Source of the DNA: Isoperla grammatica
Taxonomy: Eukaryota > Arthropoda > Insecta > Plecoptera > Perlodidae
DNA length: 64,000 nucleotides
NCBI GenBank assembly: GCA_945910005.1
Contig: OX246744.1
Span: 39,051,200 to 39,115,199 of the forward strand
Direction: 5' to 3'
Shown: one piece after another, positions 1 through 64,000 of the stretch
How positions within the stretch are numbered: position 1 is the first letter of the stretch
How the letters are laid out: every line of letters starts with the position of its first letter
The notes under the pieces: generated by a model
What the model saw: only the letters and a program-made list of their open reading frames with translations
What the model was told of the DNA's origin: nothing
The model's database searches: none
Made by a program: the position numbers and the translations under genes

Positions 1-2391
1 TGATGTCGGAGAGCGATTGAAGTAAAGGACCAATTGGGAGGAAGACTTAACATTCACAGGGGTTAAGGAAAGGAATGGTTCGCTCTTATGATTGGCAGAG
101 TCACCCTGGGCAAATTCTACCTCGGACCCAGACTGTGATGCTACCTTTGGTTGGAAACAAAAATACTAGCGTTCCACTGGATGTAAATCAAATACTGATT
201 TACGTACATTCAACAGATTGTGGCTTTAGTCCGTCAAAATGTCGGCTACTGTAAGCACTGTTGATAAGAGACTTTATCATAGCGACTTTTACCTTTTAAT
301 AAAAACAAATACATGTTTGGAGTGTTATTTGTTAGGTTTCCAACAGTGGAGAGTCAAAATTCAAAACTAAAATATGGATGAGCCGTGTGGAAGGGGCAGT
401 TGCGACAGGACGTCAAGTGAAAATAAACTCAAGGACGGATCTGTATCTTACAAACAAGGTATCCCCACACATCAGTGTAGGCCTATCCTTTACATTGCAG
501 CCACCTGAATTGTTGGGATGTCCTATTTGGGAAGAAGCCAGTTTACCCGTGGGCATATTGTTCTCATTCAAGTTTTATAACAAAACCGTTGGTAACCGGC
601 CGTCACACCTCACGCTGGATGGCCGTTAGTTCTTCGAGCTGTCAAAAGGTGCAACAATATCCCGTGTCTAAATCGAGGCTTGAGCTATTGAGGTAGATTT
701 GATTTTAAAGTGTGGGTCTACTCAGTTGACATAACTTTTCTTTAATATAATCATTGGAGTGAATGAACAATTTACACTGTTAGAATAATTGTTTTAGACA
801 GTACTATAGTCATATTACAGTAACAGGTAAATACTAAATAGGAAGTTTTGAAAATAAAGTTTGACCCTATATGATTTGAAACATGTATAGTAGCAAATCG
901 ACTATTGATTGATTAATTGATTGATTGATGAAGCAACAACTTAATAAATTTAAAAGGGAACATTAAACAGAAAAATAGAGACTCTCTGCCACCTGTTGAA
1001 AAGGGCAGTGGTACTTCAAAATGCATCGAAGACACTGCTGGTAGTGTAGAGGCAATATTGTGGATTTATATCCATAAAACTAATCTTGCTGAAAGTCATG
1101 CTCTATAACTACTTACCATTTTTAATGCGAGGCAAATTCCTGCACTATTACAATTATTTATTATTGGCAGTTACTCAAATAAGTTTTCGAGAATAAAACA
1201 AGGCTCAAACATGAACTGCATCTATATAAATCTCGTAATACTATTTCTGGTTTTGAAGTAACACCACTTTATATAATGTACAGTATTGCCATAGACAAAT
1301 GAGTGACTGGGAATTACCAAGTTAGAGTGATTCACAAACATTTTGAAAAGTGATTTTTTTTTAAATTTTGAATACAGTGAAACTTTGATTTTACAACCGT
1401 AATGGAGTATACCAAAAAATTCGTTAATTCAAGAAAATCAAAGAACATTGTTATGAGAAACTAACTATACTTTCTGGGACCAGGAAAAAAAATACTTAAC
1501 ATCAAGGAATTCGTTGCTTCAAGGTACGTTAAATCAAAGTTTTACTGTACTGCAAATTTATACGAATGTTTTGGCAAGTGCTTTACTTTAATATGAATGA
1601 GTCAAGAAGTATTCTACTTTGTTGATTTTTGTGATTGTTCATTTTTCTCTTGGCACTACAGAGTTAATTTTCAACTTGATTCTACGTATATAGCTTCAGA
1701 TCGTTCATAACTGTAGCCACAAAGCCCCAACCACAATTGTCGGCATTGCCATTGCAATCCAGAAACCGTGAAAAAAGTAACCTTTATTGTTTTTATGGCG
1801 TTGTTCACAATAACATCATAATGTCGTAATAATTTAGCATGAGCAAATGTACGATTTGATCCCAATTCCGATGCTGACAATTGAGGTTGGAGCTTTATTC
1901 ACCTATCTGATTTTAATTCCAGATATTATGCCTTTCAAAAGGTCGATTGATTCCGGCCTACATAAACATATAAAATGTATCGTAAGTGGCAGCATATCTT
2001 CTAATATTTTTATTTGGCTTGAACCATGATTTGATTCTGCAATCCTTTGTAGTCTGGCTAGGCCTATGCTTTCAATGTTGGAAAGTTTTTTAAATCACTT
2101 AGTGTGCATAGATGATAATCCTAGATAAATACACATTGCGAATAGTTTTACTCAATTAAGATAAGACTTAATTTTTTTTGCAGCTGATCAACTGAAATTG
2201 TGAGGGGCTGGTTTTAATTTAGCAAATTGGCAGTACATAGGCAGAGGCCTACATAGTTGTCTTAATAAAAACATTCTATCCAAGCATAATTTGATTTTTG
2301 AACATACCATTGTTGAGATTTCATTTTTAATTATTACAAAACTTTGTTGTATACAAGCAACACATAATTTGTGCGTGGACACACTATATCC
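1..2391. other. Upstream region without a recognised gene
   Basis: This AT-rich stretch lies upstream of the first coding exon. It holds short unconvincing ORFs, a TGAT-type simple repeat near 900-930 and one MITE (listed separately). The 5' untranslated exon and promoter of the TSP1 gene may lie here. A pyrimidine tract followed by TTTGCAG near 2174-2183 could be an acceptor of a 5' UTR exon, but I cannot confirm it. Confidence 0.5.
1375..1547. mobile_element. Short MITE with Tc1/mariner (pogo-like) ends
   Basis: A 173-bp element has imperfect terminal inverted repeats beginning CAGTGAAACTTTGATTTTA and ending in the complement (AAATCAAAGTTTTACTG). It is flanked on both sides by TA (1373-1374 and 1548-1549), the target duplication expected for Tc1/mariner-type transposons. 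The CAGTGAAAC start resembles pogo/Tigger-type ends. There is no coding capacity. Confidence 0.7.
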
Positions 2392-2494
2392 ATGGTAACA
2401 ACCGCATACAAAATGTGTGGAATTATAAAGAAGATGTTTTTTCTAAAACTCTTTCTCTACATAGTGTTGTTAAACAGATATTATGGAAAAGCAG
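2392..2494 (+). CDS. Exon 1: start codon and signal peptide
   Basis: Three in-frame ATGs (2392, 2413, 2434) precede a hydrophobic run (residues around FFLKLFLYIVLL) typical of a secretory signal. An in-frame TAA lies shortly upstream, so translation must start here. The exon ends with GCA G before a GTGAGC donor (phase 1), and the 82-bp intron ends in TTGCAG. The spliced codon GCT joins smoothly to exon 2. I use the first ATG; the second (2413) gives a more compact signal peptide and is equally possible. Confidence 0.75.
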
Positions 2495-5400
2495 GTGAGC
2501 CCAATGTTTGTCATTCTGTCCACTTGTTGAGCAGGAGTGTCAAGACGTAGATTAAGAGTGTTTGTTGTGCTTGCAGCTGTGGTACAGGGCGATGCCATCA
2601 AGCGTCTGGAATGCGCCCTGAAGATGCGAGCAGACCAAGACTGTCTGGTGGACGGGAGTTGGTCGCCGTGGCAACCCTGGGAGAAGTGTCACGGGGAGTG
2701 TGGTCAAACGGGGTTGCAGAGACGATATCGGACCTGCGACAACCCCGAGCCCCAGCTGGGGGGCTCCTACTGCCGGGGGCCAGCGAGTGAGACGAGGTCC
2801 TGCCAGTTACCAGGTAGCGCCACGTCCAGGGGTCATAGCTATACTGCATGGCATGATAGGTGCCCATATTACCTCATAATAATACACGTACTATACACAA
2901 TATTCATATAGATGTACCAACAAAAGTATTCTGAAGCTTAAGACACTGCCGAGTCCAAGGTGACAACTTGATTTTCTACTTCGAAAATTCCTATCATCTG
3001 ATGTAAACAAGTCCATTGGGGATAATTTAAAACCTTCCGTTGGTTACCTGTAACGGTGGGTGTTGCCAAACCGCCTGTGGACTCGACTAAGCCGAACCAT
3101 GCATTTACGAATGTGTGAGAGAATGCCAGTTATCTGTTGATTTTCTTTCAATTGGCTCGGTTGAAAGAGGGTAGACTATGACCTAAGATCGGTATGCGAA
3201 TACTTTCGTTTCGTACCTACATAAGAAACCATTGCACAACAACCGAGACACAGTATTGTGTGGTGTCATTACGTATGTACCCATACAAACCAGAAGAGAT
3301 TTTAATAAATATGTTTGGATGGAATCGAGACATTTAGCCTACCTGTAGCTCTCAACATTAAAAAAAGCAAACTAATACTTTTGACCATTTTCCACAGACG
3401 AAATAGCTCACATTTACAATACAAACTAACCCTAGTAATAACAATAATGTTTCCTGCTCCTCAAAGGAAATAACAAAAACTGTAGCATTTTCCTTAGGCC
3501 TATTTTATTTAATGTCTGTCTTATTAAATTGCTTTACAAAGTTGGTCAATAAATAAAACTACAAATACAATGAGATATAGGAAAAACAGTGAAGAAAACA
3601 AAGTACTGTTCTCTCTTGTTGCCATGTTGAGGCTGCTCCCCCGAGGAATACGAAACGATGGTGTTGGGAGATCCACTACGCAGCTCACAGTACGAATTAA
3701 TCAAAGTCGTCCACGAACGGTTTCCCGCCCTTGCCGACCGATGTCTGACCAACACTTGCCGCTACGAGACGGTCGAGAGCGTCTTGCAGGAAGGAGCCGT
3801 AGGTGACATCCTGTCTATCCTGTTACCCTGATCTTACTCTCACACTACGTGCGTCTTGCACGAGGGAGCCGTAGGTGACATCCTGTCTATCCTGTTACCC
3901 TGATCTTACTCTCACACTACCTGCGTCTTGCACGAGGGAGCCGTAGGTGACATCCTGTCTATCCTGTTACCCTGATCTTACTCTCACACTACGTGCGTCT
4001 TGCACGAGGGAGCCGTAGGTGACATCCTGTCTTACCCTGATCTTACTCTCACACTACGTGCGTCTTGCACGAGGGAGCCGTAGGTGACATCCTGTCTATC
4101 CTGTTACCCTGATCTTACTCTCACACTACGTGCGTCTTGCACGAGGGAGCCGTAGGTGACATCCTGTCTATCCTGTTACCCTGATCTTACTCTCACACTA
4201 CCTGCGTCTTGCACGAGGGAGCCGTAGGTGACATCCTGTCTATCCTGTTACCCTGATCTTACTCTCACACTACGTGCGTCTTGCACGAGGGAGCCGTAGG
4301 TGACATCCTGTCTATCCTGTTACCCTGATCTTACTCTCACACTACGTGCGTCTTGCACGAGGGAGCCGTAGGTGACATCCTGTCTTACCCTGATCTTACT
4401 CTCACACTACGTGCGTCTTGCACGAGGGAGCCGTAGGTGACATCCTGTCTTACCCTGATCTTACTCTCACACTACGTGCGTCTTGCACGAGGGAGCCGTA
4501 GGTGACATCCTGTCTTACCCTGATCTTACTCTCACACTACGTGCGTCTTGCACGAGGGAGCCGTAGGTGACATCCTGTCTTACCCCGATCTTACTCTCAG
4601 TCTCACACTACGTAAACTCATATATGCATAGAAATTTAACAGGCGACTATTGAAGGTAGTCTAATACTAATCTAACTGTTCTGAAACTAAACTAATCTAC
4701 AATATTACCACCCTAATCTAGCCAAGGATTACAATATACAGCTAGTACAGCTATTAAAATTAAAGAATGGTCTAGTTATAAAGTCAAAGTTTTCATTTAT
4801 AACTTTTGGTAATACATTCCTCAAAAATAGCAAAGATATCCAAGTCATTGCAAAACTAGCCTAGTTATGAGCCACCTAATTTATTTAAACATTCAGTTGT
4901 TTAGTATTCTCAACAATCTTTGTTCTTAGCCAATGTAGGCCTATGTTAGTTTGACTTGTATGCCTTCTTGCATAATCATGTGTTATTGTTAATTTCACTG
5001 TAAATCATCTCTACCTAAGCGGGTAGCTAATGTAGCGCAGTATACAAACTATTATTACTCTATAAATACGAATGTATTTATTTATTATTACCAGAATCCA
5101 TCACAAGAGAGCGTGTCTTCTGTCTTCTGTTCTAGATGGACTATTGGATCTCCCTGCTTTGTGTAAAGCTTAATGTCGGGTGCCCTGGTAAGCTTCTTCG
5201 TATTATACTCAAACACAGACAGCTCGTTAGGTTTTAGTTTTACCGAGATTCAGCAGAAATTACTCGGGTTGGAGATAATAGTCGAGGACTCTGAAAAAGC
5301 AAGGAACTCTGGTTCTCGCAGAGGATAAATGATATAGCCAAAAATGTTAAAACGATTCCGTTCAAAAAACGTCTTTGACACATTAATTAATACTTTGTGT

Positions 5401-8400
5401 TATCGTTTTAAGTACGTTAAAGTATGATATTGAAACTATTAAAAGCGTTGGCATTTTGATTCGTTTGACCGATACAAAGTATAGGACTCATCTAGAGACA
5501 GAGAGAGCGATGAAATATAGGTGAACTTTAAAAAAAAATTATAAATTATGATTTATGAACCAAGTTATCTTATAAGGTTGAGAAAATGTTTGAAACAAGG
5601 CAATGTTGCGTTTGTCTTGTTCCGCCAGTACGAGGAGGTTGGACCAACTGGGCTACTTGGACTGCCTGCTCAGCCAAATGTGGCCCCGGCTTGCATTACC
5701 GCACGCGCAGTTGTACCAACCCGCGACCGTCCACCCCAGACGTTGACTGCCAAGGAAAGGGTTTAGACTCTCAAGCGTGTACGGGCCTAGCGTGCGCCGA
5801 CGAGGATGGTAATATTAATTATATCATTATTGGTACGCCTGAGAAATAATTTTTTTTTTTTTTTTCCTTCTTGTGCCAAGATGGCTTTTTCAGCCATTCT
5901 TTTGTCTTACTATCCAATATAAAACTGCTTCCTTTTCTGGCCTGCTCATATCATTGGGCAGGGAGTAATAATTTAATTTGGATTGATTCCTTTTTAAGAT
6001 TGCAGCAGCCAAACTTGAAAATTTGCAATTATTTTTGTAAATGTGTGTTCACGTAAAAATGAGTGTAAATGATATATGCAGAACGTGATTGTTATTGGTG
6101 GATACTTAAGCAAGGTCGATAAATCCCCTGGCGTAGGCTCGTCAAACTCAGTTACTGAACCTCCATTAGGGGATTAACGGACCTCGACACTTTAAATCTT
6201 GACACACACTTAAGTAGTATTTTCACAAGTAGTGGTTGTCACACAGTCACAGCTTGGTTTGAATGATGTACGAGTCAATATGAGATAACTTTGCCAAGCA
6301 ACCAACTACTGTTTGGTTTTGCTTCATTCAGTATCAGACCCTTAAGTTTAGCTCGGGCAAGGAGAGAATGACCGACAACAACCTGTCAAGCCGAAGGTTC
6401 CTAGGTTTTACTTGTAAGGTTAGAATGATTAGCTTATTTCTCAGTCTACAGTACAGATACTTGTCACTGTTCTAGAGTCAGTGGTCTGAGTGGTCAGGAT
6501 GCAGTACAGATACTTGTCACTGTTCTAGACGGCAGCTGGAGTCAGTGGTCTGAGTGGTCAGGATGCAGTACAGATACTTGTCACTGTTCTAGAGTCAGTG
6601 GTCTGAGTGGTCAGGATGCAGTACAGATACTTGTCACTGTTCTAGAGTCAGTGGTCTGAGTGGTCAGGATGCAGTACAGATACTTGTCACTGTTCTAGAG
6701 TCAGTGGTCTGAGTGGTCAGGATGCAGTACAGATACTTGTCACTGTTCTAGAGTCAGTGGTCTGAGTGGTCAGGATGCAGTACAGATACTTGTCACTGTT
6801 CTAGAGTCAGTGGTCTGAGTGGTCAGGATGCAGTACAGATACTTGTCACTGTTCTAGAGTCAGTGGTCTGAGTGGTCAGGATGCAGTACAGATACTTGTC
6901 ACTGTTCTAGACGGCAGCTAGAGTCAGTGGTCTGAGTGGTCTGGATGCAGTACAGATACTTGTCACTGTTCTAGAGTCAGTGGTCTGAGTGGTCAGGATG
7001 CAGTACAGATACTTGTCACTGTTCTAGAGTCAGTGGTCTGAGTGGTCAGGATGCAGTACTGATACTTGTCACTGTTCTAGAGTCAGTGGTCTGAGTGGTC
7101 AGGATGCAGTACAGATACTTGTCACTGTTCTAGACGGCAGCTGGAGTCAGTGGTCTGAGTGGTCAGGATGCAGTACAGATACTTGTCACTGTTCTAGAGT
7201 CAGTGGTCTGAGTGGTCAGGATGCAGTACAGATACTTGTCACTGTTCTAGAGTCAGTGGTCTGAGTGGTCAGGATGCAGTACAGATACTTGTCACTGTTC
7301 TAGACGGCAGCTGGAGTCAGTGGTCTGAGTGGTCAGGATGCAGTACAGATACTTGTCACTGTTCTAGAGTCAGTGGTCTGAGTGGTCAGGATGCAGTACA
7401 GATACTTGTCACTGTTCTAGAGTCAGTGGTCTGAGTGGTCAGGATGCAGTACAGATACTTGTCACTGTTCTAGACGGCAGCTGGAGTCAGTGGTCTGAGT
7501 GGTCAGGATGCAGTACAGATACTTGTCACTGTTCTAGAGTCAGTGGTCTGAGTGGTCAGGATGCAGTACAGATACTTGTCACTGTTCTAGACGGCAGCTG
7601 GAGTCAGTGGTCTGAGTGGTCAGGATGCAGTACAGATACTTGTCACTGTTCTAGAGTCAGTGGTCTGAGTGGTCAGGATGCAGTACAGATACTTGTCACT
7701 GTTCTAGAGTCAGTGGTCTGAGTGGTCAGGATGCAGTACAGATACTTGTCACTGTTCTAGACGGCAGCTGGAGTCAGTGGTCTGAGTGGTCAGGATGCAG
7801 TACAGATACTTGTCACTGTTCTAGAGTCAGTGGTCTGAGTGGTCAGGATGCAGTACAGATACTTGTCACTGTTCTAGACGGCAGCTGGAGTCAGTGGTCT
7901 GAGTGGTCAGGATGCAGTACAGATACTTGTCACTGTTCTAGACGGCAGCTGGAGTCAGTGGTCTGAGTGGTCAGGATGCAGTACAGATACTTGTCACTGT
8001 TCTAGACGGCAGCTGGAGTCAGTGGTCTGAGTGGTCAGGATGCAGTACAGATACTTGTCACTGTTCTAGACGGCAGCTGGAGTCAGTGGTCTGAGTGGTC
8101 AGGATGCAGTACAGATACTTGTCACTGTTCTAGAGTCAGTGGTCTGAGTGGTCAGGATGCAGTACAGATACTTGTCACTGTTCTAGACGGCAGCTGGAGT
8201 CAGTGGTCTGAGTGGTCAGGATGCAGTACAGATACTTGTCACTGTTCTAGACGGCAGCTGGAGTCAGTGGTCTGAGTGGTCAGGATGCAGTACAGATACT
8301 TGTCACTGTTTTAGAGTCAGTGGTCTGAGTGGTCAGGATGCAGTACAGATACTTGTCACTGTTCTAGAGTCAGTGGTCTGAGTGGTCAGGATGCAGTACA

Positions 8401-11400
8401 GATACTTGTCACTGTTCTAGACCGCAGCTGGAGTCAGTGGTGTGAGTGGTCAGGATGCAGTACAGATACTTGTCACTGTTCTAGAGTCAGTGGTCTGAGT
8501 GGTCAGGATGCAGTACAGATACTTGTCACTGTTCTAGAGTCAGTGGTCTGAGTGGTCAGGATGCAGTACAGATACTTGTCACTGTTCTAGACGGCAGCTG
8601 GAGTCAGTGGTCTGAGTGGTCAGGATGCAGTACAGATACTTGTCACTGTTCTAGAGTCAGTGGTCTGAGTGGTCAGGATGCAGTACAGATACTTGTCACT
8701 GTTCTAGAGTCAGTGGTCTGAGTGGTCAGGATGCAGTACAGATACTTGTCACTGTTCTAGACGGCAGCTGGAGTCAGTGGTCTGAGTGGTCAGGATGCAG
8801 TACAGATACTTGTCACTGTTCTAGAGTCAGTGGTCTGAGTGGTCAGGATGCAGTACAGATACTTGTCACTGTTCTAGAGTCAGTGGTCTGAGTGGTCAGG
8901 ATGCAGTACAGATACTTGTCACTGTTCTAGAGTCAGTGGTCTGAGTGGTCAGGATGCAGTACAGATACTTGTCACTGTTCTAGACGGCAGCTGGAGTCAG
9001 TGGTCTGAGTGGTCTGGATGCAGCAAAGAGTGCGGGTCAGGATACAAAAGACGGGAGCGAGTCTGTACCGGGAGTCGCAAGAAGAAAGAGGCGACATTGC
9101 CGGCCATCTCTGGCGGTTGGTACTCACTCACTACATCACACGTGTTAGAACACAGTCGGGGAACAATTAGTTGCTGTCTTTGGCAAGGAAGAAAACATAT
9201 TTCAATTATACAAAAAGGTGCACACGAAGTGAACATGTTAAACACTCAATACAGTGGTTGCCACAGCAGCTTAAAAATTCAAAATTGGTGGGGGAGGGGG
9301 GGGGGGGGTCATTTTGTCTTAGAAAGAAACAACAAATTTTATATAGAATTTAAATCATAATTGAATAGAAACTAGGTAGATATGAAATAATGGCACATTT
9401 AAAAATGAGGTTATGGTTTTACTTAGTAACTAAATGAACGCGTACTGTTTGCAGATAGACGCAACTTGACACCGCGCCAGATCGCCACACAACTGGTGAA
9501 GACGGTTGATGCGGGAAACAGCTGCTCCGGGCCCAGCGAAGAGTTTGAGGAATGCAACCTTAGGGATTGTGACCGTACGTTTACACCTTACGTTGATGCG
9601 TTACATCAGAAAAGAGGCGTATCTAGAACAGATTTGTTTGTCTGTGAACATCAAAATCCATGAGTGTATTGTCACATTGTAACCACAAGTATGAAATGTA
9701 AACAACAGAAATGACGGAAGATTTGCTTTGTTGCCACACTTAGATTGTGCAATATAGACGTTGATGATCACAATAGACTTCACACGCAGCACTAGAGTGG
9801 TGATAGTATGTTTGTAGAACACGGTGCAAGAAAATACTAGTTCACCACATTATGCTACATTACCACATATGTACATTTAAGTTGTGTGAGAGATAGTTTG
9901 CCAACATCTGACCATCTACTCAGGTAAGCTGTTGGCATCTTTTCTCTCACAAAACTTTGTTGCCCAAGTTTTTTGGCAGTCTCTTATTTACACATGAGCA
10001 TATTAAAGCTGGTTTTGCTATAAGGATGATAATTAATGTAGGCTTGTAGTGTTGTGAAATGTGTCGGGTTGGTTGCAGTGGATGGCGGTTGGTCGGCGTG
10101 GGAGAAGTGGTCCGCGTGTTCGGTTACCTGTGGCTTCGGCGTCCAGTACAGAGCCCGATCTTGCAACGCTCCTCCGCGATACGGCAGGGGCTTCCCTTGT
10201 GTGGGCCCCCCCTTGGAGATGCAGCAGTGCTACTTGGGGCCTTGCACAAGTAAGACAAGAACACAAGTCTGTTCATTCCAAGTAGTTAGTCACCATCTTG
10301 CAACGCTCCCCCGCCCCTTGTGTGGGCCCCCCCTTGGAGATGCAGCAGTGCTACTTGGGGCCTTGCACAAGTAAGACAAGAACACACGTCTGTTCATTCC
10401 AAGTAGTTAGTCACCATCTTGCAACGCCCCCCCGCCCCTTGTGTGGGCCCCCCCTTGGAGATGCAGCAGTGCTACTTGGGGCCTTGCACAAGTAAGACAA
10501 GAACACACGTCTGTTCATTCCAAGTAGTTAGTCACCATCTTGCAACGCTCCCCCGCCCCTTGTGTGGGCCCTCCCTTGGAGATGCAGCAGTGCTACTTGG
10601 GGCCTTGCACAAGTAAGACAAGAACACAAGTCTGTTCATTCCAAGTAGTTAGTCACCATCTTGCAACGCTCCCCCGCCCCTTGTGTGGGCCCCCCCTTGG
10701 AGATGCAGCACTGCTACTTGGGGCCTTGCACAAGTAAGACAAGAACACACGTCTGTTCCTTCCAAGTAGTTAGTCACCATCTTGCAACGCTCCCCCGCCC
10801 CTTGTGTGGGCCCCCCCTTGGAGATGCAGCAGTGCTACTTGGGGCCTTGCACAAGTAAGACAAGAACACAAGTCTGTTCATTCCAAGTAGTTAGTCACCA
10901 TCTTGCAACGCCCCCCCGCCCCTTGTGTGGGCCCCCCCTTGGAGATGCAGCAGTGCTACTTGGGGCCTTGCACAAGTAAGACAAGAACACAAGTCTGTTC
11001 ATTCCAAGAAGTTAGTCACCATCTTGCAACGCTCCCCCGCCCCTTGTGTGGGCCCCCCCTTGGAGATGCAGCAGTGCTACTTGGGGCCTTGCACAAGTAA
11101 GACAAGAACACAAGTCTGTTCATTCCAAGTAGTTAGTCACCATCTTGCAACGCTCCCCTGCCCCTTGTGTGGGCCCCCCCTTGGAGATGCAGCAGTGCTA
11201 CTTGGGGCCTTGCACAAGTAAGACAAGAACACAAGTCTGTTCATTCCAAGTAGTTAGTCACCATCTTGCACGCTCCCCCGCCCCTTGTGTGGGCCCCCCC
11301 TTGGAGATGCAGCAGTGCTACTTGGGGCCTTGCACAAGTAAGACAAGAACACACGTCTGTTCATTCCAAGTAGTTAGTCACCATCTTGCAACGCTCCCCT

Positions 11401-14400
11401 GCCCCTTGTGTGGGCCCCCCCTTGGAGATGCAGCACTGCTACTTGGGGCCTTGCACAAGTAAGACAAGAACACACGTCTGTTCATTCCAAGTAGTTAGTC
11501 ACCATCTTTCAACGCTCCCCCGCCCCTTGTGTGGGCCCCCCCTAGGAGATGCAGCAGTGCTACTTGGGGCCCTGCACAAGTAAGACAAGAACACAAGTCT
11601 GTTCATTCCAAGTAGTTAGTCACCATCTTGCAACGCTCCCCCGCCCCTTGTGTGGGCCCCCCCTTGGAGATGCAGCAGTGCTACTTGGGGCCTTGCACAA
11701 GTAAGACAAGAACACACGTCTGTTCATTCCAAGTAGTTAGTCACCATCTTGCAACGCCCCCCCGCCCCTTGTGTGGGCCCCCCCTTGGAGATGCAGCAGT
11801 GCTACTTGGGGCCTTGCACAAGTAAGACAAGAACACAAGTCTGTTCATTCCAAGTAGTTAGTCACCATCTTGCAACGCTCCCCCGCCCCTTGTGTGGGCC
11901 CCCCCTTGGAGATGCAGCAGTGCTACTTGGGGCCTTGCACAAGTAAGACAAGAACACAAGTCTGTTCATTCCAAGTAGTTAGTCACCATCTTGCAACGCT
12001 CCCCCGCCCCTTGTGTGGGCCCCCCTTGGAGATGCAGCACTGCTACTTGGGGCCTTGCACAAGTAAGACAAGAACACAAGTCTGTTCATTCCAAGTAGTT
12101 AGTCACCATCTTGCAACGCCCCCCCGCCCCTTGTGTGGGCCCCCCCTTGGAGATGCAGCACTGCTACTTGGGGCCTTGCACAAGTAAGACAAGAACACAC
12201 GTCTGTTCATTCCAAGTAGTTAGTCACCATCTTGCAACGCTCCCCCGCCCCTTGTGTGGGCCCCCCCTTGGAGATGCAGCACTGCTACTTGGGGCCTTGC
12301 ACAAGTAAGACAAGAACACAAGTCTGTTCATTCCAAGTAGTTAGTCACCATCTTGCAACGCTCCCCCGCCCCTTGTGTGGGCCCCCCCTTGGAGATGCAG
12401 CAGTGCTACTTGGGGCCTTGCACAAGTAAGACAAGAACACAAGTCTGTTCATTCCAAGTAGTTAGTCACCATCTTGCAACGCTCCCCCGCCCCTTGTGTG
12501 GGCCCCCCCTTGGAGATGCAGCAGTTTTACTTGGGGCCTTGCACAAGTAAGACAAGAACACAAGTCTGTTCATTCCAAGTAGTTAGTCACCATCTTGCAA
12601 CGCTCCCCCGCCCCTTGTGTGGGCCCCCCCTTGGAGATGCAGCAGTGCTACTTGGGGCCTTGCACAAGTAAGACAAGAACACAAGTCTGTTCATTCCAAG
12701 TAGTTAGTCACCATCTTGCAACGCCCCCCCGCCCCTTGTGTGGGCCCCCCCTTAGAGATGCAGCAGTGCTACTTGGGGCCTTGCACAAGTAAGACAAGAA
12801 CACAAGTCTGTTCATTCCAAGTAGTTAGTCACCATCTTGCAACGCTCCCCCGCCCCTTGTGTGGGCCCCCCCTTGGAGATGCAGCAGTGCTACTTGGGGC
12901 CTTGCACAAGTAAGACAAGAACACAAGTCTGTTCATTCCAAGTAGTTAGTCACCATCTTGCAACGCTCCCCTGCCCCTTGTGTGGGCCCCCCTTGGAGAT
13001 GCAGCAGTGCTACTTGGGGCCTTGCACAAGTAAGACAAGAACACAAGTCTGTTCATTCCAAGTAGTTAGTCACCATCTTGCAACGCTCCCCCGCCCCTTG
13101 TGTGGGCCCCCCCTTGGAGATGCAGCAGTGCTACTTAGGGCCTTGCACAAGTAAGACAAGAACACAAGTCTGTTCATTCCAAGTAGTTAGTCACCATCTT
13201 GCAACGCTCCCCCGCCCCTTGTGTGGGCCCCCCCTTGGAGATGCAGCAGTGCTACTTGGGGCCTTGCACAAGTAAGACAAGAACACAAGTCTGTTCATTC
13301 CAAGTAGTTAGTCACCATCTTGCAACGCTCCCCCGCCCCTTGTGTGGGCCCCCCTTGGAGATGCAGCAGTGCTACTTGGGGCCTTGCACAAGTAAGACAA
13401 GAACACAAGTCTGTTCATTCCAAGTAGTTAGTCACCATCTTGCAACGCTCCCCCGCCCCTTGTGTGGGCCCCCCCTTGGAGATGCAGCACTGCTACTTGG
13501 GGCCTTGCACAAGTAAGACAAGAACACAAGTCTGTTCATTCCAAGTAGTTAGTCACCATCTTGCAACGCTCCCCCGCCCCTTGTGTGGGCCCCCCCTTGG
13601 AGATGCAGCAGTGCTACTTAGGGCCTTGCACAAGTAAGACAAGAACACAAGTCTGTTCATTCCAAGTAGTTAGTCACCATCTTGCAACGCTCCCCCGCCC
13701 CTTGTGTGGGCCCCCCCTTGGAGATGCAGCAGTGCTACTTGGGGCCTTGCACAAGTAAGACAAGAACACAAGTCTGTTCATTCCAAGTAGTTAGTCACCA
13801 TCTTGCAACGCTCCACCGCCCCTTGTGTGGGCCCCCCCTTGGAGATGCAGCAGTGCTACTTGGGGCCTTGCACAAGTAAGACAAGAACACAAGTCTGTTC
13901 ATTCCAAGTAGTTAGTCACCATCCTGCAACGCTCCCCCGCCCCTTGTGTGGGCCCCCCCTTGGAGATGCAGCAGTGCTACTTAGGGCCTTGCACAAGTAA
14001 GACAAGAACACACGTCTGTTCATTCCAAGTAGTTAGTCACCATCTTGCAACGCCCCCCCGCCCCTTGTGTGGGCCCCCCCTTGGAGATGCAGCAGTGCTA
14101 CTTGGGGCCTTGCACAAGTAAGACAAGAACACAAGTCTGTTCATTCCAAGTAGTTAGTCACCATCTTGCAACGCTCCCCCGCCCCTTGTGTGGGCCCCCC
14201 CTTGGAGATGCAGCAGTGCTACTTAGGGCCTTGCACAAGTAAGACAAGAACACAAGTCTGTTCATTCCAAGTAGTTAGTCACCATCTTGCAACGCTCCCC
14301 CGCCCCTTGTGTGGGCCCCCCCTTGGAGATGCAGCACTGCTACTTGGGGCCTTGCACAAGTAAGACAAGAACACAAGTCTGTTCATTCCAAGTAGTTAGT

Positions 14401-17400
14401 CACCATCTTGCAACGCTCCCCCGCCCCTTGTGTGGGCCCCCCCTTGGAGATGCAGCAGTGCTACTTGGGACCTTGCACAAGTAAGACAAGAACACAAGTC
14501 TGTTCATTCCAAGTAGTTAGTCACCATCTTGCAACGCCCCCCCGCCCCTTGTGTGGGCCCCCCCTTGGAGATGCAGCAGTGCTACTTGGGGCCTTGCACA
14601 AGTAAGACAAGAACACACGTCTGTTCATTCCAAGTAGTTAGTCACCATCTTGCAACGCTCCCCCGCCCCTTGTGTGGGCCCCCCCTTGGAGATGCAGCAG
14701 TGCTACTTGGGGCCTTGCACAAGTAAGACAAGAACACACGTCTGTTCATTCCAAGTAGTTAGTCACCATCTTGCAACGCTCCCCCGCCCCTTGTGTGGGC
14801 CCCCCCTTAGAGATGCAGCAGTGCTACTTGGGGCCTTGCACAAGTAAGACAAGAACACAAGTCTGTTCATTCCAAGTAGTTAGTCACCATCTTGCAACGC
14901 TCCCCCGCCCCTTGTGTGGGCCCCCCTTGGAGATGCAGCAGTGCTACTTGGGGCCTTGCACAATTAAGACAAGAAAACAAGTCTGTTCATTCCAAGTAGT
15001 TAGTCACCATCTTGCAACGCTCCCCCGCCCCTTGTGGGGGCCCCCCTTGGAGATGCAGCACTGCTACTTGGGGCCTTGCACAAGTAAGACAAGAACACAA
15101 GTCTGTTCATTCCAAGTAGTTAGTCACCATCTTGCAACGCCCCCCCGCCCCTTGTGTGGGCCCCCCCTTGGAGATGCAGCAGTGCTACTTGGGGCCTTGC
15201 ACAAGTAAGACAAGAACACAAGTCTGTTCATTCCAAGTAGTTAGTCACCATCTTGCAACGCTCCCCCGCCCCTTGTGTGGGCCCCCCCTTGGAGATGCAG
15301 CAGTGCTTCTTGGGGCCTTGCACAAGTAAGACAAGAACACAAGTCTGTTCATTCCAAGTAGTTAGTCACCATCTTGCAACGCTCCCCCGCCCCTTGTGTG
15401 GGCCCCCCCTTGGAGATGCAGCACTGCTACTTGGGGCCCTGCACAAGTAAGACAAGAACACACGTCTGTTCATTCCAAGTAGTTAGTCACCATCTTGCAA
15501 CGCTCCCCCGCCCCTTGTGTGGGCCCCCCCTTGGAGATGCAGCAGTGCTACTTGGGGCCTTGCACAAGTAAGACAAGAACACACGTCTGTTCATTCCAAG
15601 TAGTTAGTCACCATCTTGCAACGCTCCCCCGCCCCTTGTGTGGGCCCCCCTTTGGAGATGCAGCAGTGCTACTTGGGGCCTTGCACAAGTAAGACAAGAA
15701 CACACGTCTGTTCATTCCAAGTAGTTAGTCACCATCTTGCAACGCTCCCCCGCCCCTTGTGTGGGCCCCCCCTTGGAGATGCAGCAGTGCTACTTGGGCC
15801 CTTGCACAAGTAAGACAAGAACACACGTCTGTTCATTCCAAGTAGTTAGTCACCATCTTGCAACGCTCCCCCGCCCCTTGTGTGGGCCCCCCCTTGGAGA
15901 TGCAGCAGTGCTACTTGGGGCCTTGCACAAGTAAGACAAGAACACAAGTCTGTTCATTCCAAGTAGTTAGTCACCATCTTGCAACGCTCCCCCGCCCCTT
16001 GTGTGGGCCCCCCCTTGGAGATGCAGCAGTGCTACTTGGGGCCTTGCACAAGTAAGACAAGAACACAAGTCTGTTCATTCCAAGTAGTTAGTCACCATCT
16101 TGCAACGCTCCCCCGCCCCTTGTGTGGGCCCCGCCTTGGAGATGCAGCACTGCTACTTGGGACCTTGCACAAGTAAGACAAGAACACAAGTCTGTTTATT
16201 CCAAGTAGTTAGTCACCATCCTGCAACGCTCCCCCGCCCCTTGTGTGGGCCCCCCCTTGGAGATGCAGCAGTGCTACTTGGGGCCTTGCACAAGTAAGAC
16301 AAGAACACAAGTCTGTTCATTCCAAGTAGTTAGTCACCATCTTGCAACGCTCCCCCGCCCCTTGTGTGGGCCCCCCCTTAGAGATGCAGCAGTGCTACTT
16401 GGGGCCTTGCACAAGTAAGACAAGAACACACGTCTGTTCATTCCAAGTAGTTAGTCACCATCTTGCAACGCTCCCCCGCCCCTTGTGTGGGCCCCCCCTT
16501 GGAGATGCAGCAGTGCTACTTGGGGCCTTGCACAAGTAAGACAAGAACACAAGTCTGTTCATTCCAAGTAGTTAGTCACCATCTTGCAACGCCCCCCCGC
16601 CCCTTGTGTGGGCCCCCCCTTGGAGATTCAGCAGTGCTACTTGGGGCCTTGCACAAGTAAGACAAGAACACAAGTCTGTTCATTCCAAGTAGTTAGTCAC
16701 CATCTTGCAACGCTCCCCCGCCCCTTGTGTGGGCCCCCCCTTGGAGATGCAGCAGTGCTACTTGGGGCCTTGCACAAGTAAGACAAGAACACACGTCTGT
16801 TCATTCCAAGTAGTTAGTCACCATCTTGCAACGCTCCCCCGCCCCTTGTGTGGGCCCCCCCTTGGAGATGCAGCAGTGCTACTTGGGGCCTTGCACAAGT
16901 AAGACAAGAACACACGTCTGTTCATTCCAAGTAGTTAGTCACCATCTTGCAACGCTCCCCCGCCCCTTGTGTGGGCCCCCCCTTGGAGATGCAGCACTGC
17001 TACTTGGGGCCTTGCACAAGTAAGACAAGAACACAAGTCTGTTCATTCCAAGTAGTTAGTCACCATCTTGCAACGCTCCCCCGCCCCTTGTGTGGGCCCC
17101 CCCTTGGAGATGCAGCAGTGCTACTTGGGGCCTTGCACAAGTAAGACAAGAACACACGTCTGTTCATTCCAAGTAGTTAGTCACCATCTTGCAACGCTCC
17201 CCCGCCCCTTGTGTGGGCCCCCCCTTGGAGATGCAGCAGTGCTACTTGGGGCCTTGCACAAGTAAGACAAGAACACAAGTCTGTTCATTCCAAGTAGTTA
17301 GTCACCATCTTGCAACGCTCCCCCGCCCCTTGTGTGGGCCCCCCCTTGGAGATGCAGCAGTGCTACTTGGGGCCTTGCACAAGTAAGACAAGAACACAAG

Positions 17401-20400
17401 TCTGTTCATTCCAAGTAGTTAGTCACCATCTTGCAACGCTCCCCCGCCCCTTGTGTGGGCCCCCCCTTGAAGATGCAGCAGTGCTACTTGGGGCCTTGCA
17501 CAAGTAAGACAAGAACACAAGTCTGTTCATTCCAAGTAGTTAGTCACCATCTTGCAACGCTCCCCCGCCCCTTGTGTGGGCCCCCCCTTGGAGATGCAGC
17601 AGTGCTACTTGGGGCCTTGCACAAGTAAGACAAGAACACAAGTCTGTTCATTCCAAGTAGTTAGTCACCATCTTGCAACGCTCCCCTGCCCCTTGTGTGG
17701 GCCCCCCCTTGGAGATGCAGCAGTGCTACTTGGGGCCTTGCACAAGTAAGACAAGAACACACGTCTGTTCATTCCAAGTAGTTGGTCACCATCTTGCAAC
17801 GCTCCCCCGCCCCTTGTGTGGGCCCCCCCTTGGAGATGCAGCAGTGCTACTTGGGGCCTTGCACAAGTAAGACAAGAACACAAGTCTGTTCATTCCAAGT
17901 AGTTAGTCACCATCTTGCAACGCTCCCCCGCCCCTTGTGTGGGCCCCCCCTTGGAGATGCAGCAGTGCTACTTGGGGCCTTGCACAAGTAAGACAAGAAC
18001 ACACGTCTGTTCATTCCAAACAACGGTGCTGTGTTTCAGGCAAGGTACACGAGGTGGCAGTGTTCCACGGAGACAGTGTGTTGTCTTACATGCCGCTGGG
18101 CCAGCCTTCGCGCCTGCTGCACCTCTACATAAGGTTCATGCCCGTCTACCCCTTGGGTCAGCTCGTGACACGTCACAGTACGGTGCTGTGTTTCAGGCAA
18201 GGTACACGAGATGGCAGTGTTCCACGGAGACAGTGTGTTGTCTTACATGCCGCTGGGCCAGCCTTCGCGCCTGCTGCACCTCTACATAAGGTTCATGCCC
18301 GTCTACCCCTGGGGTCAGCTCGTGACACGTCACAGTACGGTGCTGTGTTTCAGGCAAGGTACACGAGGTCGCAGTGTTCCACGGAGACGGTGTGTTGTCT
18401 TACATGCCGCTGGGCCAGCCTTCGCGCCTGCTGCACCTCTACATAAGGTTCATGCCCGTCTACCCCTGGGGTCAGCTCGTGGGACGTCACAGTACGGTGC
18501 TGTGTTTCAGGCAAGGTACACGAGGTCGCAGTGTTCCACGGAGACAGTGTGTTGTCTTACAAGCCGCTGGGCCAGCCTTCGCGCCTGCTGCACCTCTACA
18601 TAAGGTTCATGCCCGTCTACCCCTGGGGTCAGCTCGTGACACGTCACAGTGAGGGTTGCAAGGGCTCCAAGTGTGATGTTATGCAGCTACACCTCGAGTC
18701 TTCCTACCTCGTTTGGCACGTTAACGTTCAGGGCTGCGTCGCCACGGCCGTCAGTGAAAGTAAACTAGACGTAAGTTACGTGGCTCACGCGTAAAGTAAG
18801 CGATCACCACCTAACAAGGACTGATTTCCACAGAATGCCAATAAACACACAGAAACAGTATGAACATCAAGCGCAAGACAATTTTAAAAGGTTGAAACAA
18901 AAGTAAATTAAATTTGTCTCGATTAAGCTAGTCTCATATGTACTGACAAAATATCAGACTCCAATAAGTACCAACTTAATCTTCTACTTCTCTGGTTTCT
19001 ACGTCTAAATGAAACAGATCTACTAGGGATAATTTACGAACGTGTATTGTTTACCGGGAAATTCCGAACACAGGGGGCGTGACAAATAAAGCTTGTGCAC
19101 TCTGATAAACAAAAGACCACCTTTACAAATGTAAATTAAATGACTCCATGAATATGTCGATTCTCGTTGCAACAGAGTCGGTAACTTTAGAACCTGAGGA
19201 AAGCTTTTACCAAGTGAAAATATGAAATAAATAGAAATTTAAGAAGTGTATAAGGGGGTGGGACTATAAACATGAATACGTCAACAGATGGACGTGTGGC
19301 ACGAAGCGCTGCTGACGGTGACGGGCACGAAGATAACGATGAGGATCGACGATGGAACCAACCAGCTTGAGACAAAGTTGAGCTGTGTCCCCCCCGCCTC
19401 CGAGATGGACCTGTCCATGAAGGTCGGGGAGAAGTTCCAAGGTCACATCGAGAGCCTCGCGGTCAACTTCAACAGGCTTGTCCTGAGCCACAAGCGAGAC
19501 AACCAGGTGCGTTAGAAGATGGAACTCCTTTTTCCTCCAATAACTCCCCGACGTCATATGGCCTTGTTAAGTACGTCGTTTACCACCAAATAGTAATAAT
19601 ATTTGTGATTATCTTCTCTAGAAGACGAAACGCTGGTTCCAGTTAAACGGTTTAAATGATGTCTCGAAAACGCACAATGATTTTGTAAGAATTATAGACT
19701 CAGTGATAAATGTGTCTAATATTTTATACAGTAGGGGTGCATTCCGAGAGAATACTTTTATAACCCTACTCACTAAAATATTGGAAATGTTTCACAGTTT
19801 TCTTTACCGACACCAGAACTGCACAAGCGGCAAGGGAGACATCAAAATGAAGGGTAGCTTTATTGGAGCACGCTTTGGTGATCCCCATCACCCGTCATTA
19901 TAGTCTGTAGTCTTTACAAAACCACGTCTCGCTGTCTTCGACAGCTGTCACCCATCATCAATGAAACAAGCCCTACCTTTCTCCATGGCCACCCGGGGCA
20001 GAAGAATATGCTCAGCAAAGGAAGACCTGGCCGAGTACTGTAACAAGATCAGTAAAGCCTTCACTAACCGCGGCTACCCCCCTAAACTTGTCAAACAGCA
20101 GATGACTCGTGCCCCCAACCCACAGCCCACTGGTACGCAAGGGAATATCATCCCCCTAATCACCCAGTGGCACCCGGGTCTACATGCCCTGAATGGCATA
20201 ATCAAGAGGAACAGCCATCTTCTAAAAACCTCGGCCCTCACCCAAAACATCAACATCCCGCGAGTCACCTTTAAACGTCCACCCAACATTCAGGACCTAC
20301 TGGTGAAACGCAACCCCTGGCGCAGTACCAACACACCTACCGAAGCCCGACCACCTGGCTCATACCCTTGTGAGAGCTCTCGCTGTAAAACATGCCCACT

Positions 20401-23400
20401 CAATCTTCCAACCGAGTCGTTCACAGCGAGAGCTACCAACAAGATCTACGACATCCGGGGACACAACACGTGCAAGACCAACAATGTAATATATCAACTG
20501 AGGTGCAGTAGATGCCCAGCCGAATATGTAGGCCTGACTACTAACGCACTCAACACCCGGATGAATGGCCACAGGCACGATACCAGAGTAGGGAACACTG
20601 ACAAACCTGTCGCCCTACATGCAGCCACTCACAACCTGACATTCAACGAATGCTTCTATGCCAGTGTTGTGAGAGCCCTACCAGCTAGCTGCAATGAGCA
20701 TGAGCTGAGAAGATGGGAACTGGCACATCAGTGGATCACCAACTCCAGGCTCCCCCCTAATCTCAACATCCGTTAGGGTCCTGCTCTCCACTACCTGATT
20801 GCCACCCTTCCCCTCTTAGCTCTCCTCCCCACCCACACCCAACAGCGCCACTGGCGTGACCTGTAAATAACTGTATATACCTGTACATAGCTAGTCACCT
20901 CTCTGCACTCGTCGAGTGAACAAGGCCCTGTTCGGCCGAAACCGTTTCGACGTTTTTGTTTGTGTTTTTACTACTTTTTTATGTATCTATTTATTAACTA
21001 CAAGACCCCTGCAGTCACCAACCAGGTAAGCTGTTGGGTTCCCTATCAATTTTACCCCTACCAAGCATGTCTTCATGTTTCAATGTCTTGTAGCAGTCTT
21101 GCGATTCGACTGGAAGTGGTTTTAGATAGATAGAAGTATTTCCGTAATATGAGACTCTTCTGTGTTTAGAAGGCCAACAACGCTGGAGTGGCACCGTATG
21201 ACGCCTCCAATGTCCACTACGAGACGACAGACAGGAATGTCGAGGAGGGTTTCCGACACTTTGCTGACGGAGCTTTCATTGAGGCCTCGTGCCCCGTCAA
21301 CGAGGACCACTGGCAGGTACGGTCATACGTAAACACTGATACTCAACTAATAGAAATACTGCCCTAAATAAAATAATTAACCCACTGCCATGTTTTGTAC
21401 AATTTGTAAAATTTTGAGGTGTCCCATATTTACCAAATTGCAGATTTGTGATAGAACCCAAATTCGTATAAAAATACAATTTTAAATTTATTTTAGGAAA
21501 CATTTTTCCCTGATTTTTTCTTGACGTTCTAGCCTTTTTTAAATTTCTGTTTACACTTTTGGGGATTCTTTTTTGAATTGTACACTTTATGAGGGATTTT
21601 ATGTTTTTATAAAGCTCATTTTTCTATGAAATATAGGTAAAAATAAACAAATCTAAATGTAATGTTGCCGGAAAGCATCACGTCCGGAGTGAACTATGAG
21701 GGACTACATGATTCGTACACGTTCAATCTCCAGGTAGAGGTGGCTGTGAGATTGGACACGATCGACGGTGTGTTGCTTCTGATGCCGGGGGAGAACTCTG
21801 ACGAATACACGGAGGTGATGTTGGAGCGAGGTCGCATCAAGCTGCGGACCTACTGCGCTGACCTCCACTCGGAGGTCGAGAGTCCCCTGGAGGCCGTCGC
21901 GGGGCAGTGGATCCACGTGGCGGTCAACAGGGGTGGGGAGCTCAGGGTGAGTACACGGAGGTCATGTTGTCTGACCTCCACTCGGAGGGCAAGAGTCCCC
22001 TGGAGGCCGTCGCGGGGCAGTGGATACACGTGGCGGTCAACAGGGGCGGGGAGCTCAGGGTGAGTACACGGAGGTCATGTTGTCTGACCTCCACTCGGAG
22101 GTCGAGAGTCCCCTGGAGGCCGTCGCGGGGCAGTGGATACACGTGGCGGTCAACAGGGGCGGGGAGCTCAGGGTGAGTACACGGAGGTCATGTTGTCTGA
22201 CCTCCACTCGGAGGTCGAGAGTCCCGTGGAGGCCGTCGCGGGGCAGTGGATCCACGTGGCGGTCAACAGGGGCGGGGAGCTCAGGGTGAGTACACGGAGG
22301 TCATGTTGTCTGACCTCCACTTGGAGGTTGAGAGTCCCGTGGAGGCCGTCGCGGGGCAGTGGATACACGTGGCGGTCAACAGGGGCGGGGAGCTCAGGGT
22401 GAGTACACGGAGGTCATGTTGTCTGACCTCCACTCGGAGGTCGAGAGGCCCCTGGAGGCCGTCGCGGGGAAGTGGATCCACGTGGCGGTCAACAGGGGCG
22501 GGCAGCACGGGGTGAGTACACGGAGGTCATGTTGTCTGACCTCCACTCGGAGGTTGAGAGTCCCCTGGAGGCCGTCGCGGGGCAGTGGATCCACGTGGCG
22601 GTCAACAGGGGCGAGGAGCTCAGGGTGAGTACACGGAGGCCATGTTGTCTGACCTCCACTCGGAGGTCGAGAGTCCCCTGGAGGCCGTCGCGGGGCAGTG
22701 GATCCACGTGGCGGTCAACAGGGGCGAGGAGCTCAGGGTGAGTACACGGAGGCCATGTGGTCTGACCTCCACTCGGAGGGCGAGAGTCCCCTGGAGGCCG
22801 TCGTGGAGCAGATGATACACGTGGCGGTCAACAGGGGCGGGGAGCTCAGGGTGAGTACACGGAGGTCATGTTGTCTGACCTCCACTCGGAGGGCGAGAGT
22901 CCCCTGGAGGCCGTCGCGGGGCAGTGGATACACGTGGCGGTCAACAGGGGCGAGGAGCTCAGGGTGAGTACACGGAGGTCATGTTGTCTGACCTCCACTC
23001 GGAGGGCAAGAGTCCCCTGGAGGCCGTCGCGGGGCAGTGGATACACGTGGCGGTCAACAGGGGCGAGGAGCTCAGGGTGAGTACACGGAGGTCATGTTGT
23101 CTGACCTCCACTTGGAGGTCGAGGGTCCCCTGGAGGCCGTCGCGGGGCAGTGGATACACGTGGCGGTCAACAGGGGCGGGGAGCTCAGGGTGAGTACACG
23201 GAGGTCATGTTGTATGACCTCCACTCGGAGGTGGAGAGTCCCGTGGAGGCCGTCGCGGGGCAGTGGATACACGTGGCGGTCAACAGGGGCGAGGAGCTCA
23301 GGGTGAGTACACGGAGGTCATGTTGCCTGACCTCCACTCAGAGGTCGAGCTGAGGGCGAGTACAACTCAGGTTGGAATTCATAGTCGGCCCCTACACCTA

Positions 23401-26400
23401 GGGGCGCCCATTGTTGCTAAGGTAACAATTGTTTCCACGTTATTTCCCATAAACAAAACAAATCCATAGCAACAATGGGTGCCCCTAGGTGTAGGGGCCG
23501 ACTATGAATTCCAACCTTAGTCTCACTACCTCGCACGCTGTTGAACCTTCTCACACAGCCTAGAGAGGACCGACCAGTAAGCAAGGTTGTTTAATCCGTA
23601 CACTGCCAGTTATTATAACTTTCATTCAAGTAAATGCTGATCTTTCTTGAAGTAATGCAGTACAGTTATTCCCATTTTTTACAAGACAATGTTTTGGTAT
23701 GTCCTTATGGTGTTCTTTTTTCTATATTCGTTTTGTTGTTTGCTATTTCATTATCATTTTTCTACCAGTCCAATATCATAGTTCTATTTATTGTCGTTTA
23801 TTCTAAAACAGTTTTATGACCAACTATGGTAGATACTAGATACATTATAAAAAATAAAAAAAAATAAAAATAAAAATAATAAAAAATAAATAAACAGAAT
23901 AAATAAATAAAATATCACAAGAAAGCTGTGTCTGACGCGCGAACTCAAGTGTCTGTGTTGCAGGACGGTGTGTGTGAGAACGGACCGTGCGACGTGGGTA
24001 TCACAGTCAACGGAGGCGAACGTGTTTCCTTGTCTGCAACAGCGACGGAACACGAGAAGACCAGAGCGCTATAGTGTCTCTGTGTTGCAGGACGGTGTGT
24101 GTGAGAACGGACCGTGCGACGTGGGTTTCACAGTCAACGGAGGCGAACGTGTTTCCTTGTCTGCAACAGCGACGGAACACGAGAAGACCAGAGCGCTATA
24201 GTGTCTCTGTGTTGCAGGACGGTGTGTGTGAGAACGGACCGTGCGACGTGGGTATCACAGTCAACGGAGGCGAACGTGTTTCCTTGTCTGCAACAGCGAC
24301 GGAACACGAGAAGACCAGAGCGCTATAGTGTCTCTGTGTTGCAGGGCACGAGTGTGTGAGAACGGACCGTGCGACGTGGGTATCACAGTCAACGGAGGCG
24401 AACGTGTTTCCTTGTCTGCAACAGCGACGGAACACGAGAAGACCAGAGCGCTATAGTGTCTCTGTGTTGCAGGACGGTGTGTGTGAGAACGGACCTTGCG
24501 ACGTGGGTATCACAGTCAACGGAGGCGAACGTGTTTCCTTGTCTGCAACAGCGACGGAACCCGAGAAGACCAGAGCGCTATAGTGTCTCTGTGTTGCAGG
24601 ACGGTGTGTGTGAGAACGGACCGTGCGACGTGGGTATCACAGTCAACGGAGGCGAACGTGTTTCCTTGTCTGCAACAGCGACGGAACACGAGAAGACCAG
24701 AGCGCTATAGTGTCTCTGTGTTGCAGGACGGTGTGTGTGAGAACGGACCTTGCGACGTGGGTATCACAGTCAACGGAGGGGAACGTGTTTCCTTGTCTGC
24801 AACAGCGACGGAACACGAGAAGACCGGAGCGCTATAGTGTCTCTGTGTTGCAGGATGGAGTGTGTGAGAACGGACCTTGCGATGTGGGTTTCACAGTCAA
24901 CGGAGGGGAACGTGTTTCCTTGTCTGCAACAGCGACGGAACACGAGAAGACCGGAGCGCTATAGTGTCTCTGTGTTGCAGGATGGAGTGTGTGAGAACGG
25001 ACCTTGCGACGTGGGTATCACAGTCAACGGAGGGGAACGTGTTTCCTTGTCTGCAACAGCGACGGAACACGAGAAGACCGGAGCGCTATAGTGTCTCTGT
25101 GTTGCAGGACGGTGTGTGTGAGAACGGACCGTGCGACGTGGGTATCACAGTCAACGGAGGCGAACGTGTTTCCTTGTCTGCAACAGCGACGGAACACGAG
25201 AAGACCAGCGCGTCTTGCAAGGGGACCTTCTACATCGGCAACATCCCGCAACAGTTGCGAGTAAGACCATCATGTGTTCTTGTTGGCTTTGGAGACTTCA
25301 TTCACTCGACAGTTACAATAAAATGCACGTTTTTAGTGGGGCAATTTGAAACAAGTATGTTTTTTAATTTCAAACAAAAACATCTAGTAGCCTTTTTACA
25401 CATTGATGAGCGATAAAGCTATAAGAAACTTCATGATGAACATATGAATCAAATGTGCACATGCTGTATTATATCGAGGTGTCATAAATGTTCGGACAAA
25501 GAGACAACTAGCCCCCGCTAGTTGTTGCGTCGGCACGAGAAGCCAAGAAACAAAGACCAGGCTGCCAATAGGTCATCAATGATATCATCAATGAATCACC
25601 TCAAGAGGCTCTATTTATAAACAACACGAATCATTCTACTTCAGCAGAAGGTTTAGAAAATGGGGTTGGATTTGAGGAAATAATCTAAGGGTACAATAAA
25701 TAAATATAAGTAATCTGTTTGATCCTATCCCAACATTTGGCTACACCTGCTGGTATTGAGTTGTTAACTATATCTCGCCCGTTCTGTCCACAGAGTCAAT
25801 ACAAGCAACAAGTGACGGGCCGCGGTATCGACGGCTTTGAGCTGTTTCCGTCTCTCTCGGGGGTGTTGGGACATCTGGCCATAGACGGAGAGCTGGAGGA
25901 CATCTCTCGGCTGTCCTCCTTGGAGGTCGCCGGTCACAGAGCTTCCTCGCGCTCTGTCAGCTTTGCAGGTAGACACTCTGGATTCCATTTGACCATCAGT
26001 TGTGGGCTTTCCTTATGTAGGAACATCAGTGCAACCAGTCTTCAATCTGATCATGGGCTTATAATTATCATAAATGGAGAAATGTCATGTTCTGTGTTGC
26101 GTAGAGGAGTATTCCGAACTGCCCCTGATAATCGGCCAACAAGTCAACCTCACGTGTTACTATAACCCCGAGGAACTGGATCCAAGTTCACACGAGCGCA
26201 ATGTCGAGGCCAGCTGGCTGCGTCTGGACGCGATCATTGAAGCGATGGACGGTAAAGTAGACGCCTTCCCTCTCTGTCCATCTAGTTATAAGCCTACAGT
26301 AATACAGCTACGTGTCGGGGTTCACAGAGAAACATGTGTTGCCAGTCACGTACACAAGACGACATTCAAAACCTCGAGGGTTTGTGGTGCCTTGTCCAAT

Positions 26401-29400
26401 GTCACTGTTTAGCTCGATGGGTTGTGGGCTAAGATTGATAACAGGGGAGCGTACTTCAAGTATAAAATCACCAGTGTTTTAGTCACTGCTGCACAAATAA
26501 TTAACTAGTCATTAACGCCCTGGAAGTGTTTCTAAGGGCCGGTATTTCAATGTCCAGTTAAAATTTACTTTTCAGTTAAATTGTTTTCACCATGACAACG
26601 GCCAATAGAAACACACCAAACTGGGCTTACCTGACAGTTAAATTTACTTGGCACTTTAACTGGACATTGAAATACCGGCCCTTAATGAGTTAAACACCAG
26701 CCAGGCAGTCAAGTTCACCTGGGACTTCTCACCAACGAAAGTCAACTTCCTAGATGTAGACATCCAGTTATGGTGAATTCACGACCTTGCGTTGCGCTGC
26801 GCTGAGCGTTGGACTTTGTTGCGTTGCATTGCGTTGACTTCATCATCTGTTCACGACCTTGCTTTAAACCACAGCCTTCTCGACGGGTCAAACCGCGGAT
26901 TCAAGGTCTACTTGATCTCCGATCAAGTGGACCTTGCACGGATTGAGCCGACGTTCGAGGAGGCTGTGCTTTAAACCGAGTATCCCGGATCATACATGCC
27001 GCGAGGATCAAGAAGGCTTTGCTTTGCGTTATTGCGTTGGAAAGTTGAACTAGAACAATGTTTGCAGCATCGCACAGTCGCGCACTGATGATGCTCATGA
27101 TTGGCTGCTAGGACTTCGAAGTTCAAAGTTGCGTAGCGCAACGCAAGGTCGTGAATTCACCATTAAAGGAGGGTACCCTACAAACAAGTGTACACATCAA
27201 ACCCACCAACAGCATGCAATACTTGCACTATAACAGCTTTAACCCCACCCATATGAAAAAATCCCTTCCGTACTTCATGACCACGAGAGGACGGAGAATT
27301 TGCTCGGAAGAAGTGAACTTAGCGAAATACTGCGAAAAGATCACCGCAGCTTTCATCAACCGGGGCTATCCTCCACAGCTGGTCATACAGCAAGTAGCAC
27401 GCCCACTGAAATCCACACCACCAGCCGAAGCCAGCAGCATTATTCCACTCATAACTCAGTGGCACCCAGGGGCCTCATTCCTGTACATTTGCAAACTTAA
27501 CCCCGGTGTTAGTCATTAGCCAATCAGGAGTCAGCAATTGAGACGCCGATCGAAGGAAGGCATTGTTGAAAAAACGAGACAAAATAAAAACCATAACAAA
27601 CAAAAACAGTCCAATAACCTCAAAACGTCGACAAAACACTCAATAAAACTACTTATTTACAGATCTAGGTTGTACATAATGCACTATAAATACACAAAAT
27701 TGTTTGTAAACTGCAATAAACACATATAGTAACGTATCCATGAAGTGGATATTCCCAATTAAAGAATTGAAATGTGACATTTGTGAAACTATACACATGG
27801 GCATCGGCAAAATGGCGGCATTTCCAAGTATTGTTGAGATAACTCTTCTTAACCCTACTATCAGACAGGGTCATATTTGCTTCCGAATTATGCAGGGATG
27901 CCTGGGTAGGTGTTAACCCCGGGGTCATTTTAACATGGGGTTAGCGAGAGTTAAGGAGGGTTATAAAAAATGTACAAGAATGAGGCCCCAGGGCTACAGC
28001 AACTCAACGGCATAATCACCAAGAATCGTCATATACTCCGGACCTCACCATCTACGCAGAACCTAAAAATACCTAGGGTAACCTTCCGTAGACCACCTTA
28101 CCTCAAGGACATGCTAGTGAACAAATACCCGACAGTTGACAACAACACACCTAGCACACTGAAGCCACCACATGGATCGTACCCATGTGGTAGCAATAGG
28201 TGCAAGACCTGTCCTATAAACACTCCAGCGACGACGTTCACAGCACAAGCAACCGGAAAGGCCTACACCATCGTAGGCCACAACACCTGTGCTACCAAGC
28301 AACTTATCTACCAACTGGCATGTGACCACTGCCCAGCAGAATACATAGGTTTAACAACGACCACCTTCAACACTAGGATCAATGGGCACAGACATGACAC
28401 AAGGTCAAAGAAAGTTGAAAAGCCAGTAGCCAAACATGCCGGTGACCACGACAAACAGTTCAACGACTGCTACAAAGCAACAGTTGTGAGGTCCTGCCTA
28501 GCAACTGTACAGACATGGAGTTACGGAGATGGGAGCTAGCTTACCAGTGGATTACTAACTCCAGAATCCCTCCTAACCTAAACCTGTGGTAAGCTCATCC
28601 CTCTCTTCCCAACTCCACATACCAACAGTGACCTGTAAATAGTAAAAATAGTATAGATAGTGTAAATATTGTAAATAGTAGAATTAGCGCGTATAATTTA
28701 AGTTTACCGGAAGTTTTCAATGTCAACCGGAAGTGATGTTGTCTCTACTAGAAAACGCTCTGTTTGACGCGTTGATAAGCGAGCGCGTCAATATCTACGA
28801 ACTTTCTGGCGAAAAGATCTCAAAGGTAATAAAGACAACAATAAACAACAATTCAAGGATGCGCATTGCAAATTTTTTTTCTAATTTCCATAGCTATTAA
28901 GCTTCCCAACATTGTTGGACGTCGTGCAGTGTGCGTTGCTAAGAATTTTCGGTGTCTTGTTTTCGCCGCGGTCCGCCACCGTTACTAACGGTTATTGACA
29001 GCAATAGAAATGTCATTTCTGCCTCTAATACGTATCGAATCGCGTTTACATTAGTATATTCGTAACCGGACAAAAATTTACTATCAGATAGCCACCTCAC
29101 ATTTTGCCGTAACTGTGTTTCAAAAATATATTTTCGAGTAACTTTTGTGTAACTTTGCCAATGTTTATCAGATCGCCATTACATTAACATATTCGTGACC
29201 GGAAAAATCTGTAGAAAAATCTGGCTATCTCACATTTTGCCGCCATTTTGTTTCAGAAAAATATATTGCAGTAACTAGGGTGTAACTTTGTAACTTTTCA
29301 AACGATTTTGCCTCAAAACTATACACCTTCAATTCACATCGAGGCTTGTGGATGGTCCAAATTTCAAGTTGATCTGACTTTCCGTTCGACCGCTAACGAC

Positions 29401-32400
29401 GGACATAAAAAAAAAAAAAAAAAAAAAACAAAAACAAACAAACCAACAAACAAACAAACAAAAAAACAGAACGAAGTGCCATAAGAGTCAAGTGGAAACG
29501 CTCGCTTCGCTCGCTTAATCATACCGGAAGTCACGTGATAATAGAGACTTCCGACCCAGTCTTTCCTCCACCTTCGTCGGGTGATCAAGGCCATGTCAGG
29601 CCGAAACTGTCTCGATGTTTTGTATATATCTTTTTTGTGTTCCTATCGACTCCGAAGGCCGCAACTACTACAAGGTAAGCTGTTGGTTCCCTCCTATCCT
29701 TCCCCCCAAGCTCAAACCCAGCCGTTAGGCAAACTTACACAAATTCACATAACTAGTCATATTGTAATTTCTCTTAGAGATAAATTAGACATGTTGTGTA
29801 GACCACATTTGTCCGACTGCATAATTGCCATGCAACAAACGTAATGACTCACCAGCGTAGCTCAGCTGTGTCTCCTTGCAGGGCAGCCAACTGTCAATGT
29901 AGCTGAGCTGTATCTCCTTCATTTCATTTCCTTATTAACCGGCAACAGGGGACAGCCCCACAAGTGCGATACAATAAAAATAATAGCTCGTGTCTTACAG
30001 GGCAGCCAACTACTAGCGATGCGGTGGTCTACTCAATCAAAGACAACGGCAGAGTAACACACCTGACGGCCTCTTCTTACCACAACCGGGAGGCGGTGGA
30101 AGGTTTCTACCAGTGTCGGGTGCTGAAGGAAGGGAGAGAGACCATTCTCGTAGCGTACGGAGTTTCCTTGCTTGATTCATACATAGGTAACCATTCTTTG
30201 CTTCATTCTGGATGTTGACACTCTAGTCTAGTCCCACTTACAAGTTGAACAACACCAATCATTACAAGAAGTTATAGTCATTTCACTTTAGTTTTGTTTG
30301 TTTTAGGTATAAGAGGTGTGATCGACATAGTCATAATAATTCTTGCACCGTTGGCACTACTACTGGTCATGATCTTCCTAATCTTCATATGTTGCATGTA
30401 CAGCCACGATAACTACACGTAAGTGCCGTCATTCCACAACTATCAATATATGACCTAGTTTTGAACCGGCCATCTTGGTATACTTGGCATTGGCTTCATA
30501 CTTGTAAGATTACATTGACATAGTTAGTGGGTAGGTTCCACAGCCTTGTCATTGGGTTTGAAATATAGGCAGAGTCCCAGCCGCTACCAGTTTGAATCTG
30601 CGCGCCCATCGGGATACCACCGCTAGATGTCGTTGATCGGCGCACTGATTGTTTCGCCCTCTGCAGTTGGTATAGGTTACTAGCTCGCGAGGCCGGCCTC
30701 TTCTGCTCCGTCAATAAGTTGACACTAGCGCTCAGCGCGGGGGTATAGTGAACTACTTCAATACGCTACTACGCGCACAATTTGAAAACTGTTGGTTTTA
30801 CGACGGGATTTATCATAATACTATTTGATGTATGAAGGATGCGCAGCGCGGAGAATAATTTAAAATACATCGAAAGTGAACAGTGAACACAAATTGAATT
30901 AATATAGACACTGGGCTGATTTCGTATTGATGTTTTTATACCGTTATTGCTTTTTAACTGAGGTAAAATAGTACTGGGTGATATGTACAAAAAATGAAAT
31001 CTTCGTGAACATGTTAGATAACATAATATTTAGTTTAAGAGTTCAGCTTTTGAGTAGCAAGGTAATTTCTAATCCCCATCATGTTTGTCCAACCTTGTTT
31101 TAACGTAGTTTTGTTTTGTGTTTGTGTCACAACACGGATTTTTTAAATTATTTCTTTAAACCTAACCGCACGCATTAGAAAAGGGCGTGCTGTAATATAC
31201 GAGTACTGAGTGACGGAAGCCATGCACGAGTATTTTGTTATTGTGCCCACAAAATTAGCGATTTATATCACCCATTAACTTCGTACAATTTCTCCCTTAA
31301 ATCACCAACATTAAAAACAATACCCAACACTGTAACACTAGAATTACATACTTTTACATATTTCTTATTTCTCGGCATATATTTTTTTGACACACTTTTT
31401 CTCACTTATGAAGAAAATTGTGTATACTATTTCTATCCACTTGACAAAGAGTTCCAACGTGCCTGTTCAATCCCCAATACGTATTACATTACCCTGTTTT
31501 TCAACAAGTCAACTACCGAAGCAAAGGAAGTTGAATTTTATTGTATAGGTCTCTGTTTGCTTTGGTTGTTTTGCTGATCAGGAAAGAACTACATGGCGTG
31601 GCTAAAAATTAAGATTTTAGTTTGGTTTACGTGCTATACATGTGGAGTTTTGTGCATTCAATTTCGACGTAAATTATAAATCTAAAACAATATCAGAAGT
31701 AATAACTACAAAAAGTAAGCCCCTCCCCCCCCCCCCCCCCCCCCCTCCCATGCTATAAACTATTATTTTGTTACGTTGGCATTGGAGTATGTAAAATAAA
31801 AAATAGGCGTGATGAAATAAGCTAGACGTGTAAAATATGGCTCTCATGTCACGTTTTGAAGATGGAAATATATATGGTAAAATATATGTTTAATTCTAAT
31901 TTAAGAATATCAAACAATGCTTGAAACTAACGACACATGCGACGAAACAAATGGCCAATATGTTGCAATGAACGTCTGCCAAGTGACGGGCACAACAACC
32001 CGCCCCTGCCAGGGGTGACGCTAAGGGGAGGCGAGGGGGGGCAGTCCCCCCCCCAGTCGCCCCCCCCCCCCCCCAACCAGTATTTACTACTTGACAATCG
32101 CTATGCATTCAAAACCGCGTTCAATTGTCAGATACATATTTTATTTATTTACATTTTAAGTGTGTACTGTATACTGTAAAGATATACTCTAATAGGGACT
32201 AATTATTTAATTAAAACCCAACTCTAGTAATCTAACCGACCATGTTCTGATGACATCACGAAGAACGCAACGAACATTTCATGACACTCCTTCAGTTGGT
32301 TCAATTATTCGGTGACTATTAACAGTTTCTATTAATTTTACGTGACTTCACTCATTGTTAGCGCAGGTTGCGAGTGCACCTTCCGTGTCTTACGTTAACA

Positions 32401-35400
32401 ACAATCGCCTTTGAGATTTGATAATATTATCCATTGAAAAATCAATCGTTAATGTCATCAATTTGCATCAAGTTGTCCTGCGGTTTGATGCTGAGTGCCA
32501 GAATGAGCATAACACATTTTCATCCAGTTTAGTACAATAATCCGAAACCCCCAAGGGTTCACGATGCCGTGGGGAGGGGGGGGGGGTGTATTTTACACGT
32601 CCAGATTGCGACAGCGTTTGCGCCCCCAACTGGCATACTCGCCCCTGAATCGCCACCCCTAATGTAACATCCTAGCGTCGCCACTGGCCCCTGCCCATTG
32701 CTCGCTATTCGAGCTATTCCAGGAACCATTCAGCATTCTTCCTAGAAATATTCACGGTTGATTGCCCAGAAAGATTACAGCGCAGAAGACGTGGGCCAAA
32801 ATAAAACACATCACGCACTGGATGTGGCATTTTTATGACGAACTAAAAACAGCAACAATATTATTTGTTTTATAACTACAATTATATACTGTTAGCGTTG
32901 AGTGAATATCTGTTTTATCTGTTATATCTGGGTATAGTGTGCAGGAAGTTATTGGATAACAAGTGTGCTCATGATGCTAAGTATTCCCTCCCCCCCCCCC
33001 GGGCACAACACACACACACTGGCAACAGCATCCGTGCTTGTGCAATCCACCTCACATCGCTATATTTAAGCTATATTTCATAGTTATTGTGATCGGCTTT
33101 GTATTCATAATCATAAATTATATTTTGTATAATTAATAATATTACATAAATAAGGTATTTGGGGAATGAATGTGACTTTGTTTTTTTCAACGAAATTTAA
33201 CAAAAATCACTTTTTTATGTTACCTGTTACTGTATCTTTCCAATTATGTAAGGCGCATGCTTCAAATAGTACGTATTTATGTTTTAAATCAATTTTATTC
33301 TGTTGAATTAGCTAGAGCCTATGCCTAGGCATATGCACCCCATTCGCCATTGTTCAACATTAGGATGAAGAGAAATATCTCTGCAGCAAAATAAGTGCTT
33401 TGGTTCTTTGTTATCAGCAGATACACCAACTTAAACATAAGTTACTGTGTAACAATCACAGTATTTTCGATAAATTACCCCTTCTTCAAATTTGAAGGAG
33501 GGGTAATTTGAAAAAGGGGTTATTATTTTAAAATAAATTTATACCCAAAAAATAAATTACCCCTTCTTCAAGTTTGCGGGCGATATTCGGTTTCATTTCA
33601 TACGTTGGCTACTGAATCAACGTAGATGATTCCCCTTCCCTCCCACGCTGATTGTAGCATCCAGTAGGCTGTGTGCATGTTGCTAATGGAGAATGGCGTG
33701 CATAGACATAGGCTCTAGCCAATTCAACATAATTAAATTGATTTAAAACATAAATACGTACTATTTGAAGCATGCGCCTTACATAATTGGTAAGATACAG
33801 TAACAGGTAACATAAAAAAGTGATTTTTGTTAAATTTCGTTGAAAAAAACAAAGTCACATTCATTCCCCAAATACCATAAATAATAATGAAATGATTACT
33901 TTTTATATACAGAAAATGTAAGCGTTCTACGGATTTCGTTGCTAAACATAGATTGAGGACTTCGAAGTCAACTAAGTACGCGGAAGGCTTAGTTTTCGAC
34001 TGATCGCTAAAATTCAAGTTATCCCATTGTTCACTAGTTGCCAGGAATACTATGTGGGCTACTCAAAAAATATATTCGATTGATTAAAACCCACATTTTT
34101 CTTTATCTTTGTGTTTCGTTTTCGGCGTTGCTCAAGATTACAGGTGTGATAACAACGGTGCCCCTCACGGCTGGCTCGGCTATTAGACCGCACATCTTAG
34201 AGTAATTGGCCGTGGTCGATTATCATAGCTTCGGCTTTAGAAGGCGACTGTTACGCACCCAAGCTACGTTCCTATTAACAATATTGTAGCGAAAATATAA
34301 ACGAAGTCCAAATAAAACATTTCAGTCTTTAGGAGGGGCACAAGAGCTTGTAACGAAACGTGTGTTCTGCGTCGATAAGTTATCCCGACACATCCGGTAC
34401 AATAAGCTGGTCAGGCAAAACAAAGCATTTCTCAAATATTTCAAGCAGCTAGCTATTAGCTTGGCATTTGCAGGTGGATATGACAAATCATGCAAGTAAC
34501 GATACTACTGATGGTTCACTAGCAGCGGACGTATTGGATGTAATTGTACTTCGGTGTTCCGGGGAGGCCCATCCTACCTGTCAAATTAGAAAGGTCTACA
34601 CTAGAGCAGGCGACATCCTAGTTTCTTTGAACCCACAAAACGCCGGGCTCCGGTTAAAAAGACAAGAGTTCAATCATTTTCTCAAGTTATGTTTCAGTTA
34701 GAAGAAAGAGGAAGAGGTTAGGAAAGAGGATATGGATACAGAGTGTTCACTGGGAGCAGTGATATTTGATTATTCTCGTTTTGTAATACATTTTGTATTC
34801 TGTTGGCAACAGCTTTGGCTGCTGAAACTATTATTTATTCCGTAAACGGTTTTTTACATGAAATTGTGGAGGATGAATAAATAAATTGCGAATCCAAATA
34901 CCACGACAGCGGACGGTCTCGTCAATGAACCCGCGTTCCGGGAATTTTGGCGTTATCTGCATTCCACCACCTGTTCCGTAGCCAGCCAGCTTGCACTTTA
35001 CCTTGTGGTCTTACAGTTTCACTGGGATGGACAAGCCGACAACGACCCACCATTATCGTCAAAATGCCGATAAGCTCGGATCGGGATGTTGTACACGTTA
35101 TGACCCTACTTAATTGCATGCGTTCTGATACAGCTATATTACATCTTGTAAACATCTTACGTATTTCAATAAAACAAGGCGAAATAAAAAAATTCGAGAT
35201 CATATCTTTGGGTCTAGCCAGTGCTTCCCAAAGTGTGGGTCGCGAGCTGAGTTCCAATGGTTCGCGAAAATATTTGGAACAGCGAACATTTTGAAATTAC
35301 TTTTATTGAAACGAAGATCGAAAAAAGAGATCGTGTTGAGCATTCAGTTCCGATGTAAATAATAAATTTACAAAATGTCAGAAGTAGTAAATATAATAAA

Positions 35401-38400
35401 CAAAAGAGACCCCCCCCCCCCCCCAATTTAGCTAGGTGGGTCGCGAATTTTTGTTGATCTTACATTGCGTCACGGTTCTGGAAAGTTGGGGAGCACTGGT
35501 CTAGGCTATAAACTATTATTTTGTAACGTTGGCATTGGAGTATGTAAAAGAAAAAATAGGCGTGATGAAATAAGCTAGACGTGTAAAAAATATGGGTCTC
35601 CTGTCATGTTTTAGAGATGGGAATATATTTTAAAAACTATGTTTAATACAAATTTAAGAATATTAAACAAGGCTTGAAAGTAACGACATATGCGACGAAT
35701 GGCCAATATGTTGCAATGAACGTCTACCGAGTGACCGGCACAACAACCCGCCCCTGCCCCTTGCTCGCTATTCGAGCTTTTCCAGGAACCTTTCAGCATT
35801 CTTCCTAGAAATATTCACGGTTGATTGCCCAGAGAGATTACAGCGCAGAAGACATGAGCCAAACAAAAACACATCACGCACTGGATGTGGCATTATGATG
35901 AATAGGTGTTAACTTCATTTTTAATCTACCGTGTTCATGTCCATGTTATTAATCTATATAAATATTATTTATTTTATAACTACCGTTATAGACTGGTAGC
36001 GTTGAGTAAATATCTGTTTGTGATAACCTGGTCCTAGTTATATAAAGAAATAAATGTGTGGGGTATAGTGTGCAGGAAGTTATTGGATAACAAGTGTGCT
36101 CAAGTATCCCCCCTCCCCCCCGCCACACAAACACACACACACAAACACAAACTCACACTGGCATACATCAATACGAAATCAGCCCAGTGTCTATATTAAT
36201 TCAATTTGAATTCCCTGTTCACTTTCGATGTATTTTAAATTATTCTCCGCGCTGCGCATCCTTCATACATCAAATAGTATTATGATAAATCCCGTCGTAA
36301 AACCAACAGTTTTCAAATTGTGCGCGTAGAAGCGTATTGAAGTAGTTCACTATACCCCCGCGCTGAGCGCTAGTGTCAACTTATTGACGGAGCAGAAGAG
36401 GCCGGCCTCGCGAGCTAGTAACCTATACGAACTGCAGAGGGCGAAACAATCAGTGCGCCGATCAACAACATCTAGCGGTGGTATCCCGATGGGCGCGCAG
36501 ATTCAAACTGGTAGCGGCTGGGACTCTGCCTATATTTCAAACCCAATGCTGTAACTGTAACCCGTTGTAGGTATTTCAAACCCAATGGCCTTGTGAGTGT
36601 TTCAGATGTTGGGACTATCTCTGTCTGCACCTTCCTTGGGGGGCCGGCAAGCCGTTGTCTCGTCCCACAGCCTTGTGAGTGTTTCAGATGTTGGAACTAT
36701 CTCTGTCTGCACCTTCCTTGGGGGGCGGCAAGCCGTTGTCTCGTTCCACAGCCTTCTGAATGTTTCAGATGTTGGGACTATCTCTGTCTGCACCTTCCTT
36801 GGGGGGCGGCAAGCCGTTGTCTCGTTCCACAGCCTTGTGAGTGTTTCAGATGTTGGGACTATCTCTGTCTGCACCTTCCTTGGGGGGGCGGCAAGCCGTT
36901 GTCTCGTCCCACAGCCTTGTGAGTGTTTCAGATGTTGGGACTATCTCTGTCTGCACCTTCCTTGGGGGGGCGGCAAGCCGTTGTCTCGTCCCACAGCCTT
37001 GTGAGTGTTTCAGATGTTGGGACTATCTCTGTCTGCACCTTCCTTGGGGGGGCGGCATACCGTTGTCACGTTCCAATGCCTTGTGAGTGTTTCAGATGTT
37101 GGGACTATCTCTGTCTGCACCTTCCTTGGGGGCGCGGCAAGCCGTTGTCTCGTCCCACAGCCTTGTGAGTGTTTCAGATGTTAGGACTATCTCTGTCTGC
37201 ACCTTCCTTGGGGGGGAGGCAAGCGGTTGTCTCGTTCCACAGCCTTGTGAGTGTTTCAGATGTTGGGACTATCTCTGTCTGCACCTTCTTTGGGGGGGGG
37301 GGGGGCAAGCCGTTGTCTCGTTCCACAGCCTTGTGAGTGTTTCAGATGTTGGGACTATCTCTGTCTCCACCTTCCTTGGGGGGCGGCAAGCCGTCGTCTC
37401 GTTCCACAGCCTTGTGAGTGTTTCAGATGTAAGGACTATCTCTGTCTGCACCTTCCTTGGGGGGGAGGAAAGCCGTTGTCTCGTTCCACAGCCTTGTGAG
37501 TGTTTCAGATGTTGGGACTATCTCTGTCTGCACCTTCCTTGGGGGGGCGGCAAGCCGTTGTCTCGTTCCACAGCCTTGTGAGTGTTTCAGATGTTGGGAC
37601 TATCTCTGTCTGCACCTTCCTTGGGGGGGCGGCAAGCCGTTGTCTCGTTCCACAGCCTTGTGAGTGTTTCAGATGTTGGGACTATCTCTGTCTGCACCTT
37701 CCTTGGGGGGGCGGCAAGCCGTTGTCTCGTTCCACAGCCTTGTGAGTGTTTCAGATGTTGGGACTATCTCTGTCTGCACCTTCCTTGGGGGGGCGGCAAG
37801 CCGTTGTCTCGTTCCACAGCCTTGTGAGTGTTTCAGATGTTGGGACTATCTCTGTCTGCACCTTCCTTGGGGAGCGGCAAGCCGTTGTCTCGTTCCACAG
37901 CCTTGTGAGTGTTTCAGATGTTGGGACTATCTCTGTCTGCACCTTCCTTGGGGAGCGGCAAGCCGTTGTCTCGTTCCACAGCCTTGTGAGTGTTTCAGAT
38001 GTTGGGACTATCTCTGTCTCCACCTTCCTTGGGGGGGCAGCAAGCCGTTGTCTCGTTCCACAGCCTTGTGAGTGTTTCAGATGTTGGGACTATCTCTGTC
38101 TCCACCTTCCTTGGGGGGCCGGCAAGCCGTTGTCTCGTTCCACAGCCTTGTGAGTGTTTCAGATGTTGGGACTATCTCTGTCTCCACCTTCCTTGGGGGG
38201 GCAGCAAGCCGTTGTCTCGTTCCACAGCCTTGTGAATGTTTCAGATGTTGGGACTATCTCTGTCTCCACCTTCCTTGGGGGGGCGGCAAGCCGTCGTCTC
38301 GTTCCACAGCCTTGTGAGTGTTTCAGATGTTGGGACTATCTCTGTCTGCACCTTCCTTGGGGGGGCGGCAAGCCGTTGTCTCGTTCCACAGCCTTGTGAG

Positions 38401-41400
38401 TGTTTCAGATGTTGGGACTATCTCTGTCTGCACCTTCCTTGGGGGGGGGGGGCAAGCCGTTGTCTCGTTCCACAGCCTTGTGAGTGTTTCAGATATTGGG
38501 ACTATCTCTGTGTCCACCTTCCTTGGGGGGCCGGCAAGCCGTTGTCTCGTTCCACAGCCTTGTGAGTGTTTCAGATGTTGGGACTATCTCTGTCTCCACC
38601 TTCCTTGGGGGGCCGGCAAGCCGTTGTCTCGTTCCACAGCCTTGTGAGTGTTTCAGATGTTGGGACTATCTCTGTCTGCACCTTCCTTGGGGGGGGGGGC
38701 AAGCCGTTGTCTCGTTCCACAGCCTTGTGAGTGTTTCAGATATTGGGACTATCTCTGTGTCCACCTTCCTTGGGGGGGCGGCAAGCCGTTGTCTCGTTCC
38801 ACAGCCTTGTGAGTGTTTCAGATGTTGGGACTATCTCTGTCTGCACCTTCCTTGGGGGGCCGGCAAGCCGTTGTCTCGTCCCACAGCCTTGTGAGTGTTT
38901 CAGATGTTGGGACTATCTCTGTCTGCACCTTCCTTGGGGGGCCGGCAAGCCGTTGTCTCGTCCCACAGCCTTGTGAGTGTTTCAGATGGTGGGACTATCT
39001 CTGTCTGCACCTTCCTTGGGGGGCGGCAAGCCGTTGTCTCGTTCCACAGCCTTGTGAGTGTTTCAGATGTTGGGACTATCTCCGTCTGCACCTTCCTTGG
39101 GGGGGCGGCAAGCCGTTGTCTCGTTCCACAGCCTTGTGAGTGTTTCAGATGTTGGGACTATCTCTGTCTGCACCTTCCTTGGGGGGCGGCAAGCCGTTGT
39201 CTCGTTCCACAGCCTTGTGAGTGTTTCAGATGTTGGGACTATCTCCGTCTGCACCTTCCTTGGGGGGGCGGCAAGCCGTTGTCTCGTTCCACAGCCTTGT
39301 GAGTGTTTCAGATGTTGGGACTATCTCTGTCTGCACCTTCCTTGGGGGGGCGGCAAGCCGTTGTCTCGTTCCACAGCCTTGTGAGTGTTTCAGATGTTGG
39401 GACTTTCTCTGTCTGCACCTTCCTTGGGGGGGCGGCCAGCCGTCGTCTCGGTCCACAGCCTTGTGAGTGTTTCAGATGTTGGGACTATCTCTGTCTGCAC
39501 CTTCCTTAGGGGGTCGGCAAGCCGTTGTCTCGTTCCACAGCCTTGTGAGTGTTTCAGATGTTGGGACTATCTCTGTCTGCACCTTCCTTGGGGGGGCGGC
39601 AAGCCGTTGTCTCGTTCCACAGCCTTGTGAGTGTTTCAGATTTTGGGACTATCTCTGTCTCCACATTCCTTGGAGGGCGGGCAAGCCGTCGTCTCGTCCC
39701 ACAGCCTTGTGAGTGTTTCAGATGTTGGGACTATCTCTGTCTCCACCTTCCTTGGGGGGGCGGCAAGCCGTTGTCTCGTTCCACAGCCTTGTGAGTGTTT
39801 CGGATGTTGGGACTATCTCTGTCTGCACCTTCCTTGGGGGGGCGGCAAGCCGTTGTCTCGTTCCACAGCCTTGTGAGTGTTTCAGATGTCGGGACTATCT
39901 CTGTCTGCACCTTCCTTGGGGGGGCGGCAAGCCGTTGTCTCGTTCCACAGCCTTGTGAGTGTTTCAGATTTTGGGACTATCTCTGTCTCCACCTTCCTTG
40001 GGGGGCCGGCAAGCCGTTGTCTCGTTCCACAGCCTTGTGAGTGTTTCAGATGTTGGGACTATCTCTGTCTGCACCTTCCTTGGGGGGGCGGCAAGCCTTT
40101 GTCTCGTTCTACAGCCTTCTGAATGTTTCAGATGTTAGGACTATATCTGTCTCCTCTTTCCTTGCAGGGCCTATAAGCCGTTGTCTCTCGTTGATTCGGA
40201 GGGCAGCTGGGAGCCGCCGTTGCCGCCCATACCCTCCGGCTCCCGTGACGAGGTACCGACTTTAGTTCAGTCCAGTATTTAACTCAATTCAAAATTACAT
40301 GATTTATAAAAAAAAAACTTATTAAATTAACAAATTAAAAAATTGGTACCCAGTCCAGTATTGAATCCAAGATCTAAGTAGGCCTATTCTAACTTGGTGG
40401 TGGAAAATTTACTGTCACTCGGAAAAAACTTTTATTATTTACAAACAGATTTTTTTAAAAGCTTCTCCCTAAACACATTTACCTCAAACATAAACACTAC
40501 AAAGTAATAGGTAGCAACATAAGCCTACTGATTGCATGTAAATGTATTAAAGACACCTTGGAGGCTAGTCTAGGATCAGCTACCAAGCCGAGAGCAAACC
40601 GCTAAACATGACCGAACAAGTTACAGGAGTTCCCGCTCGCATCCCTCTCGAGTTGGTCCTCCGAGCAGGTCAACGTTAAGAGCCATCCGTACTTAGAGCG
40701 GTATAGGGCGTTCCCGTGCTAATTGTTTCTGGTGATTGAGTGAGAACCGTTTGCCCTAGAGAGTTCCCGTTGTCTCAGTTTTCAAGTGGACAGTGTCCGA
40801 TTCTTCTGCCGTTTTGCACTTTTTGATAATTATTTATAGTTTAGGCCCCATGGCAGGTGATAAAATCTTGCAATTATCGAATTTTTTGATACTCTACTTC
40901 ATAATATGATTTCAAAACCGTCCACGTTGTCCTAGAAAAAAATTGAAAACAGGAAACGATTTCGATTAATAGTTTTCTCGTAATCAGGGGAAACAAATGA
41001 ATATGTGTGCGCGCTGCTGATCAGTGTTTGCTCAGACAAGCCACTTTCACCCCCAACTCCTCCAACTTCCCCTCCGCTGAGAACCACGTGCACGGAACAA
41101 AGGAGGATCCATCCCGAGCGGCACAGTAAACTGACAAATTATTGCTACCCATAAATCTGACAGGTTTGAAGACTTGCCGATAGCTCGCAACTTGTTTTCA
41201 CAGATTTGAGTGTTAATCTTTCTCGACTCGACGTTCCCGGTTTGCCCGACAATAATGCAGTTCCTAATTGCGTAGACATTGCGTCCTCATTACGTAGACT
41301 TCCTGATTCTGTTAGATTTTGATATTGGGTGGATAGTGGACAAATGTAATGTTCCCCGGTAGCCCAAGCGGCAACAACAGTCGGAGGTTCTGAGTTCAAT

Positions 41401-44400
41401 CCTAGTCGTGCGAATCTGTCTACAATAATTGCTAAAATAACGATGATGGTGATGATGATAAAACACGGAACAGACATCGACGCCGCAACAAACAACAACT
41501 ACGTTACACGTAACAGACAACAACGCCGCAACATACAATACGTAACACGTAACAGACATCGACGCCGCAACATACAATAACTACGTTACACGTAACAGAC
41601 AACGACGCCGCAACATACAATACTTAACACGTAACAGACATCGACGCCGCAACATACAATAACTACGTTACACGTAACAGACGACGCCGCAACAAACAAC
41701 AACTACGTTACACGTAACAGACAACGACGCCGCAACATACAATACTTAACACGTAACAGACATCGACGCCGCAACAAACAACAACTACGTTACACGTAAC
41801 AGACAACGACGTCGCAACATACAATACGTAACACGTAACAGACATCGACGCCGCAACAAACAACAACTACGTTACACGTAACAGACAACGACGCCGCAAC
41901 ATACAATAACTACGTTACACGTAACAGACAACGACGCCGCAACATACAATACTTAACACGTAACAGACATCGACGCCGCAACAAACAACAACTACGTTAC
42001 ACTTAACAGACGACGCCGCAACAAACAACAACTACGTTACACGTAACAGACAACGACGCCGCAACATACAATACTTAACACGTAACAGACATCGACGCCG
42101 CAACAAACAACAACTACGTTACACGTAACAGACAACGACGTCGCAACATACAATACGTAACACGTAACAGACATCGACGCCGCAACAAACAACAACTACG
42201 TTACACGTAACAGACAACGACGCCGCAACATACAATACGTAACACGTAACAGACGACGCCGCAACAAACAACAACTACGTTACACGTAACAGACAACGAC
42301 GCCGCAACAAACAATAACTACGTAACAGACAACGACGCCGCAACATACAATACGTAACACGTAACAGACGACGCCGCAACAAACAACAACTACGTTACAC
42401 GTAACAGACAACGACGCCGCATCATACAATACGTAACACGTAACAGACGACGCCGCAACAAACAACAACTACGTTACACGTAACAGACAACGACGCCGCA
42501 ACATACAATACGTAACACGTAACAGACGACGCCGCAACAAACAACAACTACGTTACACGTAACAGACAACGACACCGCAACATACAATACGTAACACGTA
42601 ACAGACATCGACGCCGCAACATACAATACGTAACACGTAACAGACATCGACGCCGCAACAAACAACAACTACGTTACACGTAACAGACAACGACGCCGCA
42701 ACATACAATACGTAACACGTAACAGACATCGACGCCGCAACATACAGTAACTAAGTAACACGTAACAGACATCGACGCCGCAACATACAATAACTACGTT
42801 ACACGTAACAGACAACGACGCCGCAACATACAATACGTAACACGTAACAGACAACGACGCCGCAACATACAATAACTACGTTACACGTAACAGACATCGA
42901 CGCCGCAACATACAATAACTACGTAACACGTAACAGACAACGACGCCGCAACATACAATAACTACGTAACACGTAACAGACATCGACGCCGCAACAAACA
43001 ACAACTACGTTACACGTAACAGACAACGACGCCGCAACATACAATACGTAACACGTAACAGACAACGACGCCGCAACATACAATAACTACGTAACACGTA
43101 ACAGACAACGACGCCGCTACATACAATACGTAACACGTAACAGACATCGACGCCGCAACATACAATACGTAACACGTAACAGACATCGACGCCGCAACAT
43201 ACAATACGTAACATACAACGACGCCGCAACATACAATACGTAACACGTAACAGACGACGCCGCAACAAACAACAACTACGTTACACGTAACAGACAACGA
43301 CGCCGCAACATACAATAACTACGTAACACGTAACAGACATCGACGCCGCAACAAACAACAACTACGTTACACGTAACAGACAACGACGCCGCAACATACA
43401 ATACGTAACACGTAACAGACAACGACGCCGCAACATACAATACGTAACACGTAACAGACATCGACGCCGCAACATACAATAACTACGTAACACGTAACAG
43501 ACATCGACGCCGCAACATACAATACGTAGCACGTAACAGACATCGACGCCGCAACAAACAACAACTACGTTACACGTAACAGACAACAACGCCGCAACAT
43601 ACAATACGTAACACGTAACAGACATCGACGCCGCAACAAACAACAACTACGTTACACGTAACAGACAACGACGCCGCAACATACAATACGTAACACGTAA
43701 CAGACAACGACGCCGCAACATACAATACGTAACACGTAACAGACATCGACGCCGCAACAAACAACAACTACGTTACACGTAACAGACAACGACGCCGCAA
43801 CATACAATACGTAACACGTAACAGACATCGACGCCGCAATATACAATAACTACGTAACACGTAACAGACAACAACGCCGCAACATATAATACGTAACACG
43901 TAACAGACATCGACGCCGCAACATACAATACGTAACACGTAACAGACATCGACGCCGCAACAAACAACAACTACGTTACACGTAACAGACAACAACGCCG
44001 CAACAAACAATACGTAACACGTAACAGACATCGACGCCGCAACAAACAACAACTACGTTACACGTAACAGACAACGACGCCGCAACATACAATACGTAAC
44101 ACGTAACAGACATCGACGCCGCAACATACAATAACTACGTAACACGTAACAGACAACGACGCCAACACAAACAACAACTACGTTACACGTAACAGACAAC
44201 AACGCCGCAACATACAATACGTAACACGTAACAGACATCGACGCCGCAACATACAATAACTACGTAACACGTAACAGACAACAAAGCCGCAACATACAAT
44301 ACGTAACACGTAACAGACATCGACGACGCCACATACAATAACTACGTAACACGTAACAGACAACAAAGCCGCAACATACAATACGTAACACGTAACAGAC

Positions 44401-46507
44401 ATCGACGCCGCAACATACAATAACTACGTAACACGTAACAGACAACGACGCCGCAAACTACAATACCTACGTAACACGTAACAGACATCGACGCCGCAAC
44501 ATACAATAACTACGTAACACGTAACAGACAACGACGCCGCAAACTACAATACCTACGTAACACGTAACAGACATCGACGCCGCAACATACAATAACTACG
44601 TAACACGTAACAGACAACGACGCCGCAAACTACAATACCTACGTAACACGTAACAGACATCGACGCCGCAACATACAATAACTACGTAACACGTAACAGA
44701 CAACGACGCCGCAAACTACAATACCTACGTAACACGTAACAGACATCGACGCCGCAACATACAATAACTACGTAACACGTAACAGACAACGACGCCGCAA
44801 ACTACAATACCTACGTAACACGTAACAGACATCGACGCCGCAACATACAATAACTACGTAACACGTAACAGACAACGACGCCGCAACATACAATAACTAC
44901 GTAACACGTAACAGACATCGACGCCGCAACATACAATAACTACGTAACACGTAACAGACAACAACGCCGCAACAAACAACAACTACGTAACACGTAACAG
45001 ACAACAACGCCGCAACAAACAACAAAAACACCTGTAAACAAACCGTGAGACCCGAAAAGAGATAATCTTTCTATCGACGTGAATACTGCCCCTATTGCGG
45101 GTATTATGATTATTGGGGGTGGGTTCTCAGACCGCGATTAGCGATAATGGTGGCCCAGTGTTACTGTTAGCACACGAGGCTCTAATTTGGGAGGTCGCCG
45201 GTTCAATACCCGACTGACTGAAGATTTCGCAGAGGGTTTTCTCAGTCACAATTGGCCAATGTTCGGATTGAGTCATAGTAACTGCCCTTAGACATTTCTT
45301 CCCCAACAATTCCAAAAATCGCAATACTGAAAAGGAGCATGAACTGGCTGTCCGTGGGCAGGTTTCCTACGAAACAATACTGTTATATGATTGATTTTAT
45401 TAGAAGAACCCACTCATTGAACATGCCATTCATTTGCCATGGCTCATAGTCTAGAATCGTTGCTGAGGGTTGGAAAACACAGTGCCTCTCACCATCGTAA
45501 TCACCGATGGTAGCTGGTCCGTGAGGTCATACGGAACGAATTACGTAACTCTGTCGGGAAAGTGCGCTTCTGAGTTAATATTTTGTGGATAAATTATTAT
45601 GCCCACAATTACCGGTATGGGGCCCTGCTCTAACAATATGTAGTGTGACGAAGCTTTCTGGCAAACACTGAGTGGAGACTATAGGTACTAAATAATAAAT
45701 ATTGAAGTCGTTCTCCATTTGTGGGGGGGGGGGATGTGTTGACGTTCGTTGCATCATTGGATTCAATTAAAAGCATACATATTATTAGCAGGTACAAACC
45801 CAAATTCATGTCACTAGAAGATAGTATTGTATTTTGGTTGCATGGCCTCCTACAAGGTATGTACGTACAGAAAAAATGTATCGTGATGATGAGTTTGATG
45901 AATGAGATGGGGCCAAAACTATTCGTTTTGACGTCAACTGTATATTGCCAGATTTAGTAGATCTAGGATGTCCCGCTACATGAAAAATATGAAACCCTCA
46001 GTATAAACTAGGTGCTCAATAAATTCTAATTGAAAGCTTATAATTTTGAAAAAATAATAAATGGAAAGAACCCGAACGACGATACGGTTGTATAAAAAAA
46101 CACCTACTTCACCAAAGCCAAAAAAATAGCACTTTCCCAGATCAAACAACTTCGATGTCAATGCCCTTCTGAGCCAGGGGAAGAAAACGCCCAGAGTGAC
46201 TCTGCTAGTCGTAAGCGGCGACGAAAGAAGAACCTGACCATTCCTACCTCTGGCCTACACTGAAGATTTCTCCTCCCACTTGGCCAGGCCATCCCTTGCT
46301 GGACTCCTCTTATGACGACCACGCGATATAGATGGACCTGACTCGGAAGACGTCATATGACCAAGCTGTCGAGTACGTCGTTAAACACCACCAATAAATA
46401 ATAATAATAATTTTTATAATAATAATACATTGTATTATTATTATTAGACTAATAATGTACCTGCCATCTGGTGATGTGATAAATAAAGATAAAAATAATA
46501 CTAATAC

Positions 46508-46570
<63 letters not shown>

Positions 46571-47538
46571 TAATAATAGTGACGGCATACTCATGTTACA
46601 AAGGGATTTATGATCGCTATTCAAGATAAAGTAATCAAGACTAACAATTACAAAAAATACATAATGAAAGACGTCACAGTGGAAGATAAATGTAGAAAAT
46701 GTAATATGAACGGCGAAACAATTGAACGTATCGTATCTGGGTGCAAAATGCTTTGTCAAACAGATTATCTTCATAGGCATAACCAAGTTGCAAACATTAT
46801 ACATCAAAAATTAGCCATGAAGTATAAACTTATAAACACAACCACTGCGTATTACAAATACAAGCCTGAAAAGGTATTAGGTAGTAAAGACTACAAATTA
46901 TATTACGACCGCGACCGGGCAGTTATAACAGACCAAACCATACATCACAATAGACCGGATATTATATTTATTGACAAGAAGAAACAAGAAACGATTTTAA
47001 TTGATGTTGCCGTCCCTTTATGCCACAATGTAGAGACAACTTGGCGGGACAAGATAAACAGATATAAGCAATTATCTATTGAAATAAAAAGGTTGTGGAA
47101 GCAGAATAATGTAACTGTTATACCGTTAATTATATCAGCAAATGGCATTGTTCCTCGTAAACTGCATGACAGTATTAAACTAATTGGTATCCAACCAAAC
47201 ATATACATCGAGATGCAAAAAGCAATTATTTTGAACACATGTAGGATAGTGCGAAAATTTTTTAACTAAGAAGAATGAAGACTTCAAGAAGTTCTCCATC
47301 CTGATGGTGGTTTTCGTGCTTTTCCACCGTACGAAAAGCAAATGCTGGATGAGTACAAATCGGCCACGACCGTACATAGCATCCACAGTTTGGTTTGGAA
47401 AAATAATATGGACAATGATATATTTAATTAGTTCTAAGTAGATTTTAATAAGGTAAACACATGGAAATACTTGACATTTATGTCCGTACAACATGTTTAT
47501 TCGGGTTTTAACCGAGTTTGTATGTATTGCAACAATAA

Positions 47539-47604
<66 letters not shown>

Positions 47605-50600
47605 TCGATTTCAAGGAGACGAACTGCAATGTGAAAGCGATAGTCTATGTCTTATTAGTCGTTTTAGCTAATAATAAGTTTAGGATGGTGAGATGTGAAG
47701 TGGATGATTAAAGATAACTCTTCAACACCAAGATCCCTTCACCAAGTCTGGTAGACATTTTATTTCCCACTCTCGATTAGCGTTCGACCTATCGACTCCC
47801 ATAGATCGAATGCAGTCACAGCCTTCTAGATAGTACAGTACAGTACATCTCCCTTTTTCATTAAAGGAGCAAATGGCTCAAAAGACAGGACACATGTAAA
47901 CCACTAACATTTCATACACAATTAGCTTTTAAAGATTAACACAGTTTTATAATAATCTAACTCAAAATTTTATAAAGATAAGTTCTTCTGAAACAAGTTA
48001 TAAATTTAATTTGGACGGCACCTTGATAGTACGGCCGCTCCTAGTAGTCTTATAGTTCTCATCAACAATAGGAGGTTGCAACGTGGAAACTGGGCTCCCA
48101 TCATCAACATTGCTTCTCTTCTGTGTTGGACTGCGACTAGGGGAATGAGAGTCGAGATTCTTCTTTTCCACGGGTGGACGGGGACTAGGGCGAGGACAAT
48201 CATTGGTTGACCAAGGCTCCCGGGCGGTATTCCAATTTCTGTTGACGTCATCATCTTCTTCACCCTCATCCTTGAAGTACGGAGCCGGAATAAGATGCCA
48301 CCGGTTGCGACGGAGAAGACCTCTAGACGTTCTAATATTGTACGAACGTGGCTCATCAGTTTTCCCCGTAACAATGCCATGACAGCGCATGTCGATCACC
48401 CAGACCGGTTCACCGACAGTCAGCTCCGACAGTTCCCGAGCGTTGTGTCTGCGGTCGTAATTGTGCTTCTGCCGCATCTTGATCTCATTCTCCTTAACAT
48501 TCAGGCTCGACAGGTCCGGTTTTTGGCTGAGGAGCCGTGAAGTCATCGGTAGAGTTGTCCGTAAACGACGGTTCATCAGAAGTTCTGATGGGCTGAAACC
48601 ATTGGCTAATGGTGTGGTACGATACGCCAGTAGAGCGGTATAAACATCGTCAGATTTCTTTAGGATTAGTTTTGCTATTTTTACCGCAGCCTCTGCGAAA
48701 CCGTTACTCTGGCTATGTTTGGGGCTGCTGGTAACAACGTCAAATCCGTAAAGTTTTGAAAATTGTTTAAATTCTGATTTCTCTAGGGTTCCAAACTGAG
48801 GCCCATTGTCGCTGCGTACCACTTCAGGAATACCATGTCTGGAAAATATGGCTTTACAGTGATTAATCATGGCTGCAGATTTCAGACTGGTCAACTCTGC
48901 GATCTCAAAGTATCGAGAATAATAGTCAGTGACGACTAGGAACCATTTCTCTTCTAGTTTAAATAGATCCATAGCGACAACTTGCCATGGCCTTTTTGGA
49001 AAGTCAGATGGAATGAGTGGTTCGTTGTGGTTTTTTGAGTGTTGGATACATTGTGGACAAGATCGAACAAGGAATTCTATCTGCGTCGAGAGACCAGGCC
49101 ACCACACTGCTTCTCTTGCTCGCGAGCGACATTTTACGATTCCTTGATGACCGTCATGTATTTTTGTTAAGACTTGTTTTTGCAATGACTTTGGTATCAC
49201 CAGACGTTGTCCTCTTAAGAGTAAATGATCTTCGACAGTGATATCGTGACGAACGGACCAATAATCTTGCAGTTCTTTTACAACTTGATTTTTCTCTGGC
49301 CAACCCTGCATGCTGTACTCTTTCAGGGCATTGCAGATTGGGTCTTTATTTTGTTCGATCATCACTTCCTTCAGAAAGTTGTCCGTCACGGGTATGGATT
49401 CTACTACGAGACGAACGTATGCAGTAGTTTCTTCTTCCAGTTCATCGGCTTCGTTCACCTGTAGCGGTTTTCTTGATAACGCATCAGCGACAATCATCTC
49501 CTTACCAGGTATATAGACGATCTCGTAGGAGAAACGCATTAGTCGGAGACGAAACCGTTGAAGACGAGGTGTTAAGTCGTCTAGAATCTTCGTCGTGAAC
49601 AGTGGAATCAACGGTTTGTGGTCCGTCTGCAGTACAATATGGAGACCGGTAATGTAGTCGCTGAACACCTGGCACGCATGTGTGAGTGCCAAGGCTTCGC
49701 GTTCGATCTGCGCATAACGACGCTCTGTAGATGAGAGCGTGCGCGAAGAGTACGCGACAGGCCGGTTTTCACCGTCGCTTTGTTCTTGTAGAAGAACACA
49801 TCCGATTCCATAAGCTGATGCATCTGCCGATACCGTAGTCTTCTTTAATGGATCATACAAGGCTAATGTTGGAATTTCAGTTAGTAACTGCTTAACAACA
49901 TTGAAGGCTTTCTCTTGCGCGGAGCCCCAAAGCCACATGTTTTTGGAGCGTAGAAGAGAAAGGATGGGTTCTAGTAGTTCGGATTTCCGGGGAATATAAC
50001 GTCCTACTGAATTAACCATGCCTACAAATCGCTGCACATCGTGCTTATTTTGGGGAGCGTCCATTTCGAGTATGGCTGCAATTCGATTCTTGTCTGGAGT
50101 AATACCCTCCCGGCTTATGCTATGTCCTAAGAAAGACACTTTATCAACGCAAACTAGTGTTTTGCTTTCGTTGAGTGTCATGCCGATCTCTTGTAGCCTA
50201 CTGAGAACTTGCCGAAGGCGATGATCATGCTCCTCTAAGGTTGCCCCCACGACAAGTATATCGTCCATGTGAATTAACACTCCCTCAATTCCTTGTAGAA
50301 TATCCATCATTCTCCTTTGAAAATGCTCTGGAGCACTAGTTATTCCAAAGGGAAGTCTTAGGAATCTGAATCGGCCAAACGGAGTAAGGAATGTTGTTAG
50401 CGGAGACGATTCGGCTGCAAGCGGAACTTGCCAGAAGCCCGAATTAGCATCCAGTTTTGTAAAATACTTTGCTGATGAAAGTTGTGCAAGGGTATTTTCC
50501 ACTTTTGGTATAGGGTGGAATTCCCGTTTAACACTTTTATTTAAATGTGTCAAATCTACACAAATCCTAACGCCTCCATTTGGTTTTGGAATTACGACCA

Positions 50601-53600
50601 TTGGCGCACACCATTCCGTAGGCTCATGCACTTCTGTAATGACTCCCAATTTCACCATCTTCTTAAGTTCCTCATCTACTCTCTTCAATAAAGGAATGGC
50701 TACTTTTCTAGGAGTACTTATGGCTAATGGTATAGCATCTGGTTCTAGCACTATCTTGTACTCGCCAGGCAAAGTTCCGAGATTTTTGAAAAGTGACGGG
50801 TATTCTACTTTAATGTTGACGGACTTACTTGTAACGGAATCCACTAGTTTCACTAGCTGAAGTCCTTCAATGGCTGGCCGTCCCAATAATGGTGTAATTA
50901 GGTCCTCGACAACGTACACTGTTTGCTGACAACTAGTCTGGTTGTAGGAAATCTCAGCATTAACGACCCCTACGACTTTGAGTTGGGTTCCGGAAGGCCC
51001 AAACAGTCGTGTTGGCGCCGGTTGCAACAGCTGGTTGGCTAAAAATGCTGAGTTGGACGGTACCACTGTAACATCTGCACCTGAATCAACTTTGAATTTG
51101 ACTTCTGTTCCATTGATCCAGATGGTCTTGTCCCACGAACAACTCTTCGGTCTAGTGTTCTTGTGGTTGTTGACAGCACCAACAAATACAGAGTCACTGG
51201 AATCTGATTCCCCCTCCTCCTGGGCTTGAACTTGATGCACCTTGGGTCCCCCACTGCGGCAAACTTTGGAATAATGTCCCACCTTATTGCACGTGTGACA
51301 TGTAGCCCCTTTTGCTGGACAGTTGGCTCTTTTGTGCCTGTCTTGACCACACCAGGAGCATTTGCCTGGGTGCCCTAGGCCTGGACTTTGATTGGCAGGG
51401 GCCGCAGGGCCCTTGTTGTTGCCTTGTCGCCCATGTTGTTTAGGCCCTTGACTTTTGTTGAAAGTTCTCCCTTTTGTATGACTAGGCTTCATTGAAACAG
51501 CACTTACCGCAGTTTCGGAACCCCGCAGGGATGCACGTTGTCTCGCTACGTCTTCTGCTTGTCTGGCTGCTGTTATGGCTCGTTGTAAGGTCAGCCCTGG
51601 TTCTAGTTGGAGTCTGTCGCACAACTTCTGGTCACGCATTCCAATAACTATGCGATCACGGATCATTTCGTCGTGGAGCAAACCATACTCACAATCTTTC
51701 GCCAGTGTGTGGAGTGACCTAATAAACTCTTCAGCCCCCTCGCTAGGCCCTTGAACTCTCATGTTGAAGCGAGCCCTTTCATAGATTGTGTTGCGTTGTG
51801 GAATGAAGTGCTTCTCGAAGCGGTCCAACACTGTCTCGTAGGACTTTTCTTCCTCACTAGACAGGTTAAACGACAACAGAATGTCTTCTGCCTCGTGGCC
51901 CATTATATAGATAAGCATGTCTATCTGCTCCTCGTCTGGTTTTCTTGAGAGGCCAGATGACGTTCGGAACCTCTGGAAACGTTTTTTCCATGTCGGCCAC
52001 TCTTGAACGCTTGTAAAATTGAACCTCTCAGGTGGAGGTATTGCCACCTGATATTGCGTTGCCATCACGGGCGGAACAGCCGTCGTTGCTGTTGGCTGAT
52101 TCTGTCTTTGTGCCATATGCTTGACGCCGGGTATTATGTTTACACTGTTCCCCTTTTTAACACGCGAATTTTAGTAACCGTTTACTGTTTGACCGCTGCC
52201 ACCATGTCTTATTAGTCGTTTTAGCTAATAATAAGTTTAGGATGGTGAGATGTGAAGTGGATGATTAAAGATAACTCTTCAACACCAAGATCCCTTCACC
52301 AAGTCTGGTAGACATTTTATTTCCCACTCTCGATTAGCGTTCGACCTATCGACTCCCATAGATCGAATGCAGTCACAGCCTTCTAGATAGTACAGTACAG
52401 TACACTACAGACATGTTTGTGTGTATTGGTAAATTTATTTTTAATTTTAGAGAATTATTGACCAGACCATGGCACATGTCTAGTTCACTCCACTGAGCGG
52501 ACATAATGCCTTTCCTAATGAGTAGGGAGAATGTTTTCAACATCCATCTGTTTTTCACAAAAAAGCGTATCAACATCGAGTATGCCGTCGTTATGAGATT
52601 TCGTATAGTTTGAGGATAGTGGCCTATTTATTCTGGTCATAACGTATGGTGTTTGCACAAAATGTAACTTGTTCATATAACGCAACAGCTATTCTGAATA
52701 TTTTGTTTTTAGTGTAAGCCAATGCCAGTGAGTTCCTTGTCCGAATTGGGAACGTTACTTTGCTGTTTGTAATGCAGGTCTATAGTTCCTTACAAGAGAT
52801 TTGTATTTACGTATTTTGTTAAGATTATTATTTTACGTACGTGTTGTTTCTAATGCAACTGTATGTACTATGTAGTTCCGAACAACAGAATTGGGCGCCA
52901 CAAATTTAGTATTTACATACCTTATTCGAAAAGTTACTTTAATGTTGGAAATGTAGGTTTACCATAGTTCTGTCCAAGAGCATTGCAAATGAGGAATTAC
53001 ATATTTAGTATTTGAAGTTTCTTGTTCAGATTATTACTTCGCTGTTCCTTCTAACGCAAGTCTATATTTCGAGTTATTGCTCATTTATTTCTATATTATG
53101 TAATGGTATTATATCTAATAATTAAAAAAAATATATTATTATTATTTTATTGAATGTATCACAATCATACAATCTCGGTCAAAACCGGCGTTAACATGTT
53201 ATACGGACGTAATGTCAAGTATTTCCATGTGTCTACCTTAATTAACTTCACTTATCACTTGTTACTAGTTTAAACAGTCATCAATCTCGGTCAAAGCCGG
53301 TGTTTACATGTTATACGGACAATACAGATGTAATGTCAAGTATTTCCATGAGGTACCTTGTTCAACTTCAGTCGTTACTGTCTTATTAGTACTTATTAGT
53401 ACTTATTAGAAATAATATTATTATTATTATTATTGTTATTATTATTATTATTTTATTGTTGCAATACATACAAACTCGGTCAAAACCGGCATAAACATGT
53501 TGTACGGACACAAATGTCAAGTATTTCCATGTGTTTACCTTATTAAAATCTACTTAGAACTACTTAATATATCATTGTCCACATTATTTTTTCCAAACCG

Positions 53601-53647
53601 AACTGTAGATGCTATGTACGGTCGTGGCCGATTTGTACTCATCCCAG

Positions 53648-53727
<80 letters not shown>

Positions 53728-54175
53728 GTAGTAGTAGCAGTATTATTATTATTTTATTTTATTTTTATTTTTATTTGGAAAAACGTATCTCACAGAAATA
53801 TCATAGCATCCGAACCGAAGCAAAACCACTACCGACGTTTGTTGGCTGGTGGGTCTATTTACGAAAACTAACAAACTATCCGCCGAGACCACTTAGCGGA
53901 TTAGTGGCGGCTCTATTGAGCTGTCGGTGCACAATAAGGTGCAATATTTCTGTCATCGTACAAAAGGCAGCTCTCTACGAACATTTGCCCCACACCACCA
54001 TTTCCCCTACTTTGGAAGAGAAGGCCTAAAACGATTTTATTTCTAGGCACGGACCGCTATTCTGTTGGAGGACCTGAGTCCGAGGGGGGACGATGTACCG
54101 CCGATCCCACGGCATATTCTTATACAAATTGAGGGAGAAGGAGGAGAGTTCCCAGACTTGAATTTCGACCTTTAG
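2392..54175 (+). CDS. TSP1-laminin G-Ig single-pass membrane protein (18 coding exons, whole gene span)
   Basis: The joined exons give about 1,003 codons. Order: signal peptide (exon 1), TSP1-1 (residues ~60-115), linker (~115-170), TSP1-2 (~172-230), TSP1-3 (~231-314), TSP1-4 (~315-371), laminin-G-like region 1 (~372-531), connecting exon (~532-580), laminin-G-like region 2 (~581-785), Ig domain (~786-890), transmembrane helix (~900-926) and cytoplasmic tail with two PPIP-type motifs. Such architectures are typical of extracellular adhesion or guidance receptors, but I do not recognise the orthologue, so the biological role is inference. Exons were chosen by GT-AG sites and matching phases; the summed length is divisible by three. 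Exon 11 lacks a phase-compatible acceptor. Many exon edges abut tandem arrays of their own junction. Coordinates give the genomic span, not the spliced sequence. The 3' end could differ if other terminal exons (54218-54273 or the 59720-62317 array) are used. Confidence 0.8.
2577..2813 (+). CDS. Exon 2: TSP1 repeat 1
   Basis: This is a phase 1-1 exon of 237 nt with acceptor CTTGCAG and donor G|GTAGCG. After about 26 residues it encodes a thrombospondin type-1 repeat: W-x-x-W-x-x-W (WSPWQPWEKC), CHGEC-G, the RRYRTC segment and CRGPASETRSC. Only five of the six TSP1 cysteines lie here. The sixth is the first complete codon of exon 3 (junction reads SCQLPGC), which independently supports this splice. 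Confidence 0.9.
3632..3802 (+). CDS. Exon 3: last TSP1-1 cysteine plus linker
   Basis: A phase 1-1 exon of 171 nt is read as GC followed by TGC TCC CCC GAG. It supplies the sixth Cys of TSP1-1 and then about 55 residues with a further Cys pair (DRCLTNTC), not matching a domain I know. The acceptor (TTGAG) is weak; the donor is GTAG|GTGACA. No stop occurs in this frame. The last ~26 bases and the donor are the template of the tandem array that follows immediately. Confidence 0.7.
3803..4612 (+). repeat. Array A: donor-side junction minisatellite of exon 3 (11 copies, 72/65 bp)
   Basis: Each unit contains about 25 bases like the end of exon 3 (GTCTTGCACGAGGGAGCCGTAG) with its GTGACA donor, then intron sequence. 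Donors recur at 3875, 3947, 4019, 4084, 4156 and onward. Spacing is 72 bp, or 65 bp where a 7-base piece is missing. Eleven copies follow the genuine donor at 3803. All retain GT. The array stops near 4612 in unique AT-rich intron. Confidence 0.93.
4613..5628. other. Intron 3 remainder
   Basis: This is unique AT-rich intron sequence with no mobile element I recognise. It contains one exon-like segment at 5136-5187 (CTGTTCTAG acceptor, GTAAGC donor), discussed as a finding. Confidence 0.6.
5629..5808 (+). CDS. Exon 4: TSP1 repeat 2
   Basis: A phase 1-1 exon of 180 nt has acceptor TTCCGCCAG and donor ATG|GTAATA. It encodes a complete TSP1 repeat with WTNWATWTAC, CSAKCG, YRTRSC, a Cys near the middle and ACTGLAC, giving six cysteines. 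Next comes a long intron whose 3' part is array B. Confidence 0.9.
5809..6444. other. Intron 4, single-copy part
   Basis: This is intron sequence with a T-rich run near 5850-5868 and no recognisable gene or element. The natural intron end (CAGTACAGATACTTGTCACTG) appears at about 6450 and becomes the template of array B. Confidence 0.6.
6445..8983 (+). repeat. Array B: acceptor-side junction minisatellite of exon 5 (44 copies, 53/64 bp)
   Basis: Each unit is intron end (CAGATACTTGTCACTGTTCTAG) plus the first bases of exon 5 (AGTCAGTGGTCTGAGTGG...GATGCAG). Long units (64 bp) keep the first 11 exon bases ACGGCAGCTGG; short ones (53 bp) lack them. From the first acceptor at about 6475 to the real exon at 8984, the length fits exactly 16 long and 28 short units. 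Essentially all copies keep the TTCTAG or TTTTAG acceptor. Confidence 0.93.
8984..9115 (+). CDS. Exon 5: TSP1 repeat 3, N-terminal half
   Basis: A phase 1-1 exon of 132 nt begins after TGTTCTAG, at the end of array B, and has donor GGCG|GTTGGT. It encodes WSQWSEWSGC (a typical C-mannosylation W-x-x-W context), CSKECGSG, YKRRERVC and a basic stretch. The TSP1 repeat is completed by exon 6. Unlike the copies in array B, the real exon reads TGGTCTGGATGCAGCAAAGAG and continues open. Confidence 0.9.
9116..9454. other. Intron 5
   Basis: This short unique intron contains a G-run near 9291-9308. I see no gene or mobile element. Confidence 0.6.
9455..9574 (+). CDS. Exon 6: TSP1 repeat 3, C-terminal half
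   Basis: A phase 1-1 exon of 120 nt has acceptor TTTGCAG and donor GACC|GTACGT. It encodes the second half of TSP1-3, with SCSGPSEEFEEC and NLRDC supplying the last three cysteines. It joins exon 5 through a GAT codon. Confidence 0.88.
9575..10078. other. Intron 6
   Basis: This intron has no recognised gene. A 16-base string AGGTAAGCTGTTGG near 9922-9937 also occurs downstream of both Penelope-like ORFs (near 21025 and 29672), so a small relic of that element's 3' region is possible. Confidence 0.45.
10079..10249 (+). CDS. Exon 7: TSP1 repeat 4
   Basis: A phase 1-1 exon of 171 nt has acceptor GGTTGCAG and donor ACAA|GTAAGA. It is a complete TSP1 repeat: WSAWEKWSAC, CSVTCG (matching the CxxS/TC O-fucosylation context), YRARSC, PCVGPP and QCYLGPC. 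Its 3' part plus the donor is the template of array C, the largest array in the window. Confidence 0.93.
10250..18018 (+). repeat. Array C: donor-side junction minisatellite of exon 7 (64 copies, 121 bp)
   Basis: The unit spans CTTGCAACGCTCC (like the middle of exon 7), the GGGCCCCCCCTTGGAGATGC segment, the last exon codons, the GTAAGA donor and about 50 bp of intron. Sixty-four copies are spaced 121 bp apart, with six 120-bp copies lacking one base. Copies differ by single substitutions such as CAG/CAC and ACAAGT/ACACGT. Nearly all keep GTAAG; one copy near 14963 reads AATTAAG instead of AAGTAAG. 121 is not a multiple of three, so the copies are not extra protein repeats. Confidence 0.95.
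18019..18510 (+). repeat. Array D: acceptor-side duplication of exon 8 (3 extra copies, 157 bp)
   Basis: The acceptor GTGCTGTGTTTCAG plus the first ~140 bp of exon 8 is repeated with exact 157-bp spacing. Exon-like starts lie at 18040, 18197, 18354 and the genuine 18511. Array D directly abuts array C with almost no unique intron between them. Because 157 leaves remainder one, starting at an upstream copy shifts the frame and soon meets a stop. Confidence 0.93.
18511..18770 (+). CDS. Exon 8: start of laminin-G-like region 1
   Basis: This exon of 260 nt begins in phase 1 and ends in phase 0 at a strong donor GAC|GTAAGT. It is the last of four tandem copies and the only one that continues into unique coding sequence. 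It encodes a beta-rich segment with SRLLHLYIRFMP, a CKGSKC pair, ESSYLVWHVNV and GCVATAVS. The pattern suits a laminin G / concanavalin-like fold, completed by exon 9. Confidence 0.85.
18771..19287. other. Intron 8
   Basis: This is unique AT-rich intron sequence. I see no gene or repeat in it. Confidence 0.6.
19288..19506 (+). CDS. Exon 9: laminin-G-like region 1, second half
   Basis: A phase 0-0 exon of 219 nt has acceptor TCAACAG and donor CAG|GTGCGT. It reads DVWHEALLTVTGTKITMRID, then a Cys, KVGEKFQGHIESLAVNF. W-H-x-x-x-L-T-V and the later G-H-I-E-x-L-x-V-N match the end of laminin-G-type domains. Confidence 0.87.
19552..19606 (+). repeat. SINE-type tail fragment
   Basis: GACGTCATATGGCC followed by a TACGTCGTTTACCACCA-like stretch and AAT-rich DNA closely resembles the tail at 46360-46410. 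It is therefore a second, decayed copy of the same short interspersed element, sitting in intron 9. Confidence 0.5.
19860..21060 (+). mobile_element. Penelope-like element 1, 5'-truncated, with GIY-YIG endonuclease
   Basis: The insertion lies in intron 9. The ORF 19961-20776 carries the end of a PLE-type reverse transcriptase (LPFSMATRGRRICS, WHPGLHALNGIIKRN) and then a GIY-YIG domain. Visible there are a Cys/His segment, IYQLRCSRCPAEYVGLTT, NTRMNGHRHDTR and a terminal RRWELAHQW motif. RT plus GIY-YIG is diagnostic of Penelope-like elements. The upstream RT palm is missing, so it is a dead 5'-truncated copy. The 3' region contains GGCCGAAAC..TTTCGACG and GGTAAGCTGTTGG, shared with element 2. 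Confidence 0.85.
19961..20776 (+). pseudogene. Penelope-like RT C-terminus and GIY-YIG ORF (271 codons)
   Basis: This is the open part of element 1. In the full family the protein reverse-transcribes its RNA, and the GIY-YIG nuclease nicks the target DNA. Here only the RT thumb-like region and the endonuclease remain. The frame is intact to a TAG after NLNIR. The two ORFs of this family in the window are clearly related but well diverged, so neither is a recent copy of the other. Confidence 0.82.
21170..21316 (+). CDS. Exon 10: connecting exon between laminin-G-like regions
   Basis: A phase 0-0 exon of 147 nt has acceptor TGTGTTTAG and donor CAG|GTACGG. It encodes 49 residues with TDRNVEEGFRHFADGAFIEA, a single Cys and NEDHWQ. 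Fold not recognised; position suggests a linker leading into the second laminin-G region. Confidence 0.8.
21662..21946 (+). CDS. Exon 11: laminin-G-like region 2, first part (5' edge unresolved)
   Basis: The open frame encodes SYTFNLQVEVAVRLDTIDG, VLLLMPGE, YTEVMLERGRIKLRTYC and GQWIHVAVNRGGELR, a clear laminin-G strand pattern. It ends at AGG|GTGAGT in phase 0. The start is uncertain: exon 10 ends in phase 0, but no AG gives a phase-0 start here (frame open only from 21647; AGs at 21674 and 21688 give the wrong phases). A missing microexon, non-canonical splice or sequence error is possible. The 3' part plus donor is the template of array E. Confidence 0.75.
21947..23360 (+). repeat. Array E: donor-side junction minisatellite of exon 11 (12 extra copies, 113 bp)
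   Basis: The unit is exon 11's 3' ~90 bp (GACCTCCACTCGGAGGTC ... GTGGCGGTCAACAGGGG) plus donor GTGAGT and a few intron bases. Donors recur exactly every 113 bp: 21947, 22060, 22173, 22286 and so on to 23303. A decayed partial copy ends near 23360. One copy (22512) reads CAGCACGGG before the donor; all full copies keep GTGAGT. 113 is not divisible by three. Confidence 0.95.
23369..23517. mobile_element. 149-bp MITE with ~50-bp terminal inverted repeats
   Basis: The ends AGGTTGGAATTCATAGTCGG... and ...CCGACTATGAATTCCAACCT are near-perfect complements for about 50 bases, leaving a loop of roughly 50 bp. It abuts the decayed last unit of array E, between arrays E and F. I see no clear target duplication. 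Confidence 0.8.
23518..23941. other. Unique part of intron 11
   Basis: This AT-rich sequence ends in a long A/T-only stretch (about 23847-23912). It separates the donor-side array E and MITE from the acceptor-side array F. Confidence 0.6.
23942..25107 (+). repeat. Array F: acceptor-side junction minisatellite of exon 12 (9 extra copies, 127 bp)
   Basis: The unit is the acceptor GTCTCTGTGTTGCAG plus the first ~100 bp of exon 12 (GACGGTGTGTGTGAG ... GAGAAGACC). Exon-like starts recur every 127 bp: 23964, 24091, 24218 and so on to the genuine 25108; one copy near 24346 has GGGCACGAGTG at its start. All keep TTGCAG. Each copy diverges from the real exon after GAAGACCAG or GAAGACCGG, where it runs into GCGCTATAG and the next acceptor. 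Confidence 0.95.
25108..25260 (+). CDS. Exon 12: laminin-G-like region 2, middle part
   Basis: A phase 0-0 exon of 153 nt is the last copy of array F, with donor CGA|GTAAGA. It encodes DGVCENGPCDVGITVNGG, then a segment ending in CKGTFYIGNIPQQLR. The cysteine pattern and the FYIGNIP strand suit a laminin-G domain. Confidence 0.88.
25261..25793. other. Intron 12
   Basis: This is unique intron sequence with a small hairpin AACTAGCCCCCGCTAGTT near 25506-25523. I see no gene or element. Confidence 0.6.
25794..25968 (+). CDS. Exon 13: laminin-G-like region 2, end
   Basis: This exon of 175 nt starts in phase 0 (acceptor GTCCACAG) and ends in phase 1 (donor GCAG|GTAGAC). It encodes VTGRGIDGFELFPSLSGVLG followed by HLAIDGELEDIS. 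The L-x-G-x-L-G-x-L-A-I-D-G motif is the usual C-terminal signature of laminin-G domains. Confidence 0.88.
26105..26251 (+). CDS. Exon 14: Ig domain, N-terminal half
   Basis: A phase 1-1 exon of 147 nt has acceptor TTGCGTAG and donor GACG|GTAAAG. It carries the B-strand VNLTCYYN with the first Ig cysteine and the C-strand tryptophan (ASWLRL). The Ig fold is completed by exon 15, a common split. Confidence 0.85.
26252..26534. other. Intron 14, proximal part
   Basis: This is unique intron sequence before the MITE and Penelope-like insertions. It has no recognised feature. Confidence 0.5.
26535..26682. mobile_element. 148-bp MITE with TA target duplication
   Basis: Terminal inverted repeats of about 29 bp begin AGGGCCGGTATTTCAATG and end CATTGAAATACCGGCCCT. 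TA lies on each side (26533-26534, 26683-26684). It sits at the 5' edge of Penelope-like element 2. Confidence 0.8.
26771..27162. mobile_element. 392-bp MITE inside Penelope-like element 2 (TTA target duplication)
   Basis: The ends TGGTGAATTCACGACCTTGCG and CGCAAGGTCGTGAATTCACCA are perfect complements. TTA is duplicated at 26768-26770 and 27163-27165. Removing the insert and one TTA restores the element's reading frame, which dates the MITE after the PLE. A 3-bp TTA duplication suggests PIF/Harbinger-type mobilisation. The interior is GC-rich (TTGCGTTGCGCTGCGC). Confidence 0.87.
27471..27985. mobile_element. ~515-bp MITE inside Penelope-like element 2
   Basis: The ends GGGCCTCATTCCTGTACATTT and AAATGTACAAGAATGAGGCCC are complements with one mismatch. 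CAG flanks each side, consistent with a 3-bp target duplication. The insert interrupts the WHPG motif of the PLE, which is intact in element 1. Boundaries are good to within one or two bases because of shared G/C runs. Confidence 0.82.
27986..28592 (+). pseudogene. GIY-YIG endonuclease remnant of Penelope-like element 2
   Basis: This is the longest surviving part of element 2. It reads through the Cys-containing connector (SYPCGSNRCKTCPINTP), the GIY-YIG core and H-rich helix, then shifts frame near 28490-28505. The downstream frame reads ELRRWELAYQWITNSR before a TAA at 28590. The nuclease would nick target DNA in an intact element; here it is broken. Confidence 0.82.
28690..29560. repeat. 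Unclassified insertion with internal ~120-bp direct repeat and poly-A run
   Basis: This region lies between the PLE ORF and its conserved 3' motif. It contains a repeated segment (CACATTTTGCCG...AAAATATATT...GTAACTTTG, about 29098-29160 and 29231-29290), an A-run with CAAA repeats (29405-29466) and CCGGAAGT motifs near both ends (28710, 28731, 29524). It is probably a separate insertion or part of the PLE UTR. No coding sequence is seen. Confidence 0.4.
30001..30186 (+). CDS. Exon 15: Ig domain, C-terminal half
   Basis: A phase 1-1 exon of 186 nt has acceptor GTCTTACAG and donor ATAG|GTAACC. It carries the F-strand cysteine in EGFYQCRVLKEG and ends just before the membrane. About 120 bp upstream lies a short decayed copy of its own acceptor junction (CTTGCAGGGCAGCCAACTG, 29876-29894). 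Confidence 0.87.
30307..30418 (+). CDS. Exon 16: transmembrane helix
   Basis: This exon of 112 nt starts in phase 1 (acceptor GTTTTAG) and ends in phase 2 (donor ACAC|GTAAGT). It encodes a continuous hydrophobic helix (IDIVIIILAPLALLLVMIFL and onward) followed by ICCMYSHDN. Because it comes after a signal peptide and extracellular domains, the C-terminus should be cytoplasmic. The CC at the inner face is a possible palmitoylation site (inference). Confidence 0.9.
31746..33035 (+). repeat. Internal direct repeat, copy 1 (interrupted by a hAT-like element)
   Basis: GCTATAAACTATTATTTTG to the CACACACAC stretch matches 35501-36165 along its length, apart from the 687-bp insertion at 32010-32696. 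The direct orientation suggests that part of one element was duplicated or nested within another copy of the same family. Confidence 0.75.
32010..32696. mobile_element. 687-bp hAT-like non-autonomous element with 8-bp target duplication
   Basis: The ends CAGGGGTGACGCTAAGG and CCTAGCGTCGCCACTG are imperfect complements, starting CAG as in hAT transposons. The 8-bp GCCCCTGC is duplicated at 32002-32009 and 32697-32704. The empty site survives in the sister repeat near 35749-35760, where the same sequence runs uninterrupted. No transposase is present. Confidence 0.9.
33150..33885. mobile_element. Foldback-type element (~180-bp inverted repeats)
   Basis: AAGGTATTTGGGGAATGAATGTG through GCTAGAGCCTATGCC is repeated in reverse complement at 33690-33885 (GGCTCTAGCC ... 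ATTCCCCAAATACC). The spacer includes a second hairpin-like motif, AAATTACCCCTTCTTCAA, repeated in both orientations. There is no ORF. Confidence 0.75.
33886..35211. other. Centre of the 6-kb element
   Basis: This sequence has no recognised homology. The longest open frame (34468-34701, 77 codons) ends QEFNHFLKLCFS and is preceded by a TTTGCAG acceptor-like string. I cannot assign it to a family and do not call it a gene. Confidence 0.4.
35219..35498. mobile_element. ~280-bp hAT-like remnant
   Basis: It starts CAGTGCTTCCCAAAGTGTGGG and ends GTTGGGGAGCACTG, imperfect complements of hAT style. The flanks GTCTAGC (35212-35218) and GTCTAGG (35499-35505) are a near-matching target duplication. The interior has a C-run at 35410-35424. 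Confidence 0.65.
35501..36165 (+). repeat. Internal direct repeat, copy 2 (uninterrupted)
   Basis: This is the sister of 31746-33035. It retains the hAT empty site (CGCCCCTGCCCC near 35750) and ends in a C-run and CA-rich stretch just before the right terminal inverted repeat. Confidence 0.75.
36588..40123 (+). repeat. Array G: acceptor-side junction minisatellite of exon 17 (about 43 copies, 82 bp)
   Basis: The unit is CCACAGCCTTGTGAGTGTTTCAGATGTTGGGACTATCTCTG, then CACCTTCCTTGGGGGG and CGGCAAGCCGTTGTCTCGTT. It matches the end of intron 16 and the start of exon 17 (CTTTCCTTGCAGGGCCTATAAGCCGTTGTCTCTCG). The exon-proximal acceptor GCAG has become a G-run of 6-13 bases in nearly all copies, while an upstream TTTCAG is kept. 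G-run length and G/C at CTGCACC or CTCCACC vary between copies. The first copy directly abuts the 6-kb element. Confidence 0.93.
40168..40252 (+). CDS. Exon 17: cytoplasmic tail, proline-rich part
   Basis: This exon of 85 nt starts in phase 2 (acceptor CCTTGCAG) and ends in phase 0 (donor GAG|GTACCG). It encodes AYKPLSLVDSEGSWEPPLPP and IPSGSRDE. PPLPPIP could bind SH3 or similar modules (inference). Phase agreement with exon 16 (AC + G) supports the junction across a ~9.7-kb intron that holds the 6-kb element and array G. Confidence 0.85.
40253..41467. other. Start of intron 17
   Basis: This intron sequence has no coding signal. A tRNA-like segment (41358-41401) with an A-box-like GGTAGCCCAAGCGG and a B-box-like GTTCAATCC suggests a decayed tRNA-derived SINE next to the minisatellite. 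Confidence 0.5.
41358..41420 (+). repeat. Possible tRNA-derived SINE head
   Basis: A-box-like (GGTAGCCCAAGCGG) and B-box-like (GAGTTCAATCCTAG) motifs are about 35 bp apart. No cloverleaf with paired arms is evident, so this is not a tRNA gene. Confidence 0.4.
41468..45026 (+). repeat. 3.6-kb minisatellite (ACGTAACAGACA..CGACGCCGCAACA units)
   Basis: Tandem units of about 35-44 bp combine CACGTAACAGACA[A/T]CGACGCCGCAACA with [T/A]ACAATACGTAA or AACAACAACTACGTTA. Variants alternate, giving a higher-order pattern; the last third (from about 44390) is regular, with ACTACAATACC blocks. Unlike arrays A-H, I cannot link the unit to any exon. It contains repeated CG dinucleotides and ACGT palindromes. 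Confidence 0.93.
45027..46150. other. Intron 17, unique part
   Basis: It contains a tRNA-like SINE (45140-45330) and otherwise unique AT-rich sequence with a short G-run (45723-45731). No gene is supported. Confidence 0.5.
45140..45330 (+). repeat. tRNA-derived SINE
   Basis: An A-box-like TGGCCCAGTG (45151) and a B-box-like GGTTCAATACC (45200-45210) lie 50 bp apart. The intervening GTTAGCAC..GAGGCTCTAATTTGGGAGG is typical of SINE heads. It is followed by a non-tRNA body. A functional tRNA is unlikely because the acceptor stem does not pair. Confidence 0.55.
46152..46412 (+). repeat. SINE-like element with AAT tail
   Basis: The body (GCCCTTCTGAGCCAGGGG ... GACCATTCCTACCTCTGGCC) ends in GACGTCATATGACCAAGC, a TACGTCGTTAAACACCACC-type stretch and an AATAATAAT tail. 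The tail is shared with 19552-19606, showing a repeated family. Confidence 0.6.
46494..46577. repeat. (AAT)n microsatellite
   Basis: About 25 AAT/TAA units lie directly upstream of the LINE fragment. Similar tracts follow the LINE tails, indicating insertion into or growth at AAT repeats. Confidence 0.95.
46578..47536 (+). mobile_element. Non-LTR retrotransposon 3' part with restriction-like endonuclease domain
   Basis: The ORF 46610-47269 (219 codons) has a Cys/His finger (CRKCNMNGETIERIVSGC) followed by YLHRHNQVANIIHQ. Then comes the nuclease core RPDIIFID...ETILIDVAVPLC and a terminal VIPLIISANGIVPRKL. The CCHC finger plus PD..(I)DV core is the C-terminus seen in R2-type non-LTR elements, where the nuclease nicks the target. 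The RT is missing (5' truncation). The ~260-bp 3' UTR ends in an AAT tail at 47537. Confidence 0.78.
46610..47269 (+). pseudogene. R2-type finger/endonuclease C-terminus (219 codons)
   Basis: This is the surviving ORF of the LINE fragment, ending at TAA 47267-47269. The reading frame is uninterrupted, so truncation at insertion rather than decay explains its state. The R2-type relationship rests on motif order; the exact clade cannot be decided by eye. Confidence 0.75.
47537..47603. repeat. (AAT)n tail of the LINE fragment
   Basis: Uninterrupted AAT units follow CAACAATAAA. They form the 3' tail of the LINE and precede 45 bp of unique DNA and then the Gypsy LTR. Confidence 0.9.
47648..47847 (-). 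repeat. 3' LTR of the Gypsy element
   Basis: This 200-bp repeat is bounded by TG..CA. The purine-rich AAAAAGGGAGA lies immediately upstream in element orientation. Confidence 0.93.
47998..52116 (-). CDS. Gypsy Gag-Pol polyprotein (1,372 aa)
   Basis: Domain order: Gag-like region (1-230, with EWPTWKKRFQRF), two zinc knuckles (C253-C266 and C273-C286), aspartic protease DSGA (344-347), and reverse transcriptase (LDANSG near 555, FGITSAPEHFQ, active-site MDD 617-619). RNase H follows (D764 in SADASAYG, TDHKPL, VADALSR), then integrase with an H-x2-H...C-x2-C finger (H987, H990, C1020, C1023) and catalytic D1050, D1103 and E near 1142. Gag and Pol share one frame, so no frameshift is needed. Length and motifs agree with an active Ty3/Gypsy (Metaviridae-type) element copying itself through an RNA intermediate. 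Confidence 0.95.
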   Translation of the reverse strand: MAQRQNQPTATTAVPPVMATQYQVAIPPPERFNFTSVQEWPTWKKRFQRFRTSSGLSRKPDEEQIDMLIYIMGHEAEDILLSFNLSSEEEKSYETVLDRFEKHFIPQRNTIYERARFNMRVQGPSEGAEEFIRSLHTLAKDCEYGLLHDEMIRDRIVIGMRDQKLCDRLQLEPGLTLQRAITAARQAEDVARQRASLRGSETAVSAVSMKPSHTKGRTFNKSQGPKQHGRQGNNKGPAAPANQSPGLGHPGKCSWCGQDRHKRANCPAKGATCHTCNKVGHYSKVCRSGGPKVHQVQAQEEGESDSSDSVFVGAVNNHKNTRPKSCSWDKTIWINGTEVKFKVDSGADVTVVPSNSAFLANQLLQPAPTRLFGPSGTQLKVVGVVNAEISYNQTSCQQTVYVVEDLITPLLGRPAIEGLQLVKLVDSVTSKSVNIKVEYPSLFKNLGTLPGEYKIVLEPDAIPLAISTPRKVAIPLLKRVDEELKKMVKLGVITEVHEPTEWCAPMVVIPKPNGGVRICVDLTHLNKSVKREFHPIPKVENTLAQLSSAKYFTKLDANSGFWQVPLAAESSPLTTFLTPFGRFRFLRLPFGITSAPEHFQRRMMDILQGIEGVLIHMDDILVVGATLEEHDHRLRQVLSRLQEIGMTLNESKTLVCVDKVSFLGHSISREGITPDKNRIAAILEMDAPQNKHDVQRFVGMVNSVGRYIPRKSELLEPILSLLRSKNMWLWGSAQEKAFNVVKQLLTEIPTLALYDPLKKTTVSADASAYGIGCVLLQEQSDGENRPVAYSSRTLSSTERRYAQIEREALALTHACQVFSDYITGLHIVLQTDHKPLIPLFTTKILDDLTPRLQRFRLRLMRFSYEIVYIPGKEMIVADALSRKPLQVNEADELEEETTAYVRLVVESIPVTDNFLKEVMIEQNKDPICNALKEYSMQGWPEKNQVVKELQDYWSVRHDITVEDHLLLRGQRLVIPKSLQKQVLTKIHDGHQGIVKCRSRAREAVWWPGLSTQIEFLVRSCPQCIQHSKNHNEPLIPSDFPKRPWQVVAMDLFKLEEKWFLVVTDYYSRYFEIAELTSLKSAAMINHCKAIFSRHGIPEVVRSDNGPQFGTLEKSEFKQFSKLYGFDVVTSSPKHSQSNGFAEAAVKIAKLILKKSDDVYTALLAYRTTPLANGFSPSELLMNRRLRTTLPMTSRLLSQKPDLSSLNVKENEIKMRQKHNYDRRHNARELSELTVGEPVWVIDMRCHGIVTGKTDEPRSYNIRTSRGLLRRNRWHLIPAPYFKDEGEEDDDVNRNWNTAREPWSTNDCPRPSPRPPVEKKNLDSHSPSRSPTQKRSNVDDGSPVSTLQPPIVDENYKTTRSGRTIKVPSKLNL
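52205..52404 (-). repeat. 5' LTR of the Gypsy element
   Basis: It appears identical to the 3' LTR. The element promoter should lie here. The complement of GCTGCCACCA (ending 52204) directly adjoins it and gives the tRNA primer-binding site TGGTGGCAGC. Confidence 0.93.
52405..53160. repeat. Intron 17 sequence with degenerate ~110-bp repeats
   Basis: From about 52727 to 53090, related blocks recur: TAATGCAGGTCTATAGTTCC, TAATGCAACTGTATGTAC, GAAATGTAGGTTTACCATAG and TAACGCAAGTCTATA. Each is followed by an AC/AG-rich string and a TAGTATTT-type stretch. This looks like an old, diverged tandem duplication. No coding sequence is seen. Confidence 0.5.
53160..53650 (-). mobile_element. Three antisense 3' tails of the R2-type LINE family
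   Basis: Segments at about 53164-53235, 53275-53362 and 53460-53648 are reverse complements of parts of the 3' UTR at 47345-47530 (CGGTCAAAACCGG, ACATGTT..TACGGAC, GTCAAGTATTTCCATG). The third includes CGTGGCCGATTTGTACTCATC. Each adjoins ATT repeats, the antisense of the AAT tail. They are short 5'-truncated insertions. Confidence 0.8.
53646..53765. repeat. (ATT)n microsatellite
   Basis: About 100 bp of ATT units with a GTAGTAGTAGCAG interruption abut the third antisense LINE tail. Confidence 0.93.
54047..54175 (+). CDS. Exon 18: C-terminal exon of the TSP1 gene
   Basis: The acceptor TTTATTTCTAG opens a phase-0 exon that matches exon 17. It encodes ARTAILLEDLSPRGDDVPPI followed by an acidic stretch and PDLNFDL, then TAG (54173-54175). 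The VPPIP motif echoes the PPLPPIP of exon 17. The match of phase and motif supports it as the terminal exon. A GTACGT donor-like string lies three bases after the stop. AATAAA at 54546-54551 may serve as the polyadenylation signal. Confidence 0.65.
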   Translation, partial: ARTAILLEDLSPRGDDVPPIPRHILIQIEGEGGEFPDLNFDL

Positions 54176-54217
54176 AAGGTACGTGCACACACCCAGGGTG
54201 TTTCATGTGCGATATAG

Positions 54218-54273
54218 AGAAAGAAGACGGGCAGAACGTCTTGCCAGACCTAGAGTTTGACATGTCCTTTTAA
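54218..54273 (+). pseudogene. Possible second C-terminal exon copy
   Basis: After ATATAG or ATAGAG, the frame reads KEDGQNVLPDLEFDMSF and TAA. PDLEFD parallels PDLNFD at the end of exon 18, so this looks like a diverged tandem duplicate of the terminal coding segment. The final TAA overlaps the first bases of the adjoining transposon (TAAGTGTGGC). Whether it is expressed cannot be told. Confidence 0.4.
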
Positions 54274-56085
54274 GTGTGGCAGCACCGGGGGGAAGTGTGG
54301 CACCCTCATGTTTTACATAGAAATAATGGATATTGAAGCTAGGAGAAAGTGTGGCAGGGTAAGGAATACTCTTGTTATGCTTATGTTTTTTTTTCAGATT
54401 TTTATTGATTTTACTTTGCATTTTATAGCGTTATTACTGGAACACGGTCGATGAATACTACTACTAGTACTTCATGATTTGGCCAATATGTAAGAATAAG
54501 ATCACTTTAACTACAGTTGCATTTCTTACCGTTTAACACTCCTCAAATAAAATTTGAAAAAGTGCTGTTTGGGTTTTTGGTCAACAACAACAACAACAAC
54601 AACAACAACAAAGCATCTAGGTGGGGGATTTGCGTGCGATCTTAGGCGCACCCCCTTGAACGCGTCGGTGCCTGACTTGAAGTGCCAATAATCCAACCAA
54701 AATTGCGAATGTCTTTAGAAGCGGCTAATAGGGCGAAAGCAACTGGGAGTTGTGAAAATATGAAGCAACTGACAAGACCGCTGGACGGTCGGTTATGGCG
54801 TTTTCCACTGGGCCGCACTGAGTGCGCCCTGAAACGTCACAGTCACGTGATGCACGGCACCAGTGTTGCCCTCAGTGCATTTGCAACTCCCAGTGGAACA
54901 TATTTATTTTTTCAGTGCAACAAATTGGCGGTAAACGTGATACAAATCAAGATGTTTAAACGATATGAAAGGCATTTTAGAGGATAACAAAGCAACTTCA
55001 CTCAAGTTACTGTAGCTAGAAGGTACAGTCGTTAACTAGGCTACATAAGAAGTACTAGAAATTAAGTTCAATGAAATAGCCTAGGCAAAGGGTGAACATA
55101 ACCTCAAACTTAATAACGCCGTACTGCGTCTATATCAGAATAGTGGTAAACAACATCTTCCAGTTGTGTTTTCATGTTTGGTTTAGATGTTTGTTCGATT
55201 TTAGCTGCACTATCTGACGAAAATACTTGGCAATTCCATTTCCACGTACAATTTTCCCGCGTCTATGGCCGCCATATTTGCACTGAAAACACCGCACTGA
55301 CCCCCGAAGCCAGTGCGGCTCAGTGCGCACTCGAGTGCACTGCGTCAGTGCAAGAGCGCCAGTGGAATACGCGAAACCCGCACGAGTGCAATTTATCGTT
55401 ACCAGTGGAACATGCGACTCGCACTGAGTGCGCACCAGTGCGGCCAGTGGAAAACGCCATTAGTTCGCGCACTGGTCACCGGGCGCGTGCCAAGCGCCAA
55501 CGAGCGAGGCGCAATTTGGCGCTGGCTCTAAGTCACACGAACGCACACGTGGGCTGACGGGGATGGGGGACGACGGTCGCGGCCTTAAACACGATTTCTC
55601 AAACCCATGGCCACTGACACCAAAAAGTGCAACTCATAGCTACAGCCTTCTAAATGTTTGTTAAGCATTACTGTAATGCAAAAACATTGATGCCACACTT
55701 ACCCCAGGAATAAAATTATGTGGGGCAAGTGTGGCACCATGAATAAAAGCTGCACTGCTAATTTTTTAAATTTTTTTTATCAATTTAGATGCCTTTAACC
55801 TTACTGTAACCAACATCAACAATAACTAAATATTACTGATACAATCATAGTGTTGGCACAAAACATTAGACAAGTCGGACGAATCGAGTTGGACAAATGA
55901 AAAACATAAGCTGATCAATATGCCTATATCTCTTAAAGAAGAGATAGTAGATGAGTATGAATTGAAGATGACAACCTCCATATATCACTGATCAATATGT
56001 GTTTTTTTTTTTTTTTTTTTTTTACTCTATAAACAAAAAAGTTATGGCCGGGTGCCACACTTACCCCGCTGCCACACTTACCCCG
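54271..56085. mobile_element. ~1.8-kb element with TAAGTGTGGCAGC ends
   Basis: The left end TAAGTGTGGCAGCACCGGGGGG, with a second GAAGTGTGGCACC, is the complement of the right end (GGTGCCACACTTACCCCGCTGCCACACTTA). Internal copies of the motif lie at 55692 and 55714. It holds a CAA microsatellite (54582-54611), a nested 664-bp element and a T-run (55999-56022). No transposase ORF is seen. The exact outer ends are uncertain. Confidence 0.6.
54796..55459. mobile_element. 664-bp nested element with TTA target duplication
   Basis: The ends TGGCGTTTTCCACTGG and CCAGTGGAAAACGCCA are complements extending into GCACTGAGTGCGC motifs. TTA flanks both sides (54793-54795, 55460-55462), as in PIF/Harbinger-type insertions. 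The interior has multiple internal hairpins built on CAGTGCG/CGCACTG and CCAGTGGAA. Confidence 0.85.
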
Positions 56086-56439
56086 ATTGACCCTAAATGA
56101 CTAAGATTGATCCGGCCACTTGGGAACGATTGGGTGGTGAGGGGACTTAATAGTAATAGTAAGCAAACTATTTTAGAAAGTATATACAGTAGTTACAGTT
56201 GCATACCATAGTCAATAGACATGATGTCGTATCAAGTGTTATAGCAGCAAACATAATTTCCGTTTCTTGTCTCTGGCTAGGTAGGCTTCGCTACAACAAT
56301 TTTCAAACTCCTCCAATGCTCTCTTTCACATTCTTCTGTTTTTCACTCTTCTACATGTCTCTGCCCACTGTCTTGTCCATCGCTGCAAACTGTATAATAA
56401 TCCCTGCCTGTCTACTGTCCCAAACGTATTTGCCAACTG
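56086..56439. other. Unique spacer
   Basis: This is transitional sequence before the polypyrimidine tract. It becomes gradually C/T-rich from about 56300. No gene is seen. Confidence 0.5.
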
Positions 56440-59300
56440 TTCTCCCAATCACTGAGCATGTCTTATCTCCCTAATCCCTCTCTATGTAGTCTCCCTCCAA
56501 CCCTCTTCCCAGTTTCCCTTCATCCCTATATTCTTAAGTCTCCCCTCCGCCCTAATTTCCTAGTATCCACCTGCCCTCATCTTCCCCGTCCCCGCTCTTC
56601 CATCCCCAATCTTCCCATCTTCCCAGTCCTCTCTCCACTCTATCGTCCATTGCTCAACCCCGTAAATATTTCCCTGTCTCCTCACTTCACTTCCCTAAAT
56701 TCTCTGTCTCTCTTTGCCCCCGTCTTCCCTGTCTCTTCTCTTCCTCAACTTCCCTGTCTTCTCTCCTTGTAAGTTGCAAAGCTCTTCTCCCCATCTTCCC
56801 TGTCCCCTCTTCTCTATTTCCAAGTTTCCTCCCGCCCTCATCTTCCCAATCTACTCTCGACACATTTTCCAAGTCTCCTCCCACTCCATTTTCTCAGTCC
56901 CTTCTCCTCCCTTGCTCCTACTGCCCCATCTTACAAGTCCCCTCTCTTTCCTAACTTCCCCGTCTCTTCTAAGCCCCGCCTTCCTAGTCTAACCTACGTC
57001 CATACTTCACTGTCTCCTCTCCTCCCCTCTCCACCCGCCCTGGTCTTCCCAGTCTCCTCCCAATCCCGTCTCCTCCGTAACTTCCTAGTCCCAATTCACC
57101 GCCCTTACTTCCCTTGTCTCCTCCAACCCCATCTTCCATGTCTCCTTTCCTACCTAACTTCCCAGTCTACTCTCCTCTCCACCTTAACTTCCTCCGTCTC
57201 CTCTCCACCATTACTTTCTAGTCTTTTTTCTTCCCTAACGTCCCAGTCTCCTCCCCTCCCACCCCCATCTTCCCTATCTTCTCTCCTCTCTTAAATCCCA
57301 GTCCCCTCTCCTAAGCAACTTTCCAGTTTCCTCTCCTCCCTAACTTCTCAGTCCCTTCTCCTCAATAACCTCCCAGTCTCCACCCCCCCCCCTCTTCCCA
57401 GTTTCCTCTCCTCCCCATCTTTCGAGTCCCCTCTCTCCCCGCCCTTGTCTTCCCAGTCTCCTCCTACCGCCTTTATCTTCCCAGCCTCCCCCCCCCTCTA
57501 ACTAGGCTCCTCTTCTACCTAACTTCCCAGATTCCTCACCTTCCCAGTTCCTTCTCCTCCTTAATTTTCCCGTTTAATCTCCTCTTGCCCACGCTCGTCC
57601 TAACTTCCCAATTACCCTCAAGTCCCTAACTTCCACTGTCTTCTCCCTAACTTTCCTGACCCATCTCTTTCATAACTGCCCCCCCTGACTCCCACCATGT
57701 CATCCCAGTTTCTTCTCCTCCCTTCTTCCCAGTGTCCTCTACTCCCTTACTTCCACGTCTCCGCTCCTCCCTACTTCCCCGTCTCCTCTCGTCCTTAACT
57801 TCCCACTTTCCTCTCTTCTCTTACTTCCCCGTCACCCCACCTCCCTTCTTTCCAGTGTCCTCTCCTCCCTTACTTCTCACTTTCCTCTCCTCCCTCACTT
57901 CATCGTCACCTCACCTCCTTTCTTCCCAGTGTCCTCTCCTCCCTTACTTCCCACTTTCCTCTCCTCCCTCACTTCATCGTCACCTCACCTCCTTTCTTCC
58001 CAGTGTCCTCTCCTCCCTTACTTCCCACTTTCCTATCCTCCCTCACTTCATCGTCACCTCACCTCCTTTCTTCCCAGTGTCCTCTCCTCCCTTACTTCCC
58101 ACTTTCCTCTCCTCCCTCACTTCATCGTCACCTCACCTCCTTTCTTCCCAGTGTCCTCTCCTCCCTTACTTCCCACTTTCCTATCCTCCCTCACTTCATC
58201 GTCACCTAACCTCCTTTCTTCCCAGTGTCCTCTCCTCCCTAACTTCCCACTTTCCTCTCCCCCCTTACTTCCCCGTCAACCCACCTCCATTCTTCCCAGT
58301 GTCCTCTCCTCCCTTACTTCCCCGTCACCCCACCTCCCTACTTCCCAGTCCCGTCTCCTCCCGACCTGTATTCCCAGTCCCCTTTCCTACCTAACTTCCC
58401 AGTTTCCTCTCCTCCCATACCTCCCCGTCTCCTCCCGCCCTGTCTTCCTAGTCACCCCTTTCCTACTTCACTTTCCAGTTTCCTCTCCTCCCCTACTTCC
58501 CCATCTCCTCCCGCCCTGTCTTTCTAGTCACCTCTTTCCTACCTTACTTTCCAGTTTCCTCTCCTCCCTTACGTCCCAGTTTCCTCTAATCCCTTCTTCC
58601 CAGTGTCGTCTCCTCCTTAACTTCCCCGTCTCGTCCCGCCCTGTTTCCCTAGTCCCCTCTCCTCCCTTCTTCCCCGTTTCCTTTCCTCCCTTACTTCCCC
58701 TTCTCCTCTCCTCCCTTCGTCCCAGTGTCCTCTCCCCCCTACTTCCCCGTTTCCTCACCTCCCTTACTTCCCTCTCTCCTCTCGTCCCTTCTTCCCAGTG
58801 TCCTCTTCTCCCTAACTTCCCCGTCTCGTTCCGCTCTGTCTCCCTATAGTCCCCTCTCCTCCCAACTTCATCGTTTTCTCTCCTCCCTTCTTCCCAGTAC
58901 CCTCTCCTCCCTTCTTCCCCGTTTCCTTTCCTCCCTTACTTCCCCTTCTCCTCTCCTCCCTTCGTCCCAGTGTCCTCTCCTCCCTACTTCCCCGTTTCCT
59001 CTTCTCCCTTACTTGCCCGTCTCCTCTCCTCCCTTCTTCCCAGTGTCCTCTCCTCCCGACTTTGCCGTTTCCTCTCCTCCCTTACTTCCCCGTCTCCACT
59101 CCTCCCTTCTTCCCAGTGTCCTCTCCTCCCTACTTCCCCGTTTCCTCTCCTCCCTTACTTGCCCGTCTCCTCTCCTCCCTTCTTCCCAGTGTCCTCTCCT
59201 CCCGACTTTGCCGTTTCCTCTCCTCCCTTACTTCCCCGTCTCCACTCCTTCCTTCTTCCCAGTGTCCTCTCTTCCTAACTTCCTCAACTCGTCCCGCTCT
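56440..59300 (+). repeat. 2.9-kb polypyrimidine tract / minisatellite
   Basis: The + strand is overwhelmingly C and T, with sparse A (mostly in CTTACTTCCC or TAACTTCCC) and G (mostly CCCAGTGTCC, CCCGTC). The second half (from about 57720) is an imperfect tandem of ~37-bp blocks such as CTTCCCAGTGTCCTCTCCTC and CTTACTTCCC. Long S/P/L-rich open frames on + and R/E/G-rich ones on - are by-products of this composition. Confidence 0.93.
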
Positions 59301-59466
59301 GTCTCGAACGAGACGATATACTAAATCTATAATATAACAAGTAAATATATACATAAAAAATAAAAAATAGTTAAATACATATAATAAATATATATATCTT
59401 CTTGACCCCGTTTCCAACATTAATTTATCGGGTAGGGGGGAGTAGCAGAGTACTCCATGTCTTGGG

Positions 59467-59673
59467 CTAATGTCTTCGTTGCCGGCTAGCCAGGCCTGAC
59501 ACAACCACCTCCTCAACCTCTTCCTCGATCACTTCTTCCGTTACCAGAGGGCTGTTTAGTAGTTCCCTCCATCTCTCACGGTTTTCCCATAGTCTTTCTG
59601 CTTCAACTTCGTTCCATGATCTTCCTCTGTTCTCCACACTGTCTTTGATCTGATTTATCCACTTGTCTCTTGG
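59467..59673 (-). pseudogene. C-terminal fragment of a second non-LTR retrotransposon
   Basis: On the minus strand the frame reads PRDKWINQIKDSVENRGRSW, then NEVEAERLWENRERWRELLN, and ends in TAG after RQRRH. W-x-x-QIK-x..RG..W-x-E...R..W..L is the typical C-terminus of LINE polyproteins (L1/jockey-like broad group). It is 5'-truncated at about 59675, next to AATGAATAAA-type repeats. The 3' side (59300-59400) is AT-rich, probably its tail. Confidence 0.7.
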
Positions 59674-59719
59674 TCAAAAGAATGAATAAAAAAATGAATG
59701 AATGACCATGCAAATAAAC

Positions 59720-62317
59720 GACAGACAACCAGCTGAACTAGAGCCCATGTCTGGTGTTGCAGGCAAGCGTCTAACGTTCTCCCCCGACGTGCGGCAGCTC
59801 AACACCCCAGACAACTAAACCAGCTGAACTAGAGCCATGTCTGGTGTTGCAGGCAAGCGTCTGACGTTCTCCCCCGACGTGCGGCAGCTCAACACCCCAG
59901 ACAACTAAACCAGCTGAACTAGAGCCCATCTGGTGTTGCAGGCAAGCGTCTGACGTTCTCCCCCGACGTGCGGCAGCTCAACACCCCAGACAACTAGACC
60001 AGCTGAACTAGAGCCCATGTCTGGTGTTGCAGGCAAGCGTCTGACGTTCTCCCCCGACGTGCGGCAGCTCAACACCCCAGACAACTAAACCAGCTGAACT
60101 AGAGCCCATGTCTAGTGTTGCAGGCAAGCGTCTGACGTTCTCCCCCGACGTGCGGCAGCTCAACACCCCAGACAACTAAACCAGCTGAACTAGAGCCCAT
60201 GTCTGGTGTTGCAGGCAAGCGTCTGACGTTCTCCCCCGACGTGCGGCAGCTCAACACCCCAGACAACTAAACCAGCTGAACTAGAGCCCATGTCTAGTGT
60301 TGCAGGCAAGCGCCTGACGTTCTCCCCCGACGTGCGGCAGCTCAACACCCCAGACAACTAAACCAGCTGAACTAGAGCCCATGTCTGGTGTTGCAGGCAA
60401 GCGCCTGACGTTCTCCCCCGACGTGCGGCAGCTCAACACCCCAGACAACTAAACCAGCTGAACTCTAGCCCATGTCTGGTGTTGCAGGCACGCGTCTGAC
60501 GTTCTCCCCCGACGTGCGGCAGCTCAACACCCCAGACAACTTAACTAGCTGAACTAGAGCCATGTCTGGTGTTGCAGGCAAGCGTCTGACGTTCTCCCCC
60601 GACGTGCGGCAGCTCAACACCCCAGACAACTAAACTAGCTGAACTAGAGCCATGTCTGGTGTTGCAGGCAAGCGTCTGACGTTCTCCCCCGACGTGCGGC
60701 AGCTCAACACCCCAGACAACTAGACCAGCTGAACTAGAGCCATGTCTGGTGTTGCAGGCAAGCGTCTGACGTTCTCCCCCGACATGCGGCAGCTCAACAC
60801 CCCAGACAACTAAACCAGCTGAACTAAAGCCCATGTCTGGTGTTGCAGGCAAGCGTCTGACGTTCTCCCCCGACGTGCGGCAGCTCAACACCCCACACAA
60901 CTAAACCAGCTGAACTAGAGCCATGTCTGGTGTTGCAGGCAAGCGTCTGACGTTCTCCCCCGACGTGCGGCAGCTCAACACCCCAGACAACTAAACCAGC
61001 TGAACTAGAGCCCATGTCTGGTGTTGCAGGCAAGCGTCTGACGTTCTCCCCCGACGTGCGGCAGCTCAACACCCCAGACAACTAAACCAGCTGAACTAGA
61101 GCCCATGTCTGGTGTTGCAGGCAAGCGTCTGACGTTCTCCCCCGACGTGCGGCAGCTCAACACCCCTGACAACTAAACCAGCTGAACTAGAGCCCATGTC
61201 TGGTGTTGCAGGCAAGCGTCTGACGTTCTCCCCCGACGTGCGGCAGCTCAACACCCCTGACAACTAAACCAGCTGAACTAGAGCCCATGTCTGGTGTTGC
61301 AGGCAAGCGTCTGACGTTCTCCTCCGACGTGCGGCAGCTCAACACCCCAGACAACTAAACCAGCTGAACAAGAGCCATGTCTGGTGTTGCAGGCAAGCGT
61401 CTGACGTTCTCCCCCGACGTGCGGCAGCTCAACACCCCAGACAAGTAAACCAGCTGAACTAGAGCCCATGTCTGGTGTTGCAGGCAAGCGTCTGACGTTC
61501 TCCCCCGACGTGCGGCAGCTCAACACCCCAGACAACTAAACCAGCTGAACTAGAGCCCATGTCTGGTGTTGCAGGCAAGCGTCTGACGTTCTCCCCCGAC
61601 GTGCGGCAGCTCAACACCCCTGACAACTAAACCAGCTGAACTAGAGCCCATGTCTGGTGTTGCAGGCAAGCGCCTGACGTTCTCCCCCGACGTGCGGCAG
61701 CTCAACACCCCTGACAACTAAACCAGCTGAACTAGAGCCCATGTCTGGTGTTGCAGGCAAGCGTCTGACGTTCTCCCCCGACGTGCGGCAGCTCAACACC
61801 CCAGACAACTAAACCAGCTGAACTAGAGCCCATGTCTGGTGTTGCAGGCAAGCGTCTGACGTTCTCCCCCGACGTGCGGCAGCTCAACACCCCAGACAAC
61901 TAAACCAGCTGAACTAGAGCCCATGTCTAGTGTTGCAGGCAAGCGTCTGACGTTCTCCCCCGACGTGCGGCAGCTCAACACCCCTGACAACTAAACCAGC
62001 TGAACTAGAGCCCATGTCTGGTGTTGCAGGCAAGCGTCTGACGTTCTCCCCCGACGTGCGGCAGCTCAACACCCCAGACAACTAAACCAGCTGAACAAAA
62101 GCCATGTCTGGTGTTGCAGGCAAGCGTCTGACGTTCTCCCCCGACGTGCGGCAGCTCAACACCCCAGACAACTAAACCAGCTGAACTAGAGCCCATGTCT
62201 GGTGTTGCAGGCAAGCGTCTGACGTTCTCCCCCGACGTGCGGCAGCTCAACACCCCAGACAACTAAACCAGCTGAACTAGAGCCATGTCTGGTGTTGCAG
62301 GCAAGCGCCTGACGTTA
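59720..62317 (+). repeat. Array H: ~29 copies of an acceptor plus 18-codon terminal frame (90/91 bp)
   Basis: The unit is ACCAGCTGAACTAGAGCC(C)ATGTCTGGTGTTGCAG followed by GCAAGCGTCTGACGTTCTCC, CCCGACGTGCGGCAGCTCAA and CACCCCAGACAACTAA. Starts recur from 59763 to the truncated last copy at 62301. Read as an exon in phase 1, it gives (G)KRLTFSPDVRQLNTPDN and a stop. Read from the ATG, each copy is a 23-codon mini-ORF (MSGVAGKRLTFSPDVRQLNT...). Several differences between copies are silent in this frame (CGT/CGC, CCA/CCT, CTG/CTA); others are not. No link to exon 18 is visible in phase. Confidence 0.93.
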
Positions 62318-62533
62318 CCATTATAATAATATGTCACGTTGGCTAAGTTGGCAACAATCCACTTGCAGCTTTTTCATTCTTAGACCGATTTTAAAGCCTT
62401 GCACCAATTTGAGACAGACTGGGTAATGAAAGTGGTTTGTTTTACTTTTTGGTTTACTAACATGCTCACCTTGTATACAGAATAGCTGCTTGATATTGAA
62501 ATAATTAACTTAAACTATCTTTTTATATTGCAG
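62318..62533. other. Spacer after array H
   Basis: This unique sequence ends in a TTTTTATATTGCAG acceptor-like string that opens the next coding-like segment. Confidence 0.5.
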
Positions 62534-63251
62534 AGTGGTTTGAATGATTTGCGGGCGTTATGCATCAAGTCACCCGATAAGACTATTTTGTTCAACACAA
62601 GTCTACACAATCGTTGCGGTTCAGAAAATCGAATCAAATGGTCCAGGCATATAAATTTGAATAACTCACAAACAAATGTACAAAAATTCATTGCACTCCG
62701 TGCACAAACGTCCGGAGAAGGACCAACGCTTTTTGAAATTCAGAGTCGTCTCTACAGTACCGCTAGCGGTAAACAAATCAAATGTTAGAAGGCCCAGAAG
62801 TACTCGCGTAGAACCCTGCTTACTAGAAAAAAAGGAACCAGTGAAGAAGGAATCAAAAACTGGCCTTTGCAAAAAACCATCAAAAAATCATAAAGAAGAC
62901 GTTTGTGGTAAATAATCCCAACCAAGTAATGTTTGTGGAAAGAAAAGTGAAAAAAATAATGATCGTCAAAAGAAAAAAAAAGTTGATTGTAAAAAGAAAC
63001 CAGAACCGAAGAATGAGTGTAAAGAGAACAAAGAACATGAAAAGAAATCTGACGAGTGTAAAGAGCACCATGAAGAAGAAGACCCATGTATACCGGTAGA
63101 GCCACCTTGTCGGGAGAAAACCGAAGAGGAGAAAAGTTGCGAGTATGATCCAAAAGATGCGACTGTGCGACCACCTGGGGTGGTTCCGTGTCCGCTCCCT
63201 ACGGATCATTGCGATGTAAAACCCTACAAGCCCGTTTTGTTTTGTTTTTGA
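62534..63251 (+). pseudogene. Decayed Lys/Glu/Cys-rich protein locus with polyadenylation signal
   Basis: After TTGCAG the frame is open to 62788 (SGLNDLRALCIKSP ... SRLYSTASGKQIKC). A sensible continuation (RRPRSTRVEPCLLEKKEPVK) lies one frame over, implying a one-base frameshift near 62783. That second frame carries an in-frame TAA at 62913-62915 and then continues with KK/EE/C-rich sequence, DPCIPVEPPC and VVPCPLPTDHCDVKPYKPVL to TGA 63249-63251. AATAAA follows at 63274-63279. SRLYSTA could be a mitochondrial-import-type segment. I do not recognise the family. Frameshift plus stop suggest a pseudogene, or sequence errors in a real last exon. Confidence 0.55.
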
Positions 63252-63273
63252 ATGTTGTTTTTTTTCAGTTTGA

Positions 63274-63279
63274 AATAAA
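63274..63279 (+). promoter_or_regulatory. AATAAA polyadenylation signal
   Basis: A canonical hexamer lies 23 bp after the TGA of the Lys/Cys-rich locus, suggesting that this locus was once the 3' end of a transcript on this strand. Confidence 0.5.
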
Positions 63280-63579
63280 AGTACATACAAAACTTGTGTA
63301 GAAACTTTACTGCAATCAAAATATTATTTGTATGACAAATCAGCATAATTAATAATTAATTATTACATTAATAACTGATACAGTTACATATTTGGACATA
63401 GGCAATATGGGTATCAAAAGAAAGCTGCTGATACGTTGATTTTAATACCGATGCTCTCAGGGTCATGCAAAAAAAATCCCAAGTTTTTTAGGTGGGTGGA
63501 ACGAAGTGGGGGGAGGGCGGGTTAAATAAGGAATATCGTCAAACGTATCAAACGAAAGCTATTAATAGGCTGTTATCAG
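63280..63579. other. Spacer before the terminal element
   Basis: This is AT-rich unique sequence with a G-rich patch (63490-63525). No gene is seen. Confidence 0.5.
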
Positions 63580-63997
63580 TAGGAATGTCAAACGATATGA
63601 AATTCCATAACGATAATCGCAACAGTAATAAAAAATTATCGCGATAATATCGGTGCAAAAAAATATCGTCTCGATATTGCATTTTCAATTTTTATCGTGA
63701 TATATCGCCGCGATATGAAATAAGCACTAATACTACTTTTATCATTGCGTCATATGTGGGGGGGGGAGGGTTGTGGCGAATGGTTTTCCTGCGGCTACAT
63801 CGAAGGAGGGCACTCGGCGGCTGGTCGGTGGTCGCTCGGCTAACGTTGAGCAGGCGCCAAATTCAAATATGAAATTAAGTCGCCGCGATTATCGGGATAT
63901 CGCAGAGAATTTAATATCGTACGATTATCGCGATATAGCTAGCCATATCGCGATAATATCGATATTTATCGATATGCTATTATCGTTGACATTCCTA
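63580..63997. mobile_element. hAT-like short element with ATCGCGATA-rich interior
   Basis: The ends TAGGAATGTCAAACGATA and TATTATCGTTGACATTCCTA are imperfect complements starting TAGG, of hAT style. The interior is dense in ATCGCGAT and CGATAT palindromes with a central unique part. The target duplication cannot be checked because the window ends at 64000. Confidence 0.7.
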
Positions 63998-64000
63998 GTT

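Follow-up and report, generated by a model that had tools for sequence, protein, structure and literature searches.

Mirages, tandem arrays straddling exon–intron boundaries, in a multicopy gene and in protein-kinase exons of the arthropod Isoperla grammatica

Mirages, in which minisatellite-like tandem units straddle an exon–intron boundary, have until now been a little-known feature of lancelet genes, and the first report on Adh is said to have given an earlier account of them. In lancelets they are described from the globin genes BflGb6 and BflGb9, Adh (Adh3), and the troponin C and PGBD5 genes (PMC3087553, PMC3902484). According to the same accounts, the units are 10–160 bp long, lie across donors or acceptors, carry repeated splice signals and are unstable in length; their origin is termed unclear (PMC3087553).

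Two other systems are similar in part. Human genes in segmental duplications carry internal tandem repeats at exon–intron boundaries, and there too minisatellite expansion touches these boundaries in duplicated genes (PMC2812944). The units described there average 30 bp × 4, and either novel introns are formed or the repeats are exonic, whereas the exons of the gene described here read through in one frame without the arrays. The model of Rogers (as cited in PMC3087553) holds that introns are gained when AG/GT sites are tandemly duplicated. There, too, a splice site is copied in tandem, but the present arrays seem to have made existing introns longer and not to have given rise to new ones. The earlier note on this DNA had stated that no described system matches the arrays, which overlooks the mirages already described in lancelets (PMC3087553, PMC3902484); none outside lancelets were found in the literature searched.

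The window, the whole 64,000 nt stretch of DNA analysed, carries a TSP1/LamG-type gene (2434..40252, + strand), which has about 27 copies in the chromosome-scale 874-Mb genome. The gene was rebuilt from splice sites and frame as 18 exons with a 939-aa open frame: E1–E5 at 2434-2494, 2577-2813, 3632-3798, 5136-5187 and 5629-5808; E6–E9 at 8984-9115, 9455-9574, 10079-10249 and 18511-18770; E10–E13 at 19288-19506, 21170-21316, 21734-21946 and 25108-25260; and E14–E18 at 25794-25968, 26105-26251, 30001-30186, 30307-30418 and 40168-40252. E1 starts from an ATG, AG precedes E2–E18, GT follows each exon, and there are no stops. The model stops at E18 (40252), and the 3′ end of the gene was not found. 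Four TSP1 domains and a laminin G domain were detected by Pfam in a 963-aa version of the product with too early an E12 start, and a hydrophobic segment is read as a TM helix. An Anabrus relative matches E2–E12 and part of E15 by tblastn, with no alignment to E1, E13, E14 or E16–E18, so E13 and E18, which bear arrays F and G, are placed by splice sites and frame alone.

Seven arrays on the + strand of this gene have units that combine sequence from both sides, exonic and intronic, of a single boundary (7/7), and all seven are continuous with a rebuilt exon. Three of them, with copy numbers by TRF, are at donors: array A at E3 (3779..4599; 72/65 bp, about 11.5 copies), array C at E8 (10194..18019; 121 bp, 64.7 copies) and array E at E12 (21858..23349; 113 bp, 13.2 copies). 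Four are at acceptors: array B at E6 (6449..9023; 53/64 bp, about 44 copies), array D at E9 (18023..18650; 157 bp, 4 copies), array F at E13 (23952..25212; 127 bp, 9.9 copies) and array G at E18 (36588..40187; 82 bp, 43.9 copies). The earlier note had described seven junction-crossing arrays, three donor-side and four acceptor-side, each touching a real exon and separate from the others. TRF places all seven as it did and returns the same unit lengths, and the rebuilt gene confirms their sides, their contact with exons and that each straddles its own junction. Of its exon numbers, 3 is correct; each later number falls short by one, as would follow from overlooking the 52-bp E4.

Among junction-like copies, GT is kept in 12/12 copies of array A, 64/65 of array C and 13/14 of array E, and AG in 17/17 of array B (where only units with an 11-bp insert were matched), 4/4 of array D and 9/9 of array F. 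In array G the exon-proximal copy retains GCAG, while GG stands in place of AG in seven of nine matched copies (of about 44 units). The authentic boundary copy of array A scores 0.908 to the set, compared with 0.983 among copies; array C shows the opposite direction (0.983 vs 0.964), and some of the matches counted as copies of E, D and F in this comparison are spurious.

An eighth array (59727..62316, + strand; 91 bp, 28.6 copies by TRF), overlooked in the earlier note, has an acceptor-plus-exon-start unit that contains GTGTTGCAG followed directly by GCAAGCGTCTGACG. No adjoining exon was found, nor continuity with an authentic exon; three exonic words of the unit are absent elsewhere in the window, and no exact 16-mer of it turned up in 60 kb on the downstream side and 20 kb on the upstream side. 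In the arrays at 41462-45025 and 57058-59283 no junction is visible by eye.

The earlier note's suggestion that the tendency is wider than one locus holds for a sample of 76 protein-kinase exons elsewhere in the same genome. Ten, about one in eight, carry junction-crossing tandem duplications, with fewer repeats than the dozens reached in the window gene: nine at donors (L040, L049, L059, L066, L069, L079, L082, L092 and L101) and one, degenerate, at an acceptor (L031; two copies, 84% identical); the L101 acceptor has an additional short 27-bp repeat. Self-BLAST of the 76 loci found no duplications wholly inside an exon match, and there is one clear case of an off-junction array. The excess of donors over acceptors, 9 v 1 (p = 0.02), is weaker when the short L101 repeat is counted (9 v 2, p = 0.065), and with the window gene added it becomes 12 v 5 without that repeat (p = 0.14) and 12 v 6 with it (p = 0.24).

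Spans with arrays A and B have strongly different lengths between gene copies. The E5–E6 span, which holds array B, ranges from 1409 to 14097 bp in 24 gene copies (CV 0.72), while the array-free E6–E8 span of the same number of copies is 1083–1101 bp (CV 0.005). A gene copy on C17 (L108) has array B with 11.5 units vs 44.5 in the window, and array C was found in the C17 copy too. This length instability is seen between gene copies, not alleles.

Arrays A–G and the kinase arrays are mirages. They share with those of lancelets the minisatellite-like units across the boundary, the repeated splice signals, the unit lengths, the length instability and an unexplained origin (PMC3087553, PMC3902484). 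Both 5′ and 3′ boundaries are used (three donor and four acceptor arrays in the window; nine donor arrays in kinases, with L031 and the short L101 repeat at acceptors), and many repeats, not all, keep AG/GT, array G being the exception in 7/9 matched copies. Undisturbed regular splicing, somatic instability and a boundary copy that escapes homogenisation also belong to the description of mirages. The lancelet cases are from a chordate host, have 3–6 units in the globin case and were reported gene by gene (PMC3087553, PMC3902484). The present host is an insect, seven arrays occur in one gene, the largest with up to 65 units over 7.8 kb, and a rate for kinase exons can be given; the host, the rate and the array size are new here. 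For a hippo-like kinase of this genome, none of the best 120 of 6781 matches is above 86% identity at a query coverage of at least 94% (up to 91% at 86% coverage), and a centipede, spiders and a horseshoe crab are among the matched organisms.

Much of the concentration of arrays at exons, which are the GC-rich tracts of this genome, is accounted for by base composition. Donor-array kinase exons have a GC of 0.573 v 0.497 in the remaining exons (p = 0.005), and by GC quartile they number 0, 1, 3 and 5 of 19. Among 30 arrays outside the window gene and the kinase loci, in random stretches and flanks, 25 have a GC of 0.41–0.68 and the other five 0.28–0.38, with a background of 0.38–0.41. The junction excess falls to 2–3 fold once GC-matched: eight arrays are observed, with 2.6 expected from random stretches (p = 0.006) or 4.1 from random stretches plus array-rich flanks (p = 0.055), a baseline that may itself include mirages, as random stretches may contain unannotated exons. 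A residual junction effect beyond GC may exist. Within the window gene, GC does not significantly separate array-bearing from array-free exons (p = 0.13).

Several other correlates were rejected. Unit length shows no reading-frame selection, with 5 of 17 units (the seven window arrays, the eighth array and nine kinase donor arrays) divisible by 3. Little microhomology was seen by eye at the inspected joins, no GC skew suggestive of R-loops is common to array-bearing donors (−0.15 to 0.27), and an exon CpG o/e of 0.94 gives no hint of methylation as a seed.

The mirages probably derive from duplications at GC-rich exon ends that were kept only where the copies splice out with the intron. A segment of roughly 50–210 bp across a junction would have been duplicated, as the present duplicated state suggests. 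Wholly exonic duplications would presumably be purged, since they would shift or lengthen the protein, and junction-crossing copies are predicted to be harmless if the spliceosome picks the exon-proximal site. Splicing from the second donor would, in 10 of the 12 donor arrays, introduce a stop codon or put the reading frame out of register. Unit number would then change by unequal exchange or slippage, either of which could underlie the observed length variation. Exons would be struck more than introns because arrays favour GC-rich DNA and exons are GC-rich tracts, a correlation seen in the data for which a causal role of GC is proposed.

GC seeding by itself does not predict the donor excess in kinases, and this counts against it as the sole cause. 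The excess would fit a junction-directed process, in which nicking tied to transcription or R-loops makes the duplications at exon ends, donors in particular, and base composition is secondary, as would the residual excess over GC-matched DNA and the scarcity of obvious microhomology. We regard such a process as unlikely, given that array-bearing exons depend on GC, that their donors have no common skew, and that acceptor arrays outnumber donor arrays in the window gene.

Chance, on the view that a genome so rich in minisatellites must have some arrays on junctions, is an improbable explanation. Arrays cover 5% of 120 kb of C1 stretches, 22% of 80 kb of flanks and 41% of the window, and because of this high coverage the share of junctions within arrays is not by itself remarkable. 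Taken as independent seeds, however, 7 of 10 window arrays are on junctions. With arrays collapsed to one unit each, on a gene model with the earlier E12 start, randomly placed units spanned exactly one exon edge in a mean of 0.82 of 10, and at least seven did so in 0 of 200,000 trials (3.5e-5 if placement is confined to the gene). In kinase loci, TRF (score 200, period at least 30) finds eight of the ten junction arrays and one off-junction array, and 8/9 on junctions is again far above uniform placement (p = 9e-5).

A functional role, with the arrays serving as decoys or regulatory splice sites to adjust splicing or the length of introns, would agree with the intact splice dinucleotides in nearly all matched copies of A–F, but is very improbable: homogenisation alone can preserve sites without selection, array G mostly lacks AG in matched copies, and the array B span differs ten-fold between gene copies. 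Tandem arrays are hard to assemble, but an assembly artefact is very unlikely because array spans vary while the adjacent array-free span is constant among 24 copies (CV 0.5%); moreover, the units bear distinct variants and the two-copy kinase cases sit on other chromosomes.

Beyond the preferred origin from GC-rich exon-end duplications, it is possible, if rather doubtful, that minisatellites in this lineage are born preferentially at exon ends, donors foremost, where junction-directed duplication has tagged about 1 in 8 exons and drives intron growth. If true, one general mutational force on splice junctions, so far overlooked, would be at work both in lancelets and in this arthropod. With 10/76 kinase exons affected and about 27 gene copies as natural replicates, the birth rate of mirages and its GC dependence become measurable, and the possible donor bias and the effect of mirages on intron length and splicing are likewise directly measurable in this genome.

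The TSP1/LamG gene lies on the forward strand of the window (C14:39051200–39115199 in an assembly of 874,298,753 bp and 603 contigs). Its 18 exons splice into a stop-free frame of 939 aa, with AG preceding E2–E18 and GT following each exon. Pfam, run on a 963-aa version in which E12 starts too early, places TSP1 repeats and laminin G domains in the protein, and a hydrophobic segment is read as a putative transmembrane helix. Among the best 120 of 222 matches, a single protein, from Anabrus simplex, covers most of it (42% identity over 82%), aligning to E2–E12 and part of E15. For a hippo-like kinase of the same genome, the best 120 of 6781 matches (many from insects, a few from other arthropods) include none above 86% identity at 94% or more query cover, and reach 91% over 86%. 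The host is likely to be an insect that lacks a close annotated relative.

All seven arrays of this gene (A–G) were called by TRF. As the earlier note had claimed, each unit joins exonic to intronic sequence across a splice site, each array is continuous with the exon whose splice site its unit holds, and three are donor-side and four acceptor-side. In the rebuilt gene the donor-side arrays A, C and E sit at E3, E8 and E12, and the acceptor-side arrays B, D, F and G at E6, E9, E13 and E18. Nearly every matched copy of A–F retains its splice dinucleotide; of the nine matched copies of G, seven have lost the AG. An eighth array of acceptor type (59727–62316) does not adjoin an exon. Within the window, three words from the exonic part of its unit are confined to the array, and no exact 16-mer of the unit was found within 60 kb downstream or 20 kb upstream. 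In its final unit the repeat breaks off roughly 16 bp into exon sequence, at ACCATTATAATAATATG. Two others, a 43/82-bp array (41462–45025) and a pyrimidine-rich 49/74-bp array (57058–59283), show no exon sequence by eye.

The window also holds an inverted repeat (30672–36400, core at 30691 and 36377, about 5.7 kb apart) bounding part of intron 17; its 31-bp core has 30 exact genome matches, often paired and some near other TSP1/LamG copies. Two related frames (19904–20776 and 27112–28539), presumably resembling the ends of Penelope-like elements (GIY-YIG-like), are inserted in introns 10 and 15, and a 1390-aa open frame on the reverse strand (47998–52170) is one we take to be a Ty3/gypsy-type gag-pol retrotransposon.

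Arrays occupy so much of the window (41%) and of the 80 kb around it (22%) that coverage alone is uninformative. Chance placement was simulated on sequence in which every array had been collapsed and counted once, with 10 units dropped at random (using the earlier E12 start). On average 0.82 of 10 units crossed exactly one exon edge, and seven or more did so in 0 of 200,000 trials; with placement restricted to the gene, p = 3.5e-5 for at least seven.

Elsewhere in the genome, 76 of 139 kinase matches were fetched with about 200–350 bp on each side. This sample of one family was not random: matches were chosen by their order in the list, their place in the domain and their size, and almost every one begins and ends within the domain. 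Exon edges were taken from the HMM matches and, at array loci, inspected by eye. Ten of the 76 carry junction-crossing duplications by TRF (minimum period 30, minimum score 200) or by self-BLAST: donor arrays at L040, L049, L059, L066, L069, L079, L082, L092 and L101, and a degenerate acceptor pair (84%) at L031. Eight were called by TRF, the L092 donor repeat and the L031 pair by self-BLAST only. The L101 acceptor has an additional short repeat (27 bp, 96%), absent under the self-BLAST settings used on all 76 loci. No duplication entirely within an exon match was found by self-BLAST at these loci. Off the junctions, there was one TRF array (61 bp, L092 469–611) and a weak 24-bp pair at L084; other repeats were shorter or scored lower, for example a 38-bp pair near the L037 donor (score 102). 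The 61-bp unit holds a donor-like GAA|GTGAGT, and this array may derive from the preceding exon as another junction-spanning array. Twelve evenly spaced 10-kb stretches of contig C1, containing 10 arrays, gave the background rate, at which 1.3 arrays are expected at the 152 kinase junctions, against 8 by TRF (p = 8e-5). The 80 kb flanking the window contains 20 arrays, which make up 22% of the sequence there, or four times the share found in the C1 stretches.

In the C1 stretches and flanks, 25 of 30 arrays have a GC content of 0.41–0.68 and five of 0.28–0.38 (background 0.38–0.41), and kinase exon matches average 0.506 against 0.361 in the flanks of loci without donor arrays. Donor-array kinase exons are richer still (0.573 versus 0.497 in the other 67, including L031; p = 0.005), with 0, 1, 3 and 5 donor arrays per GC quartile (19 exons each). 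The same contrast is not significant in the window gene (0.597 versus 0.525, p = 0.13). Since the GC-specific expectation rises to 2.6 from the C1 stretches (p = 0.006), or 4.1 with the array-rich flanks included (p = 0.055), against 8 seen, GC accounts for much of the junction excess, perhaps not all. Donors outnumber acceptors among kinases by 9 to 1 (p = 0.02), or 9 to 2 with the L101 short repeat (p = 0.065), and with the window gene added by 12 to 5 (p = 0.14) or 12 to 6 (p = 0.24).

An assembly artefact is very unlikely, given the span variation among gene copies and the same arrays in a second copy. A TSP1 search gave 147 matches, of which 108 on C14, C17, C44 and C108 were kept, 39 on other contigs dropped, and assignment to exons 2, 5, 6 or 8 made by profile span. 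Of 29 exon-2 matches, 27 are accompanied by exon 5 and 24 by all four exons, the window copy included. The gene thus has about 27 copies, alike in exon scores and spacing and scattered in both orientations over two chromosomes (C14:26–41 Mb, C17:24–31 Mb) and the small contigs C44 and C108; dispersed amplification of this kind is unusual for a multi-exon gene. In the 24 complete copies the E5–E6 span (array B) ranges from 1409 to 14097 bp (CV 0.72), the longest being array or possibly partly transposon, and E6–E8, array-free in the window, measures 1083–1101 bp (CV 0.005); E2–E5 (array A) ranges from 2245 to 4933 bp (CV 0.21, n = 27). Array content was compared in one other copy, that with the shortest E5–E6, which has 11.5 units of array B and at least 8.9 of array C. 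The units are the same as in the window; the arrays are therefore older than at least the duplication separating these two copies, and unit number has altered since.

The earlier note knew of no described system of this kind, a claim that does not stand: by anatomy, A–G and the kinase arrays correspond to mirages, the minisatellite-like arrays spanning exon–intron boundaries known from lancelets (PMC3902484). Host, number of arrays and their size are different here. Human ITRs at exon–intron boundaries (PMC2812944) are a looser relative. A literature search, most subscription papers being beyond its reach, found no report of mirages outside lancelets.

Unit length is divisible by 3 in 5 of 17 units. 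Use of the second donor would introduce a stop codon or frameshift in 10 of 12 donor arrays and would lengthen the protein in the other two (L079 and L082). The 10 cases suggest that the extra copies would behave as intron, and the exon-proximal site is predicted to be needed for correct splicing.
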